A DNA stretch of 64,000 nt from Scenedesmus sp. ARA3 (taxonomy: Eukaryota > Chlorophyta > Chlorophyceae > Sphaeropleales > Scenedesmaceae): positions 34,348 through 98,347 of the forward strand of contig RWJK01001094.1 of assembly GCA_004335835.1 (NCBI GenBank), written 5' to 3'. The notes under the pieces were generated by a model. The model had not been told where the DNA came from. It made no database searches and was given only the letters and a program-made list of their open reading frames with translations. Made by a program: the position numbers and the translations under genes. The first letter of the stretch is position 1; the number at the start of each line of letters is the position of its first letter. Below, in pieces: positions 1 to 64,000 of the stretch.

Positions 1-2600
1 TCTTTCGCATTTCTTTGCCGGGTGTAATGCACATCATTGTTGTGCAGCACCTGCAGAATCCTGCACATGTCTGTACGCCTTTCATGCAGGGCCGCCAGTG
101 CGATAGGTGCCTCAAAACCTCGCCTTTTAAAGGTTACGTCTGTGTTGCAGTTTGCGTACGGGGAATGGTTGTCTGCACAAGCACGTGGCATGGTGAGCTC
201 AGTTACAGGTGGGGTCCGGGTACCGTCTGTCAAAGGCATGGTATGTGTGTGATGTCCAGCTGCAGCTGCCAGCTGGTTGAACGCTCCGGTGTCTGTGATG
301 CTACGTCTGTGCACAGCATACAGAGGTGGCCACTGCACTTACAGCCGACGTCTGACCAGAGTGGACAGACCCGAGGGGCCATGGCCCCTTGCCAGCTCGC
401 ATGCAACTGTAGCAACTGATGCATGTGGCATGGTGAGGTCAGTTTCATGTGGGGTCCAGGTACCATACTTGATAAACACAGCAATGTGCATGCGTTGATG
501 CTTGATGGTACATTCATGTTGGCAAGGACTACCCCCACATGTCAGCAGTGGACTGAAAACAGCAGCACGTGCACGTATAAGATCGTCATTTTGCATAGTA
601 TGTGTGCGAGGTCCAGCAGCAGCTGCCAGCGAGCCATTCCTGTGTTTGTGTTGCTGCGCCGTTGCACAGCATGCAGAGGTGGTCCCTTGCCAGCTTGCAT
701 GCAACTGATGCAATTTCTATGCCCAACATAAGATTGCATACATACATTACATGCTCCACTCAACGAGGAGTGGGAACCCCAGTCAGGAGCCAACGAGAGG
801 CTCAAAGGCATCAACAGCATACAAGGGTGATCCAATGCCAGCTTGCAAGCAACATTCAGCAATACCTCAGTCAACACAAGCACTTCTGCTCTTTCTGTGG
901 ACGTGCTGCAGTGTATGATTTGAAGCACTCTGCTGTGCCCTGCTCTGTGGTCACAAAACCCTGAGTGACATTATCCCTGCTCTGTGTCACAGACGGTCTG
1001 CCAAAGCCCTTTCAGCCAAACACTGTTAGGTGTCTGCCTGCGTGTCTTCTGCTTGGATGGCGCTTGGTGGCATGTGTGGGCGGCTTTTACCAGCGCTGTG
1101 CTGCACCTGCATGTCTCATGCGTGAGATATGAATGAATGCCTACCCCCCATATGGGTGAGTGAGCTACGCGTGGTGTGTTCACCCTTGACAGCCACAAGG
1201 GGACGTGTGGGGTGCATGTCTCAGGTTGATGTAAATAGGACGATTCCAGGCATATTAAAAGCATAACTGCGCACCTTCAAGCAATGCTGGTCCAGAAGCC
1301 CCCCGCCCAAGGGCTCCCGGCGCTCCGATGTGGCTCTGTGCGTGTTTGCATGATTGTCTATGCTGGTGCGCTGTGCTTGTGTTGCATGTCGGTTGTTCTG
1401 GTGTTAGAGTTCACTTGAGATGGCTTGTTTGTGCCTCAGACGTTTCATTTGCGATGGAGGGAGGGGCTGGGCTACACACAGCACTGGCTAAAAGGCCGCC
1501 TTTTAAGCGGCTTCACTGTGAGTTGTGTTGTGTGAACTACTACAGCTGCGGCTTAAGCGGCTTCACTGTGAGTTAAGTTGTGTTGTGTGAACGACTACAG
1601 CTGCAGCATGCTGTGAGTTGTGAGTTCAGGAGAGAATGGCGTGGCAGTTGATGTGTTTGCGCCTGCTGTACAAAAGAGTAGGCCTGAGGCACTGTGCTAG
1701 TTGTAGCTGCGGCACTGCGGCCGTACTGCTCAGTGCATCAGTGTTTAACATCACAGCTGCTTCTGTGACCAAAAGCTGGTGTGCGCTGGGCACTAGAGCA
1801 ATACCGCAGTGCAGTCAGTGCAGTCACTGCAAGGGCCGTGCTGCAGTACTGCGGCAGTACTGACGGTGCTGCACTGAGCGGCTCAGTGCATCAGTGTTTG
1901 ACGTCACAGCTGCTTCTGTGACCAAAAGCTGGTGCGCTGGGCACTACAGCAATACTGCAGTGCAGTCAGTGCAGTGCTGCAGTACCCCTGCAGCAGTGCG
2001 CAGTGCATCTACAACTGTGAACAACCATCATGGGTTGGGTCACGATGACCTATGGCAGCATGCATATCAGGCCAATGGACGACAGCAAGCCCGTGGTAGC
2101 TTGTTTCACAGCTCCGTTGAGCTTGGCTGCAGTACAGATGACCTGGCAGGTCAAGATGGTGGCAGCAGGGCAACAATCACGCGGGCACTGCCTGCTCGTG
2201 TCCGAACCAAACCTGCTGTCAGGGTGACGTCAACCTACAGCATACATCTTCCACATTCGTTGAGTGCGAAAAGTTTGAAGTACAATGAACTATTACCCTA
2301 AGTGCTCTATTTGAAGACTCAGTCGCTGCATATACCCGATCCGTCACCGCTCAAACCTGGTTACGCCCATCACTGATTCGAACTCGCTTCTACGGCATTT
2401 CCTTAAAGATGAAACTCGTTGTAGCGTCCTTCAAAGTGCCACGAACAGAAAACAGAGCCGGTAATGTTGGCTTGTCAGATAGTAGCCTTCAATCAAAGTG
2501 GCTTACTTCATTGCCGAGCGGCCATATGGAAGCACTCTCTTGCCATAAACAATTTGAACTGCCATGATCAACATAAATTTGCGTGCATATGCGGCATTGT
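1..2600. other. Non-coding flank, no gene recognised
   Basis: No open frame here has a recognisable motif, a splice-consistent exon chain or a signal peptide. The first 750 bases hold spaced copies of a short element that ends in a GGTACC-centred word (near 198-233 and 441-463). A relative of this word recurs near 63390-63475, and another stretch from about 692 recurs near 50677. From about 1490 to 1990 there are short direct duplications (for example the stretches near 1545-1580 and the pair around 1735-1770 and 1885-1930). Confidence 0.6.
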
Positions 2601-2609
2601 TGTAGGTAA

Positions 2610-2615
2610 TATAAA
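2610..2615 (+). promoter_or_regulatory. Possible TATA box of the cysteine-rich gene
   Basis: A TATAAA hexamer lies about 200 bases before the chosen start codon at 2819, in a stretch that is more AT-rich than its surroundings. Position and composition are the only support; no transcription start can be seen. Confidence 0.25.
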
Positions 2616-2818
2616 GTGGTCGTATATTGTCATTTTTTTATCGAACTGCTTGGCACCTACTGGCACACATACGCAGCCTGCTACTGCTGCTAAACCGAGT
2701 GGTATACTAAGCATTAGGTGCATCCATCCTGTTGGTGCAGATCGAACGAAAGCAACTTATAGCATCACCCCGACGGCTGTGGATTGGCTGACATACGTCC
2801 TTGCAGCTAATCATCGTC

Positions 2819-3859
2819 ATGATTTCACCGTTATTGAAGCCTGCAGCTTTGCTGCTGCTGCCGTTGCTGGCGTGGGTCGTTGCTGGCCAAGACGAGCTCG
2901 CAGCTGCGGCCAGTCCAGCCAATGAGGTATGCTTTATTTGTGTCTTGAGTTTCTTATCCGCGCCCTTTGATGGCAACAAATGCACAGCAGACACTTTTGC
3001 AGAGGCACCTCGTAGCCATTCGCCCAGCGCCTCTTGCACGATCGCAGCAGCAACAGCCCAACACATCATCTTATCAGTAGAAGCTTCGACAGTTCAAAAA
3101 CGGTCCTGCGTTGCGATTGGAGGTCGACAGCGGAGCTGGTGTCACCAGGCGTTGAACAGCACCTGCCGTGACTGCCACTGGTGTGCGCGTTGCATGGCAG
3201 CAGCAGCTCACTTGGACCGAACTTACTGCTTTAAGCTGGCCTGACAGCTCGCAGCGCCGAAGATACACGTTTCGAGGCAGCTCTGGCTGTCAGAGCAGTG
3301 TGCTGTGTTGCTGGAGCAGCAGTTACTGGTGACGCAGTGTCACTGCCAGCACTGCCGCATGCTCTTGCAGCAGCAGGGCTGCTGCTGGTGCTCAGGCACT
3401 GCACATTCATGCACTCCTTCCCCTTCACGGGGACACAAGGCTTGTGTGTCAAGGCTTGTGTGTCACTACAGCACCCCTTAGTCTTCCCTGCAAGATCTAA
3501 GAGACACACTCCTCCTCTTGCCCCAAGTTGTTGACTGGACGCACGCAATGCGCTGTCTGTTGACCAAGGAGTAACACCACGCTGCACTGTGCATGCAATA
3601 AACACTGTTTTCACGTATGCAGGGTCTCATGTAAGCACCAGTGCTTCCAGCAACCATGTGCAGTACCATCGAGGATGGTGTGGAGGCTGCGCTTTGACAC
3701 CTAGCTAGCACACCCTCATCAAGCTCCTGCTGCTGCTGCTGCTGCTGCCGCCGCCTGCATCAGGTTCCCACCAGTGCTGCCACCAGCCCAGCAGGCTACG
3801 TGCCTGGCTGGTATGGATCATGCGATATCAAGTCCAGCTAGCACACCCTTGACAACCTC

Positions 3860-3927
<68 letters not shown>

Positions 3928-5564
3928 GCTGCTGCTGCAATAGGTTTCCACCAGTGCTGCCACCAGCCCTGCAGGCTACGTGCCTGGCTGGTATGGAGGA
4001 GGCATCTACCTGCAGGGCAAGCTCTGCTGCTCCCGCACCGTCTGCTCCCCAGGTGCGGCACGCCAGCTTGCAGGAAACCCTTTGATGCTTGCAGGAAACC
4101 ATGCAGGGCTTGCAGGAAACCCTGTGCGCTTGCAGGAAATGTGTAGCTTGCCAAAACCGAGAGCTGGGGTCCTCATGCACCGCAGCCACAGCATTTGGGC
4201 GCAGTATGGACATCTTTTGAACCTGAGATCAATGTTGTGACTTGATTTCCTGCAGGCTGCTGACACTCTGCTGCCCGCCGCTGCATTCACGTCATTCTTG
4301 TTTCCTGCAGGCTGGCGCAGTTCCTGCAAGGGCTCTGTGACTGACTGCAGGAAGAAGAGCTGCAAGACAGTCAAGGCCCCCAACGGTGCCGTGTGTGACC
4401 TCAACCCGTGCATTCAAGGCTTGTGCTGGGATGGTGTCTGCATGGGCGGTGGACCTGCCACCTGCCCCGCACACACTGAGCAGTGCATGCAGGTGAGCAT
4501 GGCTCTGTGTATCACTGTACTTGTGATGTGTGGGGTTTGATGTTTTGTGTGATATACTGTGCCTGCACACGTGCAGCAGACGCGTGGGCATGGGGCGGTG
4601 GGCCTGCCCCGCACACACCGATGAGTGCATGCAGGTGAGCTGGCTGCACTGCTGTAGTATTATGTGAAGCTTGAAAGGTCCGTTGGAGGATTGGGTGCTG
4701 CATGGCTGTGCATTTGACGCGCCTGAGGTGTGCTCTGCGTACGGTTTATGGCTGCTGCTGCGTGTTTGGCAGCGCATGCAAGATGTGTGCTGGACTGACT
4801 ACTGCCGTCCTTGGTCTCCGCTGCTGGTATTTTGTTGCTGCTGCTACTGCTGCTGCTGTTTTACCCTGCAGTACAAGTGCAACCCCAAGACCGGCCAGTG
4901 TAGGGAGACCTGCCCCAAGCCCAATGGCACTCCCTGCACAGGTGGCAAGTGCGAGTGTGGCAAGTGCATCCCAGATCCCCGCACCTGCCCTAAACCGCCC
5001 AATGTGTGCAGCATCTACCATTACAACAACGCTACAATGAAGTGCGAGCTGATCAACGCCACCTGCCAGCAGCCCCCCAACCAGTGCAAGACGGTGAGTT
5101 GTGACAATCACATCCGAATGTTTTAGAGTTTTGCCCAGGATAAGATAGGGGCCCTGTGCCGTCTGGTGAGTTACGGCTCCAGCAGCAGCAGCAGCAGCAG
5201 TAGCGGCCTAGAAATGCAGTGGAATAGGCAACAGCTGCCCCAAACCGCCCAATGCGTGCAGCATCTACCACTACAGCAACGCTACAATGAAGTGCGAGCT
5301 GATCAACGCCACCTGCCAGCAGCCCCCCAACCAGTGCAAGACGGTGAGTTTTGACAATCACATCCGAAGGCTTTGGGGTTTTGCCCAGGATAAGATAGGG
5401 GTCATGTGCTGTAGAGTAACGGCTGCAGCTGCAGCAGCAGCAGCAGCTGCGGCGGCAGCGGCCTAGAAATGCTGTGGAATAGGCAACACCTGCCCAACAT
5501 GCTGGCAACATGTGCTGGCAGCCAGGTGACAGCTGCTGTGTTACAATCCTCAGAAATGACTGCT

Positions 5565-5623
<59 letters not shown>

Positions 5624-5673
5624 NNNNNNNNNNNNNNNNNNNNNNNNNNNNNNNNNNNNNNNNNNNNNNNNNN

Positions 5674-5738
<65 letters not shown>

Positions 5739-6153
5739 CTGCTGCTGCTGCTGCTGCTGCTGCCGTGCTTGTTTCTGCCGTGCTTGTTTTCCGCAGCTGA
5801 GCTGCAACCCCAAGACCGGCCTGTGCACCATGCTCTCCAACAAGCCTGATGGCACAAACTGTGAGCACCAGCACACTCTCTTGTATTTACATATACAAGT
5901 TGTGTAACACGTGTAATATAACAGTCTTATGTGCATGGATCCATGCACAGTGGGAGCAGCTGCACGCGGTGCACGCTACAACCCTGAAGCTGTGCTTGTG
6001 TCCTAACTTTGGCGTATCCTGAGCACTGTCAACTGAATCATGAAATGATGATGCAAACGGCACAAGGTAGACGCTAAGCTATTGGGACAGCACAGCAGCC
6101 TGGTGGCAGCAGCACTGACCTGTGCACGGTTGAATGCTTAGTTAAATAACACA

Positions 6154-6196
<43 letters not shown>

Positions 6197-9100
6197 GCCC
6201 AGGCACCGGCGGCACCTGCAAGGCAGGAAACTGCATCCCTCCCATCATCTGCGGCCCAAAGCCCTGCCCTCCCAACAACAACACCTGCAAAGCCAACAAG
6301 TGTGACCCAGCCACTGGCAAGTGCGACATCGTGGTGAACAAGTGAGTGACTCAGACAGCGACATAAAAAGTGTGACATTGCATGTCTCTGATCGCCGCCT
6401 GCAAGGCCAACAAGTGTGACCCAGCCACCGGCAAGTGTGACATTGTGGTGAACAAGTGAGTGACACGAGCTCCTGACTTTTGGATAACGTAACAACACCT
6501 GCTTGGTAAACAAGTGTGACCCAGCCACCGGCAAGTGTGACATCGTGGTGAACAAGTGAGCGACTCAGATGGTGACATAAAAAGTGTGACATTACACTGC
6601 ACGTCTCTGATCGGTGCCTGCGAGTCCTACAAGTGTGACACAGCCTCCGGAAGGTGTGACGCCAATGTCAGTGTTTGAGTGAGCTCAGATGCATGCTGGG
6701 CCCTGCACCATTCAATGCATGCTGGGGCCCTGCATGGGGTGCATGCTGGGGCAATGCATAATTCAATCCTGCTTGCATGCTGCAGCCAATTCACACCTGA
6801 GCCGCTAATGCAGCAACCTGCATTGCCTAGCTGTGCCAGCAGACTATGCAGAAACTGACTGCATCTGCATGGCAGCAGCTCCTGATCTGGAACTGGCCGA
6901 CCTGCACAAGCGGAACTCTGTGCAACTGACACGCAACCCGCTGCTGCTGCTGCTGCTGCTTCTGTGTGTGTGATGTGCAGGCCTAACGACACCCCATGTA
7001 AGTGGCAAGTTACACCTTGATCAATCTAATTGCATCAGCAGCTGCACAGCCCTCATGCTTCAGGCTAGCTTGACCGCAGCAGGCAGCACACACTGCGGTT
7101 CCATTGAATTTCAGCGTAATCCTGCAATAATGGGCTGTGTGTATACGCTGCCGGCTCCTCTCCATATCATCAGCAACAGTTGACCATCCCGCACATGCAA
7201 ATGAATGCGTGAAGTTAGACGTCAACCTGCTTGTTTGTCATGTATTGTGTTACATGTCATGTTATTTAACATGTTGTTGTTGCTGCACCCTGCAGGCCCT
7301 GGAGGAGCCTGCCAGAATGGCATTTGCCTTCCTGCAGTCAAGTGCCCCACCAAGTGCCCTGATCACCCTGGTAAGTGGCAAAGGCAAAACTCAACCCCCT
7401 GGAGACCCGCCTCTGGAACATGGAAAAGCAGCAGCAGCAGCAGCAGCAGCAGCCGCCGCCGCCGCAGCAGCAGCAGCAGCTGCCGAAATGTGACGCAACT
7501 GGCCAGCCTCTTCCCGCAATCTGCCCCCTGACGCAGCAGCTCAACCCTCTGCTTTGTGCTGCCGCTGCTGCTGCTGCTGTTACAACAGATCTCTGCAAGA
7601 AGTACGAGTGCGACCTGAAGACCGGCAATTGCACCATTGTGGTGGACCGGTGAGTGACACAAATTGAAATATGTATTCCATGTAATTCATGTAATTCATG
7701 AAATCAATGTGATCCAAACCATGTGTTACATTGATTCTGACTCACCTTGTTGAGGACAAGTATATGACCCGCACGCTGGCAGTTGTACCATCGTGGTGCA
7801 CCAGTGACTTTGATTAATAGTTCACCATGTGATTCAACATTGAATGTGCACGTAGTTTTAAGTTTCAAAAGGATGTGAGCAGCTACGCTGTGAGCCCAAG
7901 CCTAACAGCAGGTGCTGCTGCAGCGTTTGAACAGAAGCATTGTCGGGTGCAACAGCGTATGCCTTGCTCTACCGCCATAGCTTTGCAATAGATCTGCTTG
8001 CTGTGCTTTTCAGGCGCGATGGCACGCGTGCCCTTCTACCACCTGCCAGCGTATCATGGGGAAATAGCCCTTAGACATAGCCCACCTCTGCTATTCTCCT
8101 TAAAACATGATTGTTGTGTTATCTGTCTGCTGTTCAGGCCGAATGGAACTCGTGCCCATCTGGAACCTGCCAGGATGGCATATTAAATTTGATTGAAAAA
8201 TGACCAAGTATGTTACTCCATCTCCTTCCAACTATGCATATGTGTCCTTGTCGTTGCTATTCAGGCCCAACGGAACTCCTTGCCCCTGTAAAACCTGCAA
8301 AATGACATAGGACAATGGCATACCAACCCATTACTCGGCCTCTGACTATGTTTTTATCTGTTCTTCTGTGCTTTTCAGGCCCAATGGAACACCTTGCCCC
8401 TCTGGAACCTGCAAAATGACATAGGCAAATGGCATAAACACCCATTACTCCGCCTCTGACCACTGTTATTATCTGTTCTTCTGTGCTTTTCAGGCCCAAT
8501 GGAACACCTTGCCCCTCAGGAACCTGCCAGGATGGCATCTGCTCACCAAACCCGATCTGCCCCCCGAGGCCAAGCCCCTGCCAGGTGAGGCACTGATTTG
8601 TGACATGATTCATAACATGTCATATGGCATGATGTTTGTGCTGCTGGCACCAGCAGAGCACACCCCCGAAGGTCCGTGGTCAACAAGCCAGCCCAACACA
8701 TCTCTTTTGTATTTCTTTCCGACGATGTCATGAAATGTTCCCTGGCAGGCCCCAAATGCACGCTGATCACCCTGTCTGACAAATCTCTCTGTTTTGTGGT
8801 GTTATAACATGTTACATTTTGTCGTGCTGCTGCAGCTCTACGAGCTACCCCCTGGCGCCACCAACTGCACGCTGATCACCCTGCCCAACAACACTGCCTG
8901 CGACGACGGCCGCGCCTGCACCACAGACGACAAGTGAGTCAACTTCTGAGTTTCTCCTATCTGTTTTGTTGGGGTTTGTTTCGCAAAGGGGAGTAAATTC
9001 TGCTTTGTTTGGGGGTAAGTTCTGCGGTCTTTGCTTCGTGCGTTTGCCCCAACCACCTGCTTTTCCGCATTGCTGCAGGTGTGTCTCTGGTGTCTGCACG

Positions 9101-9769
9101 GGCACCCAAAAGACCTGCCCCGTGCGCCGTCAAGGCCGCAACCCCCAATGCATCTTGTCAGTTTGTGCGGAGCCAAATGCAGTGTGCACTGAAGTGGAGG
9201 CCCCAGATGGCACCAGCTGCAATGATGGCCAGCCGTGCACAAACAAGGACCAGTGTGTGAACGGCGAGTGCAAGGGGACCCCGCTGGTGTGCTCTAAGAA
9301 GCGGCAGGCAGGCACCTGCAAAGAGCTCCGCTGCAACCCGCTGACAGGTGAGGCGGCTGCTGCTGCTGCTGCCCCTGTGCGTGCGTTTCGCTTTTGTGTT
9401 TTGAGTCTATTTTGAATTCCTGTTTTTGTCAAACAAGGACCAGTGTGTGAATGGAAAGGGCAAGGGGACGCCGCTGGTGTGTGCAAAGAAGCGCCAGGGC
9501 GGTAGCTGCACGGAGCGGCGCTGCAACCCGCTGACAGGTGAGACAGCCGCTGCTGCTGCTGCCATTACCTGGCATACTGTGATCTGCCTTGCAATCATCC
9601 CCGGCTTGGGTATGGTTATCAAGAAGTCTTAGAGGTTTTATATATGTCTATGTTATATGTAAGTAAAAGATATGTTTGTATGGTTGGATGTGTGTTGGGA
9701 GGGGCTGCAGGCGGGGCTCAAGATGCTCAGCTGCTCTGCGCCAGCATGCATGTGATTCATAGCTTACGC

Positions 9770-9805
<36 letters not shown>

Positions 9806-10462
9806 TGCAGGCCAGTGTGCTGAGCTGCCCCTGGCTGACAACACTCCCTGCGATGATGGCAAGTGGTGAGTGCCGACGCATGGGATGTGCAAGGCTTGCC
9901 TGCTGTACTTTATGTAACATGCAAATGGCTGCTTGGTTACTTTGGTCTTGTAGCAGTTTCAGCTCCAGCCAAGTTTGTAACATAGATGCTGGTGCTGCTG
10001 TGGCAGCAGATGCTGCTGATGCTGCAGTGCTAACCTTCCGTCAAGACCGACACACTGATGCTGCGGCTGCTGCTGCTGTCGCGATACAGGTGCACCACCG
10101 ACGACGTCTGCGTATCCGGCGTCTGCACCGGCGAGCCCCGCACCTGCCCCGACTCAACAAACCAGTGCCAGCTTTTGCTGCTGCTGCTGCTACTGCTGCT
10201 GCTGCTGCCGTCTCGCAGGTGCACCACCGACGACGTCTGCGTATCCGGTGTTTGCACCGGCGAGCCCCGCACCTGCCCCGACTCAACAAACCAGTGCCAC
10301 CTCCTAATGGTGATGCTGCTGCTGCTGTTGCCACCGTTCTGCAGGTGCACCACCGACGACGTCTGCGTCTCCGGCGTTTGCACCGGCGAACCCCGCACCT
10401 GCCCCGACTCAACCAACCAGTGCCAGCTGGCTGCATGCATTGAGGCCACACAAACTAACAGA

Positions 10463-10504
<42 letters not shown>

Positions 10505-10629
10505 TCTTGCAGGTGCACCACCGACAACGTATGTGTGTCAGGCGTCTGCACCGGCGAGCCCCGCACCTGCCCCGACTCAACAAACCAGTGCCAGCTGGCA
10601 GCATGCATTGAAGGCACACAGACTAAAGG

Positions 10630-10682
<53 letters not shown>

Positions 10683-12900
10683 TGCTGTCTTGCAGGTGCA
10701 CCACTGACGACGTCTGCGTGTCAGGCGTCTGCACCGGCGAGCCCCGCACCTGCCCCGACTCAACCAACCAGTGCCAGCTGGCAGCATGCATTGAGGGCAC
10801 ACAATCTTGCGGCTTTGTACCCCGCCCTGATGGGGCTGTGTGCGAAACAGCCGGCACAACTCGCTGCGGCGTAGACACGTGCAGCAGCGGGCAGTGCGTT
10901 GCAGCCAACCGCACAGATTGCTCGGCGCTGGATGACGTGTGCAACGTGGGCACATGTAACGAGGGTACTGGGGCGTGTCAGAAGATCAAGAAGGCTGACA
11001 ACACGCCCTGTGATGATGGAGAGTTCTGTACCACAGGGTCAGTGTGTACTGCCGGCCTGTGTGGTGGTGGCAAGCCGAAAGAGTGCCCCATGCCCCGCAT
11101 CATGTGCAAGGAGGCCATCTGCTCCCCGGTGAGTCAGTGTCCAGGGTTTAGCAGCTGTCAGGGTTCAGAGAACTGACATTTGGGTTGGGGTTCAACAAAT
11201 ATGCGGTGTGTACTGCTGGGCTGGGTGGTGGCGGCAAGCCAAAAGAGTGCCCCATGCCGCGCATCATGTGCAAAGAAGCCATCTGCTCCCCGGTGAGTGG
11301 TTTAAAGCTGTTTGGGGTTGAAGTCTCAGGGTCTTGCGGTTTTGTTTGGGATCGTGCTTTGCAATGTGGTCAGCGGGGAGTGTGAAAAGGTCAAGAAGGC
11401 AGACAACACGCCCTGCAATGATGGAGAGCTCTGTACTGAGGGGTCAGTTTGTACTGCTGGACTGTGTGGTGGCAGCAAGCCGAAAGAGTGCCCCATGCCG
11501 CGCATCATGTGCAAAGAAGCAATCTGCTCCCCGGTGAGTGGTTGGCAGTGGATGTTAGGGTTCAAGAATTGGGGTTTTAGGTTGGTTTTTGTGAGTCATG
11601 CTGTTGGGGTGTACTGCTGGGCTGTGTGGTGGCGGCAAGCCAAGGGAGTGCCCCATGCGCCGCAGCATGTGCAAAGAGGCCATCTGCTCCCCGGTGAGTG
11701 GCTGGCAGGGTTTAGAGTGGTTGTTAGGGTTCATGGAATTGGGGTTTTGGGTTGGGTTTTATGAGGCATGCAGCTGGGGTGCAGCGCAGGCATCTGTGCT
11801 TGCGGCAAGCCGAAAGAGTGCCCCATGCCCCGCATCATGTGCAAAGAAGCAATCTGCTCTCCGGTGCGTGCTGTATGTCTGATAGAATTCAATTGTCTTG
11901 TTTTAGGGGGTGCGGTCCTCCATGCGACAGGTGTTGAGGCTCTTAAAGTAGAGTGCACGTGTTTGAATGTGGTACCTATGATGTGCTTGTGATGGCCAGT
12001 TTGGCACGGAGGGCTGGGTGTTTACTGCTGGCGTCTGTGCTGGCGGCAAGCCTGACAGACTGCTGCTAACCCTGTGTTTTGTGTTCTTTGCTGGTGCTTG
12101 CGTCTTCAGGCGCTGCGCCAGTGCCTGGTGCTTGACAAGGACTGCAGTGCCGTGGCAGATCAGTGCAGTGATGCCTGCTGATCCTCTTCCCATGATTGCG
12201 CCTGCTGATTCCCTTTTCTTGTGTGTTGTTCGCTGTGCATTCCTGCAGGCGCTGCGCTAGTGTCTGGTGCTGGACAAGGACTGCAGCGACAATCCTGACC
12301 AGAGCTTTGTGATGTATGCTGTCCCTTTTGATAATGAATTTGTTTGCTCTTGTTGTCCATCTTGCAGGCGCTGCGCCAGTGTCTGGTGCTGGACAAGGAC
12401 TGCAGCGGCGTGGCGGACCATGGACAGTGCAACTTTGTCTGCTGGACCATTTTTCTAAAACATTCGTTGCTTGCTTGGTCTGTTTGCAGGCGCTGCGGCA
12501 GTGCCTGGTGCTGGACAAAGACTGCAGCGGCGTGGCCGACCAGTGCAACAGTGGCGTGTGCAGCGCAATCACAGGCCAGTGCCAGAAGTCCCCAAGCAAC
12601 GAAGGTGAGCCGTTGGCAAAGTGATGAATTGGTTGCCGTTGATTGAGGGAGCTGATTCGAACCGCGTGACACTAGAAGCAGAAGTGTGGCAGGCGCATGA
12701 GTGCAGCACTAGCAGCCGTCGGCAGGCCAGAAGTCGCCAAGCAACAAAACGAGCTGTGCACTGATGGACATCAGCTGTCAGTTGCTGCATTACTGGCGAA
12801 CCGATGTCACAGCATGCGGTGAATGCTGTGAAGGGGTTCCTGATGCACGCGGTCACAAACTCATGCGGTCAGGGACGCCAGGAGCAGTGTATCAATGGTT

Positions 12901-12937
<37 letters not shown>

Positions 12938-13000
12938 GGGTGGCAGATGCGACGACGGCCTGAAGTGCACCATCGACAACACCTGCTCCACTAACCCAGC

Positions 13001-13036
<36 letters not shown>

Positions 13037-14045
13037 CAGGTGGCACGTGCGACGACGGCCTCAAGTGCACCGTCAATGACACCTGTGCTGGCGGCACCTG
13101 TAGTGGCAAGCCGCTCATCTGCCGGGCCCCAGACAATCAGTGCAAAATGGCTGTGTGTGATCCGTCCACTGGCGGCTGCATTTCTGTAAACAAGCCTAAC
13201 GGCACGATCTGCATCAGCGGCAGCGCCGCCGGCCAATGCACCACAGACACCTGCCAGGGCGGCGTGTGTGTGCGGGGACCGGAGAAGAACTGCACAGCGT
13301 TTGATGATGACTGCAATGAAGGATGGTGCAACCCGAGTAGTGGCAGGTGGGTGTGGTTCTTGGTGTCTGTGGTTTTGCTGATGTGTTTGGGGGTTTTCCA
13401 GATGTAAAGAGCTTTGTGGGTGCGGATTCACTTTGGTCTGCAACAGCGGCAGTGCTGCTGGCCAGTGCACCACAGACACCTGCCAGGGCGGCGTGTGTGT
13501 GCGGGGCCCGGAGAAGAACTGCTCTTTTCCCGCTGTGATTCAGGGGCTTTTAGGAACCCCAGGGATGTTCTATGTGTGTGTGGGGGCCGGAGAAGAACTG
13601 CACAGCGTTTGATGATGACTGCAATGAGGGCTGGTGCAACCCAAGCAGCGGCAGGTGAGTAGGGTTTATTTCAGGTATCTATTCTGGGTTTCAGGAAGTC
13701 ACACACACAAGCCATAAATCACACACACAAAGCTTTAAACACAGACATATGCAAGGGCAGTGTGTGTGTGAGGTGGCCCTTGATGGCTAACTGCACGGCC
13801 TTTGACAACAATTGCAAACACCCTTGCTGTCACTAGCTGCCACTGCTGCTGCTCCTGTTTCTGTTGTTGTGAGAAGCGACCCGATTCAAACTGCAGCCCC
13901 TGCTGCACTGGCCTGTCATGTACACCCTGGCCGTCACTTGCTGCTGTTGCTGCTGCTGATGCTGCTGCTGTAGCTGTGAGAAGCGCCCCGCAAACAACCT
14001 CGGCCCCTGCAGCACCGGCCTGTCATGTAACAATCTGACTGTCAC

Positions 14046-14091
<46 letters not shown>

Positions 14092-14165
14092 AGCTGTGAG
14101 AAGCGCCCCGCAAACAACCTCGGCCCCTGCAGCACCGGCCTGTCATGTAACAATCTGACTGTCAC

Positions 14166-14211
<46 letters not shown>

Positions 14212-14761
14212 AGCTGTGAGAAGCGCCCCGCAAACAACCTCGGCCCCTGCAGCACCGGCCTGTACTGCAAGATCAACGAGCAGTGCAACAACGGAGTATG
14301 TGGAGGTGGCAGGTGAGAAAACCATTGTATTTCACTTGTTAAAGTATACTATTTTTTATGTTTATAATAACATAATTTACAAACATAGCATATGCGTGTA
14401 ACGCATGGTCAACGAGCATCACAAGTGTATGCGGCGGCGGCAGGTGAGACAGCCACAGACAGCAATCGATGCAGTTGAATTGGGGTTGTGCAGTGCTTGT
14501 GAGGTTGCAAAGCATGGTAAGGTGCGTTTGTTCTTGTGAACACAACAGCCAGGTTGGCTGTCCTCCAAATCAACCCTGAACACCAGAGGATGCCAAACAA
14601 TTTGATGTGCTGCCAGTGTCCCTATGTTCCTGGGGACAGAAAAATAATAATAATAATAGAAGTATCAACCAATCCACATCCTGTCGAGTCAAGGCAGTGC
14701 ACTGAGACCCCCAACGCACCCTTGACACAAACATTGTACAGGCACAACCCAAATCATTATC

Positions 14762-14801
<40 letters not shown>

Positions 14802-17800
14802 TGACCACGCAGCGACCGCGTGTGCACATCATCCAACAAGTGCCAAACCATCCAGTGCAATGAGACCGCCAACGCCTGCAACATTGTTACAGTCAAGAAC
14901 TGCTCTGGCCTCAGCGATGCTTGCAACCTGGGCAAGTGCAACAGCAACACTGGCGAATGCTTTGCTGACCCCGCAAATGAGGGTGCAACATGCGTCGACA
15001 GGTGGTTCTGCACCAGCAACACAAGTGAGTGTGGTGTTAGTGACATGTTACATGTTGTGTTGTGCATGTTACTCTAATGTATTAATGAGGGTGCAACATG
15101 CGTTGACAGGTGGTTCGGCACCAGCAACACAAGTGAGTGTGGTGTTAGTGACATGTTACATGTTGTGTTGTGCATGTTACACTGATGTAATTGCCCCAAT
15201 CAAAAAGGGTGCAACATGCGTCGACAGGGGGTTCTGCACCAGCAACACAAGTGAGTGTGGTGTTAGTGACATGTTACACGTACTGTTGTGCATGTTACGC
15301 TGAGGTATCGATGAGGGTGCAACATGCGTTGACAGGTGGTTCGGCACCAGCAACACAAGTGAGTGCAACTCTGCGGTCTTATGTGGGATGATGTCCAGGG
15401 TGAGATTTGGTAGTGTTGTGTGCCGATACATCCCATGGCCGTGGCTTTGTCCCGGTTTTGTTTTCTCTTTGCCACGTCATCAGCTCCCCAAGCGGGCGAG
15501 GTCACCCGTGAGTGTGTTAGTGACATGTTACATGTTGTGTTGTGCATGTTACGCTGATATGAATGCTGCCAGCAACAAAGACGCAGCCTGTGATGACAGG
15601 TGGTTCTGCACCAACCAAACAAGATATTTTGTTAAGTGGCATTCTAAGCAGCAAGTGTTTCAGGTGTTCTGACACTTCAACTGCATTGCCCTCTTGACTT
15701 ATGCCTTGTTTGATTTGCAGGCAACTATGCTCACGTGTTACTAAGTGATGCCAGTTGCACATACATACAGTACAGCAATGCGCATACAAAAGCAGCATGC
15801 ACCAAACAAGCTGCTGCTAACTTACGGCTGTCTACCCACACCTCTGTTGCGTGCAAAGAAGCCATTGCTGCTGCTGCTGCTGCTGTGCAGCGTGCAAGGC
15901 TGGCCAGTGCACCGGCGGCAACGTCACCACCTGCCCCAGTCTGGGCTGCAACATCGGCTTCTGTGATGAGGTGAGTTTGGTGCCAAGTTTGTTGTTTGTG
16001 TTGTATACATACAGATTACATAAGTTTCCATTGCACATGTAAGCAAGGGACCTAAACTGGCGTCAGCATGTAAGCAAGGACCTGAACTGGCTGTTGTGTT
16101 GTGCTGTGTTGTGTTGTATGTGACCTCCGCCCAACAACACCCTGCTTTACAAGCAGTACTCACACCAGCTGTCAATGGCTTCACGGGTTTAATCTAGTTG
16201 CTTCTGGTTTTTGCATAAGAGAGCAGAAAGATTCTGCCCCAGCCTGGGATGCAACATCCCATTTTGTGATGAAGTGAGTGGACGATTGAACAGTTCATAT
16301 ATGTTCGCTCAACACAGACTGCAGTACCTGGCACCCACATTGTACAAAACCCTGCCAAAAACTACTCAACCATGCCTAACCCTGCTAAACCCTGCTATGC
16401 CCTGCTCGCAGAACACCGACAAGTGCGACACTACCCCGAAGTCCTGCTCAGAGCTCGACACAGACTGCACAGCCGGCCAGTGCGGCACAGATGGCAACTG
16501 TTATGATGTCCCAATCAACATCAACGGGATATGCATTGGCGTCAACAACTGCACGGGCCAGTGCAGTACAAACGGCACATGTGTGGAGAGCTGCCCCACG
16601 CCACCCGCAAGCCCCAGGTAGGCTAGGGTTTAGGTTTTGAGCTGTCAGGGTTTTGGGTTCAGGATTTAGGGTGTGGGATGGGCACAGTTTGCCCAACAAC
16701 TGCATGGGCCAGTGCAGCACAAACGGCACCTGCGTGGAGAGCTGCCCCACACCACCTGCAAGCCCAAGGTAAGCTAGGGTTTAGGGGTTTGGCTGCTCAG
16801 GTTTTTGGGTTTATGGTTTGGGGTTTGAGCCACAGTTTGCCCAGCAACTGCAGGGGCCTGTGCAAGTCAAATGGCATCTGCGTAGAGCAATGTCCCACGC
16901 CACCTGCAAGCCCAAGGTATGTAGAGGCAGTGGGGTAAAGGGCTCAGGGCTGGGGGTTTGGGGTTCAGGGTTTGGGGTTTGGGATACGCCAGCCGGCACA
17001 GTCTGCACAGACGCCGAAAACTGCATGCGCCAGTGCAACACAAATGGCAGCTGCATGCAGCAGAAGTGCCCTACGCCACCCGCAAGCCCCAGGTATGTTG
17101 AGGTTTCAGCTGCTTAGGTTGGGGGCTGCTTCTGCTGTGAATGTAAGTGCCAGCTGTCATCTGCTGTGTCCTGTGTTATCATCATGTTCCCCATCAAGCA
17201 ATAGCATCAACGCCATCGGCCCCGGCTGGGTCCTGTGCCAAAGGATATGTGACACTTATTACGGCTGCTGCTGCGGCGGTGGCTGTCTGCCTCCCGCGGT
17301 CCTACTCCATCNNNNNNNNNNNNNNNNNNNNNNNNNNNNNNNNNNNNNNNNNNNNNNNNNNNNNNNNNNNNNNNNNNNNNNNNNNNNCCACCCACCCCCC
17401 AGCCCAGTCTTGCCACCCTCTCCAGTGCTCTCACCATGCCCCACACCCTTTCCAGCGGTTACGGCACTAAACATCTTGCTGCTGCTGCTGTTGCTGCTGC
17501 TGCCACTTCCGCCTGCAGTCCCACTCCACCTGCCTCCCCCAGCCCTGTCCCATCGTCACCGTCCCCTGTCCCATCGTCACCCAGCCCTGTTCCATCGTCA
17601 CCATCACCTATCCCATCGTCACCGTCCCCTGTCCCGTCATCACCGTCCCCTGTCCCGTCACCCAGCCCAAGCCCTAAGCCCTCTCCGTCTCCAAGCCCTG
17701 GTGAGTGCCAAAACCTGGAAAGTATGCTTTGCGCCTGCTTGTGCCTGGTGAGCTTATCTCGTCGCTGTTCCATCACCAAGCCCTAGTGAGTGCCAAAACC

Positions 17801-19651
17801 TGGGAAGTATGCTTATCACTAGCTTTTGCTTGACAAGGTTTGCTCTTCCCTGTCCCGTCACCAAGCCCTAAGCCCTCGCCATATTCAACCCCTGGTAAGT
17901 GCTGATGTGTCAAAACCCTGGACAGTGTGCGGAGACATAAACCCTTGAACCCTACTCAGCCTTTGCCACATTTGCTTTGTAACTGTGATGAATCTGTGGG
18001 TGCATACTCAAGTTCAAGCTCAACCATTCATCCTATCAAAATCCGAGCCTGAGAAGAGTTAAGGTTTTTTTGGCACCCCTGGACAGTGTGAGGAAAAATC
18101 AACCACTGCCTTGCTGCCTCACCCAGCCTTGCCGTTGTGCAGAATTGTTTTACAGCAAAAACAACTGCAGCTCCCACCTGCAGCAACAAATCAGACTGCG
18201 GCGCAAGCAGGTGCTGCTTGATTCGCTATGCCGCTGTTGCAGCCCAAACCAAACTGTGTCCAGCCCTGCTGCCCTGCCATTTTTTTCCTACTCCTGTATC
18301 TGCTGCTGCAGCGCCCACCTGCAGCAAGGACTCAAGACTGCGGCACCAACTGCTGCCTAATCAAAATTGGCGTTGATGCAGCCAGACTCACGTGTTCCTG
18401 CCCTGCTGTCCTGCTGTGCTTGCTCCTGCAGTGTCGGCCTGCAGAAAACAATGTGCCTGCGGCGCAAGCAAGTGCTGCCTTATTTGCTCTGCCACTGTTG
18501 CTGCAGCCAGTATCTGACGCCCCTGCCCTACCTTGTTCTTCTGCGTTGCCTTTCTGCATTGCTTGTGCCTTTGCAACGCCCACCTGCAGCAAGGGCTCGG
18601 ACTGCGGCCCAGGTTGCTGCTGCCTGATTCGCTGTGCCCTCGCCGCCCCCACACCACCAACCCATCTGTTGCTGTCTTGCCTCTCTTTTCTGCTGCCGCA
18701 GCGCCCACCTGCAGCAAGGACTTGGACTGCGGTGCAGGCTGCTGCTGTGGAACCGAGTGCAAGGCGAAGCTCAATGGCGATTGCGGATTCACGTGCGGAG
18801 ACAGCGACTGCAAAAAGGAAGGGGGGCTGCAGTGCAATTGCATCAAGGCGTGCGATGGCAACGACTGCAGCTCTGTCGGCGGCAACCCCTGCAAGTCGAA
18901 CGGTGAGCAAGATTTGCATCGGCTGAGGTTTACTTGACTCAAGTTTGGCTGGGGTTCAGCTGGGGATTGAGCGGGGTTCAGCACCGAGCAGAGCAGCTCC
19001 TGCAAACCTCCCAGTGGACAGGGTTTGCCTTGTGTGCGGCAGCACATACTTGCAACGCTTGCGGCCCAGCCCACAACAATACTGTACGTGCATAAACACT
19101 TATACATCTCATCATCGTAAGGGTAGGGTTCAATCTAGCTTGGGTGCTTGCCTAATCGCTTTTGCTAGAAGGTCGTAAGGCCCTCCCGGTCCGTTGCCAG
19201 GACACTTGCAGTGGTGCTTGCTTGGCCAATTGCTGGGCCTTTTGCAATGCGTGCCGCGGCACTTGCTGCAATATCTGCCTGCAGACTTGCCTTTAGTGTT
19301 TCGGATGCTTACATGCATACTTGTCTGGATGCTTGCCGAGACAGATAAACATCTGCCTGGATGCTGTTTTGAATAAGCAGATAAACATCTGCCTGGATGC
19401 TGTTTTGAATAAGCAGATAAACATCTGCCTGGATGCTGGCCTTGGCACTAGCCTGAATACTGCTCAATGCCTTCCTGCCATGTGATGTGCGTGCAGGTGT
19501 CTGCTGCTGCGCTAAGCCTACCACCACCGGGCAGATATGGGGCAACCTCTGCGAGAAGTGCACAGATGATTGCAACATTTCCAACCCGTGCGTTGGCAAC
19601 AGCCCGGCGCTTGAGGCCAGCGTCTGCCGCGCAACGGTCCCTTTCCCCTAA
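2819..19651 (+). CDS. Secreted cysteine-rich modular protein with Ser-Pro-rich segment (23 exons)
   Basis: Exons: 2819-2926, 3944-4052, 4311-4492, 4872-5093, 5797-5860, 6203-6341, 6981-6997, 7296-7370, 7589-7649, 8494-8584, 8836-8933, 9079-9347, 9811-9865, 10696-11128, 12490-12604, 13040-13346, 14214-14312, 14813-15024, 15891-15970, 16412-16617, 17519-17700, 18702-18902, 19497-19651. They total 3480 nt (1159 residues) and every junction keeps phase, ending at TAA. The protein starts with a signal peptide (MISPLLKPAALLLLPLLAWV, then AGQ). The mature part has roughly 160 cysteines by hand count, in repeated modules such as CDDGRACTTDDKC followed by CVSGVCTG, or CNPKTGxC. Exon 21 encodes about 60 residues of SPSPVPSS-type repeats, as in hydroxyproline-rich algal wall proteins. 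A short cysteine-rich tail follows. No enzyme motif is visible, so an extracellular matrix or wall role is inferred. I cannot name a family. Exon 7 (17 nt) is the least certain exon. Almost every exon has partial tandem copies beside it. Confidence 0.85.
3764..3840 (+). repeat. Partial upstream copy of exon 2 (cysteine-rich gene)
   Basis: After an acceptor-like CATCAG the sequence repeats the first part of exon 2 (VPTSAATSPAGYVPGWYG) and then diverges without a donor. The true exon at 3944 continues into a cysteine-rich stretch and has a proper donor. Confidence 0.75.
4068..4140 (+). repeat. Intronic repeat of a TTGCAGGAAA word
   Basis: About four copies of a unit containing CTTGCAGGAAA lie in intron 2 of the cysteine-rich gene, at a spacing of about 20 bases. 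Each unit looks like a 3' splice site. The same core builds the minisatellite at 34.8-35.2 kb. Confidence 0.7.
5236..5343 (+). repeat. Downstream copy of the 3' half of exon 4 (cysteine-rich gene)
   Basis: This copy repeats the last part of exon 4 up to CCAACCAGTGCAAGACG and its GTGAGT donor, and continues into a near-copy of the following intron sequence. It has no good acceptor of its own. Confidence 0.8.
5566..5734. repeat. (AC)n microsatellite with assembly gap
   Basis: Two long runs of AC flank a run of N at 5624-5673, inside intron 4 of the cysteine-rich gene. The true repeat length is unknown because the assembly broke here. Confidence 0.95.
6399..6678 (+). repeat. Three downstream copies of the 3' end of exon 6 (cysteine-rich gene)
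   Basis: Copies near 6399-6457, 6508-6557 and 6615-6678 repeat the exon end (ANKCDPATGKCDIVVNK) with its GTGAG donor. The last one is clearly decayed. Confidence 0.8.
8013..8430 (+). repeat. Four upstream copies of the 5' part of exon 10 (cysteine-rich gene)
   Basis: Acceptor-like TTTTCAG or GTTCAG followed by a GCCCAATGGAAC-like exon start occurs near 8013, 8138, 8263 and 8379, about 115-125 bases apart, before the true exon at 8494. The copies become more similar to the true exon towards it. Confidence 0.8.
9430..9537 (+). repeat. Downstream copy of the 3' part of exon 12 (cysteine-rich gene)
   Basis: It repeats the exon from NKDQCVNG to CNPLTG and its donor, with several changes against the true exon end at 9347. 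Confidence 0.8.
10090..10640 (+). repeat. Four in-frame upstream copies of exon 14 start (cysteine-rich gene)
   Basis: Copies begin at 10090, 10219, 10345 and 10513, each directly after CAG, and the true exon begins at 10696. All repeat the module CTTDDVCVSGVCTGEPRTCP (one has N for the second D). Start-to-start distances are 129, 126, 168 and 183 bases, all multiples of three. The reading frame therefore stays open from 10058 through the true exon, with the CTG tracts read as leucine runs. Confidence 0.9.
11199..11863 (+). repeat. Four downstream copies of the 3' part of exon 14 (cysteine-rich gene)
   Basis: Copies ending at about 11291, 11532, 11694 and 11863 repeat the end of exon 14 (KPKECPMPRIMCKEAICSP) followed by GGTGAGT or, in the last, GGTGCGT. 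The second copy is the longest. Confidence 0.85.
12110..12430 (+). repeat. Three upstream copies of the 5' part of exon 15 (cysteine-rich gene)
   Basis: Copies start near 12110, 12250 and 12369 after CAG and repeat ALRQCLVLDKDCSG-like coding sequence. The true exon starts at 12490. Confidence 0.85.
12940..13654 (+). repeat. Partial copies flanking exon 16 (cysteine-rich gene)
   Basis: One upstream copy (12940-12997) repeats the exon start. Two downstream copies (about 13450-13530 and 13584-13654) repeat the end (CQGGVCVRGPEKNC and DDDCNEGWCNPSSG), the latter with a donor. The true exon is 13040-13346. Confidence 0.8.
13871..14213 (+). repeat. Three upstream copies of exon 17 start, two of them identical
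   Basis: Copies begin near 13871, 13974 and 14094; the true exon starts at 14214. Bases 13981-14040 match 14101-14160 exactly, and 14041-14100 match 14161-14220 exactly, including the length of the CTG tract. The most recent duplication is therefore very young. Confidence 0.9.
15091..15625 (+). repeat. Downstream copies of the 3' end of exon 18 (cysteine-rich gene)
   Basis: Copies end near 15132, 15250 and 15358 and repeat GCAACATGCG...CAGCAACACAAGTGAGT with its donor. A more decayed copy lies near 15570-15625. The true exon ends at 15024. Confidence 0.8.
16691..17092 (+). repeat. Three downstream copies of the 3' end of exon 20 (cysteine-rich gene)
   Basis: Copies near 16691-16767, 16839-16916 and 17000-17092 repeat the NNCTGQCSTNGTCVESCPTP-like end. 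The copies read NGSC or NGIC at places and each is followed by a GGTA donor. Confidence 0.8.
17312..17387. other. Assembly gap (76 N) beside proline-rich repeats
   Basis: The gap separates a CCTCCCGCGGTCC stretch from CCCACCCACCCCCC, both of which resemble the start of the Ser-Pro exon at 17519. A collapsed upstream copy of that exon probably lies in the gap. Confidence 0.95.
18166..18640 (+). repeat. Four upstream copies of the 5' part of exon 22 (cysteine-rich gene)
   Basis: Copies near 18166, 18312, 18432 and 18578 repeat an APTCSKDLDCG-like start and its acceptor at increasing divergence. The true exon starts at 18702. Confidence 0.8.
19345..19437. repeat. 36-base minisatellite in the last intron
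   Basis: A unit of 36 bases starting AGATAAACATCTGCCTGGAT is repeated about 2.7 times directly before the last exon of the cysteine-rich gene. The copies are almost identical. Confidence 0.9.
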
Positions 19652-19737
19652 GGTTTTAGAGTTTACAACTGAACCCTACATCTGAAACAGGCTCTGCAAC
19701 GCAGCCGGCCCTTGAGCTTGCATCTGCGGCTGTCGTG

Positions 19738-19915
19738 CAGATGCTGTGATGGCTGTGCAATGGCTGCTGTGATGGCTGTGATGGCTGTGCAATGGCTGCT
19801 GTGATGGCTGTGCAATGGCTGCTGTGATGGCTGTGATGGCTGTGCAATGCTGTGATGGCTGTGCAATGCTGTGATGGCTGTGCAATGCTGTGATGGCTGT
19901 GATGGCTGTGCAATG
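19738..19915. repeat. Minisatellite of GGCTGTGATGGCTGTGCAAT type
   Basis: About nine imperfect units alternate between a 9-base word (GTGATGGCT) and a longer word with GTGCAATG, just 3' of the cysteine-rich gene. Confidence 0.9.
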
Positions 19916-22499
19916 GCAGGAGCAGCTGTGCTGACACGTCTTGTGAATTGGCTTGTCTGGATGCTTGGGATGTGTGAATAGCCTGTGGATCGTTTGGGTG
20001 TGTTGGTGCGCGGCGAAGGTCTGGTCAAACACGCGGCCAGGCTGCCACCAACCGCTGGTCAACGCCTGGTCAAAGTCTGGTCAAACGCTGACGACAGCAT
20101 GGTCGAACACATGGCCATGCCACAATGCATGAATAACTTGCAAGGGGACAGGTTGCTATGGAGGTCTTGCAATATGGGAGTTTATGTCGGCATGTTGGCA
20201 TGGAGCTTGGCTTGCATATAACAAACAACAGATGCTTTTCAGGGTCATACTATTATGGTTATATCCATATGCCGAGGGTGCGTGTCAGGACATAACCATG
20301 CAGGGGGTACCAGCGGTGTTGCGGGTTGGGATGTCTGGTTGCCACGCTAGGCTGCACCACTTGCTTGCAATGAAAGAAACAGATGCTGCGGATCTTTGCT
20401 TGGAGTTGTGTGTCCCTGGCAGGGTGCGGCAGGGTGCTGTGCTGCTGCTGCTGCTGCTGCTGCTGGTGCCTTGGCAGCGTACGGGAGCTGTGCTGCTGCA
20501 CCTTTGGCTGTGCATCAGCTGTGCCTCTATAAACATGTGGCTGTGCGATACTGCAGCAGCCACAGGCGCGTGGGAGATGGCCACCCGACTATGTGTGTGG
20601 TGTTGCAGAACAGTGCTGCACAAGGCCCGTGCAGTGCAGGGTTCTGGGGTGAAAAAGGTTGGCAGAGATGCGTGTTTGTTGCTGTTGCTTTGCTATTGGC
20701 AGGACTGCTTGCAACACGCTTCTGCTGCTTGCAACATAACACGGCGTGCATATGTGAGGACTTGTTTGCGGCGAGATGGGGGCGGTTTGTTGGCGGTCAC
20801 TCATAATATGTTGATATGTTGACAGTTGCTTAGGTTATCTCGGCAGTTAACTCAGGGTATAATCTGGAAATGGTGGTGCTGTGGGGTGTCACGGAGACAG
20901 GGCCTTGGGTTTTGAGTTTTTGTGGTTAAACACCTGAGCTCATTTCCCTGTTGCAGCTAGCTTCAAAACCCTGGCTTTGGGGCTTATGGTGTGCTGGGGC
21001 CTTCAGCAACAGCAGCAAACCTGGCCTCAGAGGTTCACTGTTCATGCTGTGCGTTTAGCGCTTGTCGCTGATTCAGCATGGGTTCAAGGTGTGAAACTGG
21101 GGTGTGACGCCGTAACAACTGGTCAGCGCTGGTCAACGCTGGTCAAACCTGGCTTTGCTTGTTGTGGAGGGCGGTTCCTGGGGCTCAGGTTTATTTGCGT
21201 AGGCAATAATATACGAGATACATTTGGTAGTGCCAGAATGTGGTTTGATGGCTCTGATGCTGCTACAGCCAGGCCTGCTGAGGGGCATGCTGCTGCAGCC
21301 AGGCCTGCAGAAAGGCATGCTGCTACAGCCAGGCCTGCAGAGGGACACGCTGCTGCAGCCACGCAGCAGAGGGACTTGCTGTCTCGGCAATGCGAGCAGC
21401 AGCATGACAGCGGCAGTACGCATAATACGCATTTGTTGCGGGCCATCTGGCTGTTTGAGGTGAGTTGTGGGTATGTAGCCAGGCCTGGATCGGGATGCCT
21501 GGGCAATGGCAGTGGGAGTAGCTGCATGTGAGGTTTTCAATCACCTTTCTGGACGGTGCAATGCGCGCCCTGGGTTGCTGTTGACGTACAGCAGCACGTG
21601 GCATCAACATATGATGGGATGGTTTGAGCTGTGGCGTGCTGCACTGCTGCTGGCACGCACTGCTGTCAAAACCTCAGGGGTCCTTGCGGGCACGTCGGTG
21701 CATGCATGATGATGCGATGTCTGTTTCCTGCTGCAGTGCTCACTGCTTGGTTTTGCTGCAGTGCGGTCAAACCCCAGGGGCATGTACATGATCACCCAGA
21801 TGTCTGCTGCACACTGCTGCGTCTCCTGCTGCAATGGTGCTCACTGCTGTGCCTTGCTGTACTGTATGGCTTTGCGTGATGAGGCTTCTGCCACATAACA
21901 TGCCTCCATGCAAAAACTTCCCTGCATGTGTCACGGTTGACTGTGTGGGTGGGTGCCATCATGCCACAGGTGTGTTTGTGTGTGTGCAAATACTAAACAG
22001 CAACGCTGTTCTTTGTGCAACGCATGATGTTGTTGCCGTTTGGTTCGTTCAGTCCTTGGCAGCGCCGCTGCAGCCTTGATTAGCAAAGAACGCATGCTCC
22101 TGGACTGCTGTTTGGCTGTGGAATCAAAGGCAGCAATGGTACGCGCTGCTTGTCCATACATGATGCCCGCAACCATGTGTGTCAGATGCAAACTTGAGCA
22201 CATCATTACATGCTGTTATTTTGGGTCATGCCTGCACTGCTGCGGCCTTAAGAGGCAGTTCAGGCTGCTTTGCATGCAGCGGATGCCTCGACTACACAGG
22301 TCAGAATTGGCAGCTTGCATCACACACGTGGCAGCTGCAGCTTCTGCAAAATGCATCCAGAACATGACTCTGAAGCTGGCGCTGTTCTTGCCAGACTGCT
22401 GCTTCTCTGGGCAGTAGATGCCTCTGCACTTGTTGATTAGTTTTGGTTGGTTGCTGATTGAATTCATGCCAAATCAGGGCTGCCTGTGCAGGGCGTGCA

Positions 22500-22735
22500 A
22501 TGCTCCTGTGGCTGTTACACAGCAGCCGCAGTAGGCCTGCCAGGCCGCAACGTGGCCTGTTACACAGCAGCCGCAATATGTTTGAGGCCTGTTACGCAGC
22601 GGCTGCCGCATGTCTGTGGCTGTTACACAGCAGCCGCAGTAGGCCTGCCAGGCCGCAATGTGGCCTGTTACACAGCAGCCGCAATATGTTTGAGGCCTGT
22701 TACGCAGCAGCCACCACATGTGTGGGGGGTCTGTG
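22500..22735. repeat. Direct duplication of about 115 bases
   Basis: Two blocks, 22500-22615 and 22618-22735, share TACACAGCAGCCGCAGTAGG and the adjoining bases up to a GAGGCCTGTTACGCAGC stretch. No coding signal is visible. Confidence 0.8.
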
Positions 22736-24841
22736 ATGCGGCAGCAGCAGCTGCTGCAGTATGCGTGCGGCCTGTTACACAGCAGCAGCCGCAATATGCC
22801 AATGGGTACCAAACAGAACTGTTGTGTGTGCTGTCTGCCTCACGGCACACTGCAGCAGCACATGTTGGGTGGTGCACAGCTGCAGCAGTGCGCTGTACGG
22901 TGCACTGCAGCATCACATGGTGAGGAAGAGGCACCGGCCGTGCTTAATACACACTGCAGCAGCACATGATGTGTGGTGCTGGGCTGCGGCCGTGCGCTGT
23001 ACGGCGCACTGCAGCACCTCTTGGTTGTGCGCGAGGCACTGGCCGTGCCTTATACACACTGCAGCAGGGCTTGATGTGTGGTGTTGGGCTGTATGGCTGT
23101 GTGCTGTACGGTGCACTGCAGCACCTCTTGCTTCTGCGCGAGGCACTCAATGACATTGCAGCAATTGCCTGCTCAGAGTTTGCAGTTTGGCTTAACGTCA
23201 CATGACACTCTGCCACAGGGCATGATGTGTGATGCTCAGCTGCAGCAGCGTGCTTTACAGCGCACTGCAGCAGCAGCACTGGATGGCGTCTGGTTGCTTT
23301 ATTGAATTGATGCAGCACCTGTTTTGGGGTTTGGAGTTTGTTTAGGAATTGCAGCTGCACCTGACAGCTCAGGGCGTCGGCAACTTGCTCGTTTCAATAT
23401 GCATGCCTGTGGGTCGCTGTGAACCTTCTAATGGATGCCTTTGATGCGGGAGCCCATGCGCTCTGCCTCTTTGGGTACGTTGTGTTACGTTGTGTCACAT
23501 ACTCCACTCAGCCACGGGGTAGATTGCGCGTGAGCACAGTCGTGTGGCTGCTGGCTCTCCTTCTGTACATGTGTGCAGGTGTGTGGGTTCAATGCTGCTG
23601 TACAGCCGCAGTACATGGTACGTACAGGCACAGTCAAAGGCGGACTGATCAATTGTCTACGGGTGACTTGAATGATGGTGGTTTGTTTTGATTCTGGCTG
23701 TGCAGCAGCAGCAGTACATGGCATGCAAAGGCACAGGCGGACTGCTTTCCACATTGATGATGGTGACTTGAATGATGGTGGTTTGTTTCAATTCTGACTG
23801 TGCAGCTGCTGCAGCCTACCGCATTCGATCTGACTCGTCTACAGGCATGCGGCAGCAGTTGGGTTCTGAAAGAGCAGCTGTTGCAGCCTGCCGCATTGGA
23901 TGTGGCTCATGTGCAGGCGTGCGGCAGCGTCGCTGCTGTTGCGCTGGACTTATCTTTTCAACGCATGCACTTTACTGGCATGTGGCGCGGCTTCTGCGCT
24001 GGCTTGCTTTTCTTTCAACGCATGCACATTGGTAACTCTCTGTCACTGACAATGTTGGGGGAACACTCTGCACCACTCCGTGGGGGCATGTGTGTCAGGC
24101 GCTAGGCTGCTGCAGAGTACCCCACAAATGGGCCGTTAATTGCCAGCTACACTGCCGCAGCACAGCCTGTGTGCAAGGCTTGTAGGCACAGCTCAGCACA
24201 GGCTCACTTCAAAATCTAGTGCTGGAAGCTACAGATCTTACGGTGGCTGTTGATATGGGGCGGTCGTGTCAGCCGGAGGTGTGATTACCCTCCTGCTGTG
24301 ATTACCCTCCTTCTGTCCAATTAGGGTTTACTGCAGTCAAATCGGGAGCGGGGGATCATATAGCAACGTTCGTTTCACTCCATCGTCCCACTTGAATACA
24401 TATTATATCAATTCCTATGTTCTGGTATGCTGTTGACTGCTCTTGAAAGACATTGCTGTTTGTCCGCGCGCCTTAGCTTTGCAGTTGCAAGCTGCGATAT
24501 TGTACGCCTACTTATACCAATCAAGCAGCACTATACGAACTTGCAGGACCGGATCAGTGCAGGCTAGGAAGAGAACTTTCCTGCATACTGCTCGAGAGCT
24601 CTGTGCAACGCATTTTGAGAAATTGATTAATCGCAGCGTTTACTTTATCAAACCAAGCAGATCATTAAACCACGCTGCGCGCGTGCCAGCCTGCCTGTTG
24701 GGCTGTGATGCACACAGCAGCAGCAGGCAGCTGCAGTAGCAGTTGCCCCACCACAGCAGCAGCAGCAGCAGTAGCACCATCATCCCTAGCTTTCCTTTAG
24801 CGCAGCCGGTTCTATTAACTTCAACGAAGCCATTCTCTGCA

Positions 24842-25423
24842 ATGTCGCTGATCTACTCGCTGTATGTCATCAACAAGTCGGGCGGCCTCATCTACAGCAG
24901 GGTAAGACGCAGGCAGGACAGGACTCCTTTGCAGCGCAGTTGTTTGCAGGCTTCGCAGTGCAGCATGTGCGTGTGTTCGCGATAGCAGGTGGTTGATGTA
25001 GATTGCAGCAGCAGCAAGTCGGGCGTCCTCATCTACAGCAGGGTGAGGCGCAGGCAGCGGGAGCGGACTGCGCGGAGTGCGCAGCTTCTTGCAGGCTTAC
25101 AGGTGCAACAGTGCGTTGTGTTGTTTGTGTGTCAGCAGTGGCCACCTAATGCTGATACGCCAGGTGACCTCATCTATAGCAGGGAAAGGAGCGAGCTGCG
25201 CTTTGCTTGCCACAGCAGCAGCAGCAGCAGCCGCCGCCGCCGTATGCCGTAGCGTTGGGCGGGCTCATTACCAGCAGGGTCAACAGCAGGCAGCGTGGGT
25301 AAGTTGCACTTTGCTTGCCTACAGCAGCAGCAGCAGCAAGTCGGGCGGCCTCATCTACAGCAGGGTGAGATGCAGGCAGGAAACAAGCGAGCCGCGCTTT
25401 TATTGCCCACAACAGCAGCAGCA

Positions 25424-25456
<33 letters not shown>

Positions 25457-25883
25457 CTGAATCTGACCCCTGACGTGGACCCAGTTGCTGTTGCTACCTG
25501 CTCGCAGGACTTTGAGCCCTCCGCCAAGCTGGACCTGAACGACACGCTGCGCCTGGCCAGCATATGGTGAGCGGAGGGGGAGAATAGCAGCAGTAGAGGT
25601 CAACAGCGGCAGCGGCAGCAGCTGCGGCAGCACATGGTGCCTGTCATGCTGTCTTCTGTGGGCATCATTGGACAAGGAAGACACGCTGCGCCTGGCTAGC
25701 ATCTGGTGAGCGGGGGCAAATCACTTGTGCTATATACATAGCAGCAGCAGCGGCAGCAGCAGCAGCAGCAGCAACACATGCTGCACTGTCATGCTGTGAT
25801 TTTGTGGGCATCATTGGACAGTAGTTACACGCTGTGCCTGGCCAGCATCTGGTGAGCAGGAGATTACTACTTGTGCTATATAC

Positions 25884-25919
<36 letters not shown>

Positions 25920-26045
25920 CATGCTGCACTGGCCTGCTGAGGTTCGTGGACATCGTGTGACCTGAGTGACACGCTGCGCCTGGCCAGCATATGGTGAGCG
26001 GAGGGAGAGGATAGCAGCGTGCATATCAGCAGCAGTGGCGGCAGC

Positions 26046-26078
<33 letters not shown>

Positions 26079-26150
26079 GCGCCTGGCCAGCATGGCACGC
26101 TGCGCCTGGGTGGCATCTGGTGAGCGAGATGTGTGAAATTTAATGAACTT

Positions 26151-26182
<32 letters not shown>

Positions 26183-27437
26183 CTACCACGATGCAACTAG
26201 TGGGCATTGTTTGGCCCAATGCTGCGCCCGGCCAGCATTTGGTGAGGTGTCAGTTGCAGCCACTCAGCAATGCACATCAGCTGCAGCAGCGACGGCGGCA
26301 GCGGCGGAGGCAGCAGCAGCAGTAGCACGTGCTGCACTGTCCTGCTGTGATTCGTGGACATCGTGTGACCTGAATGACACGCTGCGCCTGGTGAGCGGAG
26401 GGGGAGGATAGCAGCGTGCATATCAGCAGCAGTGGCGGCAGCGCAGCAGCAGCAGCCGCGCCTGGCCAGCCTTACACGCTGCGCCTGGCTGGCATTTGGT
26501 GAGCGGAGGGGGAGGATAGCAGCGTGCATATCAGCAGCAGTGGCGGCAGCGCAGCAGCAGCAGCCGCGCCTGGCCAGCATTTGGTGAGCGGAATGTGTCA
26601 AGGGAATAGCGCCAGCACCAGCAGCAGCAGCAGTAGCAGCTGCTGCCTCACTACCACGCTGCAACTCAACACGGCTTTGCTGTGCTGCCTGACTCAGCTT
26701 TTCTTGCTGCTTGCCAGTACTCGCTGCATGTGATTGCCTCGCACCTGTAGCCTGCCACCCTAATCGCCCCGCGTAGCAGTCAACTAGCATAGCTGACTGA
26801 GCGCTTCTGTCTTGCACTGCTGCTGCTGGCTGCAGGCACTGCCTGCACGCCATTGCCTCTCAGCTGTCACCCGCTCCCGGCTGTGGCTGTGGCTGGGCTG
26901 TCTGAGCGCTGCTGTCCTGAGTTGCTGCTGCTGCTGCTGCTAATGGTGCTGCTGCTGCTGGCTGCAGGCACTCGCTGCACGCCATTGCCTCTCAGCTGTC
27001 GCCTGCCCCCGGCTGTGGCGGGATCGAGCTGCTGCAGGCGGAGAGCTTCGACCTGCACTGCCTGCAGGTCAGAGATCTGAATCAAACAGCAGCTGCGACT
27101 CAAACGTAACATGTGTTATAAACGATTTGATAATGTATGCCAGCATCGAGCTGCTGCAGGCTGAGAGCTTCGACGTGCACTGCCTGCAGGTGAGACACCC
27201 CTGCACTGGCAGCAACCGCAGCTGTCGCCTCATGTTCAACTGTTGTTATGACAGCTACCAGCAATGCCACATTCTTGACAGCCGCGTTGTTGATGTTTCG
27301 GCGCGGGTCTCAGTCAAACAAGCTGCAGCTGCAGCAGCTGGGCATGCCTTGCTGACCTGCCTGTTCTGTGGCTTAGGTGTGTGCATGACACGGCAATGAA
27401 TGGATGAAATGCATGCAACCGAACATCAATAACACTG

Positions 27438-27468
<31 letters not shown>

Positions 27469-27573
27469 AGGCTCCCACAGGCACCAAGTTCCTGCTGATG
27501 GTGGAGCCGCAGTGCCCCCAGGTCACAGCGCTACTGGGCAGGTGGGCAGCAGCAGCAGCAAGGGCAGTGCTGA

Positions 27574-27605
<32 letters not shown>

Positions 27606-28729
27606 CCAGCAGCAGGTGCAGCAGCACTGTGTACGTAACCATGACTCACAGATGACAGAGCTGCTGGGCAGTTGGGCGGCAGCAGCAGCAGCAGCAGCAG
27701 CGCCCCCAAGTCACCGCACTACTGGGCAGGTGGGCAGCAGCAGCAGTGCTGGCAGCAGCAGAAACGGCAGCAGTAGCGCCATTGCGTGCAATCATGCTAC
27801 CGCCTGCCTCTGTTATGGCGTTGCGCTTGACACCGTCACTGCTGCCACTGTTGCTGTTGCTGCTGCTACCACCGTCGCTGCTGTTTCCCTGTTGCTGCTG
27901 CTGCTGCCGCTGCTGCTGCTGCAGGATCTACGAGCTGTACAGCGACTTTGTCATGAAGAACCCCTTCTACGAGGTGGAGCAGGTGCGCAGCAGGGATTTA
28001 GGTGAAGAAAGTTCTGCTACAACCCTAGGCATTGAGCGGTGGCTCTTTGTCAAAAACCCCTTCTACGAGGTGGAGCAGGTGCGCAGCAGGGTCTAGACCA
28101 AACCACGATCAAACCAAGATCCAACCCTAAACCCTAGGCTACGGCAATGTGACACTGTGCAGTGACTTTGTTATGAAGAATACCTTCTGTGAGGTGGAGC
28201 AGGTGCGCAGCAGGGTTTGGGGTAAGGAAGGTTTCCTTGCAACCCTAGACCCTAGACATTTATCGATTCCGTAAAAGGCAACCCCTTATATGAGGTGGAG
28301 CAGGTGCGCAGCAGGGTTTGGGGCATGCAAGGTTCCAGCAAATCCCTAGACCCTAGACATTTATCGATTTCGTAAAAGGCAACCCCTTATATGAGGTGGA
28401 GCAGGTGCGCAGCAGGCTGTAGACCCAACTATGATCTTGCATGAACCATAGCCTAGGGCAATGTCACACCGTGCCATGACCTTGTGCTGAAGACCCATGT
28501 TATGAGGTGGAGCAGGTGCGCAGCAGGGTTGAGACCAAACAAACCAAGATGCAACAAAACCCTAGCCTAGGGGGAAGTAACACTGCGCAGTGACCTTGTG
28601 CTAAAAACCCCTCTACAAGGTGAGCAGGTGTGCAGCAGGGTTTGATTGTTGGGGTTTGGGTCCAAGAAGCAGCGACCAAACCCGTGAGACCTTGAGCAGT
28701 GACTGTGTCATGAAGCAACACCTCAACAC

Positions 28730-28760
<31 letters not shown>

Positions 28761-28877
28761 TGTTGCTGTTGCCAGGTCATCAAGTGTGAGCTGTTTGACG
28801 AGGCAGTCGACTTGGCAGTCAAGCGCTACCCCCTCATGCTGCTGGCGGCACCACAGCAGGTATGTCCCCGATGGTGA
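24842..28877 (+). CDS. TRS23: TRAPPC4/Trs23, core subunit of the TRAPP tethering complex (6 exons)
   Basis: Exons: 24842-24901, 25508-25566, 26968-27067, 27471-27541, 27925-27982, 28776-28877. Together they give 450 nt (149 residues) with matching phases and a TGA stop. The start has the sybindin-like signature [17 protein letters not shown]. Later come [64 protein letters not shown] and [15 protein letters not shown], in the order of plant Trs23 proteins, which are about 141 residues. In the family this subunit belongs to the TRAPP core that activates the Rab GTPase Ypt1/Rab1 on early secretory membranes. The C-terminal residues after KCELFDEA are lineage-specific here. The stop may be reached by reading into an intron-like GTATGT, so the last five residues are less sure. 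Introns 1 and 2 are unusual in having CAG, not CTG, on the sense strand. Confidence 0.92.
25010..25370 (+). repeat. Four downstream copies of the end of exon 1 (TRS23)
   Basis: Copies near 25015-25040, 25168-25184, 25257-25278 and 25338-25365 repeat [15 protein letters not shown] sequence with a GGTGAG or GGTCAA boundary. They lie between CAG tracts. Confidence 0.8.
25680..26600 (+). repeat. At least eight downstream copies of the end of exon 2 (TRS23)
   Basis: The word for DTLRLASIW plus GGTGAGC recurs near 25680, 25828, 25966, 26096, 26222, 26375, 26475 and 26567. Each copy is followed by a CAG-rich stretch. The copies differ in the exon part (for example LGGIW or LAGIW) but keep the donor. 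Confidence 0.85.
26716..27189 (+). repeat. Partial copies flanking exon 3 (TRS23)
   Basis: Two upstream copies (26716-26750 and 26836-26885) repeat [16 protein letters not shown] coding sequence. One downstream copy (27144-27189) repeats [15 protein letters not shown] with a GTGAGA donor. Confidence 0.8.
28044..28625 (+). repeat. Five or more downstream copies of the end of exon 5 (TRS23)
   Basis: The word for NPFYEVEQ plus GTGCGCAGCAGG recurs near 28056, 28176, 28282, 28382 and 28500, with a remnant near 28608. The intron part between copies carries CCCTAGACCCTAG and AACCCTAAACCCTAGG words. The units near 28282 and 28382 are almost identical over about 100 bases. Confidence 0.85.
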
Positions 28878-28930
28878 AGAGTTTGGGCATTAGTCGCAAT
28901 GGTTTAGGGTTGAGGTTAAGGGTTCCCTTT

Positions 28931-29433
28931 GTGGTGAAGCGCTACCCCTCATGCTGCTGGCGGCACCACAGCAGGTGCGTGCATGATGGTGCAGGGTTTG
29001 GGCAACTTGACAGTGGATAATCGTAGAGTTATAAGTTTGCTGTGCAGTCAAGCACCAAATTGCTACCCCCTCATGCTGCTAACGGCACCACAGCAGGTGT
29101 GTGCGTGATAATGCAGGGGTTCGGCTTTTCGACAGTGATTTACGGTTGAGGTTTTGGTCCCCTGTGTAGTCAAGCGCCAAGCGCTACCCCCTCATGCTGC
29201 TGGCGGCACCACAGCAGGTGCGTGCGTGATGGCGAAGGGGTTGATCGTGTATTGCTGGTTGGAAGGGTTGAGGTTTAGGTTCAGTGCTACCCCTTCATGC
29301 TGCCAACGGCACCACAGCAGGTGTGTGCGTGATGGTTTAGGGTTTAGATGTGTTCTGCTGGTTTGAATGGTTGAGGTTTAGGTGCTCTGTGCGGCGAAGC
29401 GCTACCCTCATGCTGCTGGCGGCACCACAGCAA
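28931..29433 (+). repeat. Five downstream copies of the end of exon 6, each with its own stop (TRS23)
   Basis: Copies near 28937, 29064, 29180, 29285 and 29396 repeat [17 protein letters not shown] sequence. In most, the bases that follow read GTGNGTGCRTGA, which closes the frame a few codons later. If spliced to, they would give slightly different C-termini. Confidence 0.75.
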
Positions 29434-29666
29434 GTGCGAAGCGGTGTGCGATGAAATCAGCTGCAGTAACGGCACTGATCAAGCAGCAGCAGCAGTGCTG
29501 GTTAACTCACCTCTCACAGCCCCAGCCAACACAGGCTTTTTGGAACCTCGGGGTACTGATTGTCACATAGATATCAGTGCGAGAGTTCAGCTCAGTGCGT
29601 GCTGCCATGCTGCTCGCAGCGTTGCAGACCAGGGCAGCCCATTTAGCGCTGCATTCACGAGTACTG

Positions 29667-29668
<2 letters not shown>

Positions 29669-29761
<93 letters not shown>
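29669..29761 (+). repeat. Long (CTG)n tract, about 31 units
   Basis: An uninterrupted CTG run follows GTACTGCG and ends in GCGCTGCAGGCG, which looks like an acceptor. No real exon follows, so this may be the remains of an exon copy. Confidence 0.95.
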
Positions 29762-29762
<1 letters not shown>

Positions 29763-31720
29763 GCTGCAGGCGCTGGTACTAGGGCCGCTGGGGGCCTGAG
29801 TAAGGGCAGCATATCAGCCACACCAGCACCATGAAGGCAGTACACATGCAGTCACATGCTGTACACATGCAGTCAACAAGCAGTACGCATGCAGTGCCCT
29901 CGCTGAGGGCCTGAGGGCATCACCGCGGCCACCTCAGCCCTATGCAGGCAGTACAATTGCTATACACATGCAGTAGACTGGCAGTACACAGCAGCCTGAA
30001 GGCAGGCAGGCTGTGCGCAGCGCTGACGGCAAAACCTGTTGGCGGCTCTGACAGCACATGCCTCCGGCAGTGTTGCTGGCAGCAATTTGCAGTGCTGGTG
30101 GCAGTCACCACGTGCACTCGGGGTGTTGGCGGCAGCGCTGCTGGCTCATCCTGGCAGCTCATGTGGTTGATGCTGCCAGTATGCGCGGCTGTGCGCAGTG
30201 TTGCCGGGCGTGCCGATGGCGAAGTTCGGAGCATGACATGCTGCCGGCAGTGCAGCACTGCACAGGCCTCCTCGAGTGCATGCCCCTGAGCTGTCATCCA
30301 TCGTGTGTTTTTTGGGCAACCACAAATTCCAGCCGCCGCTGCTGTGAGGGGTGCTGCTGCAGGCCAGCAGCGGCGGGGGAGGGGTGTAATGCTAGTCATG
30401 GTGCAATGTGTAGTGAGGTGTTCTGCATGCATTTCAGCATCAAATCAGGATTGCATTGGGTGCATAATGGTTAGCTGGCGTTAGGCAGCGCGTGCATGTT
30501 GAGGCTGCAGCAGTGGCTTCCATGCCTGTTGTAGTGGTTGAACTGGGCCCTTGTCGCCAGGGTTCAGGATTTGCCGGTCAACAACTAAAACCCATCGGCG
30601 CGGGGCGCAGTTTGACTTCTGTGATGAGGCTGCAGCAGTGGCCCCTGTCTTCAGACAGGGACGGAAGTCCAATTGGTTTGAGGTTGCGCTGATGTGTACA
30701 CAGCGTTGGTTACTGTGCGCGTGTGTTTGATTTTCTGCATTGTTGCCTGCGGATCCTGTGACTCTGCTGGCGTGTCAACAGCAGTTGCCCCATCGTGGGG
30801 CCATTGCATGCAACTTGCCCCCTTCCAACTTGCCCCTCAGGGCCTGAGGGCCTGCCAGGGCAGGCTGGCAAGGCTGCCACAGGTTAGCTGCATATCCACT
30901 GTACTTTTACATCAACCGATTCCTATGATTGTTGCAAGTCACGTGCCATGCATGTTTGGGCCAGCAGCAGTGCTGCCTCGAAGAGCGCCAGTAGCTCGAT
31001 GACCTTCTCGTGACATGTCTGCTTTTGGGCCTCAGCACTGCGACGCCCCGAGGCCTGCACGTAGGCTGTCTAACGTTGTTTACATTTTCACCGGCGCACT
31101 TTGGATCATTCGCTTAACGCCATCAGCGAATGACGCTCGCTCGTCACACAAGTTGCTGAGAGAGGTGTTCGAGGGCAAACGCTTCGCACGTCCCTGCACG
31201 TTGGTATTCTGCTGGTTGTATGAACGTGTTACTGGTTGTTTGATATTAACGAGAGTTTGGAGTGAGCGCCATGAGACACAACCACACTTTCACAGGTTTT
31301 TCAAGACCAGAAGCGGCACACAGTAGTACATCTGGATACAACAAACATCGTCATATTAAAGTGTTGTGTAGTTGAGCAGCGATCACGTGCGGTCTACGTA
31401 GAGACACTGAGAAGCAGCAGTGCGTCTCAGTGCGTCTCGCAGCAGCACATAAAGCGCTTGGGACGGGTTTCAAGACAACCAGGTATAGAATGATGACATG
31501 CTCGTTTGAGCCTGCATGCACTCAGCAGTGCCGGTGCCGATCTGCTGTTGCACTTCACACGGACATATGCTGCATGCGGGTGACACGCATAACGTCGCTG
31601 CCTCGTGCCCTTTGAACTGTTACAAGCAATCTAATGTTTTGAACAACCCTTGCAGGGCCGTAACATAAGGCAGTGCGGAGCTACAGCAGCTGCATCAACA
31701 GAGGCAGCAGCAGTGCTACT

Positions 31721-32590
31721 ATGAAAAGGCAGGGGCCTGGAAGGCTGTGGTCTCTATTGCTGAGCATAGCATTCGCAGGTACGCTTTTGGATACGGTATT
31801 TAGCGGTGCTTCTGCGGCAAAATGCAGCGTTGAGTGCTGCATGCAAGCCCTGGTTTGGTTGGATAGGTACCGCAGGGTAACTTCCAGTAGTACTACTATG
31901 GCCATAGCGGCTAGAACCAGCAGCAGCACCAGCACCAGCAACAACAGCAGCAGAGGTAGCAGCAGAAGGTGTAACAACACCAGCCGAAGCAGCAGCAGCA
32001 GCGATGTGGCGATGTGGGCGTTTCAAACATGTACAGCAGCAGCAGCACCGTCGTTCAGTTGGCTGACATGCAAGCACCTGCAATCATTCATGCTTGACGA
32101 TTATCTATCAACACCCCTCCTGCCTCCGTGTTGCTTCAATCCTGCTCTTATTTCAGGGGCATGGAGTGCACTGTTAGTACCAGCAGCAGCGGCAGCAGCA
32201 GCAGCGGCGCCACCAGCAGCAGCACCCTCGAGCAGCAGCAACCCAACGCCTTTTCTTGCAATGCTGAACATGGCAGGGGTTGCAAAGCTGCTGGCGAACA
32301 CCACCACATGGGCCAACCAGGTGTGCACTGCGCTGGACAAGTGACATGTTACATGTCCTGCCACTTGCATGCGCAAAACCTGGCAACACAAATAGTATCT
32401 CTGGCGATGTGTGTACGGCTGACGGCGTTCTGCCGTTGGTGTTGTTTGGGCATGCCAGGGCCGGCATGTGTGCTGTTAGGAGGGATTTTGCAGGTTACAA
32501 GTAAGCTGCTGTGTGCGTGGCAGTCATGACACACATGGGAATCATGTCAAGCTCCCAGCAATGCCGCTGAGCTCTCAAGCTCTGTACACG

Positions 32591-32621
<31 letters not shown>

Positions 32622-33635
32622 ACTGCTGCCGCCGCCGCCGCCGTTGCTGCTGCTGCTGCTGCTGCTGCCAGGCCAGCAACCCGGCCTGGTACAGCGCCAA
32701 CCTGATGAACCCCAACTGGCCAGCCACCATCTTCATGCCAACCGATCAGGTGAGAACTGGCAGCAGCGGCAGCAGCAGCGGCAGCAGCATCAGCAGCGGC
32801 AGCAGCAGCGGCAGCAGCAGCAATCAGCGTGATGCTGAAACAACGCCAGTAGCCAGCAGCTGCAACATAATGCCCTGCTCACACCTTCCAACAACAGCAA
32901 CCCCCTGTGCTGCGCCTTTCCACGCGCGTCCAGGCGCTGACCAAGCTGCTGCGGGATGCGCAAAGCAGAGTCGGCAGCCAGCAGCTGCTGGATGCTTTTC
33001 CTGTCACTTTGTTCATGTTTTGACCTACTGCTGTGATGTATATTGCTGTCTTGCGGTTCGCAGGCTCTGACCAAGCTGCTGCGTGATGCAAAAAGCAGTG
33101 CCAGCAATCAGCAGCTGCTGGACGCCTTTGCTGCAAACATGCCGCAGTTCTGGCAGCTGATGAGCAACCAGGTGGTGGATGGCGCCGTGAAGATTGAGGA
33201 GGGCCAGGAGTTCACAGCGCTGGGGGGTGAGAAGTTGACCGTGAAGAAGGATGCGACCACAGGGTGAGTGTGAGTGTGAACTTTGTTTGGTGAGTGGGCA
33301 CCGTGAAGTTTGAGGAGGGCCGGGAGTTCACGGCACTGGGGGGTAAGAAGTTGACTATGAAGAAGGACGCAGCCACCGGGTGAGTGGGGAGTGTGGTGCT
33401 ATGCGGGGCGAGTTGGCACCGTGAAGTTTGAAGAGGGCCGGGAGTTCTCGGCGCAAGGGGTTGAGAAGTTGACCTTGAAGAAGGACGCCACCAGCGAGTC
33501 GATGGGGGTTGAGTGTTTGCTTTGCCGGAGCAGGCACTCCACATTTTTACAGGTGTCGGGCGCTGTGGAATTGCACCATTGCTTGAGTGGCAACCGCACA
33601 TCGTGTCAACATATGTGTGACATTCTGCTGACCGC

Positions 33636-33732
<97 letters not shown>

Positions 33733-36123
33733 AGGTCTTGGACCCTGAACGGCGTCAGCACAGTGCTGCTGCCGGGGCAGACAGCCGGCAAGACAGCAAT
33801 CTACAGCGTGGATGCATTCAGCACCCCTGCAGCAGCAGCAACCTGGGCTCCTCTGCTGGCAGCAGCAGCAGCAGCAGGGGGCGCCGGCACCCCTGCTGCT
33901 GCCAGCAGCAGTGGTGCGGCGCATGTTATTTCGCCGGGAGCTCGAATTGGATTAAGCATCGGCATTTCAATGGGGGCTGGTGTGCTGATAACATTGGCAT
34001 GCCTTGCATGTGTGATGTGGAGGAGGCACAATCAGAGAGCAGCAGTAGATCCCTACATGCTGCATAATGCATCGCCGCACTTGATTGCTGCCATGGCTCA
34101 GCAGCCGCGATGGCGGCGGCGGCGGGGAGGGGCCAGCCGCGGTTTAGGCTGCTTGGGGCTAGGGTTTTGCGGTTCAAAGGCCAAAAACCGCATGCTGGTC
34201 GATGCAAAAGACGCTGTTGTTGGAGGATCTGCAGGGGATGTGAAGATTCCAGTGCTGCCGATGCCGGCAGCAGCAGCGGCAGCAGCAGCAGCAGCAGGGC
34301 CTGCGGCAGGGGGGCTAGGAGTGGTGCACAGTGGGGGTGCGCTGGTGGCAGTTGGCAGCGGCAGAGTGCCGACTGTTATTGCGCCGCTGCCGAATGCTCA
34401 TCATAATGATGACTCCTCCGACGAAGAAGATGACGATGCGGCGGCTGAAAATGACGTCACTTCGTGGCGTCACCACCGCCACCACCACAAGCACCACGGC
34501 CACAAGCTCAATGGGGCGGTGCAGGAGGGTTTTGAGGGCGATGGCGAGGGCTTAGGGTATAGCAGCGACACTAAAACCCGAGACCTGGAGGAGGGAGGCT
34601 TTGCTGCAGGAGCGGCGGCAGCAGCAGCAGGGGGCATTGGTGCTGCTGGTTGGCAGCAGCACAAGGGGCAGCAGCAGCAGCGTGGCCTGGCAGCAGCAGC
34701 GCCAGTGGCAGCAGCAGACAGCTGTGACAGTGCTGCTGACATGAATGGCAGCTACTACCCCTCCATGGCTGGCGGGCTGAAGCAGCCGTATGACTCAGGT
34801 GAGGCTTCCAAGATGTGATCCAACTGCCTGCAGGAACTGCTTGCAGGAAGTGCTTGCAAGAACTGCTTGCAGGAACTGCTTGCAGGAACTGCTTGCAGGA
34901 ACTGCTTGCAGGAACTGCTTGCAGGAANNNNNNNNNNNNNNNNNNNNNNNNNNNNNNNNNNNNNNNNNNNNNNNNNNNNNNNNNNNNNNNNNNNNNNNNN
35001 NNNNNNNNNNNNNNNNNNNNNNNNNNNNNNNNNNNNNNNNNNNNNNNNNNNNNNNNNNNNNNNNNNNNNNNNNNNNNNNNNNNNNNNNTGCTTGCAGGAA
35101 CTGCTTGCAGGAACTGCTTGCAGGAACTGCTTGCAGGAACTGCTTGCAGGAACTGCTTGAAGGAACTGCTTGCAGGAACTGCTTGCAGGGGCCGCTGAAA
35201 CGAACATCAAAACCAACACAGCATATTTTGTGTTGCTATGCTGTCTGCTTGCCGTTGCTGCTGCAGCTCCTGTGCCTCAAGCAACCGTGCCGACAGCCAC
35301 GGAGCAGCAGCTGCAGTCCTTCATGTCGAACTGGCAAGCGGCTGGCTGCCCTGGGGGCCGCCTGCTGGCCCTGCCAACGCTCAGCACAGTGCTGCCGCAG
35401 GGCAGTTACGCTGCCCAGGGTTTAGGCCAGGGTTTCGGCTCAGTAGCGCCAGTGTTCAATGATTTTGCAGCGGGTGACGCAGCAGCAGCTGGCAGCACTG
35501 ATCACGCAGATCAAGACGCCAGCGGCAGGAGTAATACTAGTGATCTGAGTAACATGCAGGGTTCAGTCGCCGCAGGGTTTGAGGTTGATGAGTCGGTGGT
35601 GCGGCTGGGGTCCTGGGCAGTCGAGGCGCTAAAACCTGGCGGTCCAGGAGAGAAGCAGCCGCTGCTGCGGCAGGTGGTGGGCGACATTGCATCTGGCCGG
35701 CACCCAGTCACACAGTAAGTGGCAGCGTTTAACGTCATCACTGCAAGCTGTCCAGAACTGTTGGATTCCCTTTTGAGCTGTTGTTTTTGCTGCTTTTGCT
35801 GCATATCCGGCTAATCCAGCAGCTGCGGCGGCGGCAGGTGGTGGGCGACATTGCATCTGGCCGGCACCCAGTCACACAGTGAGTGGCCAGAACCCTTGCA
35901 GGCGCTGTTTGAGCTTTTGTCACTTTGATGAAGAGACTAGCAAGCCGTAACACTCTGGTGCTGTTTCTGAACCCTGAATCTTGCTGCTTCTGCTGCTGTC
36001 CTTGTTTTGTGCTGCAGCAATTTCTGCTTTGAGGAGCACCAGTCACCCGTGGCACGGCGCAACACGCTGGTGCTTAAACCCTTATGGTGCTCTTGCTGAA
36101 CCCTAAATCCTGAATCCTGCTGC

Positions 36124-36156
<33 letters not shown>

Positions 36157-37862
36157 AGCAACTTCTGCTTTGAGGAGCACCAGTCGCCCGTGGCGCGGCG
36201 CAATACGCTGGTGCTGTTTGCGCACAACAAGAACAACATGAAGCGGGCAACCATCAAGTTCTACACCCCACGCAGCCCTGGCTATGCAGCAGGTGGGTTA
36301 TGTAGGGTTTTGGCATGTGTTGGTGAGTAGGGTTCTGAGATCCAGCAAAACCCTGTGCATGGGGTAGCAACATGAAGCGCGTAACCATCACGTTTTACAC
36401 CCCACGCAGCCCGAGCTATGCAGCAGGTGGGTTTCAAGGGTTTTGGGATCTGGCAAAACCCTATGCATGGCCTGCAGCATGAAGCGAGGCAACATCAGGT
36501 GCTGCATTCCGCGCTGCTCCCAATGGCAGCGGCAGCGGCAACCCACTCGCTGGTTTTAGGGTTTTGGGATCCGGCAAAACCCTATGCATGGCCTGCATCA
36601 TGAAGTGATGCACCATCAAGTTACTTACACAGTCCAGGATCTGCAGCTTGACCGCTCCCAATGGCAGCGGCAGCGGGTCTGCAATTCACTTGCTGCCCTG
36701 CTTGCTGTGAGCAGAGACCAGTGCCTACTACCAGATGACTTTTCGGCACCTGCCATACCTTGACAGCACATTCAACACCCCTGATGGCAGCTTTTAACCA
36801 GGCCTTCTGTCCTGACTAACCCGTCGGTCTTGTATTTTCTGTGTGCAGAGACCAGTGCTTACTACCAGATGGCTTTTCGGCACCTGCCATACCTTGACAG
36901 CACATTCAACGCCCCTGATGGCGGCTTTCAGCCAGGCCTTCTGTCGTGTCTAACCCGTCGGTGTTGTATTTTCTGTGTGCAGAGACGAGCGCATACTGCC
37001 AAATGGCGTCCCGCCACCTGCCCTACCTTGAGAGCACTTTCAACGCCCCTGACACCATGTACTGCTCTGCTTGCTTGTTACAGAGACGAGCGCCTACTAC
37101 CAAATGGCCTCGCGCCACCTGCCATACCTAGAGAGCACCTTCAACGCCCCTGATGGCAGCTTTCAACCAGGCCGTCTGTCCTGTCTAACCCGTCAGTCTT
37201 GTATTTTCTGTGTGCAGAGACCAGTGCCTACTACCAGATGGCGTCCCGCCACCTGCCCTACTTGCAGAGCACCTTCAACGCCCCTGACGGCAGCTATGCG
37301 TCAACTCAACACTTCCCTTTTTCACATTTGCTCTGTCGTGCTGCTCCTTCTTCTCACTGCAGAGACCAGTGCTTACTACCAGATGGCGTCCCGCCACCTG
37401 CCCTACTTGGAGAGCACTTTCAACGCTCCTGATGGCAGCTACGCATCAGCGCTGGTGCTGGAGTGTGGCGAGCGCAGCTTGCAGGACATGCTGCAGAAGC
37501 AGCGGCCCACGGACCTGCCCCGCAAGGTGTGTTATGTTACAATTATGTAACAAACTAGCGACATGTTAGTTTTGTGTGGCGTGCTGTTGGTGGTTGGGTG
37601 GCAGCTACGCGTCAGCGCTGGTGCTGGAGTGCAGCGAGCGCAGCCTGCTGGACATGCTGCAGAAGCAGCGGCCCACAGACCTACCCCGCAAGGTTTGTTA
37701 CCTGTGTGTTACTTGTCATTTCTGTAACAGATAAGAGTGTAACATGTGACATGCTGGTGCTGGAGTGTTGGGAGCTCAGCTTATAAGACATGCTGCAGAA
37801 GCGTTGGCAGCTGCTGTTTCTGCTACTGCACCTACTTTGCAGCAACGACACCTCACTTTGCT

Positions 37863-37959
<97 letters not shown>

Positions 37960-39879
37960 CTGGAGATGTTCCACCAGCTGGTGCTCAACGTGCGCCACAT
38001 GCACAGCCACAACCTGGTGCACAGGTGGGGCGGTGAATTCAAATGTTATAAGTATGGCGTTAGTTGACCTGGGACCCCAGCACTGCAGCTGTTGCTCAAT
38101 GAGTGACACATGCACCGCCACAACTTGGTGCACAGATGGGAACAGCTCTTGATGCTTTTGCACTGTTTGGCGAGTTATCTGCAGCCGTGCTTGTGTCGGC
38201 CTCGAATCTCTTGTATAACCTGTGCACCATGCGCGAGGCAGCCGCAGCCAAACACGTACTGCTTTCACTGCTATCCTGTGGTGCCATGTCCTGCAGCTCC
38301 TGTGTCAGACCAGCTGATTATCCGGATTGCGTGAGAATGTAGATCACACATCACTGCTGTTTTTAAACCCTGTCTGCTGCTGCTGCTGCTGAACCCTGTA
38401 GGGACCTGCAGCCAAAGCACCTGCTGTTCTGCAGCGAGGGCCTGGCCTGGAAGCTGTCCACTCAGTCAGTGTGACAAAACAAATCCTTAAACCTCAACTA
38501 CACTAAACCACGCATGCTGCTGCTGCTAAAACCCTGCAGGGATCTGCAGCCAAAGCACCTGCTGTTCTGCAGTGAGGGCCTGGCCTGGAAGCTGATCGAC
38601 TTCAGCACCACAGTGACTGCAAACTGCATGGTGGTGCCGGAGGTGAGTTTTCATGTTATGTTATCATGTTATTTGTGACCAAACAGACATGTAACAATCT
38701 ACTATCATGTATTTGCTCAATGCTTGGAAGCTGATTGACTTCAGCACCACAGTGTCCGCTGCATGGTGTTGCCGGAGGTGGGGTGCTACATTTGGTTACA
38801 TCGTGTTATGTATATTTTGAACAATACTTTAACAATACTGCTGTGAGGCCGCCAGACGCGTTACACCAGACAATTGTGGTGAACTTAACATTGCTTCACG
38901 ATTGTTTGCATGCAACTGCAGGTGTTTTCGCTGGAGTACTGTGCGCCAGAGGTGGCAGCAGCAGTGGCAAGGGGTGACAGGGCCATGGTGGCATGCGGCG
39001 CAGCTGACATGTGGGCAGTGGGGGTGATCGCCTATCAGCTGGCAACAGGTGGGTGTTTGGGGAGTTCAGTTGTGGTTTAAGGGTTTAGATAGGTTTTAAT
39101 CAATGGGAGGATTGAGCGTGTGACAGGGCCATGGTGGCATGTGGAGCGGCAGACATGTGGGCTGTCGGCGTCATCGCTTATCAGCTGGCCACAGGTAAGG
39201 TTTTGGGGTGTGTGCGGTGTTGTAAACGTTGCAGGGTTGGGGTGACAGGGCATTGGTGCGGTGACAGGGCCATGGTGGCCTGCGGGGGCAGCAGACATGT
39301 GGGCAGTGGGGGTGATCGCCTACCAGCTGGCAACAGGTGCGGTCATAGCAGTCATAATTGCGATTTACAGCTAGGTTTGAGTGGTGTTTGACATTTTGGA
39401 GGGTTGGATTGAAAGGGCATTGGTGGCCTGTGGAGCAGCAGGCATGTGGGAAGTGGGGGTGATCGCCCATCAGCTGGCCACAGGTGAGGTTTAGCAGTCA
39501 TAGTTGCGGTTTAGGATTAGGGTTGAGTGGAATGTGTCTTGGGGGTTAATTTGACAGGGCCATGGTGGCGTGTGGCGCAGCAGACATGTGGGCTGACCAG
39601 CTCGCTACAGGTGAATATTCAAATCGGAAGTTCATGCGCGCAGCAGAAGAGTGTCTTTGGTGTGGGGTGTATGTGGTGAGTGAATGTTGGGTGGAGCAAC
39701 GAGGACATCTAGCAGGCACTGCGTTCACAGTTCAAACACCACAACTGCTGCTACTGCTGCTGCTGCTGCTGTTTGATGAACAGGCCAGCCTTTCTACCCT
39801 GCCAGCTGGAGCGACAAGGACATCTGGTGGGCCCCACTTGCAATGCTGGCCATAAGCGCCACTCCGCTGAACGTGCTTG

Positions 39880-39924
<45 letters not shown>

Positions 39925-42900
39925 ATTCGTCCAACTTTACAGGCCAGCCCTTTACCCCGCCAGCTGGAGCAACGAGGAGATCCGGCGGGTTCTGCCCTCA
40001 CAGGCTGTTTCATTCATCAAAATCGCTGCTGCTGCTGCTACTGCATTCGTCCATTTCTACAGGCCAGCCTTTCTACCCTGCCAGCTGGAGCAATGAAGAC
40101 ATCTGGCGGGCCCCACTTTCAATGCTGGCCATAAGCGCCACTCCGCTGAACGTGCTTGCCTGGCTGCTGCTGCTGCTGCTGCTGTTGCTGTTGCTGCTGC
40201 TGCTGCTGTTTCTGTCAAACATTACAGGCCAGCTTTTCTACCCTGCTAGCTGGAGCAATGAGGACATCTGGCGAGCACTGATCTCACAGTTCCCTTCAAC
40301 ATCAAACTGGTGCTGCGGCTGCTGCTACTGCTGCTGCTGCTGCTGTTCCTGATAAACATCACAGGCCAGCCCTTCTACCCTGCTAGCTGGAGCAACGAGG
40401 ACATCTGGTAGGCACTGCTCTCACAGTTGTCTTAACAAAATACTGCTGCTGCTGCTCCTGCTGCTGCTGCTCCTGCTGCTGCTGCTGCTTCTGCGGGGCA
40501 GCCCTTCTACCCCACCAGCTGCAGCAACGAGGACATCTGATGGTGCTGCTTCACAGCTACCCTGCACTCACAAGCTGCTGCTCCTTGACTTGACATGCTG
40601 CTGCTGCATTCATACACACTTACAGGCCAGCCTTTCTACCCTGCCAGCTGGAACAACGAGGAGGTCTGGCAGGCACTGATGTCACATTTATTTCAAACAT
40701 CAAACTGCTGCTGCTGCTGCTGCAGGCCAGCCGTTCTACCCCGCCAGTTGGAGCAATGAGGACATCTGGCGGGCGCTGTTGGGCCTGTCACCGCTGCCGA
40801 GTGAGCTGGTGGACGTGGTGGGGCAGGCGGCACCAGGGGAGAAGGCCTACATGAAAAAGGTAAGCATTCCAGTACGAGCGTGATGTTTACAGTACTACAT
40901 GGTTGCATTCACGCCGTGTGGCGTTCAAAGTTTCGCTATTGTGTTTTGGTGGACAGTGTTGCTGGGTGGGCCTGTCACCGCTGCCAAGTGAGCTGGTGGA
41001 CGTGGTGGGGCAGGCGGCACCAGGAGAGAAGGCCTACATGAAGAAGGTGGGCTTTAGGTTGTGTATCCTTGCAATTCCCTGTAATATAATGGTTTTGATG
41101 CTTTCATGTTGTGTTTTTGGCCTTGAACATGTCATTTTTGTCATGTTGGTCACGGGGCGCTGCTGGGCCTGTCTCCCCTGCTGAGTGAGCTGGTGGATGT
41201 GGTGGGGCAGGCGGCACCGGGAGAGAAGGCCTACGTGAAAAAGGTGGGTGCTTCATTACTAGCGTAATATTCCATATATTACATGGTTGCCTTCACACCG
41301 TGTGGCGTTCACAGTTTCGCTGTTATGTTATGGTGGACAGTGTTGCTGGGTGGGCCTGTCACCGCTGCTGAGTGAGCTGGTGGATGTGGTGGGGCAGGCG
41401 GCACCGGGAGAGAAGGCCTACGTGAAAAAGGTGGGTGCTTCATTACTAGCGTAATATTCCATATATTACATGGTTGCCTTCACACCGTGTGGCGTTCACA
41501 GTTTCGCTGTTGATGTTATGGTGGACAGTGTTGCTGGGTGGGCCTGTCTCCGCTGCTGAGTGAGCTGGTGGATGTGGTGGGGCAGGCGGCACCAGGCAAA
41601 AAATCCTACATGAAAAAGGTAAGCAGAGTGTTAGTTGGGTTGTTGCATAACATGCAGAAACGTCAATGTTGTCATGTTGGCTGCTGCCAATGTGGCTGGG
41701 CCTGTCTCCGCTGCCGAATGAGCTGGTGGACGTGGTGGGGCAGGCGGCACTGGGAGAGAAAGCCTACATGAAAAAGGTAAGCAGAGTGTTAGTTAGGTCG
41801 TACATAACATGCAGAAATGTTACAGTTGTCATGTTGGCTGCTGCCAATGTGGCTGGGCCTGTCCCCCCTGCCGAGTGAGCTGGTGGATGTGGTGGGGCAG
41901 GCGGCACCAGGCAAAAAGGCCTACATGGAAAAGGTGAGCTTTTATTACTAGCGTAACCTTTCACATACTACTTGGTTGCATTCACGCCGTGTGGCATTTA
42001 GAGTATTGTTATGTTTGTGTATTTTGGTTAACGGTGTTGCTTGACAGGGCTGTTCCCCCTGCCGAGTGAGCTGGTGGACGTGGTGGGGCAGGCAGCACCA
42101 GGAGAGAAGGCCTACATGAAAAAGGTGAGCTGCCGCCTTGAGTCATGTGACTATTGTACCTTGCCTTCCTGCAAATTGACGCCTACAATTTGCCTTTGCT
42201 CTGCCGCATGTATGCGCGCAGGTGTCCTGTCTGCTCAAGCGCTGCCAGCTGCAGCGGCTGACGGCAGAGCAGCCGGCCTTTTGCCGATAGAGCACGCTTG
42301 CACGCATGAATTTCAAAATTTGATGGACAAAATGCATCACTTCTCAACATCGCATATGCTCGCTCTGCAGGTGTCGAGCCTACTGAAGCGCTGCCCGCTG
42401 CAGCGGTTAACCGCCGAGCGCCTCGCATCAAGCCGCATGTTCAGCGCCGTGACTGCAACCACAACAAACGTGCCGCTGCATGCGGTGCAGCAGGCTGGTG
42501 AGCGCTCGGGCTTTAAGGTTTTGAGTTTTACGGCCCGCATCATCCTTCATGCGATGCTGTGGGCAGTGCTTCACCCCGCATGTTCAGCGCAGTCACCGCC
42601 ACCACAACGAACGTGCCACTGCACGCGGTGCAGCAGGCTGGTAAGTTTAGGGGTTCCTAGGGTGTGTGGGGTTAGGTTTTAGCAAGCTCAGGTGCTGCTG
42701 CAGGCAGTGCAGTAGCTGCTGCATGTTCAGCGCCGTGACAGCCACCACAACAAACGTGCCGCTGCACGCGGTGCAGCAGGCCGGTGAGTTTTGGGGTTTA
42801 AGAACTGTTCAGGGTGGGGTTGAATGGTGTGTGAAGCTTTGTGTCTGTAAGCAGTACATGCAGTCACATGTTCAGCGCAGCGACAGAAGCCACCGCAAAA

Positions 42901-44972
42901 GTGCCACTTAATGCGGTGCAGCACGCTGGTGAGTGCTGCCACCCAGCAACGCAGTAACAGCATTGTAACAACAACAAATAACGCCACAGTAACATGACAA
43001 CACAAAGCCGGAGAATGGCCTGCACGGCACACTCATCTTCTTAATGATCAGCGTGCAGATCACATGCGCTGCAAAGTAGCGACATGCTACAAGGCAAGAC
43101 CCACGCAAGATGCTGCACGAGCAGCCACTGACGTGTCATTTTGCTACATTTTCTGTTGTGTGACGCAGAGCTGGACAAGGACAGTGGTCTGCGCAATGAG
43201 CTCATCCGGCGCATGATCAGCATGCAGCACACATGACCTGATCACTATAACTGCTCACTGAAGCAACACAATGACTAACACATCATTTTGTTACATGTTC
43301 TGTTATGTAACACAGAGCTGGACAAGGACAGTGGTCTGCGCAATGAGCTCATCCGGCGCATGATCAGCATGCAGCACAAGCTGGAGCACCTGGGGGGAGC
43401 AGTGGACGAGAGCAAGGCGGTTGGCCTGGTGAGCAGCAGGGTCCAGGTTTTGAAGTATCTGCCAGGGTTTAGCAGGTTTCAAACGATTTTGGGTTGGGTT
43501 CAGTCCTTAGGATGATCAGCATGCAGCACAAGCTGGTGCACCTGGGAGGAGCGGTGGACGAGAGCAAGGCGGTTGGCCTGGTGAGCAGCAGGGTTTAGGT
43601 TTGGAAATGTCCGTGAGGGTTTAACAGGTTTTAGACGGTTCTGGGTAGGTTTTAGTCTTAGGATGACCAGCATGCCCGACAAGCTGGAGCACCTGGGGGG
43701 AACGGTGGACGAGAGCAAGGCAGTTGGCCTGGTGAGCAGCAGGGTTTAGGTTGCAAAGTATCTCTGTAAGGGTGTAGCAGGGTTTGGGTTAGCCTGGATA
43801 GGCTTTAGTCCAGTACCTAGATCAGCATGCAGCAAGCCATTGAGGCTCAGTGCTGCGTCATATGTCTGATCATGTAGCGTGGCAAGCAGCAGATCAGCAC
43901 ATCCGGCAGTGCCTGGTTATGTGATGCGGTTATCCTGGTTCGAGAAAAGGAGTCAGATGACCAGTAGATTGGGGTGATAGTGTGAAGCAAGGGATCAGAG
44001 GGCCGCCAACCCCAATGAGGCACAGCAAGCAAACTTCCTCTCGACCTCATCTTCACACCGCTTTTCACACCCTTCTTCACACCCTGCAGGGCATCCTGAA
44101 GGAGATGACGGTCAACAGCCTCATCCTGTCAGTCAACCTGCAGGAGCTGCGGCCACCACAACAGCACAACATTCAACCTGCTGCCTTCTCACACCCCTGT
44201 TTGCCTCCATGTTTTACGCAGTGCCTAACGCCGGAAAGCAGCGACGGCCAGCCCTTTTTGTGTTCTTGGCTCTTTACACACCCCTGTTCACAATCTTTGT
44301 ACCCGCTTTTTTGTTGAACGCTGCAGGGCATCCTGAATGTGATGACGATCAACAGCCTCATCCTGTCAGTCAACCTGCAGGAGCTGCGGCCGCTAAACCC
44401 TGCAGCAGCAGCAGCAGCAGCAGGCAGCCGCAGCCGCCACCCACTGGATGAGCACGTGCCGGGATCAGCAGCAGCAGCAGCAGCAGGGGGCAAGGGCTGT
44501 CCATCTGAGCCCCCTGGGGGCCAGGTGCTGACTGCTGGCCTGACAATCGGCCAAGCTGGGGCACTGGGCCTGGTGAGTTGCTGCTGTTGACACCTAGGGT
44601 TTAGGTTTGATAAGCGTGGGGTTTTGTCATGCTGCAGCTCTTTCCCAGCATCCTTAGCAGAGGGAGTTGCAGACGATCCTGTTTTCCCTGCTGCGCCAGG
44701 GCAGCCAGTACCTGTTGAACCCGACAATGCTGCTGCTGCTGCCGCCATCGCAAACAACACAGGTCAAGAAGGAGCCAGCCCCCTTGGCAGACGCTGGTGC
44801 GGGGCAACCCAGTACCCTTGCTGCGCCAGGGCAGCCAGCACTAGTTGGAACCGACTCTGCTGCTGCTGCTGCTGCCGCAGGTCAACAAAGAACCAGCCCC
44901 CCTGGCGGACGATGCCGCAGGCAATCCAGTGTTCTTACTGCGCTAGGGCAACCAGTACCTGGTGGAACTGAC

Positions 44973-45007
<35 letters not shown>

Positions 45008-45107
45008 ACACAACACAGGTTAACAAAGAGCCCGCTCCTTTGGCAGATGATGGCGCAGGCAACCCTGCATTCCTGCTGCGCCAGGGCAGCCAAACTAAAA
45101 CTGACAA

Positions 45108-45141
<34 letters not shown>

Positions 45142-47118
45142 GGTCAACAAGGAGCCTGCACCCCTAGCAGACGATGGCGCAGGCAACCCAGTATTCTTGT
45201 TACGGCAGGGCAGCCAGTACCTGGTCGAAACTGATGATGCTGCTGCTGCTCCTACTGCTGCTGCTGCTGTGAATCATTCAGGTCAACAAAGAGCCAGCCC
45301 CGCTGGCAGATGACGGAGCTGGCAACCCTGTCTTCTTGTTGCGCCAGGGCAGCCAGTACCTTGTTGAGCTGCTGCTGCTGCTGCTGCTCCTGCTGCTGCT
45401 GCTGCTGCTGCTGCTTTTTGTCACTCAGGTCAACAAAGAGCCCGCCCCCCTGGCAGATGATGGTGCAGGCAACCCAGTCTTCCTATTACGGCAGGGCAGT
45501 CAGTACCTTGTTGAGCTGACTGTGATGCATGCCAAGGGGCAGCAGCTGCCAGATGCCACTGCCATTGAGAGCCTGCAGCTGGAGGCACCAGACAAGAGCA
45601 AGCAGAGCCTGCAGCTGGGACCAACATGCAGGTGGGGTTTTGGGTTGTGCCGAGGGTTCTAGGTACCCAGTTTCAACAGTTGTAGGGTTTTGGGTTTTCA
45701 GTGGTTGTCGTGCGGAGTTTGCAGCTGGAGGCACCCGACAAGAGCAAGCAGAGCCTGCAGCTGGGACCAACATGCAGGTAGGGTTTAGGGGTTGGGTTGA
45801 GGGTTTTAGGTACACAAGTTAAAGGGTTTTAGGGTTTGGGTTTCTAGTGGTTGTCGTGCGGAGTTTGCAGCTGGAGGCACCCGACAGAAGCAAGCAGAGC
45901 CTGCAGCTGGGACCAACATGCAGGTAGGGTTTAGGGGTTGCGTTGAGGGTTTTAGGTACACAAGTTAAAGGGTTTTAGGGTTTGGGTTTCTAGTGGTTGT
46001 CGTGCGGAGTTTGCAGCTGGAGGCACCCGACAGAAGCAAGCAGAGCCTGCAGCTGGGACCAACATGCAGATGGGATTTTAGGGCTGAGGGTTTAGCACGC
46101 AACAATGGGTGTGGTTCAGCTGTTCTGGGTTTAGGATGTCTGGCCCAGTGATCATTCTTTACAGCTTGCAGTTGGAGGCAGCCGACAAGAGCAAGCAGCG
46201 CCTGCAGCTGGGACCAACATGCAGGTGCGGTTTCAACATGTTTATTGTCTGCGGTTTAGCCGTATGTAACTGTTTGGGTTTGTTGTTTGGTGGTGGTCGT
46301 GCAGAGCCTGCAGCTGCAGGCAGCATGCAGGCTGCCCTCAGCGAGCCGCAGCCAACTGGTGTCTGCAGTCACACCCAAAGCTGTTGAAACGTCATACGTT
46401 CTGAAAACTGTTAATTTGGCGTTATGGTGCTGTTATATTCGCAGGTCTCGCTCTCAGCTCATGGTCTCTGCTGTGTGGGACCCCTCAGCACGCCGCAGCA
46501 AACTGGTCTCAGCAATCACACCCAAAAAGCTGTGGGGCAAGGAGTCGCCACTTGATTGAAAGTGGCAAATGTCAATCCTCCACACATCAACCCAACAATT
46601 CACTGCTGTTGTTCCCATCAAAGCCTGTCCATCTGTTGTTGCCATGCCTTTGTGCTTTGCCCTCTTGTTATGCAGGTCTCGCTCTCAGCTGATGGTCAGT
46701 GCAGTGTGGGACCCTCCACCAGCCGCAGCAAGCTGGTCTCAGCAGTCACACACAAAACCTGTGAAAAGTCATATGTTCTGAAACACGTTATCTCTGTGTC
46801 ATTTCATTGTTATTGTTGCAGGTCTCGCTCTCAGCTCATGGTCAGTGCAGTCTGGGACCCTTCAGCCAGCCGCAGCAAACTGGTGTCAGCTGTGACACCC
46901 AAAAAGCTGTGGGGCAAGGAGGGGGCAGTGCCGCTAAACCTCAGCGTATGCCTCTCCATGTGCCTCGTGCCGGAGCAGCAGCAGCTGCAGCAGCAGCAGC
47001 AGTCGATGGCAACGGCCCCCTCAGGGTTTAGCAGCGTGTTCAGCAGCAGCACCAACGGCCGCAACGAAAGCACAGCAAGCTTCTACAGCTGTGACAGCAG
47101 CTTCCCTTCGGGCTCGCC

Positions 47119-47151
<33 letters not shown>

Positions 47152-48068
47152 GGTTCAAGGGGGCAATGGCGGCCAGGGTTTAAGGGGCTTCGGCCAGGTT
47201 GAGCCTGTGTGGGTCAACAGTGAGCTGACTGTGCGGGTGTGCCCTGCTGACACGAGCTTCAAAGCAGTGCGCGCCTTCAAGTGAGTTTCAGGGTTTGGGT
47301 GGATTTTTGGGGTTTAGGGTTTGCTGCTTTGGACACAGGGTTTAGGTTGTAGAGTCAACAGTGAGCTGACTGTGCGGGTGTGCCCTGCTGACACAAGCTT
47401 CAAGGCTGTGCGCGCCTTCAAGTGAGTTCTGCTTTTTAGGTGTTCTCACGTTTTAGGGTGTGCGATGTTTTGGATACATTGTTGAGGATGAATACAGGGT
47501 TGAGGATGTAGGGTCAACAGCGAGCTGGCAAATCATAATGCTGTCAGTAAACCCTGTGTATAAGCACTGCTGTTGAACTCTGTTTTTATGCGTCGCTTTC
47601 CAAATCTGCTGTCAACCCCTATCTGCCTCTTGTTTTACTCCCTGCTGCAGGTACATGGAGGAGTGCTGGGCTGCCCTGCCACCCGAAGCACGGGGTGTCA
47701 TGCAAGGGCTGGTGCTGCTGCGATCTGTCATCCAAAACCCTGCTGCCAGGCCCTACAGCTAAACCCTGCTGCACTCATGTCTTAAACCCTGCCGCAGGTA
47801 CATGGAGGAGTGCTGGGCAGCACTGCCACCCGAAGCACGGGGTGCGATGCAGGGCTGGTGCTGCTGCTTTGCTATGTCAACCAAAAACCTGCTGCTAGAC
47901 CCTGCAGCTAAACCCCTGCTGCATTGTTGTCCTGAACCCTGCTGCAGGTACATGGAGGAGTGCTGGGCTGCACTGCCACCAGAAGCACGGGGTGTCATGC
48001 AAGGGCTGGTGCTGCTGGTGCGGGGTGTGGCAGGAGGTGCATCTGCGTTAGCCACAATGGTGCGATGA
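31721..48068 (+). CDS. Gene A: FAS1-transmembrane-kinase-like receptor (18 exons)
   Basis: Exons: 31721-31778, 32157-32320, 32672-32749, 33064-33263, 33735-34798, 35267-35714, 36159-36292, 37363-37526, 37960-38024, 38540-38642, 38922-39048, 40726-40859, 42371-42497, 43316-43428, 44327-44572, 45429-45631, 46822-47280, 47948-48068. Total 4008 nt, 1335 residues, all phases match. Residues 1-25: signal peptide. About 45-198: FAS1 domain, with the motifs ATIFMPTDQAL and TAIYSVDAFSTP standing for its conserved H1 and H2 boxes. About 238-262: transmembrane helix, followed by basic RRHNQR. About 263-670: low-complexity juxtamembrane part with an acidic stretch and a His-rich stretch. 671-920: kinase fold with ATIK (Lys704), HRD (Asp793), APE (834-836) and ADMW (Asp855). 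The Asn of the catalytic loop is His798, DFG is DFS, and no glycine loop is visible, so it may be a pseudokinase. The last 400 residues are unrecognised. Exon 1 was chosen because the phase-1 join to exon 2 mirrors gene B. Confidence 0.85.
32932..33500 (+). repeat. Partial copies flanking exon 4 of gene A
   Basis: One upstream copy (32932-32998) repeats ALTKLLRDAKS-like coding sequence after CAG. Two downstream copies (about 33300-33380 and 33418-33500) repeat VKFEEGREFTALGG-like sequence and, in the first, the donor. Confidence 0.85.
33639..33732 (+). repeat. Long (CTG)n tract before the exon 5 acceptor of gene A
   Basis: About 31 CTG units run directly into GCAG and exon 5 at 33735, taking the place of a normal pyrimidine tract. 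Confidence 0.95.
34821..35189. repeat. 13-base minisatellite with assembly gap in intron 5 of gene A
   Basis: Units of TGCTTGCAGGAAC are repeated on both sides of a run of N at 34928-35088. The true copy number is unknown. Every unit carries a TTGCAG|GAA word that looks like a 3' splice site. The array starts about 25 bases after the exon 5 donor. Confidence 0.95.
35837..36640 (+). repeat. Copies of exon 6 end and exon 7 ends, gene A
   Basis: 35837-35879 repeats the end of exon 6 (QVVGDIASGRHPVTQ) with a GTGAGT donor. 36018-36075 is an upstream copy of exon 7 (NFCFEEHQSPVARRNTLVL). 36363-36426 repeats the end of exon 7 with a donor. Weaker remnants continue to about 36640. Confidence 0.8.
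36716..37300 (+). repeat. Five upstream copies of the 5' part of exon 8, gene A
   Basis: Copies begin near 36714, 36848, 36982, 37082 and 37217, mostly after GTGTGCAG; the true exon begins at 37363. All encode ETSAYYQMASRHLPYLESTF with small changes, then NAPDG, and stop matching there. Only the last copy continues into the hinge of the kinase. Confidence 0.9.
37599..37693 (+). repeat. Downstream copy of the 3' half of exon 8, gene A
   Basis: It repeats SYASALVLECSERSLLDMLQ and the bases up to PRK with a GGTTTG boundary. A short remnant of the LVLEC part follows near 37752. Confidence 0.8.
37866..37955 (+). repeat. Long (CTG)n tract before the exon 9 acceptor of gene A
   Basis: About 30 CTG units run into CCAG and exon 9 at 37960. 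Confidence 0.95.
38402..39612 (+). repeat. Copies flanking exons 10 and 11, gene A
   Basis: 38402-38466 is an upstream copy of exon 10 (DLQPKHLLFCSEGLAWKL) that then runs into a stop. 38728-38778 repeats the exon 10 end. Four downstream copies of the end of exon 11 (VACGAADMWAVGVIAYQLAT) lie at about 39125-39194, 39265-39336, 39413-39483 and 39556-39610. Confidence 0.85.
39782..40680 (+). repeat. Seven upstream copies of the 5' part of exon 12, gene A
   Basis: Copies begin near 39782, 39952, 40063, 40229, 40364, 40498 and 40625; the true exon starts at 40726. They encode QPFYPASWSNEDIW-like sequence after acceptor-like bases, most of them preceded by a CTG tract. Confidence 0.9.
40966..42125 (+). 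repeat. Seven downstream copies of the 3' part of exon 12, gene A
   Basis: Copies end near 41048, 41243, 41431, 41620, 41778, 41935 and 42125 and encode LSPLPSELVDVVGQAAPGEK-like sequence ending in KK plus a GTGGGT, GTAAGC or GTGAGC donor. The units ending at 41243 and 41431 and the intron sequence after them are nearly identical over about 190 bases. Confidence 0.9.
42222..43731 (+). repeat. Partial copies flanking exons 13 and 14, gene A
   Basis: 42222-42290 is an upstream copy of exon 13 (VSCLLKRCQLQRLTAE) that ends in a stop. Three downstream copies of its end (MFSAVTATTTNVPLHAVQQA) lie at about 42573-42641, 42722-42783 and 42865-42929. 43171-43236 is an upstream copy of exon 14. 43512-43579 and 43661-43731 are downstream copies of its end, each with a GTGAGCAGCAGGGTTTAGG boundary. 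Confidence 0.85.
44096..46350 (+). repeat. Copies flanking exons 15 and 16, gene A
   Basis: 44096-44160 is an upstream copy of exon 15. Six upstream copies of exon 16 (KEPAPLADDGAGNPVFLLRQ) start near 44650, 44763, 44880, 45020, 45143 and 45282. Downstream copies of the exon 16 end (LQLEAPDKSKQSLQLGPTC) lie at about 45715-45778, 45867-45923, 46014-46070 and 46165-46224, with a remnant near 46305. Two of these units are almost identical over about 145 bases. Confidence 0.85.
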
Positions 48069-48123
48069 GCGACAGCAGCAGCAGCAGCAGCAGCAGCACC
48101 AGCAGCAGCACCACCACCAGCAG

Positions 48124-48155
<32 letters not shown>

Positions 48156-48359
48156 CCTGTCACGCAGTGCACAGGCTGGTGATACTGCTGACAGGCGTGG
48201 CAGGAGGTGCATCTGTGTTAGCCACAATGGTGCGCTAGGCGGCAGCAGCAGCAGCAGCACCAGCAGCAACAGCAGCAGCAGCAGCAGCACCACCACCACG
48301 ATACACATGGACAGGGATGGCGGGAGGTGCCTCAGCACTGGCTTCGATGGTGCGCTGAG
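46445..48359 (+). repeat. Copies flanking exons 17 and 18, gene A
   Basis: Upstream copies of exon 17 (SRSQLMVSAVWDPSASRSKL) lie at 46445-46560 and 46676-46760. 47354-47421 repeats its end with a donor. Two upstream copies of exon 18 start near 47651 and 47798. Two downstream copies of its end, each with its own stop codon (TAG at about 48236, TGA at about 48357), follow the true stop at 48066-48068. Confidence 0.85.
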
Positions 48360-51300
48360 AATCTGGAAGAAGCAACAGCAGTGAATATTAGATTCAGATT
48401 AGTTTATTGGCAAGAAAGGCCGCAGCAGCAGCAAAACAATGCTTGTGCTGCTGAGGTGTGGCTGCGGGCGCATCTTCACTGGTAACCATGGTGTGCTATC
48501 ATCATCATGTTACCCATCAAGCCATAGCATCAACGCCATCGGCCCCACGCCTTCAATGGAGCCATGGTGTGCTGAGGTTTCTTGATAGCCGCACCTGTGA
48601 AGATTTGATGGTTGGCATTAGCAGCAGCAGCAGCAGCAGTAACACTGCAGTAACACTGCAGTGCTGGTGCCGCGTGGCTTGGGGCTGCATTCTCACTGTG
48701 TGTTAGAGTTACGTCGAGGACACAGCAGCCACAGCAGCAGCAGGGGCTATGAGTATCCCGGCTGGGCCGGGTAGAGGGTGTGGAGCCCAGGGGCGCCGCC
48801 CCTGGCAACACACGCCTTCTTAGCCTTAACTTACCCAGGAGCTGCAGAGCTGCCTGTGAGTCACTCACTCACTCCAGGCTGGGCACAAGCAACACTGTTT
48901 CTTTAATCGACGGCGATTTGAGTAGTGTGCGTATTGACTGCTTTTGTTTGTTGCTGCGATGGCAGTGTGCGGCTTTTGCTGCCATGTAATCAGGTGACTG
49001 CAGTACCGACCAAGCGGTTGCCTTTGAAGCATCTGCATGATCAGTTGTTAACTACTCACAGCAAGTTGAGTTGTTTGTGTATCGACTGCTTTCATTGACT
49101 GCTAGCACCGCTGTCATTGCAGTGCACGGCTACCATTGCAGCATATCTGGGCGGCTGCCATCACAAGCAGCCTCGCCTGGTGGTGGCTTTCCACAGCAGC
49201 AGCCGCTCTTGCACCCGTGTTGTATGTTCAGTGACTGTGTTCAATGGCTGCTGTTATAACAGTACATGGCTGCTGCCATGTATAGGCAGCCTCGCCTGGT
49301 GGTGGCTTTCCACAGCAGCAGCCGCTCTTGCACCCGTGTTGTATGTTTAGTGACTGCTTTCATTGCCTGCTGCCACAGTAGTATATGGCTGCTAGATCTC
49401 TGCTGCTATCTATAGGCAGCCTCGCCTGGTGGTCGCTTTCCACAGCAGCAGCGCTCTTGCACTAGCGTTAGCCGTTCTTGGATGCCTGTGAGTTCATTGC
49501 TCTGTGTGGCCAGGGCTGCTGGGGTGATCTGCCATGGGTTGTTGAATCACCCAACCCACCAAGGGGTGCTGCAGTGCTGGGCTGTTCAGTAGTGGAGAAC
49601 CTTGTGGCAGCAGCTACAAAGGTGCTGCAGGGTTGATGGAGTGGCACATGGCTGCTAGGCTGCTGCAGCCGCCCAGGTGACCCAGCTGCAAGTGGTTGTG
49701 TGGTGCTGTGTGGGTATGGCATGATGTTGCTACACAATCAGGCACTGGATGCGCTGTTGGGGTGATCTGCCATGGGTTGTTGAGCGGACCTAACCCAGGC
49801 TGTTGCAGCTGCCCAGGTGACCGCTGCAAATCATTGTGTGGTGCTGTGTGGGTTTGGCATGATGATGCTGTACAATCAAGCACTGCATGCTCTGCTGGCT
49901 ACACCACCCTGTTGCAAAGAGGGTGCAGCGGGATCCTGCAGAGGGTGCAGCACCACACGCCCAAGTCCTTGCAGACGGGCCTTTCCAGAACAAAACAGAC
50001 AATGCACGAGCCCTTTCCTGCAAAACAGCTCTACTCAGCTGCTCTTGTGTGGCCCCTAAGCAACTTTAAGCAGCTCTACATGTGCATGGCTTTTCAAGAG
50101 CCCAAAGAGACATTGATCTGCTATAGAGCCACTACCCAAAAGAGCCCGACACCACAGCAGACACCCAAAACAGCCAACAGCTGCTACTCAAAACAGCCCC
50201 AGTGAGTGGGGCTGCGCATGCATCACCCAGTGAGTGCTGCTGCCGTGCATGCATGCCTCCTTCAACAAGGCAGGCACACAGCCTGCTGAAGCCGACCCCA
50301 TGTCAATGTCATCAAGTGACAGAGATTGCTGCAGTTGTCTTTCCTATGCGGGTGGCTGCCTCACTTCACCTGCACATCACATCTTTATGCAACTGTCTCC
50401 CATGAAAGTGGCTGAACCAAACTGTCTTCCTATGAAAGTGGCGGCATCTGTCATCTTTTGAAAGTGGCCGAAGCATCGCCACATTGTGATGCACTACACT
50501 GCGAAGCGATGCACATGCCCTGCAGACTTACCCAACTGCTGGCACTGCATGCACATCACAAACCTGAGATGCACTACGCTGCAATGCAATCTGAGATGCA
50601 TTTGCTCCGCAGCTTTGCCCCACACACTGCAGCTGGCAGCGCATGCGCACAACAAGCACATGCGTCAGTAGCCTGCTTGCATGCAACTGATGCAATTTCT
50701 ATGCCAGCAACATGACAGGCTACCGTCACTTCTGGCACACCAGTAGGCACACTGACAAAGTCCATGGTTGCACACCACCTGTGACCGCAACTGTGACAGC
50801 AAACGGTGGCAGCAACTGCGACAACATGGCGCTCCCATGCTGGCATGCGCACTGACAAGCCTCTAAATGTAACCTCACACACTGCAATTGTCACTGACTG
50901 CATGCGCATCACGAAGGCGTATGAAAGCACCGTACGAAAGTCCCTGCTTGCAATGCGCACGTAACAACAACTGTGAAAACAGCTGACAGCTTGCAGCTGT
51001 GAACTATGACAACTGTGACAACTTGCAGCCGAGTGCACAGCCGTGTGCACATTGATCAAGTCCCTGCCTGACCACCTAACTGTTGCTGCGGCTGCCTGAA
51101 CTGCCAGCTGCCACAGCCATCAACCACTGCGTATAAATTAATCAAGTCTCTGCCTGAACAACCATTGAGCCATATGGCAGGGAACACACAGATGCAGGGG
51201 CACAGTGAATGCAGCGTCCATGCTGTAGCAGGCTGCTCTTGCCGCACACAGCAGGCGCTGCTTTGACCGGGGCTGTCACACCCTACTGCTGCTGCTGCTG

Positions 51301-52209
51301 CTGCAGCAGGCTGCCCTTGCCGCACACAGCAGGCGCTGCTTGAACCGGGGTTGCCACACCCTACTGCTGCTGCTGCTGCTGCAGCAGGCTGCCCTTGCCG
51401 CACACAGCAGGCGCTGCTGGGCGCATGCAACAGGTGTGCCCAGCAACAGGTGTGCCCAGCAACAGGTGTGCCCAGCAACAGGTGTGCCCAGCAACAGCAG
51501 AGGCAGCAGGGGCAGCGGGGGCGCTCAACCTGGAGGCTGCACTCCCAACTGTTGCTGCTGCTGCTGCTGCTGTTGCTAGTGCTGCTCACAGGCTGCTGTT
51601 TACAGGGGATCAGCGTCCACCTGACACCACAAGCAAAACACCTTGCTGTCAGCAGCTCCCAAGCTGCGCTGCTGACTTGAAGTCAGGCATGTGAGGCAAC
51701 TGGCAGTTGCTGCTTCAGCAACTGCAGCAACAGGGCGCAAATGCGTAGATGCTGTGGCAGCTTGCCTGGACTTCCCAATAGCAGGGGTTGGCGCCACAAC
51801 CTGCCTGTCTCCCCAACACTCCTGCAAACTAAATGCATACAAGCAAACTAAATCTTTTAGAGCAACTCAGTGCATACATCGTGCTGTAGCACCCCCATCC
51901 CACCCCGCGGGCCACCAGCACACTGCTGCATGCAACACAAGTACACCACTTGCTGCTCATCTGCTGCTGTTTTGTGGCGGTCACACAACACACTCAGCAG
52001 CAGCAGCAAGGAGTCCGCTGCTGCTGCTGCTGCCGCTCAGTCTCCCATGGGGTAGGGTCCGCTGAGGTTGCCGCTGCCTGCTGCACAAAACCTTATCACC
52101 TGCACCCCGCGGCACGCAACACTTCCACACCACCAGCTGCTGCTTTTGTTGCAGCTGCTGCAGCCGCTCAGCAGCGGCTGCAGCGGCAGCAGCAGCCTTC
52201 CAACTCCGA
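48069..52209. other. Repeat-rich region between the convergent genes A and B
   Basis: No exon chain could be supported. Contents seen: CAG tracts to 48300; a stretch at 48497-48546 that also occurs at 17177-17223; a tripled block at about 49140-49460 containing CAGCCTCGCCTGGTGGTGGC; a doubled block at about 49515-49870; a stretch from about 50677 that repeats bases from about 692; a tripled block of about 78 bases at 51225-51420; and a 16-base minisatellite at 51429-51497. Confidence 0.6.
51225..51497. repeat. Tripled 78-base block followed by a 16-base minisatellite
   Basis: GCAGGCTGCCCTTGCCGCAC and flanking bases occur three times with a CTG tract in each unit. Then CAACAGGTGTGCCCAG is repeated four times at 51429-51497. 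Confidence 0.9.
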
Positions 52210-53819
52210 CTATTCCTGGATGATGAGGTGGCCGCTGCCTGCGCTGCCGTGGCTGATGTTGCTGCCCTGAGACACCTGCGGGACACATACATAACAACAG
52301 TAGGTGCACAGCGTGAAAACCAAGGCGCGTGACACCAGTTAACTGAGTAGAGTGAGATGCCCGATGGCAGCAGTGGGACGGCAGCAGTGAAACATGTGAA
52401 AGCTGCTGCCTGCGCTGCCGTGGCTAATGTTGCTGCCCTGGGACACCTGCAGGGCAGCCAACAGGCAAAGGGAACATTGAAAAAGCCAAGCAGACGGAAA
52501 TGTAACCGGCAACACAATAAATACTGCACAAGTCATCCCAAGCTGACCGCTGTCGTTGTGTGCACCTGTGTGGTGATACACGAGCCTGGAGCAGCCTCTT
52601 ACTCAGTGACTGCGCGCGCGTGAATGCAACATGTGCTCAGCCCTAGTCAACCTTCCTAGCAGAACCCCAACAATACTGAACCTCACCTGTGTAGTGGTGG
52701 CGCCGCGTGCCTGGAACAGCCTCTCACTCAGCAGCTGCCGCGGCGTGGATGCAACATGTGCTAAACCCCAGTCAGCTGTACCAGCAAAACCCCAACAAAA
52801 TCCATAAGCCTTACCTGTGTGGTTGTTACTCCGCGTGCTTGGAACAGCCTCTCACTGAGCAGCTGCCGCGGTGTGGGGCGCAGCGCGGGGTCACGCTGCA
52901 GCAGCCGGCGCACCTGGCAGCAGCAGCAGCAGCAGCAGCAGCGGCGGCAAAGTACATTGATACGAGAGGCAGCAGCACCAGCTTTGTGCTGTGTTGCAGT
53001 TGAACCCATACACCTTGCCTCTGCATGGACACCCTTTCAGGTACACAGCATACAACGCATCATGCAGGGTTCAAATGGATTGTGTGCATTTGCAGCCTAC
53101 CATCTTTAGACCCGATTCAAGCAACCCAACTCACCAGCTGCATCACGCCCCTGTCCACGCCCCTCATGGTGCTGCTGGTGCCGATGGTGCTGCAGCTGCT
53201 GATATTGTTGATGTCGATCAGCTCGTGAGGCAGCGGCTCAAAGCCGCACAGCGCACTCCACACATTTAACAGAAAACATAAAGTATCAGGCAAACACAGG
53301 CACAGAACTGCAAGCAAACGGCTTCCAGCACAGGTGCGTCAGCGCTCACCAGCTTCATCACGCCCCTGTCCACGCCCCGCATGGTGCTGATGTCAATCAG
53401 CTCGTGCGAGAGGGGCTCAAAGCCGCACAGCGCGCTCCACATACTCAGGCGAAACCAAAACCCTCTTAGTTCAGAGCAATACATGCATTTAGCAGGTGGA
53501 TTGCCAGGCAAACTCCATGATGTGACATAAACCAACTCACCAGCTTCATCACACCGCGGTCAACGCCGCGCATGGTGCTGATGTCGATCAGCTCGTGAGG
53601 CAGCGGCTCAAAGCCGCACAGCGCGCTCCACATGCGGCGCCCCCCATCCATGGACCACTCGGGAGGGAAGTAGCGCTGGCCTGTAGATTAGAACAAAGCA
53701 GCAGCAGCAGCAGCAGCAGCAGGGGTGTGATCAACATATTTTTCACAGCGCACTCCAAATGTGGCGCCCCCCATCCATGGACCACTCGGGAGGGAAGTAG
53801 CGCTGGCCTGCAAAATAGG

Positions 53820-53901
<82 letters not shown>

Positions 53902-55278
53902 TTGGTCAATGTTTTTCACAGCGTGCTCCACAGGCGGCGCCCGCCGTCCATGCTCCACTCGGGCGGGAAGTAGCGCTGGCCTATGGGTATGGGAAGGCAG
54001 AGGCAGCAGCAGCATGCGTTTGGTCAAAATGCAGTGTACCTGATGCAAAGGCCCACAGCTCCAGGAGGCGAAAACCGCACTCAATCAACTCATGTGCTTT
54101 GATTTGAAGTTATGGGATTGGTCAAGGAGCGAAGTTGTGTTACCCCACAGCTCCCACATGATGATGCCAATGCCCCACAGGTCCCAGGCTTGGCCACAAT
54201 GCGGCAACAGCCATCAACCCCAAACATCCACAGCTACTGCTTTACTTGTCAAACAGCCGCCATAACCTCAGATTTCACATCTCAACAACCTCAGGGTTTC
54301 TGTTTTGCAGTGCAGGGTTTAGGTTTTGTTCACCTGTGGCCAGCTCCCACATGATGATGCCGATGCCCCACAGGTCCCAGGAGGGCTCCGCAATGATGCT
54401 GACAGCGCCGCCCACCACCGCCTGCGCCACCTCTGGACTAACATACTCCCGAGTGTACACCTGCAACATTGTGATGGTATGTGCAGCATTGTCTCAGCAC
54501 AAAGAGTTGTGATTGGTGGGCCAGCTGCATCCATCACGCAGGTGGGCTCATCAAACAAAAGCACGTGCTAAAACCAAAAAAAGTTGAGTAAGTGGTTTTT
54601 GAGCTGCAACAGCAGCGTGGCACTCACCACCTCGGTCTCCGGCCCGATGCGTGCCACAGTGCCAGGTCAATCACAAACAGTGCCAGCAGCTCTTGATGCA
54701 CCACCAAAGAACCAATGCCCTCATCACATTTGTCTGAATATGCACCTGTGCTTGGGACCAGACACAGCAGTTGAACATCAAGCAATAGCCAGCCAATTGT
54801 GGACTCACCACCTTGGTCTGCTGCCCGATGCGTGCCACAGTGGCCAGGTCGATCAGCTTCCACGCAAACTTCTCTGCAGGGGGCAGCAGCAGCAGCGGCG
54901 GCAGCAGAAGGTCAGGTGAGAGCTCCATATGACTAAATTGTAATGGATGCAACTTGTGCTGCGCAAACAAACACGTGCAGCACGCGTTCTAGCCAGGGCA
55001 GCCGGTTTACCGTCGGCTGTCACAAAGACGTGTTACTTTGATCTTTGTAACATGTCACCAAACACAGCCCACCTCAAAAGTGCACCCCGTCGTGCTCGCA
55101 CTTATATGGGCTGCAGGGCCACAGGCATCAAATCACATTAACAACATGTTCCAAACATGTCAGTGACAAAAAACCCACCTGGGAAGTGCACCACGTTGCT
55201 GGGCTTGAGGTCCCTGTGCACGGTGCCGTGCTCGTGCAGGTGCTGCACCGCTGACACCAGCTGGTGGAAGATGTCGAT

Positions 55279-55313
<35 letters not shown>

Positions 55314-55827
55314 GGCGGCAGCAACAGCAGTGTTTACTACCCCAGCAACAGGCAGAATGTGGTTCAGTCAGCGGCTGCGCGACACCTGCCTGCTGCCTGG
55401 CTGCATGCACCCATGTATGCTCGCCATCAACACTCTTTGGCTGCTCCAGGGCATGCTCCAGGGCCAGCACACTGCTCTTTGCATGTAACATCCAGAAGGA
55501 ACATTTACAACAGTTATAACAGAAGTACCTGCTGCTGGAAGTAGCCAAACCGTTGGAGCGCAAAGGTCTCGAACGTGCATTGGGCCCCTTTCAAAAACCA
55601 GCACACTGGTGGGGTAGCTGCTGCTGCCAGACATGTGAAAACGTAGGTTTTCAACATAAAAAAAAAAAACAAAATAACAGCACACCTGCTGGAAGTAGCT
55701 GGGCCGCTGGCGTGCAAAGGTCTCCAGTGTGCACTGCCCGCGCTAGAAGACCAGCACACTGGTGGGGTGGCTGCTGCTGCCTGGGTAGCTCATCTCCAGC
55801 ACTGGCACAAACTTGCTGGAGGGGCCT

Positions 55828-55875
<48 letters not shown>

Positions 55876-55968
55876 CGATAATCATGTCAGACCAGTACGC
55901 TGGTGGGGTAGCTGCTGCTGCCTGGGTAGCTCATCTCAAGCACAGGAACAAACTTGCTGGAGGGGCCT

Positions 55969-56004
<36 letters not shown>

Positions 56005-56565
56005 CGATAATCATGTCAGACCAGGACACTGGTGGGGTAGCTGCTGCTGCCTGGGTAGGTCATCTCCAGCACAGGCACAAACTTGCTGGAGGGGCCTGCG
56101 GCAGCAGCAGCAGCAGCAACCGTGTGGCTGTGTTCAGTGACAGTGTCAGCCGACACCTTCAATCCTTGAAAGTACTGTTGGCAGCTTGCATCCTGGACAA
56201 CTGGAACATTATGTTGACACATACAAGTCATGCACACAAGGCAGAAGGCAGATGCAAAATAAAATAGCTCACCCATAAGCTCCTCATAAGCGATCATCTC
56301 TGCCATGAAGTCTTTATGTAAAGGCCAATAACTTGAGCAACTCATGTAGTAACAGCCAATGCCGGGGAAATTGACAGAACAACACATGACTCACCGCCCA
56401 GCTCCTTATAGGCCATCATCTCCGCCATGAAATCTTCGTTGCTAGCGTAGAACTTGAGCGCAAACTGGCGGTTGTTGTGCATGCCGTCGCAGAAGTAGAC
56501 CGCCGTGTTGCTGTGCTCCACCTCCCGAGTGAAGTTTGTGTAGTTGCTGCAAGAGTCAAGTGTAA

Positions 56566-56603
<38 letters not shown>

Positions 56604-59600
56604 CAGAAGTAAACCGCCGTGTTGCTGTGCTCCACCTCCCGGGTGAAGTTTGTGTAGTTGCTGCAGGAGTCAAGTGTGAGGAGCAGCAGCGGCAGCAGCA
56701 GCAGCAGCAATGATGAGTAGACCGCGGTGTTGCTGTGCTCCACGTCCCAGGTGAAGTTTGTGTAGTTGCTGCAGGTTTTGAGGTGCAGCAGCAGCAGCAG
56801 CAGCAGTTGTGGGTTGCTGGTGGATCAGACACCTGCAGTTGAATCGGCTGTCCCTGACAGCAAGATCAAGAGCTTCAGCAGCAAGTATACTTAGTAAACA
56901 GCTCTGCCAATAGGTGGCCAAATTGATGGAGAGTACATAACGCATTACATGACAACAGCTGCCCAGTACAATGCTCACCCTATGATGTTGGGGTTGCCAT
57001 GCTGGGGGTGCAGCTCCCTCCGCAGCTGCTTTCCACATGCATGCTCCTGCCAAATAAAAACTACCAACAGTAAGCCAGATCATCGAGACATACATAGTAA
57101 ACATCAATCTCATAAACTGTGATAAACGCTCACCCTATGATGTTGGGGTTGCCGTGCCGCGGGTGCAGCTCCCTCCGCAGCTGCTCCGCAAACGCAGCCT
57201 CCTTGGCACCGCTGCTGCCGCTGCTGCTGGTCTCACTGCCGCCATGCGCCCCCTTTCCACCCTCAACCCCACCCTTAGCAGCAGCAGCAGCAGCGCCGCC
57301 GCCTGCTGCTGCTGCTGCTGCCACTGCCGCTGCCAGGCCCTTGCCGCTGCTCGACTGCCGCAGCCAAGCAGCCAGCTTCGATTCTGGCACCATAGGGTTT
57401 GGCTCAAACACGGGCGTCATTCCCGGCTCGTCATAACATGTCATTCTGTTATATGGCTCTCCTAGCTGTGAGTGTGCCAGGGACTGGGAAGTTGAAGCAG
57501 CGGAGCCCTCGGAGCATGCTGTGTTACTAACGCTGCGGGCCAGGGCAGTGCTGCTCTGCGGGGTTGCTGGTGCTGTGAGGGAGTTGTAGGCCAAGGGAGG
57601 GGTGCCCAGCATTGCTGCTGCTGCTCCGGCGTGATGGTGCGGGTCCTGTGAGCAACCAAGGAAGTCAGCAAACAGAAAGTGGTCCTGTTGGGTTGGTGCA
57701 GGTGGCAGGGGCGGTGAGGGAGGGGTGCCCAGCATTGCTGCTGATGCCCATGGGTGGTGGTGCGGGTCCTGTGAGGGCAAGCAAACAAAAGGTGCACATC
57801 ATGTGTGTTGAAAAAGTGATGGCAGGTGTGCACAGGTGCCCACCGTGGCCGCTGCTGCTGCCCCTGGGCGGTGAGTTAAGGCCATAATAATGCTATGTGC
57901 CAATGTAACAAGCTCTCACCTTAGTCACAACAGCTGCCGTCTCCTGAGTGATGTCTGGCGTGCGCATTGCTGCCGCTTCATCCGGAAAGTCACTGCCCAG
58001 CCCCTGCCATCCCGCATCACCACTGCCGCCTCAGTCGCAGAGTCAAACCCCCAAAACCCCAAGAAGTGTGGACCCAATTTGGTTCGAGAAACGATGGTCG
58101 AGGCAATGCTGTTGCAAACATGTTCCAAGGGTGTGATCGTATATAACAAGCTCACCTTGCAACAGGCACCGTCTCCTGCGTGATGTCTGGCGTGCGCATC
58201 GTCGCTGCTTCATCCGGAAAGTCACTGCCCAGCCCCTGCCATCCCGCATCGCCGCTGCCTCATCAAAACCTCCAACCCCTACCCCAAAGCCCCTGTGTCT
58301 GAACCTTCTGTAGGACAACTGATCAAGAAAGTGCTGTTGCAATCTGCTTTTAACGGTGTGATGGTATAAAACAAGCTCACCTTGATTGTAACAGGCGCCG
58401 TCTCCTGAGTGATGTCTGGCGTGCGCATCGCTGCCGCCTCATCAGGGAAGTCGCTCCCAAGCCCCTGCCATCCCGTGCGCATCGCTGCGGCCTCAGGCGG
58501 ACAGTCAGACTCCAAAACCCAAATAGGTTTAAACTATTGTAGTTCCGAGGCAAAACGATCAGGAAACGCTGTTGCAAACATTCAACATGTAGCACTTTCA
58601 CCTTGATCGCGACAGGCGCCGTCTCCTGTGTGATGTCAGGCGTGCGCATCGCCGCCGCCTCATCCGGAAAGTCACTGCCCAGCCCCTGCCATCCCGCATC
58701 GCCGCTGCCACTGCCGGCACCGCCGCCATAAGGGGGCGTGCCAGGAGGCATCATGCCACGCGTTGCAGCATCACCCGGCTTCTGCTGCTGCTGAGGGCTT
58801 GCCACTCCAAAGGCGCCGCTGAGGCGCTTGGCCAGCGGCCGGCGGCGCAGCAGCACCAGCAGAACCACAAGAGCTGCGATGGCGACTGCACCGGCAATGG
58901 CAATGCCTGCAGGATGGCAGCAGCAACAAGAAAGAGGCAGAATCAGTTGCAATCTGGTGACAAAAACGCTGGGTGCAGCAGCAGCGACCTGTTGGTTTGC
59001 TGCTGCGGGCTTGCCACTCCAAAGGCGCCGCTGAGGCGCTTCGCAAGCGGCCGGCGGCGCAGCAGGACCAGCAGAACCACAAGCGCTGTGATGGCGACTG
59101 CACCGGCAATGGCAATGCCTGCAGGCATAGATAAATTAAATGGACAACTTCAGGTGAGCTGGTGTTTAGTGATGTGCACGTTCACCAGCAGCACCACCAG
59201 GGCCGCAATGGCAATCCCTGCAGAAGATGCAGCAAGGAAAAATCAACAGATGAACACCAACATGCACACCAACCAACAGCCAACCCTCAGCAGTAAAAGC
59301 AGCAAAAGCAGCAACGACTGAAGCCCCACCTGCAATCATGCCTGCGTTGACCCCCTGCGACTGCTGCTGCTGCTGCGGCGGCGGCTGACCGACGCCTTTC
59401 GTGGCAGCGACTGGCCCGCCACCCTCACAGCACTTCATGTTCTTTGCCTGCTGCGCCCAGAAGGGATGCAGGGCTGAAAATGAGGTAATCCACTTTGTGG
59501 ATTACACCACCACAACAAACGAACATTACACCCTTAATAACCACCTGCAAAGAATAGTACAGGCTAGTTCGCACCTGCGATCATGCCTGCGTTGACTCCC

Positions 59601-60833
59601 TGAGACTGCTGTTGCTGCTGCGGCGGCTGATCGACGCCTTTCGCGGCAGCGACCGGGCCTCCTCCCTCGCCGCACTTCATGTTCTTGGCCTGCTGTTCCC
59701 AGAAGGTGCACTGCGCAGGGCTGAAGATGAGGTAATCCATAACGTTGATTATTCCACAACAGACCAACCAAAATATTAATCTTGAACGTCACAGAAAATA
59801 CTACAGGCTGATTCCCACCTGCAATCATGCCTGCGTTGACTCCCTGTGACTGCTGCTGCTGCTGCGGCGGCGGCTGGTCAGCGCCTTTTGCAGCAGCGAC
59901 CGGGCCGCCGCCTTCACCGCACTTCATGTTTTTGGCCTGCTGCGCCCAGAAGGTGCGCTGCGCGGGGCTGAAGATGAGGTAATCCACAAAGTGGATTACT
60001 GCGCTGCCAGCTGTCACGTCCAGCCTCTGAAGTGTGACGTCATCTTGGTTGTAGGCGGCTTTGGGGAAGTACCACTGCGTGGCGCCATTCCTGCAAGCCA
60101 GAGAAAATCAACCACCGAGCAGCATACAATTGCAGCACAACATATGTTGCGCCCGTAACGATGGCAGCATTGTGGTGAAGATGTTGATGGGGACGTACCA
60201 CTGTGTGGCACCATTCCTGCAGGCAAGCAAGCAAGGACCAGCAGCATGCAATGTGTTACATATACAGACAATGACAATGCAAGCGCAGTATGCATCGTCA
60301 TGCTAGCACAACGTGCAGTGTGACAACAGCACAACAACAGCGCAGGGCAGGGCGCAAGCTGGTTGCAGTGTCTGTGCACGATTTCATTGTCCTGCACGCG
60401 AGGCTTGTGCAATAACTCACACAACGCGCTTGCGCAGGGGCAGGGTGCAAGCCAGGCCAGTGCAACTCCTCACACGATGCCCTTGCACAAGGGCAGCGAG
60501 AACACTGGCTCCACCGGCTGCAACTATCCTGCAAGCTAACTCTACCTATCTGGCAATCGAGACATTAAGATCAAGTTCAGTCATTCACACAACGCGCTTG
60601 CGCAGTTGCAGGGTGAACCCGGTTCCATTGCCTGCACCTGCTGCAGCATGCTGCCTGAAGTACACTATTCTCTCAGGACCTGACCCCGAGACCCTCAACA
60701 CATCGAATCAGACCAGCTACTCACACAACGCGCTTGCGCAGGGGCAGGGTGAAGCCTGGCTCCATTGTCTGCAGGTTGGCTCCATCCTTGAAGTCAGACG
60801 ACATCAGCGTCGTGCCTGCCAGGCACAAACCGT

Positions 60834-60891
<58 letters not shown>

Positions 60892-62568
60892 TTTTGAGCA
60901 CAGTACCAAGGGTGGAAACCCAACTCCGTCAGGCATTACAGGCGCAGCAGCACCCATGCAGAAAGTGATTATGTACCGCACAGCCACACCTGGTGCAGCG
61001 TGCCCCGTGGTGTTGCTGCACTCCATCTTTGAAATCATCATCATCTACTGCTTTGGCGTGTTTGACACAAACTCAGCATTGAGGATGTTGATGTTCGTGT
61101 ACTGCACTGCAACATCAGGCGCCGAGGCCAGCGTGTCCTGGATCTGCTGCACGCTCATGCACAGCTGCTTGCTGATGCTGGCCCAGGCACAGAAAGACAC
61201 GACACCAGGTCCAGCTGCTGCTGCTTTCGTGCACTGCACGGCACCCTTATAAACACTTGCTGGAATTCAACCCCAAGAAACATCGCCCATGGATAACAAC
61301 AGGTCTGCCCTGCCCACCGTTGAGGATGTTGATGTTCATGTACTGCAGCGCAACGTCAGGTGCTGAGGCGAGTGTGTCCTGGATCTGCTGCACGCTCATG
61401 CACAGCTGCTTACTGATGCTGGCAAAACCACCATCCAGAGGCCAAAAAAAGGTCGCTTTTGCGTTGCGGTCCTGCAAAAGCAACACGGAAAATGGTGTCC
61501 AACAAGGGTATAGAGAAGGTTTGGAAAGCGTATTGCTTGCTGAAAATCTTTGCGTTGCGGTCCTGCAAAGCAGCCTGAAAATCATGTATTACAAAGGGTT
61601 TAGGAAGGGTTTGAAAAGCGCACTGCTGCTCATGCTGGCCCAGCCGCCATCAAGCGGCCAGAAGAAGGTCGCCTTTGCGTTGCGGTCCTGCACAGCGACA
61701 CGGACAGCGGTTGCCACCAAGGTTCTGAAGGGGGTTTTGTTTGTCAGGAAGCAGAGGCTGACATCTGTACCATGGCAGCGTGATGTGCTAAGCACGCCGC
61801 TCACTGTTGCCAGTCTGAGCACACTATGTTGTGTGCAAGCCTGCTGGCTATTACCTCCTGATGGCCATTGACCGCGTGAAATGGTTTGCGAAGCTAATAC
61901 TCTCTTGCTTGCTAGGTGCCGCCACTCACCGAAGCCAGCGTCAGCAGCCCCTGGAACTTCAGACGCATGCTTGGGTCGCTCATGGTGCCAAAGGTGTTCA
62001 GGTACGTGTCACGGATGACCTTGCCCTCGGGAAGGCCCAGCATGGCTGCAAAAGCGTTCTCAAACTGAGCCTTTGCAGCTGCTCCGCCTGCTGCTGCCGC
62101 AGGCGCTTGCAGGAGGGCGCGCCTGGGGCTGTTCTTGCTGCTGCTGTGGCCAGGCTGCAGCTGCGCTGCTGCTGTGCTGCTGTACAGGATGCAAGCGAGC
62201 GCTGCAGAAGGAAAATGGTTTGGGTGCAGGGGCGTTGAACAATGGCGGGAGTGTCAGGAACGTGACGCTTGGATCATGCCAGAAGCGGGTAAGCAGTACT
62301 GCCTTCCCAGCACTCTGCATTGCATGGCGGTTGCCTCGAGACAAGCAGCAACCCGAATACTGGCCCTAAGGCCTTTCCGTATTTGAAAAGGAGTGGTTGC
62401 GTCTGAAAGCGCATGCTGCCAACCACAGCACCACTGTCGAGAGCTGCATCTCAGCTTGAAGCACATTTGTGAGCGTTGGCACCGCCGGCTGTACCAGAGC
62501 ATTCCCTGACAACACTTACCCGTGATAAGCAGCACGGCCGAACGTCCAACGGCATGTTTGCTGAGCAT
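52210..62568 (-). CDS. Gene B: FAS1-transmembrane-kinase receptor, paralogue of A (15 exons, in-frame TAG)
   Basis: Exons in transcription order: 62568-62520, 62201-61930, 61471-61318, 60815-60725, 60090-59819, 58906-58602, 57645-57134, 56546-56395, 55825-55686, 55278-55179, 54873-54809, 54460-54334, 53680-53541, 52913-52815, 52275-52210. Total 2544 nt (848 codons) with all phases matching. Signal peptide at residues 1-29 (MLSKHAVGRSAVLLITALAC start). FAS1 domain to about 231, with ATFFWPLDGGF and AVIHFVDYLIFSP as H1 and H2 boxes. A Gln/Pro-rich linker is followed by the transmembrane helix at 281-299, then RRR. Kinase from about 552: FALK (Lys583), HRDLKPSN (Asp672, Asn677), DLA in place of DFG (Asp691), SPE in place of APE, SWDLW (Asp733). 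Codon 630 at 55745-55743 is TAG in the hinge, so B is either disrupted, misassembled or read through. An alternative start of exon 7 at 57768 and an alternative last exon starting at 52445 also keep phase. Confidence 0.8.
52330..52750 (-). repeat. Copies near the 3' end of gene B
   Basis: 52445 to about 52340 is an upstream copy of the last exon (VSQGSNISHGSAGSS) with a different tail and stop. 52745-52690 and about 52610-52571 are downstream copies of the end of exon 14 (LSERLFQARG), the second strongly decayed. Confidence 0.75.
53130..53985 (-). repeat. Copies flanking exon 13 of gene B
   Basis: Upstream copies of the exon start (RYFPPEWSMDGG-like) lie at about 53983-53920 and 53812-53748. 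Downstream copies of its end (CGFEPLPHELIDISTMRGVD) lie at about 53450-53345 and 53270-53131; the latter has a small insertion (INNISSCSTIGTSS). Confidence 0.85.
54140..54676 (-). repeat. Downstream copies of the ends of exons 11 and 12, gene B
   Basis: 54676-54622 repeats the exon 11 end (LALWHASGR-like in a shifted frame, same bases as the DLATVARIG part). 54195-54140 repeats the end of exon 12 (WGIGIIMWEL). Confidence 0.7.
55529..56100 (-). repeat. Copies flanking the hinge exon (exon 9) of gene B
   Basis: Upstream copies of the exon start (GPSSKFVPVLEMTYPGSSSY) begin at 56099 and 55967. 55640-55529 is a downstream copy of the end. That copy reads GAA where the true exon has TAG, but it carries one extra base in a run of G and C right after it, which breaks the frame. 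Confidence 0.85.
56270..57040 (-). repeat. Copies flanking exons 7 and 8 of gene B
   Basis: 57035-56979 repeats the end of exon 7 (LHPQHGNPNIIG-like) with donor. Upstream copies of the exon 8 start (NYTNFTREVEHSNTAVYF) lie at about 56776-56716 and 56669-56603. 56318-56271 repeats its end (EDFMAEMIAYEEL). Confidence 0.8.
57700..59745 (-). repeat. Copies flanking exons 5, 6 and 7 of gene B
   Basis: Downstream copies of the exon 5 end (FWAQQAKNMKCGEGGGPVAA) lie at about 59740-59578 and 59490-59330. Upstream copies of the transmembrane exon 6 (IAIAGAVAITALVVLLVLLR) start near 59220 and 59121. Downstream copies of its end (DFPDEAAAMRTPDITQETAP) lie near 58480-58380, 58270-58155 and 58030-57917. 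57768-57700 is an in-frame upstream copy of exon 7. Confidence 0.85.
60160..61690 (-). repeat. Copies flanking exons 3, 4 and 5 of gene B
   Basis: Upstream copies of exon 3 (DRNAKATFFWPLDGG) lie at about 61690-61620 and 61571-61536. 61190-61066 repeats the exon 3 end (QQIQDTLASAPDVAVQY). Downstream copies of the exon 4 end (TLPLRKRVV) lie near 60640-60590 and 60450-60415. 60214-60160 is an upstream copy of exon 5 (NGATQWYVP). Confidence 0.8.
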
Positions 62569-63562
62569 CGTGCGTCAACACCCCTGAGCAGGGCAGCCAG
62601 CAAAGGCCAACCGATCCAGCTCTTCTCTTCCCGAAGAACGTTTAAATGCTATGGAATACGTCTAACGCACCAGCGTTTTTTCAGGTGTGCAAGTCGGCTA
62701 TGATTGGGTCCCAGCGAGTTGGAGTGAAACGGGCAATCCACTTGCTCCGACATACAATGAAAGTAACCAGAAGCAAACTTTTCGTGTGATGGCGCTGTCG
62801 TATCGATGATTAACCGCAAGGTATCACCGGCAGGACATGTCACTCCCCTGCGACCCAGTCTGGCTGTCTTCAAAGGCAAAAGGCCTTCGCCTCAAGGCGG
62901 CAGCCAATGTCGTTGAACTTAGGTCAGTGAAAGAAAAGCTGCAGCTCAGTTTGGGCAGCACAGACGAGTGGCAAGCAGTGCTGTTGGGACTGGCACAAGC
63001 AGCACCTCATGCAGTGCATGTCAGGCTGCAGTTGATACCTCTGCACAAGTGCAAGACCCACTTTCCTCCGTCTTGAATTTTGAGAACTTCCTGCGAAATG
63101 TTTTATAGATAATGTCAACGATGCCAGTAACTGAACACCGCTCTACACCATCATGGAGGCATGCCATGGCGCCCGGCAGGCCTGTGTTCAAACAAACGGG
63201 CGTGCGCAAGCTGCAAGGCCGCCAGCCTTGGCCAGCGGCCAAATAATCAACAAAGGCGCAGATCTGCATTCACATATGGCAGATTGTTTGAGCCTGCTAC
63301 TAAATGTGGCTATTTGAAATGGCATTGACATGCCATGTCAACATGCAATGCACAAGGCTTGGTCAAAATTTAAAAAAGGGCAGGTACAAGTGGGTCCTGG
63401 TACCATCTTCAGACAGTAGGGCCACAACAGGATGGACGCACGGTGGTTACATGTGGGTTCTTGCACCATCTCAGACGGTATGAGCCAAACACACTCTGAC
63501 TGCAACCACAAATTGTGTGTGTTACACAACGAGAACACAGCCCGTTTTCCGACTGCAACTGC
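62569..63562. other. Intergenic region upstream of gene B
   Basis: About 1 kb between the start codon of gene B and the stop of the next gene, both on the minus strand. No exon could be supported. Near 63390-63475 two copies of the GGTACC-type element from the left end of the window occur, the second more diverged. Confidence 0.6.
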
Positions 63563-64000
63563 TCATGCTACCGCGACTGCATTCCAGGGCCCGCCACCGT
63601 CCTGCATGCTGTCCATGCTGTCAGCGCCCCCACCCACCAACTCATCCAGATCCAGCACCATGCGCTGCCCCCCAGCATGCAGCTGCATCACCATCTGCTG
63701 CTGCTGCTGCTGCTGCATGAGCTCACTGCTGCTGCCTGGTATGCCGTATTGCCCATCCTGGTACCCACCCACAGCAGCATCACCTGCCCCTGCTGCTGCT
63801 GCCAGCCCAGCACTGCTAGTCACCCACTGCAGCTGCTGCTGCTGATAATCTTCACCCATGCCTGGTGTGGGTCCATAACCGCCGCTGCCGCTGCTGCCAT
63901 GGGTGTAGTTCGGCACAGCAGCGCCTGTAGCTCTGCGGCTGCTGCTGCTGCTGGGGCCAGCTGCGTCTTCACTGCCAGTTGCTGCTGAGCGCCTGACAGG
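63563..64000 (-). CDS. 3'-terminal part of an unrecognised gene (runs off the window)
   Basis: On the minus strand a frame is open from the window edge to a TGA at 63565-63563, about 145 codons. The product is low in complexity: a Ser-rich start, GSSGSGGYGPTPGMGEDY, a QQQQ stretch, a Gly/Ala-rich part, another glutamine run and an acidic tail (VLDLDELVGGGADSMDSM). This composition is common in the C-termini of regulatory proteins, but no domain is visible. No acceptor was identified, so the exon may start beyond the window. The bases before the first Met at 63916 also read in frame, so that Met is probably not the start. Confidence 0.5.
   Translation of the reverse strand, partial: PVRRSAATGSEDAAGPSSSSSRRATGAAVPNYTHGSSGSGGYGPTPGMGEDYQQQQLQWVTSSAGLAAAAGAGDAAVGGYQDGQYGIPGSSSELMQQQQQQQMVMQLHAGGQRMVLDLDELVGGGADSMDSMQDGGGPWNAVAVA

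Follow-up and report, generated by a model that had tools for sequence, protein, structure and literature searches.

Candidate receptor genes joining a FAS1 ectodomain to a kinase domain in Scenedesmus sp. ARA3

The 64,000-nucleotide stretch of Scenedesmus sp. ARA3 DNA that was analysed (the window) contains two convergent genes, A on the plus strand starting at 31721 and B on the minus strand from 62568 to 52210, both of which code for a signal peptide, a single FAS1 domain and a single transmembrane (TM) helix, followed by a juxtamembrane part of low complexity and a kinase domain, as a first-pass annotation had proposed and as exon chains, Pfam profiles and hydropathy bear out. Together with a third paralogue on another contig, gene C, they probably constitute a family of at least three single-pass receptor kinases with FAS1 ectodomains and binding-triggered signalling, in which A would be a pseudokinase partner; this is the explanation that we favor, with moderate confidence. 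The gene structures, the domains, the paralogy, the introns common to the three genes and a loss of catalytic motifs that is retained in a relative are directly supported. The first-pass annotation knew of no named family with this architecture, and no paper naming a FAS1-kinase family was found in literature searches.

Gene A consists of 13 GT-AG exons from 31721 to 42497 that splice in phase to give 955 open codons, and tblastn with P0001 (the public model of gene A) and P0002 (a transcript of a relative) extends it beyond the kinase at least to 48065 (approximately 48.1 kb), with partial copies further on. In the following list, all exons are from the spliced exon chain and other evidence is given in brackets:

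31721..48065, plus strand: gene A, FAS1-TM-pseudokinase-like receptor, counted from the start codon up to the last full-length match to P0001 (3' end approximate)
31721..31778, plus strand: exon 1, signal peptide start, MKRQGPGRLWSLLLSIAFA (hydropathy)
32157..32320, plus strand: exon 2
32672..32749, plus strand: exon 3, FAS1 H1-like motif ATIFMPTD (ectodomain alignment)
32693..33816, plus strand: FAS1 domain, residues 82-194, exons 3-5 (PF02469, 30.4 bits, cut-off 22)
33064..33263, plus strand: exon 4, middle of FAS1 (Pfam)
33735..34798, plus strand: exon 5, end of FAS1 (H2-like TAIYSVDAF), TM helix and low-complexity juxtamembrane part (Pfam, hydropathy)
33958..34014, plus strand: TM helix, residues 242-260 (hydropathy 2.26)
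35267..35714, plus strand: exon 6, juxtamembrane
36159..36292, plus strand: exon 7, kinase N-lobe with VAIK-like Lys, ATIKFY (alignment)
37363..37526, plus strand: exon 8, alphaC to hinge (alignment)
37960..38024, plus strand: exon 9, alphaE to HR
38540..38642, plus strand: exon 10, DLQPKH ... LIDFST, degenerate catalytic loop and DFG (alignment)
38922..39048, plus strand: exon 11, APE region and alphaF
40726..40859, plus strand: exon 12
42371..42497, plus strand: exon 13, kinase end
45429..45632, plus strand: C-terminal exon stretch, 68 residues 100% identical to P0001 (tblastn)

The exon chain of gene B was assembled before any homologue of B was compared, and its features are:

52210..62568, minus strand: gene B, FAS1-TM-kinase receptor, 15 in-phase exons, 847 codons plus stop, one in-frame TAG
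62520..62568, minus strand: exon 1, signal peptide start (hydropathy)
61930..62201, minus strand: exon 2
61318..61471, minus strand: exon 3, FAS1 H1-like motif ATFFWPLD (alignment)
60725..60815, minus strand: exon 4
59819..60090, minus strand: exon 5, FAS1 H2-like motif, AVIHFVDYLIFSP (alignment)
59973..61953, minus strand: FAS1 domain, residues 100-228, exons 2-5 (PF02469, 22.7 bits, cut-off 22)
58602..58906, minus strand: exon 6 with TM helix, residues 281-299, 58904-58848 (hydropathy 3.14)
57134..57645, minus strand: exon 7, low-complexity juxtamembrane
56395..56546, minus strand: exon 8, kinase N-lobe, FALKFY (alignment)
55686..55825, minus strand: exon 9, beta4 to hinge, in-frame TAG at 55745-55743
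55179..55278, minus strand: exon 10, alphaE and HRDLKPSN
54809..54873, minus strand: exon 11, LIDLA where DFG is expected (alignment)
54334..54460, minus strand: exon 12, SPE and alphaF
53541..53680, minus strand: exon 13
52815..52913, minus strand: exon 14
52210..52275, minus strand: exon 15, C terminus and stop
52845..56500, minus strand: kinase domain, exons 8-14 (PF00069, 93.3 bits here and 92.5 in P0062, which AF2 models with a kinase fold)

The exon chains of both genes are in phase, as the first-pass annotation had it, but that of B is interrupted by the TAG. Spliced gene B is identical to the public Tetradesmus obliquus model OEZ86_007258 at 837 of 847 residues without a gap, and the position of the TAG is Glu in all three public models that span this residue (two of them being forms of one gene), so that a strain mutation or sequence error is a simpler explanation than recoding of TAG as an amino acid. 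The TAG in B, the degenerate catalytic motifs of A and the many tandem copies within introns of both genes could also mean that both are paralogues in decay, lying in a region rich in repeats and prone to mutation, and that just gene C, or none, is functional. We regard such decay as distinctly unlikely, given the Glu in the public models, the chain of A that is open over 955 codons with its unusual motifs retained in a relative, and the C-terminal stretch at 45429-45632 that is 100% identical to P0001, compared to which the other matched copies upstream of it are shorter (18-29 residues, 61-100% identical, two with a stop). Tandem duplication specific to splice junctions was also considered and is unsupported, as a nearby copy (80% identity) was found at 21 of 52 used junctions versus 205 of 600 positions picked at random within these genes.

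The counterparts of genes A and B are OEZ85_013643 and OEZ85_013642, respectively, in a gene set of Tetradesmus obliquus, the species to which we assign this alga (and of which we take Scenedesmus obliquus to be the older name). They are already known there as hypothetical proteins, and the FAS1-kinase architecture is not labelled, partly because the public models of B just miss the Pfam cut-off for FAS1 (21.4 and 21.0 bits against 22) and the public model of A, which scores 22, lacks the TM helix as well as the latter half of FAS1. Gene C (contig C160) has no stops from just upstream of FAS1 to beyond the kinase. Kinase introns at alignment columns 132, 188, 230 and 280 have the same phase in all three genes, and a phase-2 FAS1 intron falls within three columns (194-197) in all three; therefore the FAS1-TM-kinase architecture probably arose once. 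Three paralogues with common order and intron positions, plus the public models, rule out chance or a frame artefact.

The presence of FAS1 and kinase on one transcript of gene A is predicted from the exon chain. It is very unlikely that the FAS1 and kinase exons on each strand are instead two adjacent genes, or rarely joined, with the fusion a modelling error: although P0002 begins inside the juxtamembrane part, downstream of FAS1 and TM, P0001 lacks the TM and part of FAS1, and another public model of B (P0061) has the exon order rearranged, the same order is found in three paralogues on two contigs, in A and C phase-compatible introns link FAS1, TM and kinase into a stop-free chain, and the exon chain of B is the same in OEZ86_007258 and nearly the same in OEZ85_013642, which omits one stretch.

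With the curated Pfam cut-offs of 22 bits for Fasciclin (PF02469) and 31.7 bits for Pkinase (PF00069), and with the B protein divided into two pieces for the scan and X standing for the stop, both domains scored above cut-off in spliced A and B (30.4 and 77.1 bits for A, 22.7 and 93.3 for B), in line with the earlier assignment, and in C (26.1 and 83.6). Hydropathy identified one N-terminal segment and one TM segment in each of A and B; a further segment of B (residues 485-503) is Ala-rich low complexity. AF2 modelling of the ectodomain gave no confident FAS1 fold: pLDDT was below 50 nearly throughout without bacterial FAS1 rows in the alignment, and approximately 35-70 with 18 such rows, which bias it toward a FAS1 answer; the helix-strand order of the latter model is presumably compatible with FAS1. 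The H1 motif in A, B and C is ATIFMPTD, ATFFWPLD and ATFFWPQD, and the H2 motif is TAIYSVD, AVIHFVD and AVIHFVD, respectively (alignment read by eye; motif names as in PMC10147662). The YH motif of classical FAS1 domains is missing from the alignment of all three, with MSNQVV in A, MNINIL in B and MSLIVV in C replacing YHVV, and we treat it as optional for FAS1 membership because its absence does not abolish the Pfam and profile matches.

Six PDB sequences were matched at E up to 10 by a profile built from the three ectodomains, the best being the astaxanthin-binding FAS1 entries 9wm8 (AstaP-pink1, 1.1e-13) and 22iy (1.2e-13), followed by BIGH3/fasciclin-type FAS1 (2.9e-6) and fasciclin I (0.36); it also matched two cyanobacterial chains, not named FAS1, over the same stretch. 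For the B ectodomain alone the best matches were two astaxanthin-binding FAS1 entries (6.4e-6 and 6.6e-6, the next at 0.79), whereas a search with that of A by itself gave no PDB match. The first-pass annotation had suggested surface sensing of matrix or neighbouring cells, which is plausible; ligand binding rivals adhesion because the nearest solved ectodomain is that of AstaP-pink1. The ectodomain could be an AstaP-like module for a carotenoid or other long apolar molecule, and the receptor could report photooxidative or desiccation stress, not adhesion. This is an unlikely reading, to which the gap between the astaxanthin-binding entries and the next matches, the missing YH motif and the carotenoid binding of some Scenedesmaceae AstaPs lend weight; the resemblance may reflect merely common algal ancestry, and SynAstaP, a FAS1 homologue with a similar tunnel, is described as lacking zeaxanthin binding (PMC10147662).

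The kinase domain of P0062, the protein for which the fold was examined, was modelled by AF2 mostly with pLDDT 70-95, and among the 50 Foldseek matches listed all were kinases. The beta3 Lys, the HRD Asp, the Lys and Asn of the catalytic loop and the DFG Asp have catalytic roles in protein kinases. All are present in the alignment of B (ALK, HRDLKPSN, LIDLA) and C (AVK, HLDMKPQN, LIDLA). The corresponding motifs of A are TIK, HRDLQPKH and LIDFS, in which Gln and His replace the catalytic-loop Lys and Asn and DFS replaces DFG, and these substitutions are retained in the P0002 transcript, which is 66% identical over 422 residues. Thus, the kinase of A looks catalytically degenerate, and of the claim that A and B are two like FAS1-kinase receptors the architecture stands, but judged by these motifs (and the TAG in B) the two are not equivalent. 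The Gly-rich loop GxGxxG was seen by eye in none of the three aligned genes; because of this and of DLA in place of DFG, even the kinases of B and C may have little or no activity. The best 60 of 1341 PDB matches to the B kinase were CDPK/CaMK, MAPK/JNK, CDK-like and similar kinases, with no RLK or IRAK name among them, so nothing in the names of these matches points to plant RLK/Pelle affinity.

When the kinases of A and B and the ectodomain of C were used to query the whole genome, the three genes themselves were recovered, along with weak matches to the kinase parts on seven further contigs. Neither a Fasciclin search of the genome (32 matches) nor a search for Pkinase (149 matches, with 120 of the 659 candidates scored) picked up any exon of the three genes; therefore these searches would likewise miss similar split genes. 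Four of 20 other FAS1 neighbourhoods (five stretches) were examined by tblastn with six kinases as queries (E up to 0.001), and kinase matches were found in two: one on the opposite strand approximately 7 kb from the FAS1 exon (C1087), and one on the same strand approximately 12-13 kb downstream of FAS1 with nothing matched between (C73). C73 may conceivably carry a fourth FAS1-kinase gene, because tblastn there overlooked one kinase exon listed by the Pkinase profile search. The viral contigs contained no relative of the FAS1 query from this genome.

In the favored explanation, for which we infer membrane topology, kinase activity, ligand and A/B partnership, the FAS1 domain would be extracellular, within or beneath the cell wall, and its ligand would be a glycoprotein of the wall, an adjacent surface or a small apolar molecule; binding or clustering would alter the intracellular juxtamembrane and kinase parts. 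B and C, with catalytic Asp, Lys and Asn retained, would be the likely active partners, and A, in which the loss of two catalytic-loop residues is conserved, would likely be a pseudokinase co-receptor or regulator. A more elaborate version has a small chance of being correct: an AstaP-related, possibly pigment- or lipid-binding FAS1 domain would gate a kinase/pseudokinase pair at the algal surface, as a one-polypeptide counterpart of plant FLA4-FEI wall sensing that arose by an ectodomain swap onto a chlorophyte kinase class with other N-terminal parts in Ulva.

As surface modules FAS1 domains are old and usually occur in adhesion proteins, and the well-studied SOS5/FLA4 signals via the separate kinases FEI1 and FEI2 (PMC4701510). 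A natural FAS1-TM-kinase fusion would make FAS1 binding and its effect on a kinase addressable in one protein, and a cell-wall or ligand-binding FAS1 module may signal directly into the cell. The three paralogues, one with catalytic-loop losses retained in a relative, make a comparison of kinase and pseudokinase possible in an alga.

Fasciclin-like arabinogalactan proteins have extracellular FAS1 domains and AGP glycomotifs, are often GPI-anchored and are not known to carry a kinase; A and B differ from them in having an internal TM helix followed by a kinase (hydropathy, Pfam). The layout of ectodomain, TM helix and kinase is like that of plant RLK/Pelle proteins. The best kinase matches outside T. 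obliquus and P0002 are Ulva UM188_0003 and UM009_0068 (P0065 and P0003, 28-29% identity), which have one TM segment each (by eye in P0065, by hydropathy in P0003) and, unlike A, B and C, no FAS1 match in Pfam. A Volvox FAS1 protein is likewise an algal surface protein, described as a cell adhesion protein with no kinase mentioned in the accessible part of PMC7590803, which also reports 33 fasciclin proteins for Scenedesmus obliquus AS-6-11 and in the accessible main text of which the word "kinase" does not occur. AstaPs are Scenedesmaceae FAS1 proteins, and for some of them carotenoid binding within a hydrophobic tunnel has been demonstrated (PMC10147662); 9wm8 and 22iy are the closest solved sequences to the ectodomains of A, B and C by overall similarity, which alone was compared, but the matched chains are FAS1 proteins of approximately 190 residues without a kinase. 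In Arabidopsis, SOS5/FLA4 acts in one linear genetic pathway with the receptor-like kinases FEI1 and FEI2 (PMC4701510), where an extracellular FAS1 protein is tied to a transmembrane kinase genetically, in cell-wall signalling; in that plant separate genes encode the FAS1 protein and the LRR kinases, whereas here a single polypeptide with a TM helix is predicted to contain both.

The assembly (87 Mb, 1567 contigs, with the window on contig C776) was searched, and stop-to-stop segments of the plus strand from 31.6 to 50.5 kb and of the minus strand from 63.2 to 50.3 kb were read and joined into exon chains by GT-AG sites and phase, giving two convergent genes:

31721 to 42497, plus strand: gene A, 13 exons and 955 open codons
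62568 to 52210, minus strand: gene B, 15 exons joining into 847 codons that end in a stop

The first-pass annotation had assigned to both a signal peptide, a FAS1 domain, a transmembrane helix, a juxtamembrane part and a kinase, and the exon chains, Pfam scores and hydropathy bear this description out. Against curated cut-offs of 22 bits for Fasciclin and 31.7 for Pkinase, gene A scores 30.4 and 77.1 and gene B 22.7 and 93.3 (scanned as two pieces, with the middle part left out); each protein has one N-terminal hydrophobic segment and one transmembrane helix, and a third hydropathy segment of B is Ala-rich low complexity. We are highly confident that the predicted proteins have the FAS1-transmembrane-kinase architecture. 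Counting against a working receptor, gene B in this assembly contains a single in-frame TAG (residue 630, window 55745-55743), although Glu stands at this position in each of the three public models reaching it, two being forms of one gene. Gene A extends beyond the kinase, with a C-terminal part matched by a public homologue to at least position 48065; a C-terminal query typed from its public model (P0001) and a transcript-derived relative (P0002) matches DUF3694 below threshold (20.6 bits versus 27).

Judged by their protein matches, A and B are genes of Tetradesmus obliquus. Gene A matches OEZ85_013643 (P0001) at 96.6% along 669 residues and at 90.4% along 178; gene B equals OEZ86_007258 (P0062) at 837 of 847 positions without a gap, and matches two forms of OEZ85_013642 at 89.6% and 87.3% across the full alignment. 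These counterparts are annotated in databases as hypothetical proteins. The public A model is without the second half of FAS1 and public B models have Fasciclin scores of 21.4 and 21.0, slightly below the cut-off, which partly accounts for the architecture having gone unlabelled. P0001 also lacks the transmembrane helix and P0002 begins within the juxtamembrane part, both of which count against the joined FAS1-kinase reading for A. No paper on a FAS1-kinase fusion is among those listed by searches of a mostly open-access literature; in PMC7590803, which counts 33 fasciclin proteins for strain AS-6-11 of S. obliquus, the word 'kinase' occurs 0 times in the main text. Transformation of that strain is reported there to have failed.

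With the kinase of B as query, the genome returned exons of A, of B and of a paralogue, plus a few weak matches:

contig C160: gene C, FAS1 domain, transmembrane helix and kinase, 13 exons and 713 codons, no stop

Both ends of gene C are open, the first exon beginning within the signal peptide region and the last being cut by hand, and its hand-joined pieces score 26.1 for Fasciclin and 83.6 for Pkinase. As queries, the kinase of A (40 matches listed) and the ectodomain of C (8 listed) brought in seven more contigs, all with weak kinase matches; the matches listed contain no further FAS1 relative. A family of three is a lower bound, because the exons of these three genes are all missing from the matches listed by general Fasciclin and Pkinase searches of the genome. 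Four kinase introns occupy the identical alignment column and phase in all three genes, and a phase-2 FAS1 intron falls within three columns in all three; the remaining introns are offset by a few columns or not common. The whole architecture therefore probably predates the duplications that produced A, B and C. Elsewhere in the assembly, contig C73 (28341-41308, stretches L062 and L063) has a kinase exon that follows a FAS1 exon on the same strand, some 12-13 kb further downstream, and the two may belong to a fourth FAS1-kinase gene, and 9 of 32 listed FAS1 exon matches cluster at 62-78 kb of contig C952, which suggests a multi-FAS1 gene or a gene cluster.

Upstream of gene A, at window positions ~4200-19000 of the plus strand, lies a long coding region that is rich in Cys and in Pro/Ser and contains repeated Cys modules; it may encode a protein of the wall or matrix. 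Pfam gave no match at E <= 0.1 for seven pieces taken from 4.2-27.4 kb. Diverged tandem copies (period ~60-300 bases) of exon ends and splice sites lie within introns across positions 8000-62000, and such copies occur also at three further loci (L060, L061, L067). Repeats within A and B include:

36705-37288, 40170-40723, 40780-41939, 55748-56118 and 58000-60000: examples of the tandem copies, which are strongest in A and B
34822-35189: 13-base minisatellite in the intron between exons 5 and 6 of A, with an N gap at 34928-35088

Tandem arrays with a period of 60-300 bases make up 21.0% of the window, 8.4% of the 10 kb preceding it, and 7.2% and 10.3% of two stretches on the contig of gene C. 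Their share is 3.3% in one and 0% in the other four of five stretches that surround four other FAS1 loci; any array is found in 5 of 38 three-kb loci, and none in six picked 5 kb stretches on other contigs. At 75% identity, a copy lies no more than 1.5 kb from 29 of the 76 used junctions in the three genes, the used copy being the analyst's exon choice (for B, confirmed by a public model); all 49 junction copies sit in the intron next to the junction, and GT or AG is intact in 46. At 80% identity, a nearby copy accompanies 21 of 52 junctions of A and B versus 205 of 600 random positions in these genes, no clear excess, and 0 of 600 random positions in ten other loci. Comparison of two public forms of B (P0063, P0064) shows that P0064 includes part of exon 13 a second time (PLPHELIDISTMRGVDRGVMKL), in a form that resembles intronic tandem copies at 53376-53141; intron copies may thus sometimes be spliced in, and exon creation from them is possible in B. 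Tracts of (CTG)n are frequent at intron ends of all three genes, with a run of at least 9 bases in the last 45 at 7 of 12 acceptors in A, 9 of 14 in B and 7 of 12 in C, and are a possible driver of the tandem duplications.

As a domain type, FAS1 is extracellular. A profile of the A, B and C ectodomains has six PDB sequence matches at E <= 10: the astaxanthin-binding FAS1 chains 9wm8 (AstaP-pink1, 1.1e-13) and 22iy (1.2e-13), a BIGH3/fasciclin-type FAS1 (2.9e-6), the cyanobacterial Tll0220 (0.013) and CupS (0.016), aligned over the same stretch, and fasciclin I (0.36). Among PDB sequences, the ectodomain of B alone matches AstaP-pink1 at 6.4e-6, and that of A alone has no match. AlphaFold2 gives no confident fold for the ectodomain: pLDDT is below 50 almost throughout when FAS1 rows are left out and ~35-70 with 18 bacterial FAS1 rows, the latter model having a helix-strand order that may fit FAS1. 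The ectodomains contain H1-like and H2-like motifs, and the YH motif is missing from their alignment. An apolar molecule is a candidate ligand because AstaP binds carotenoids in a tunnel (PMC10147662); an AstaP-like ligand for these ectodomains is unlikely in our estimation.

In alignment, the kinases of B and C retain the beta3 Lys, the catalytic Asp, Lys and Asn, and the DFG Asp, with DFG reading DLA in both and HRD replaced by HLD in C. Gene A has HRDLQPKH and DFS, and P0002, which shares 66% of 422 aligned residues with A, retains HRDIQPKH and DFS, so the changes in A are conserved and not a sign of recent decay. The Gly-rich loop is absent from all three, the kinases of A and B share 37% identity, and loops this unusual may leave even B and C without activity. 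Outside T. obliquus and P0002, the best kinase matches are two Ulva proteins (P0065, P0003; 28-29% identical), in a ranking for which one search scored just the 7993 candidates with most words in common; neither has a FAS1 match in Pfam. The 60 PDB sequence matches shown of 1341 are CDPK, CaMK, MAPK, CDK-like and similar kinases, with no RLK or IRAK named among them.

In the proposed mechanism, ligand binding to FAS1, or its clustering, would signal across the transmembrane helix to the kinase of B and C, predicted to be active, and A would be their pseudokinase partner. Candidate ligands are glycoprotein of the wall, the surface of a neighbour and an apolar molecule; sensing of the wall or of neighbours by these receptors we consider an evenly balanced proposition. 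In Arabidopsis, the FAS1 protein SOS5/FLA4 and the kinases FEI1/FEI2 act in one linear genetic pathway (PMC4701510); whereas that system divides FAS1 and kinase among separate proteins, A, B and C would carry sensor and kinase in a single polypeptide.
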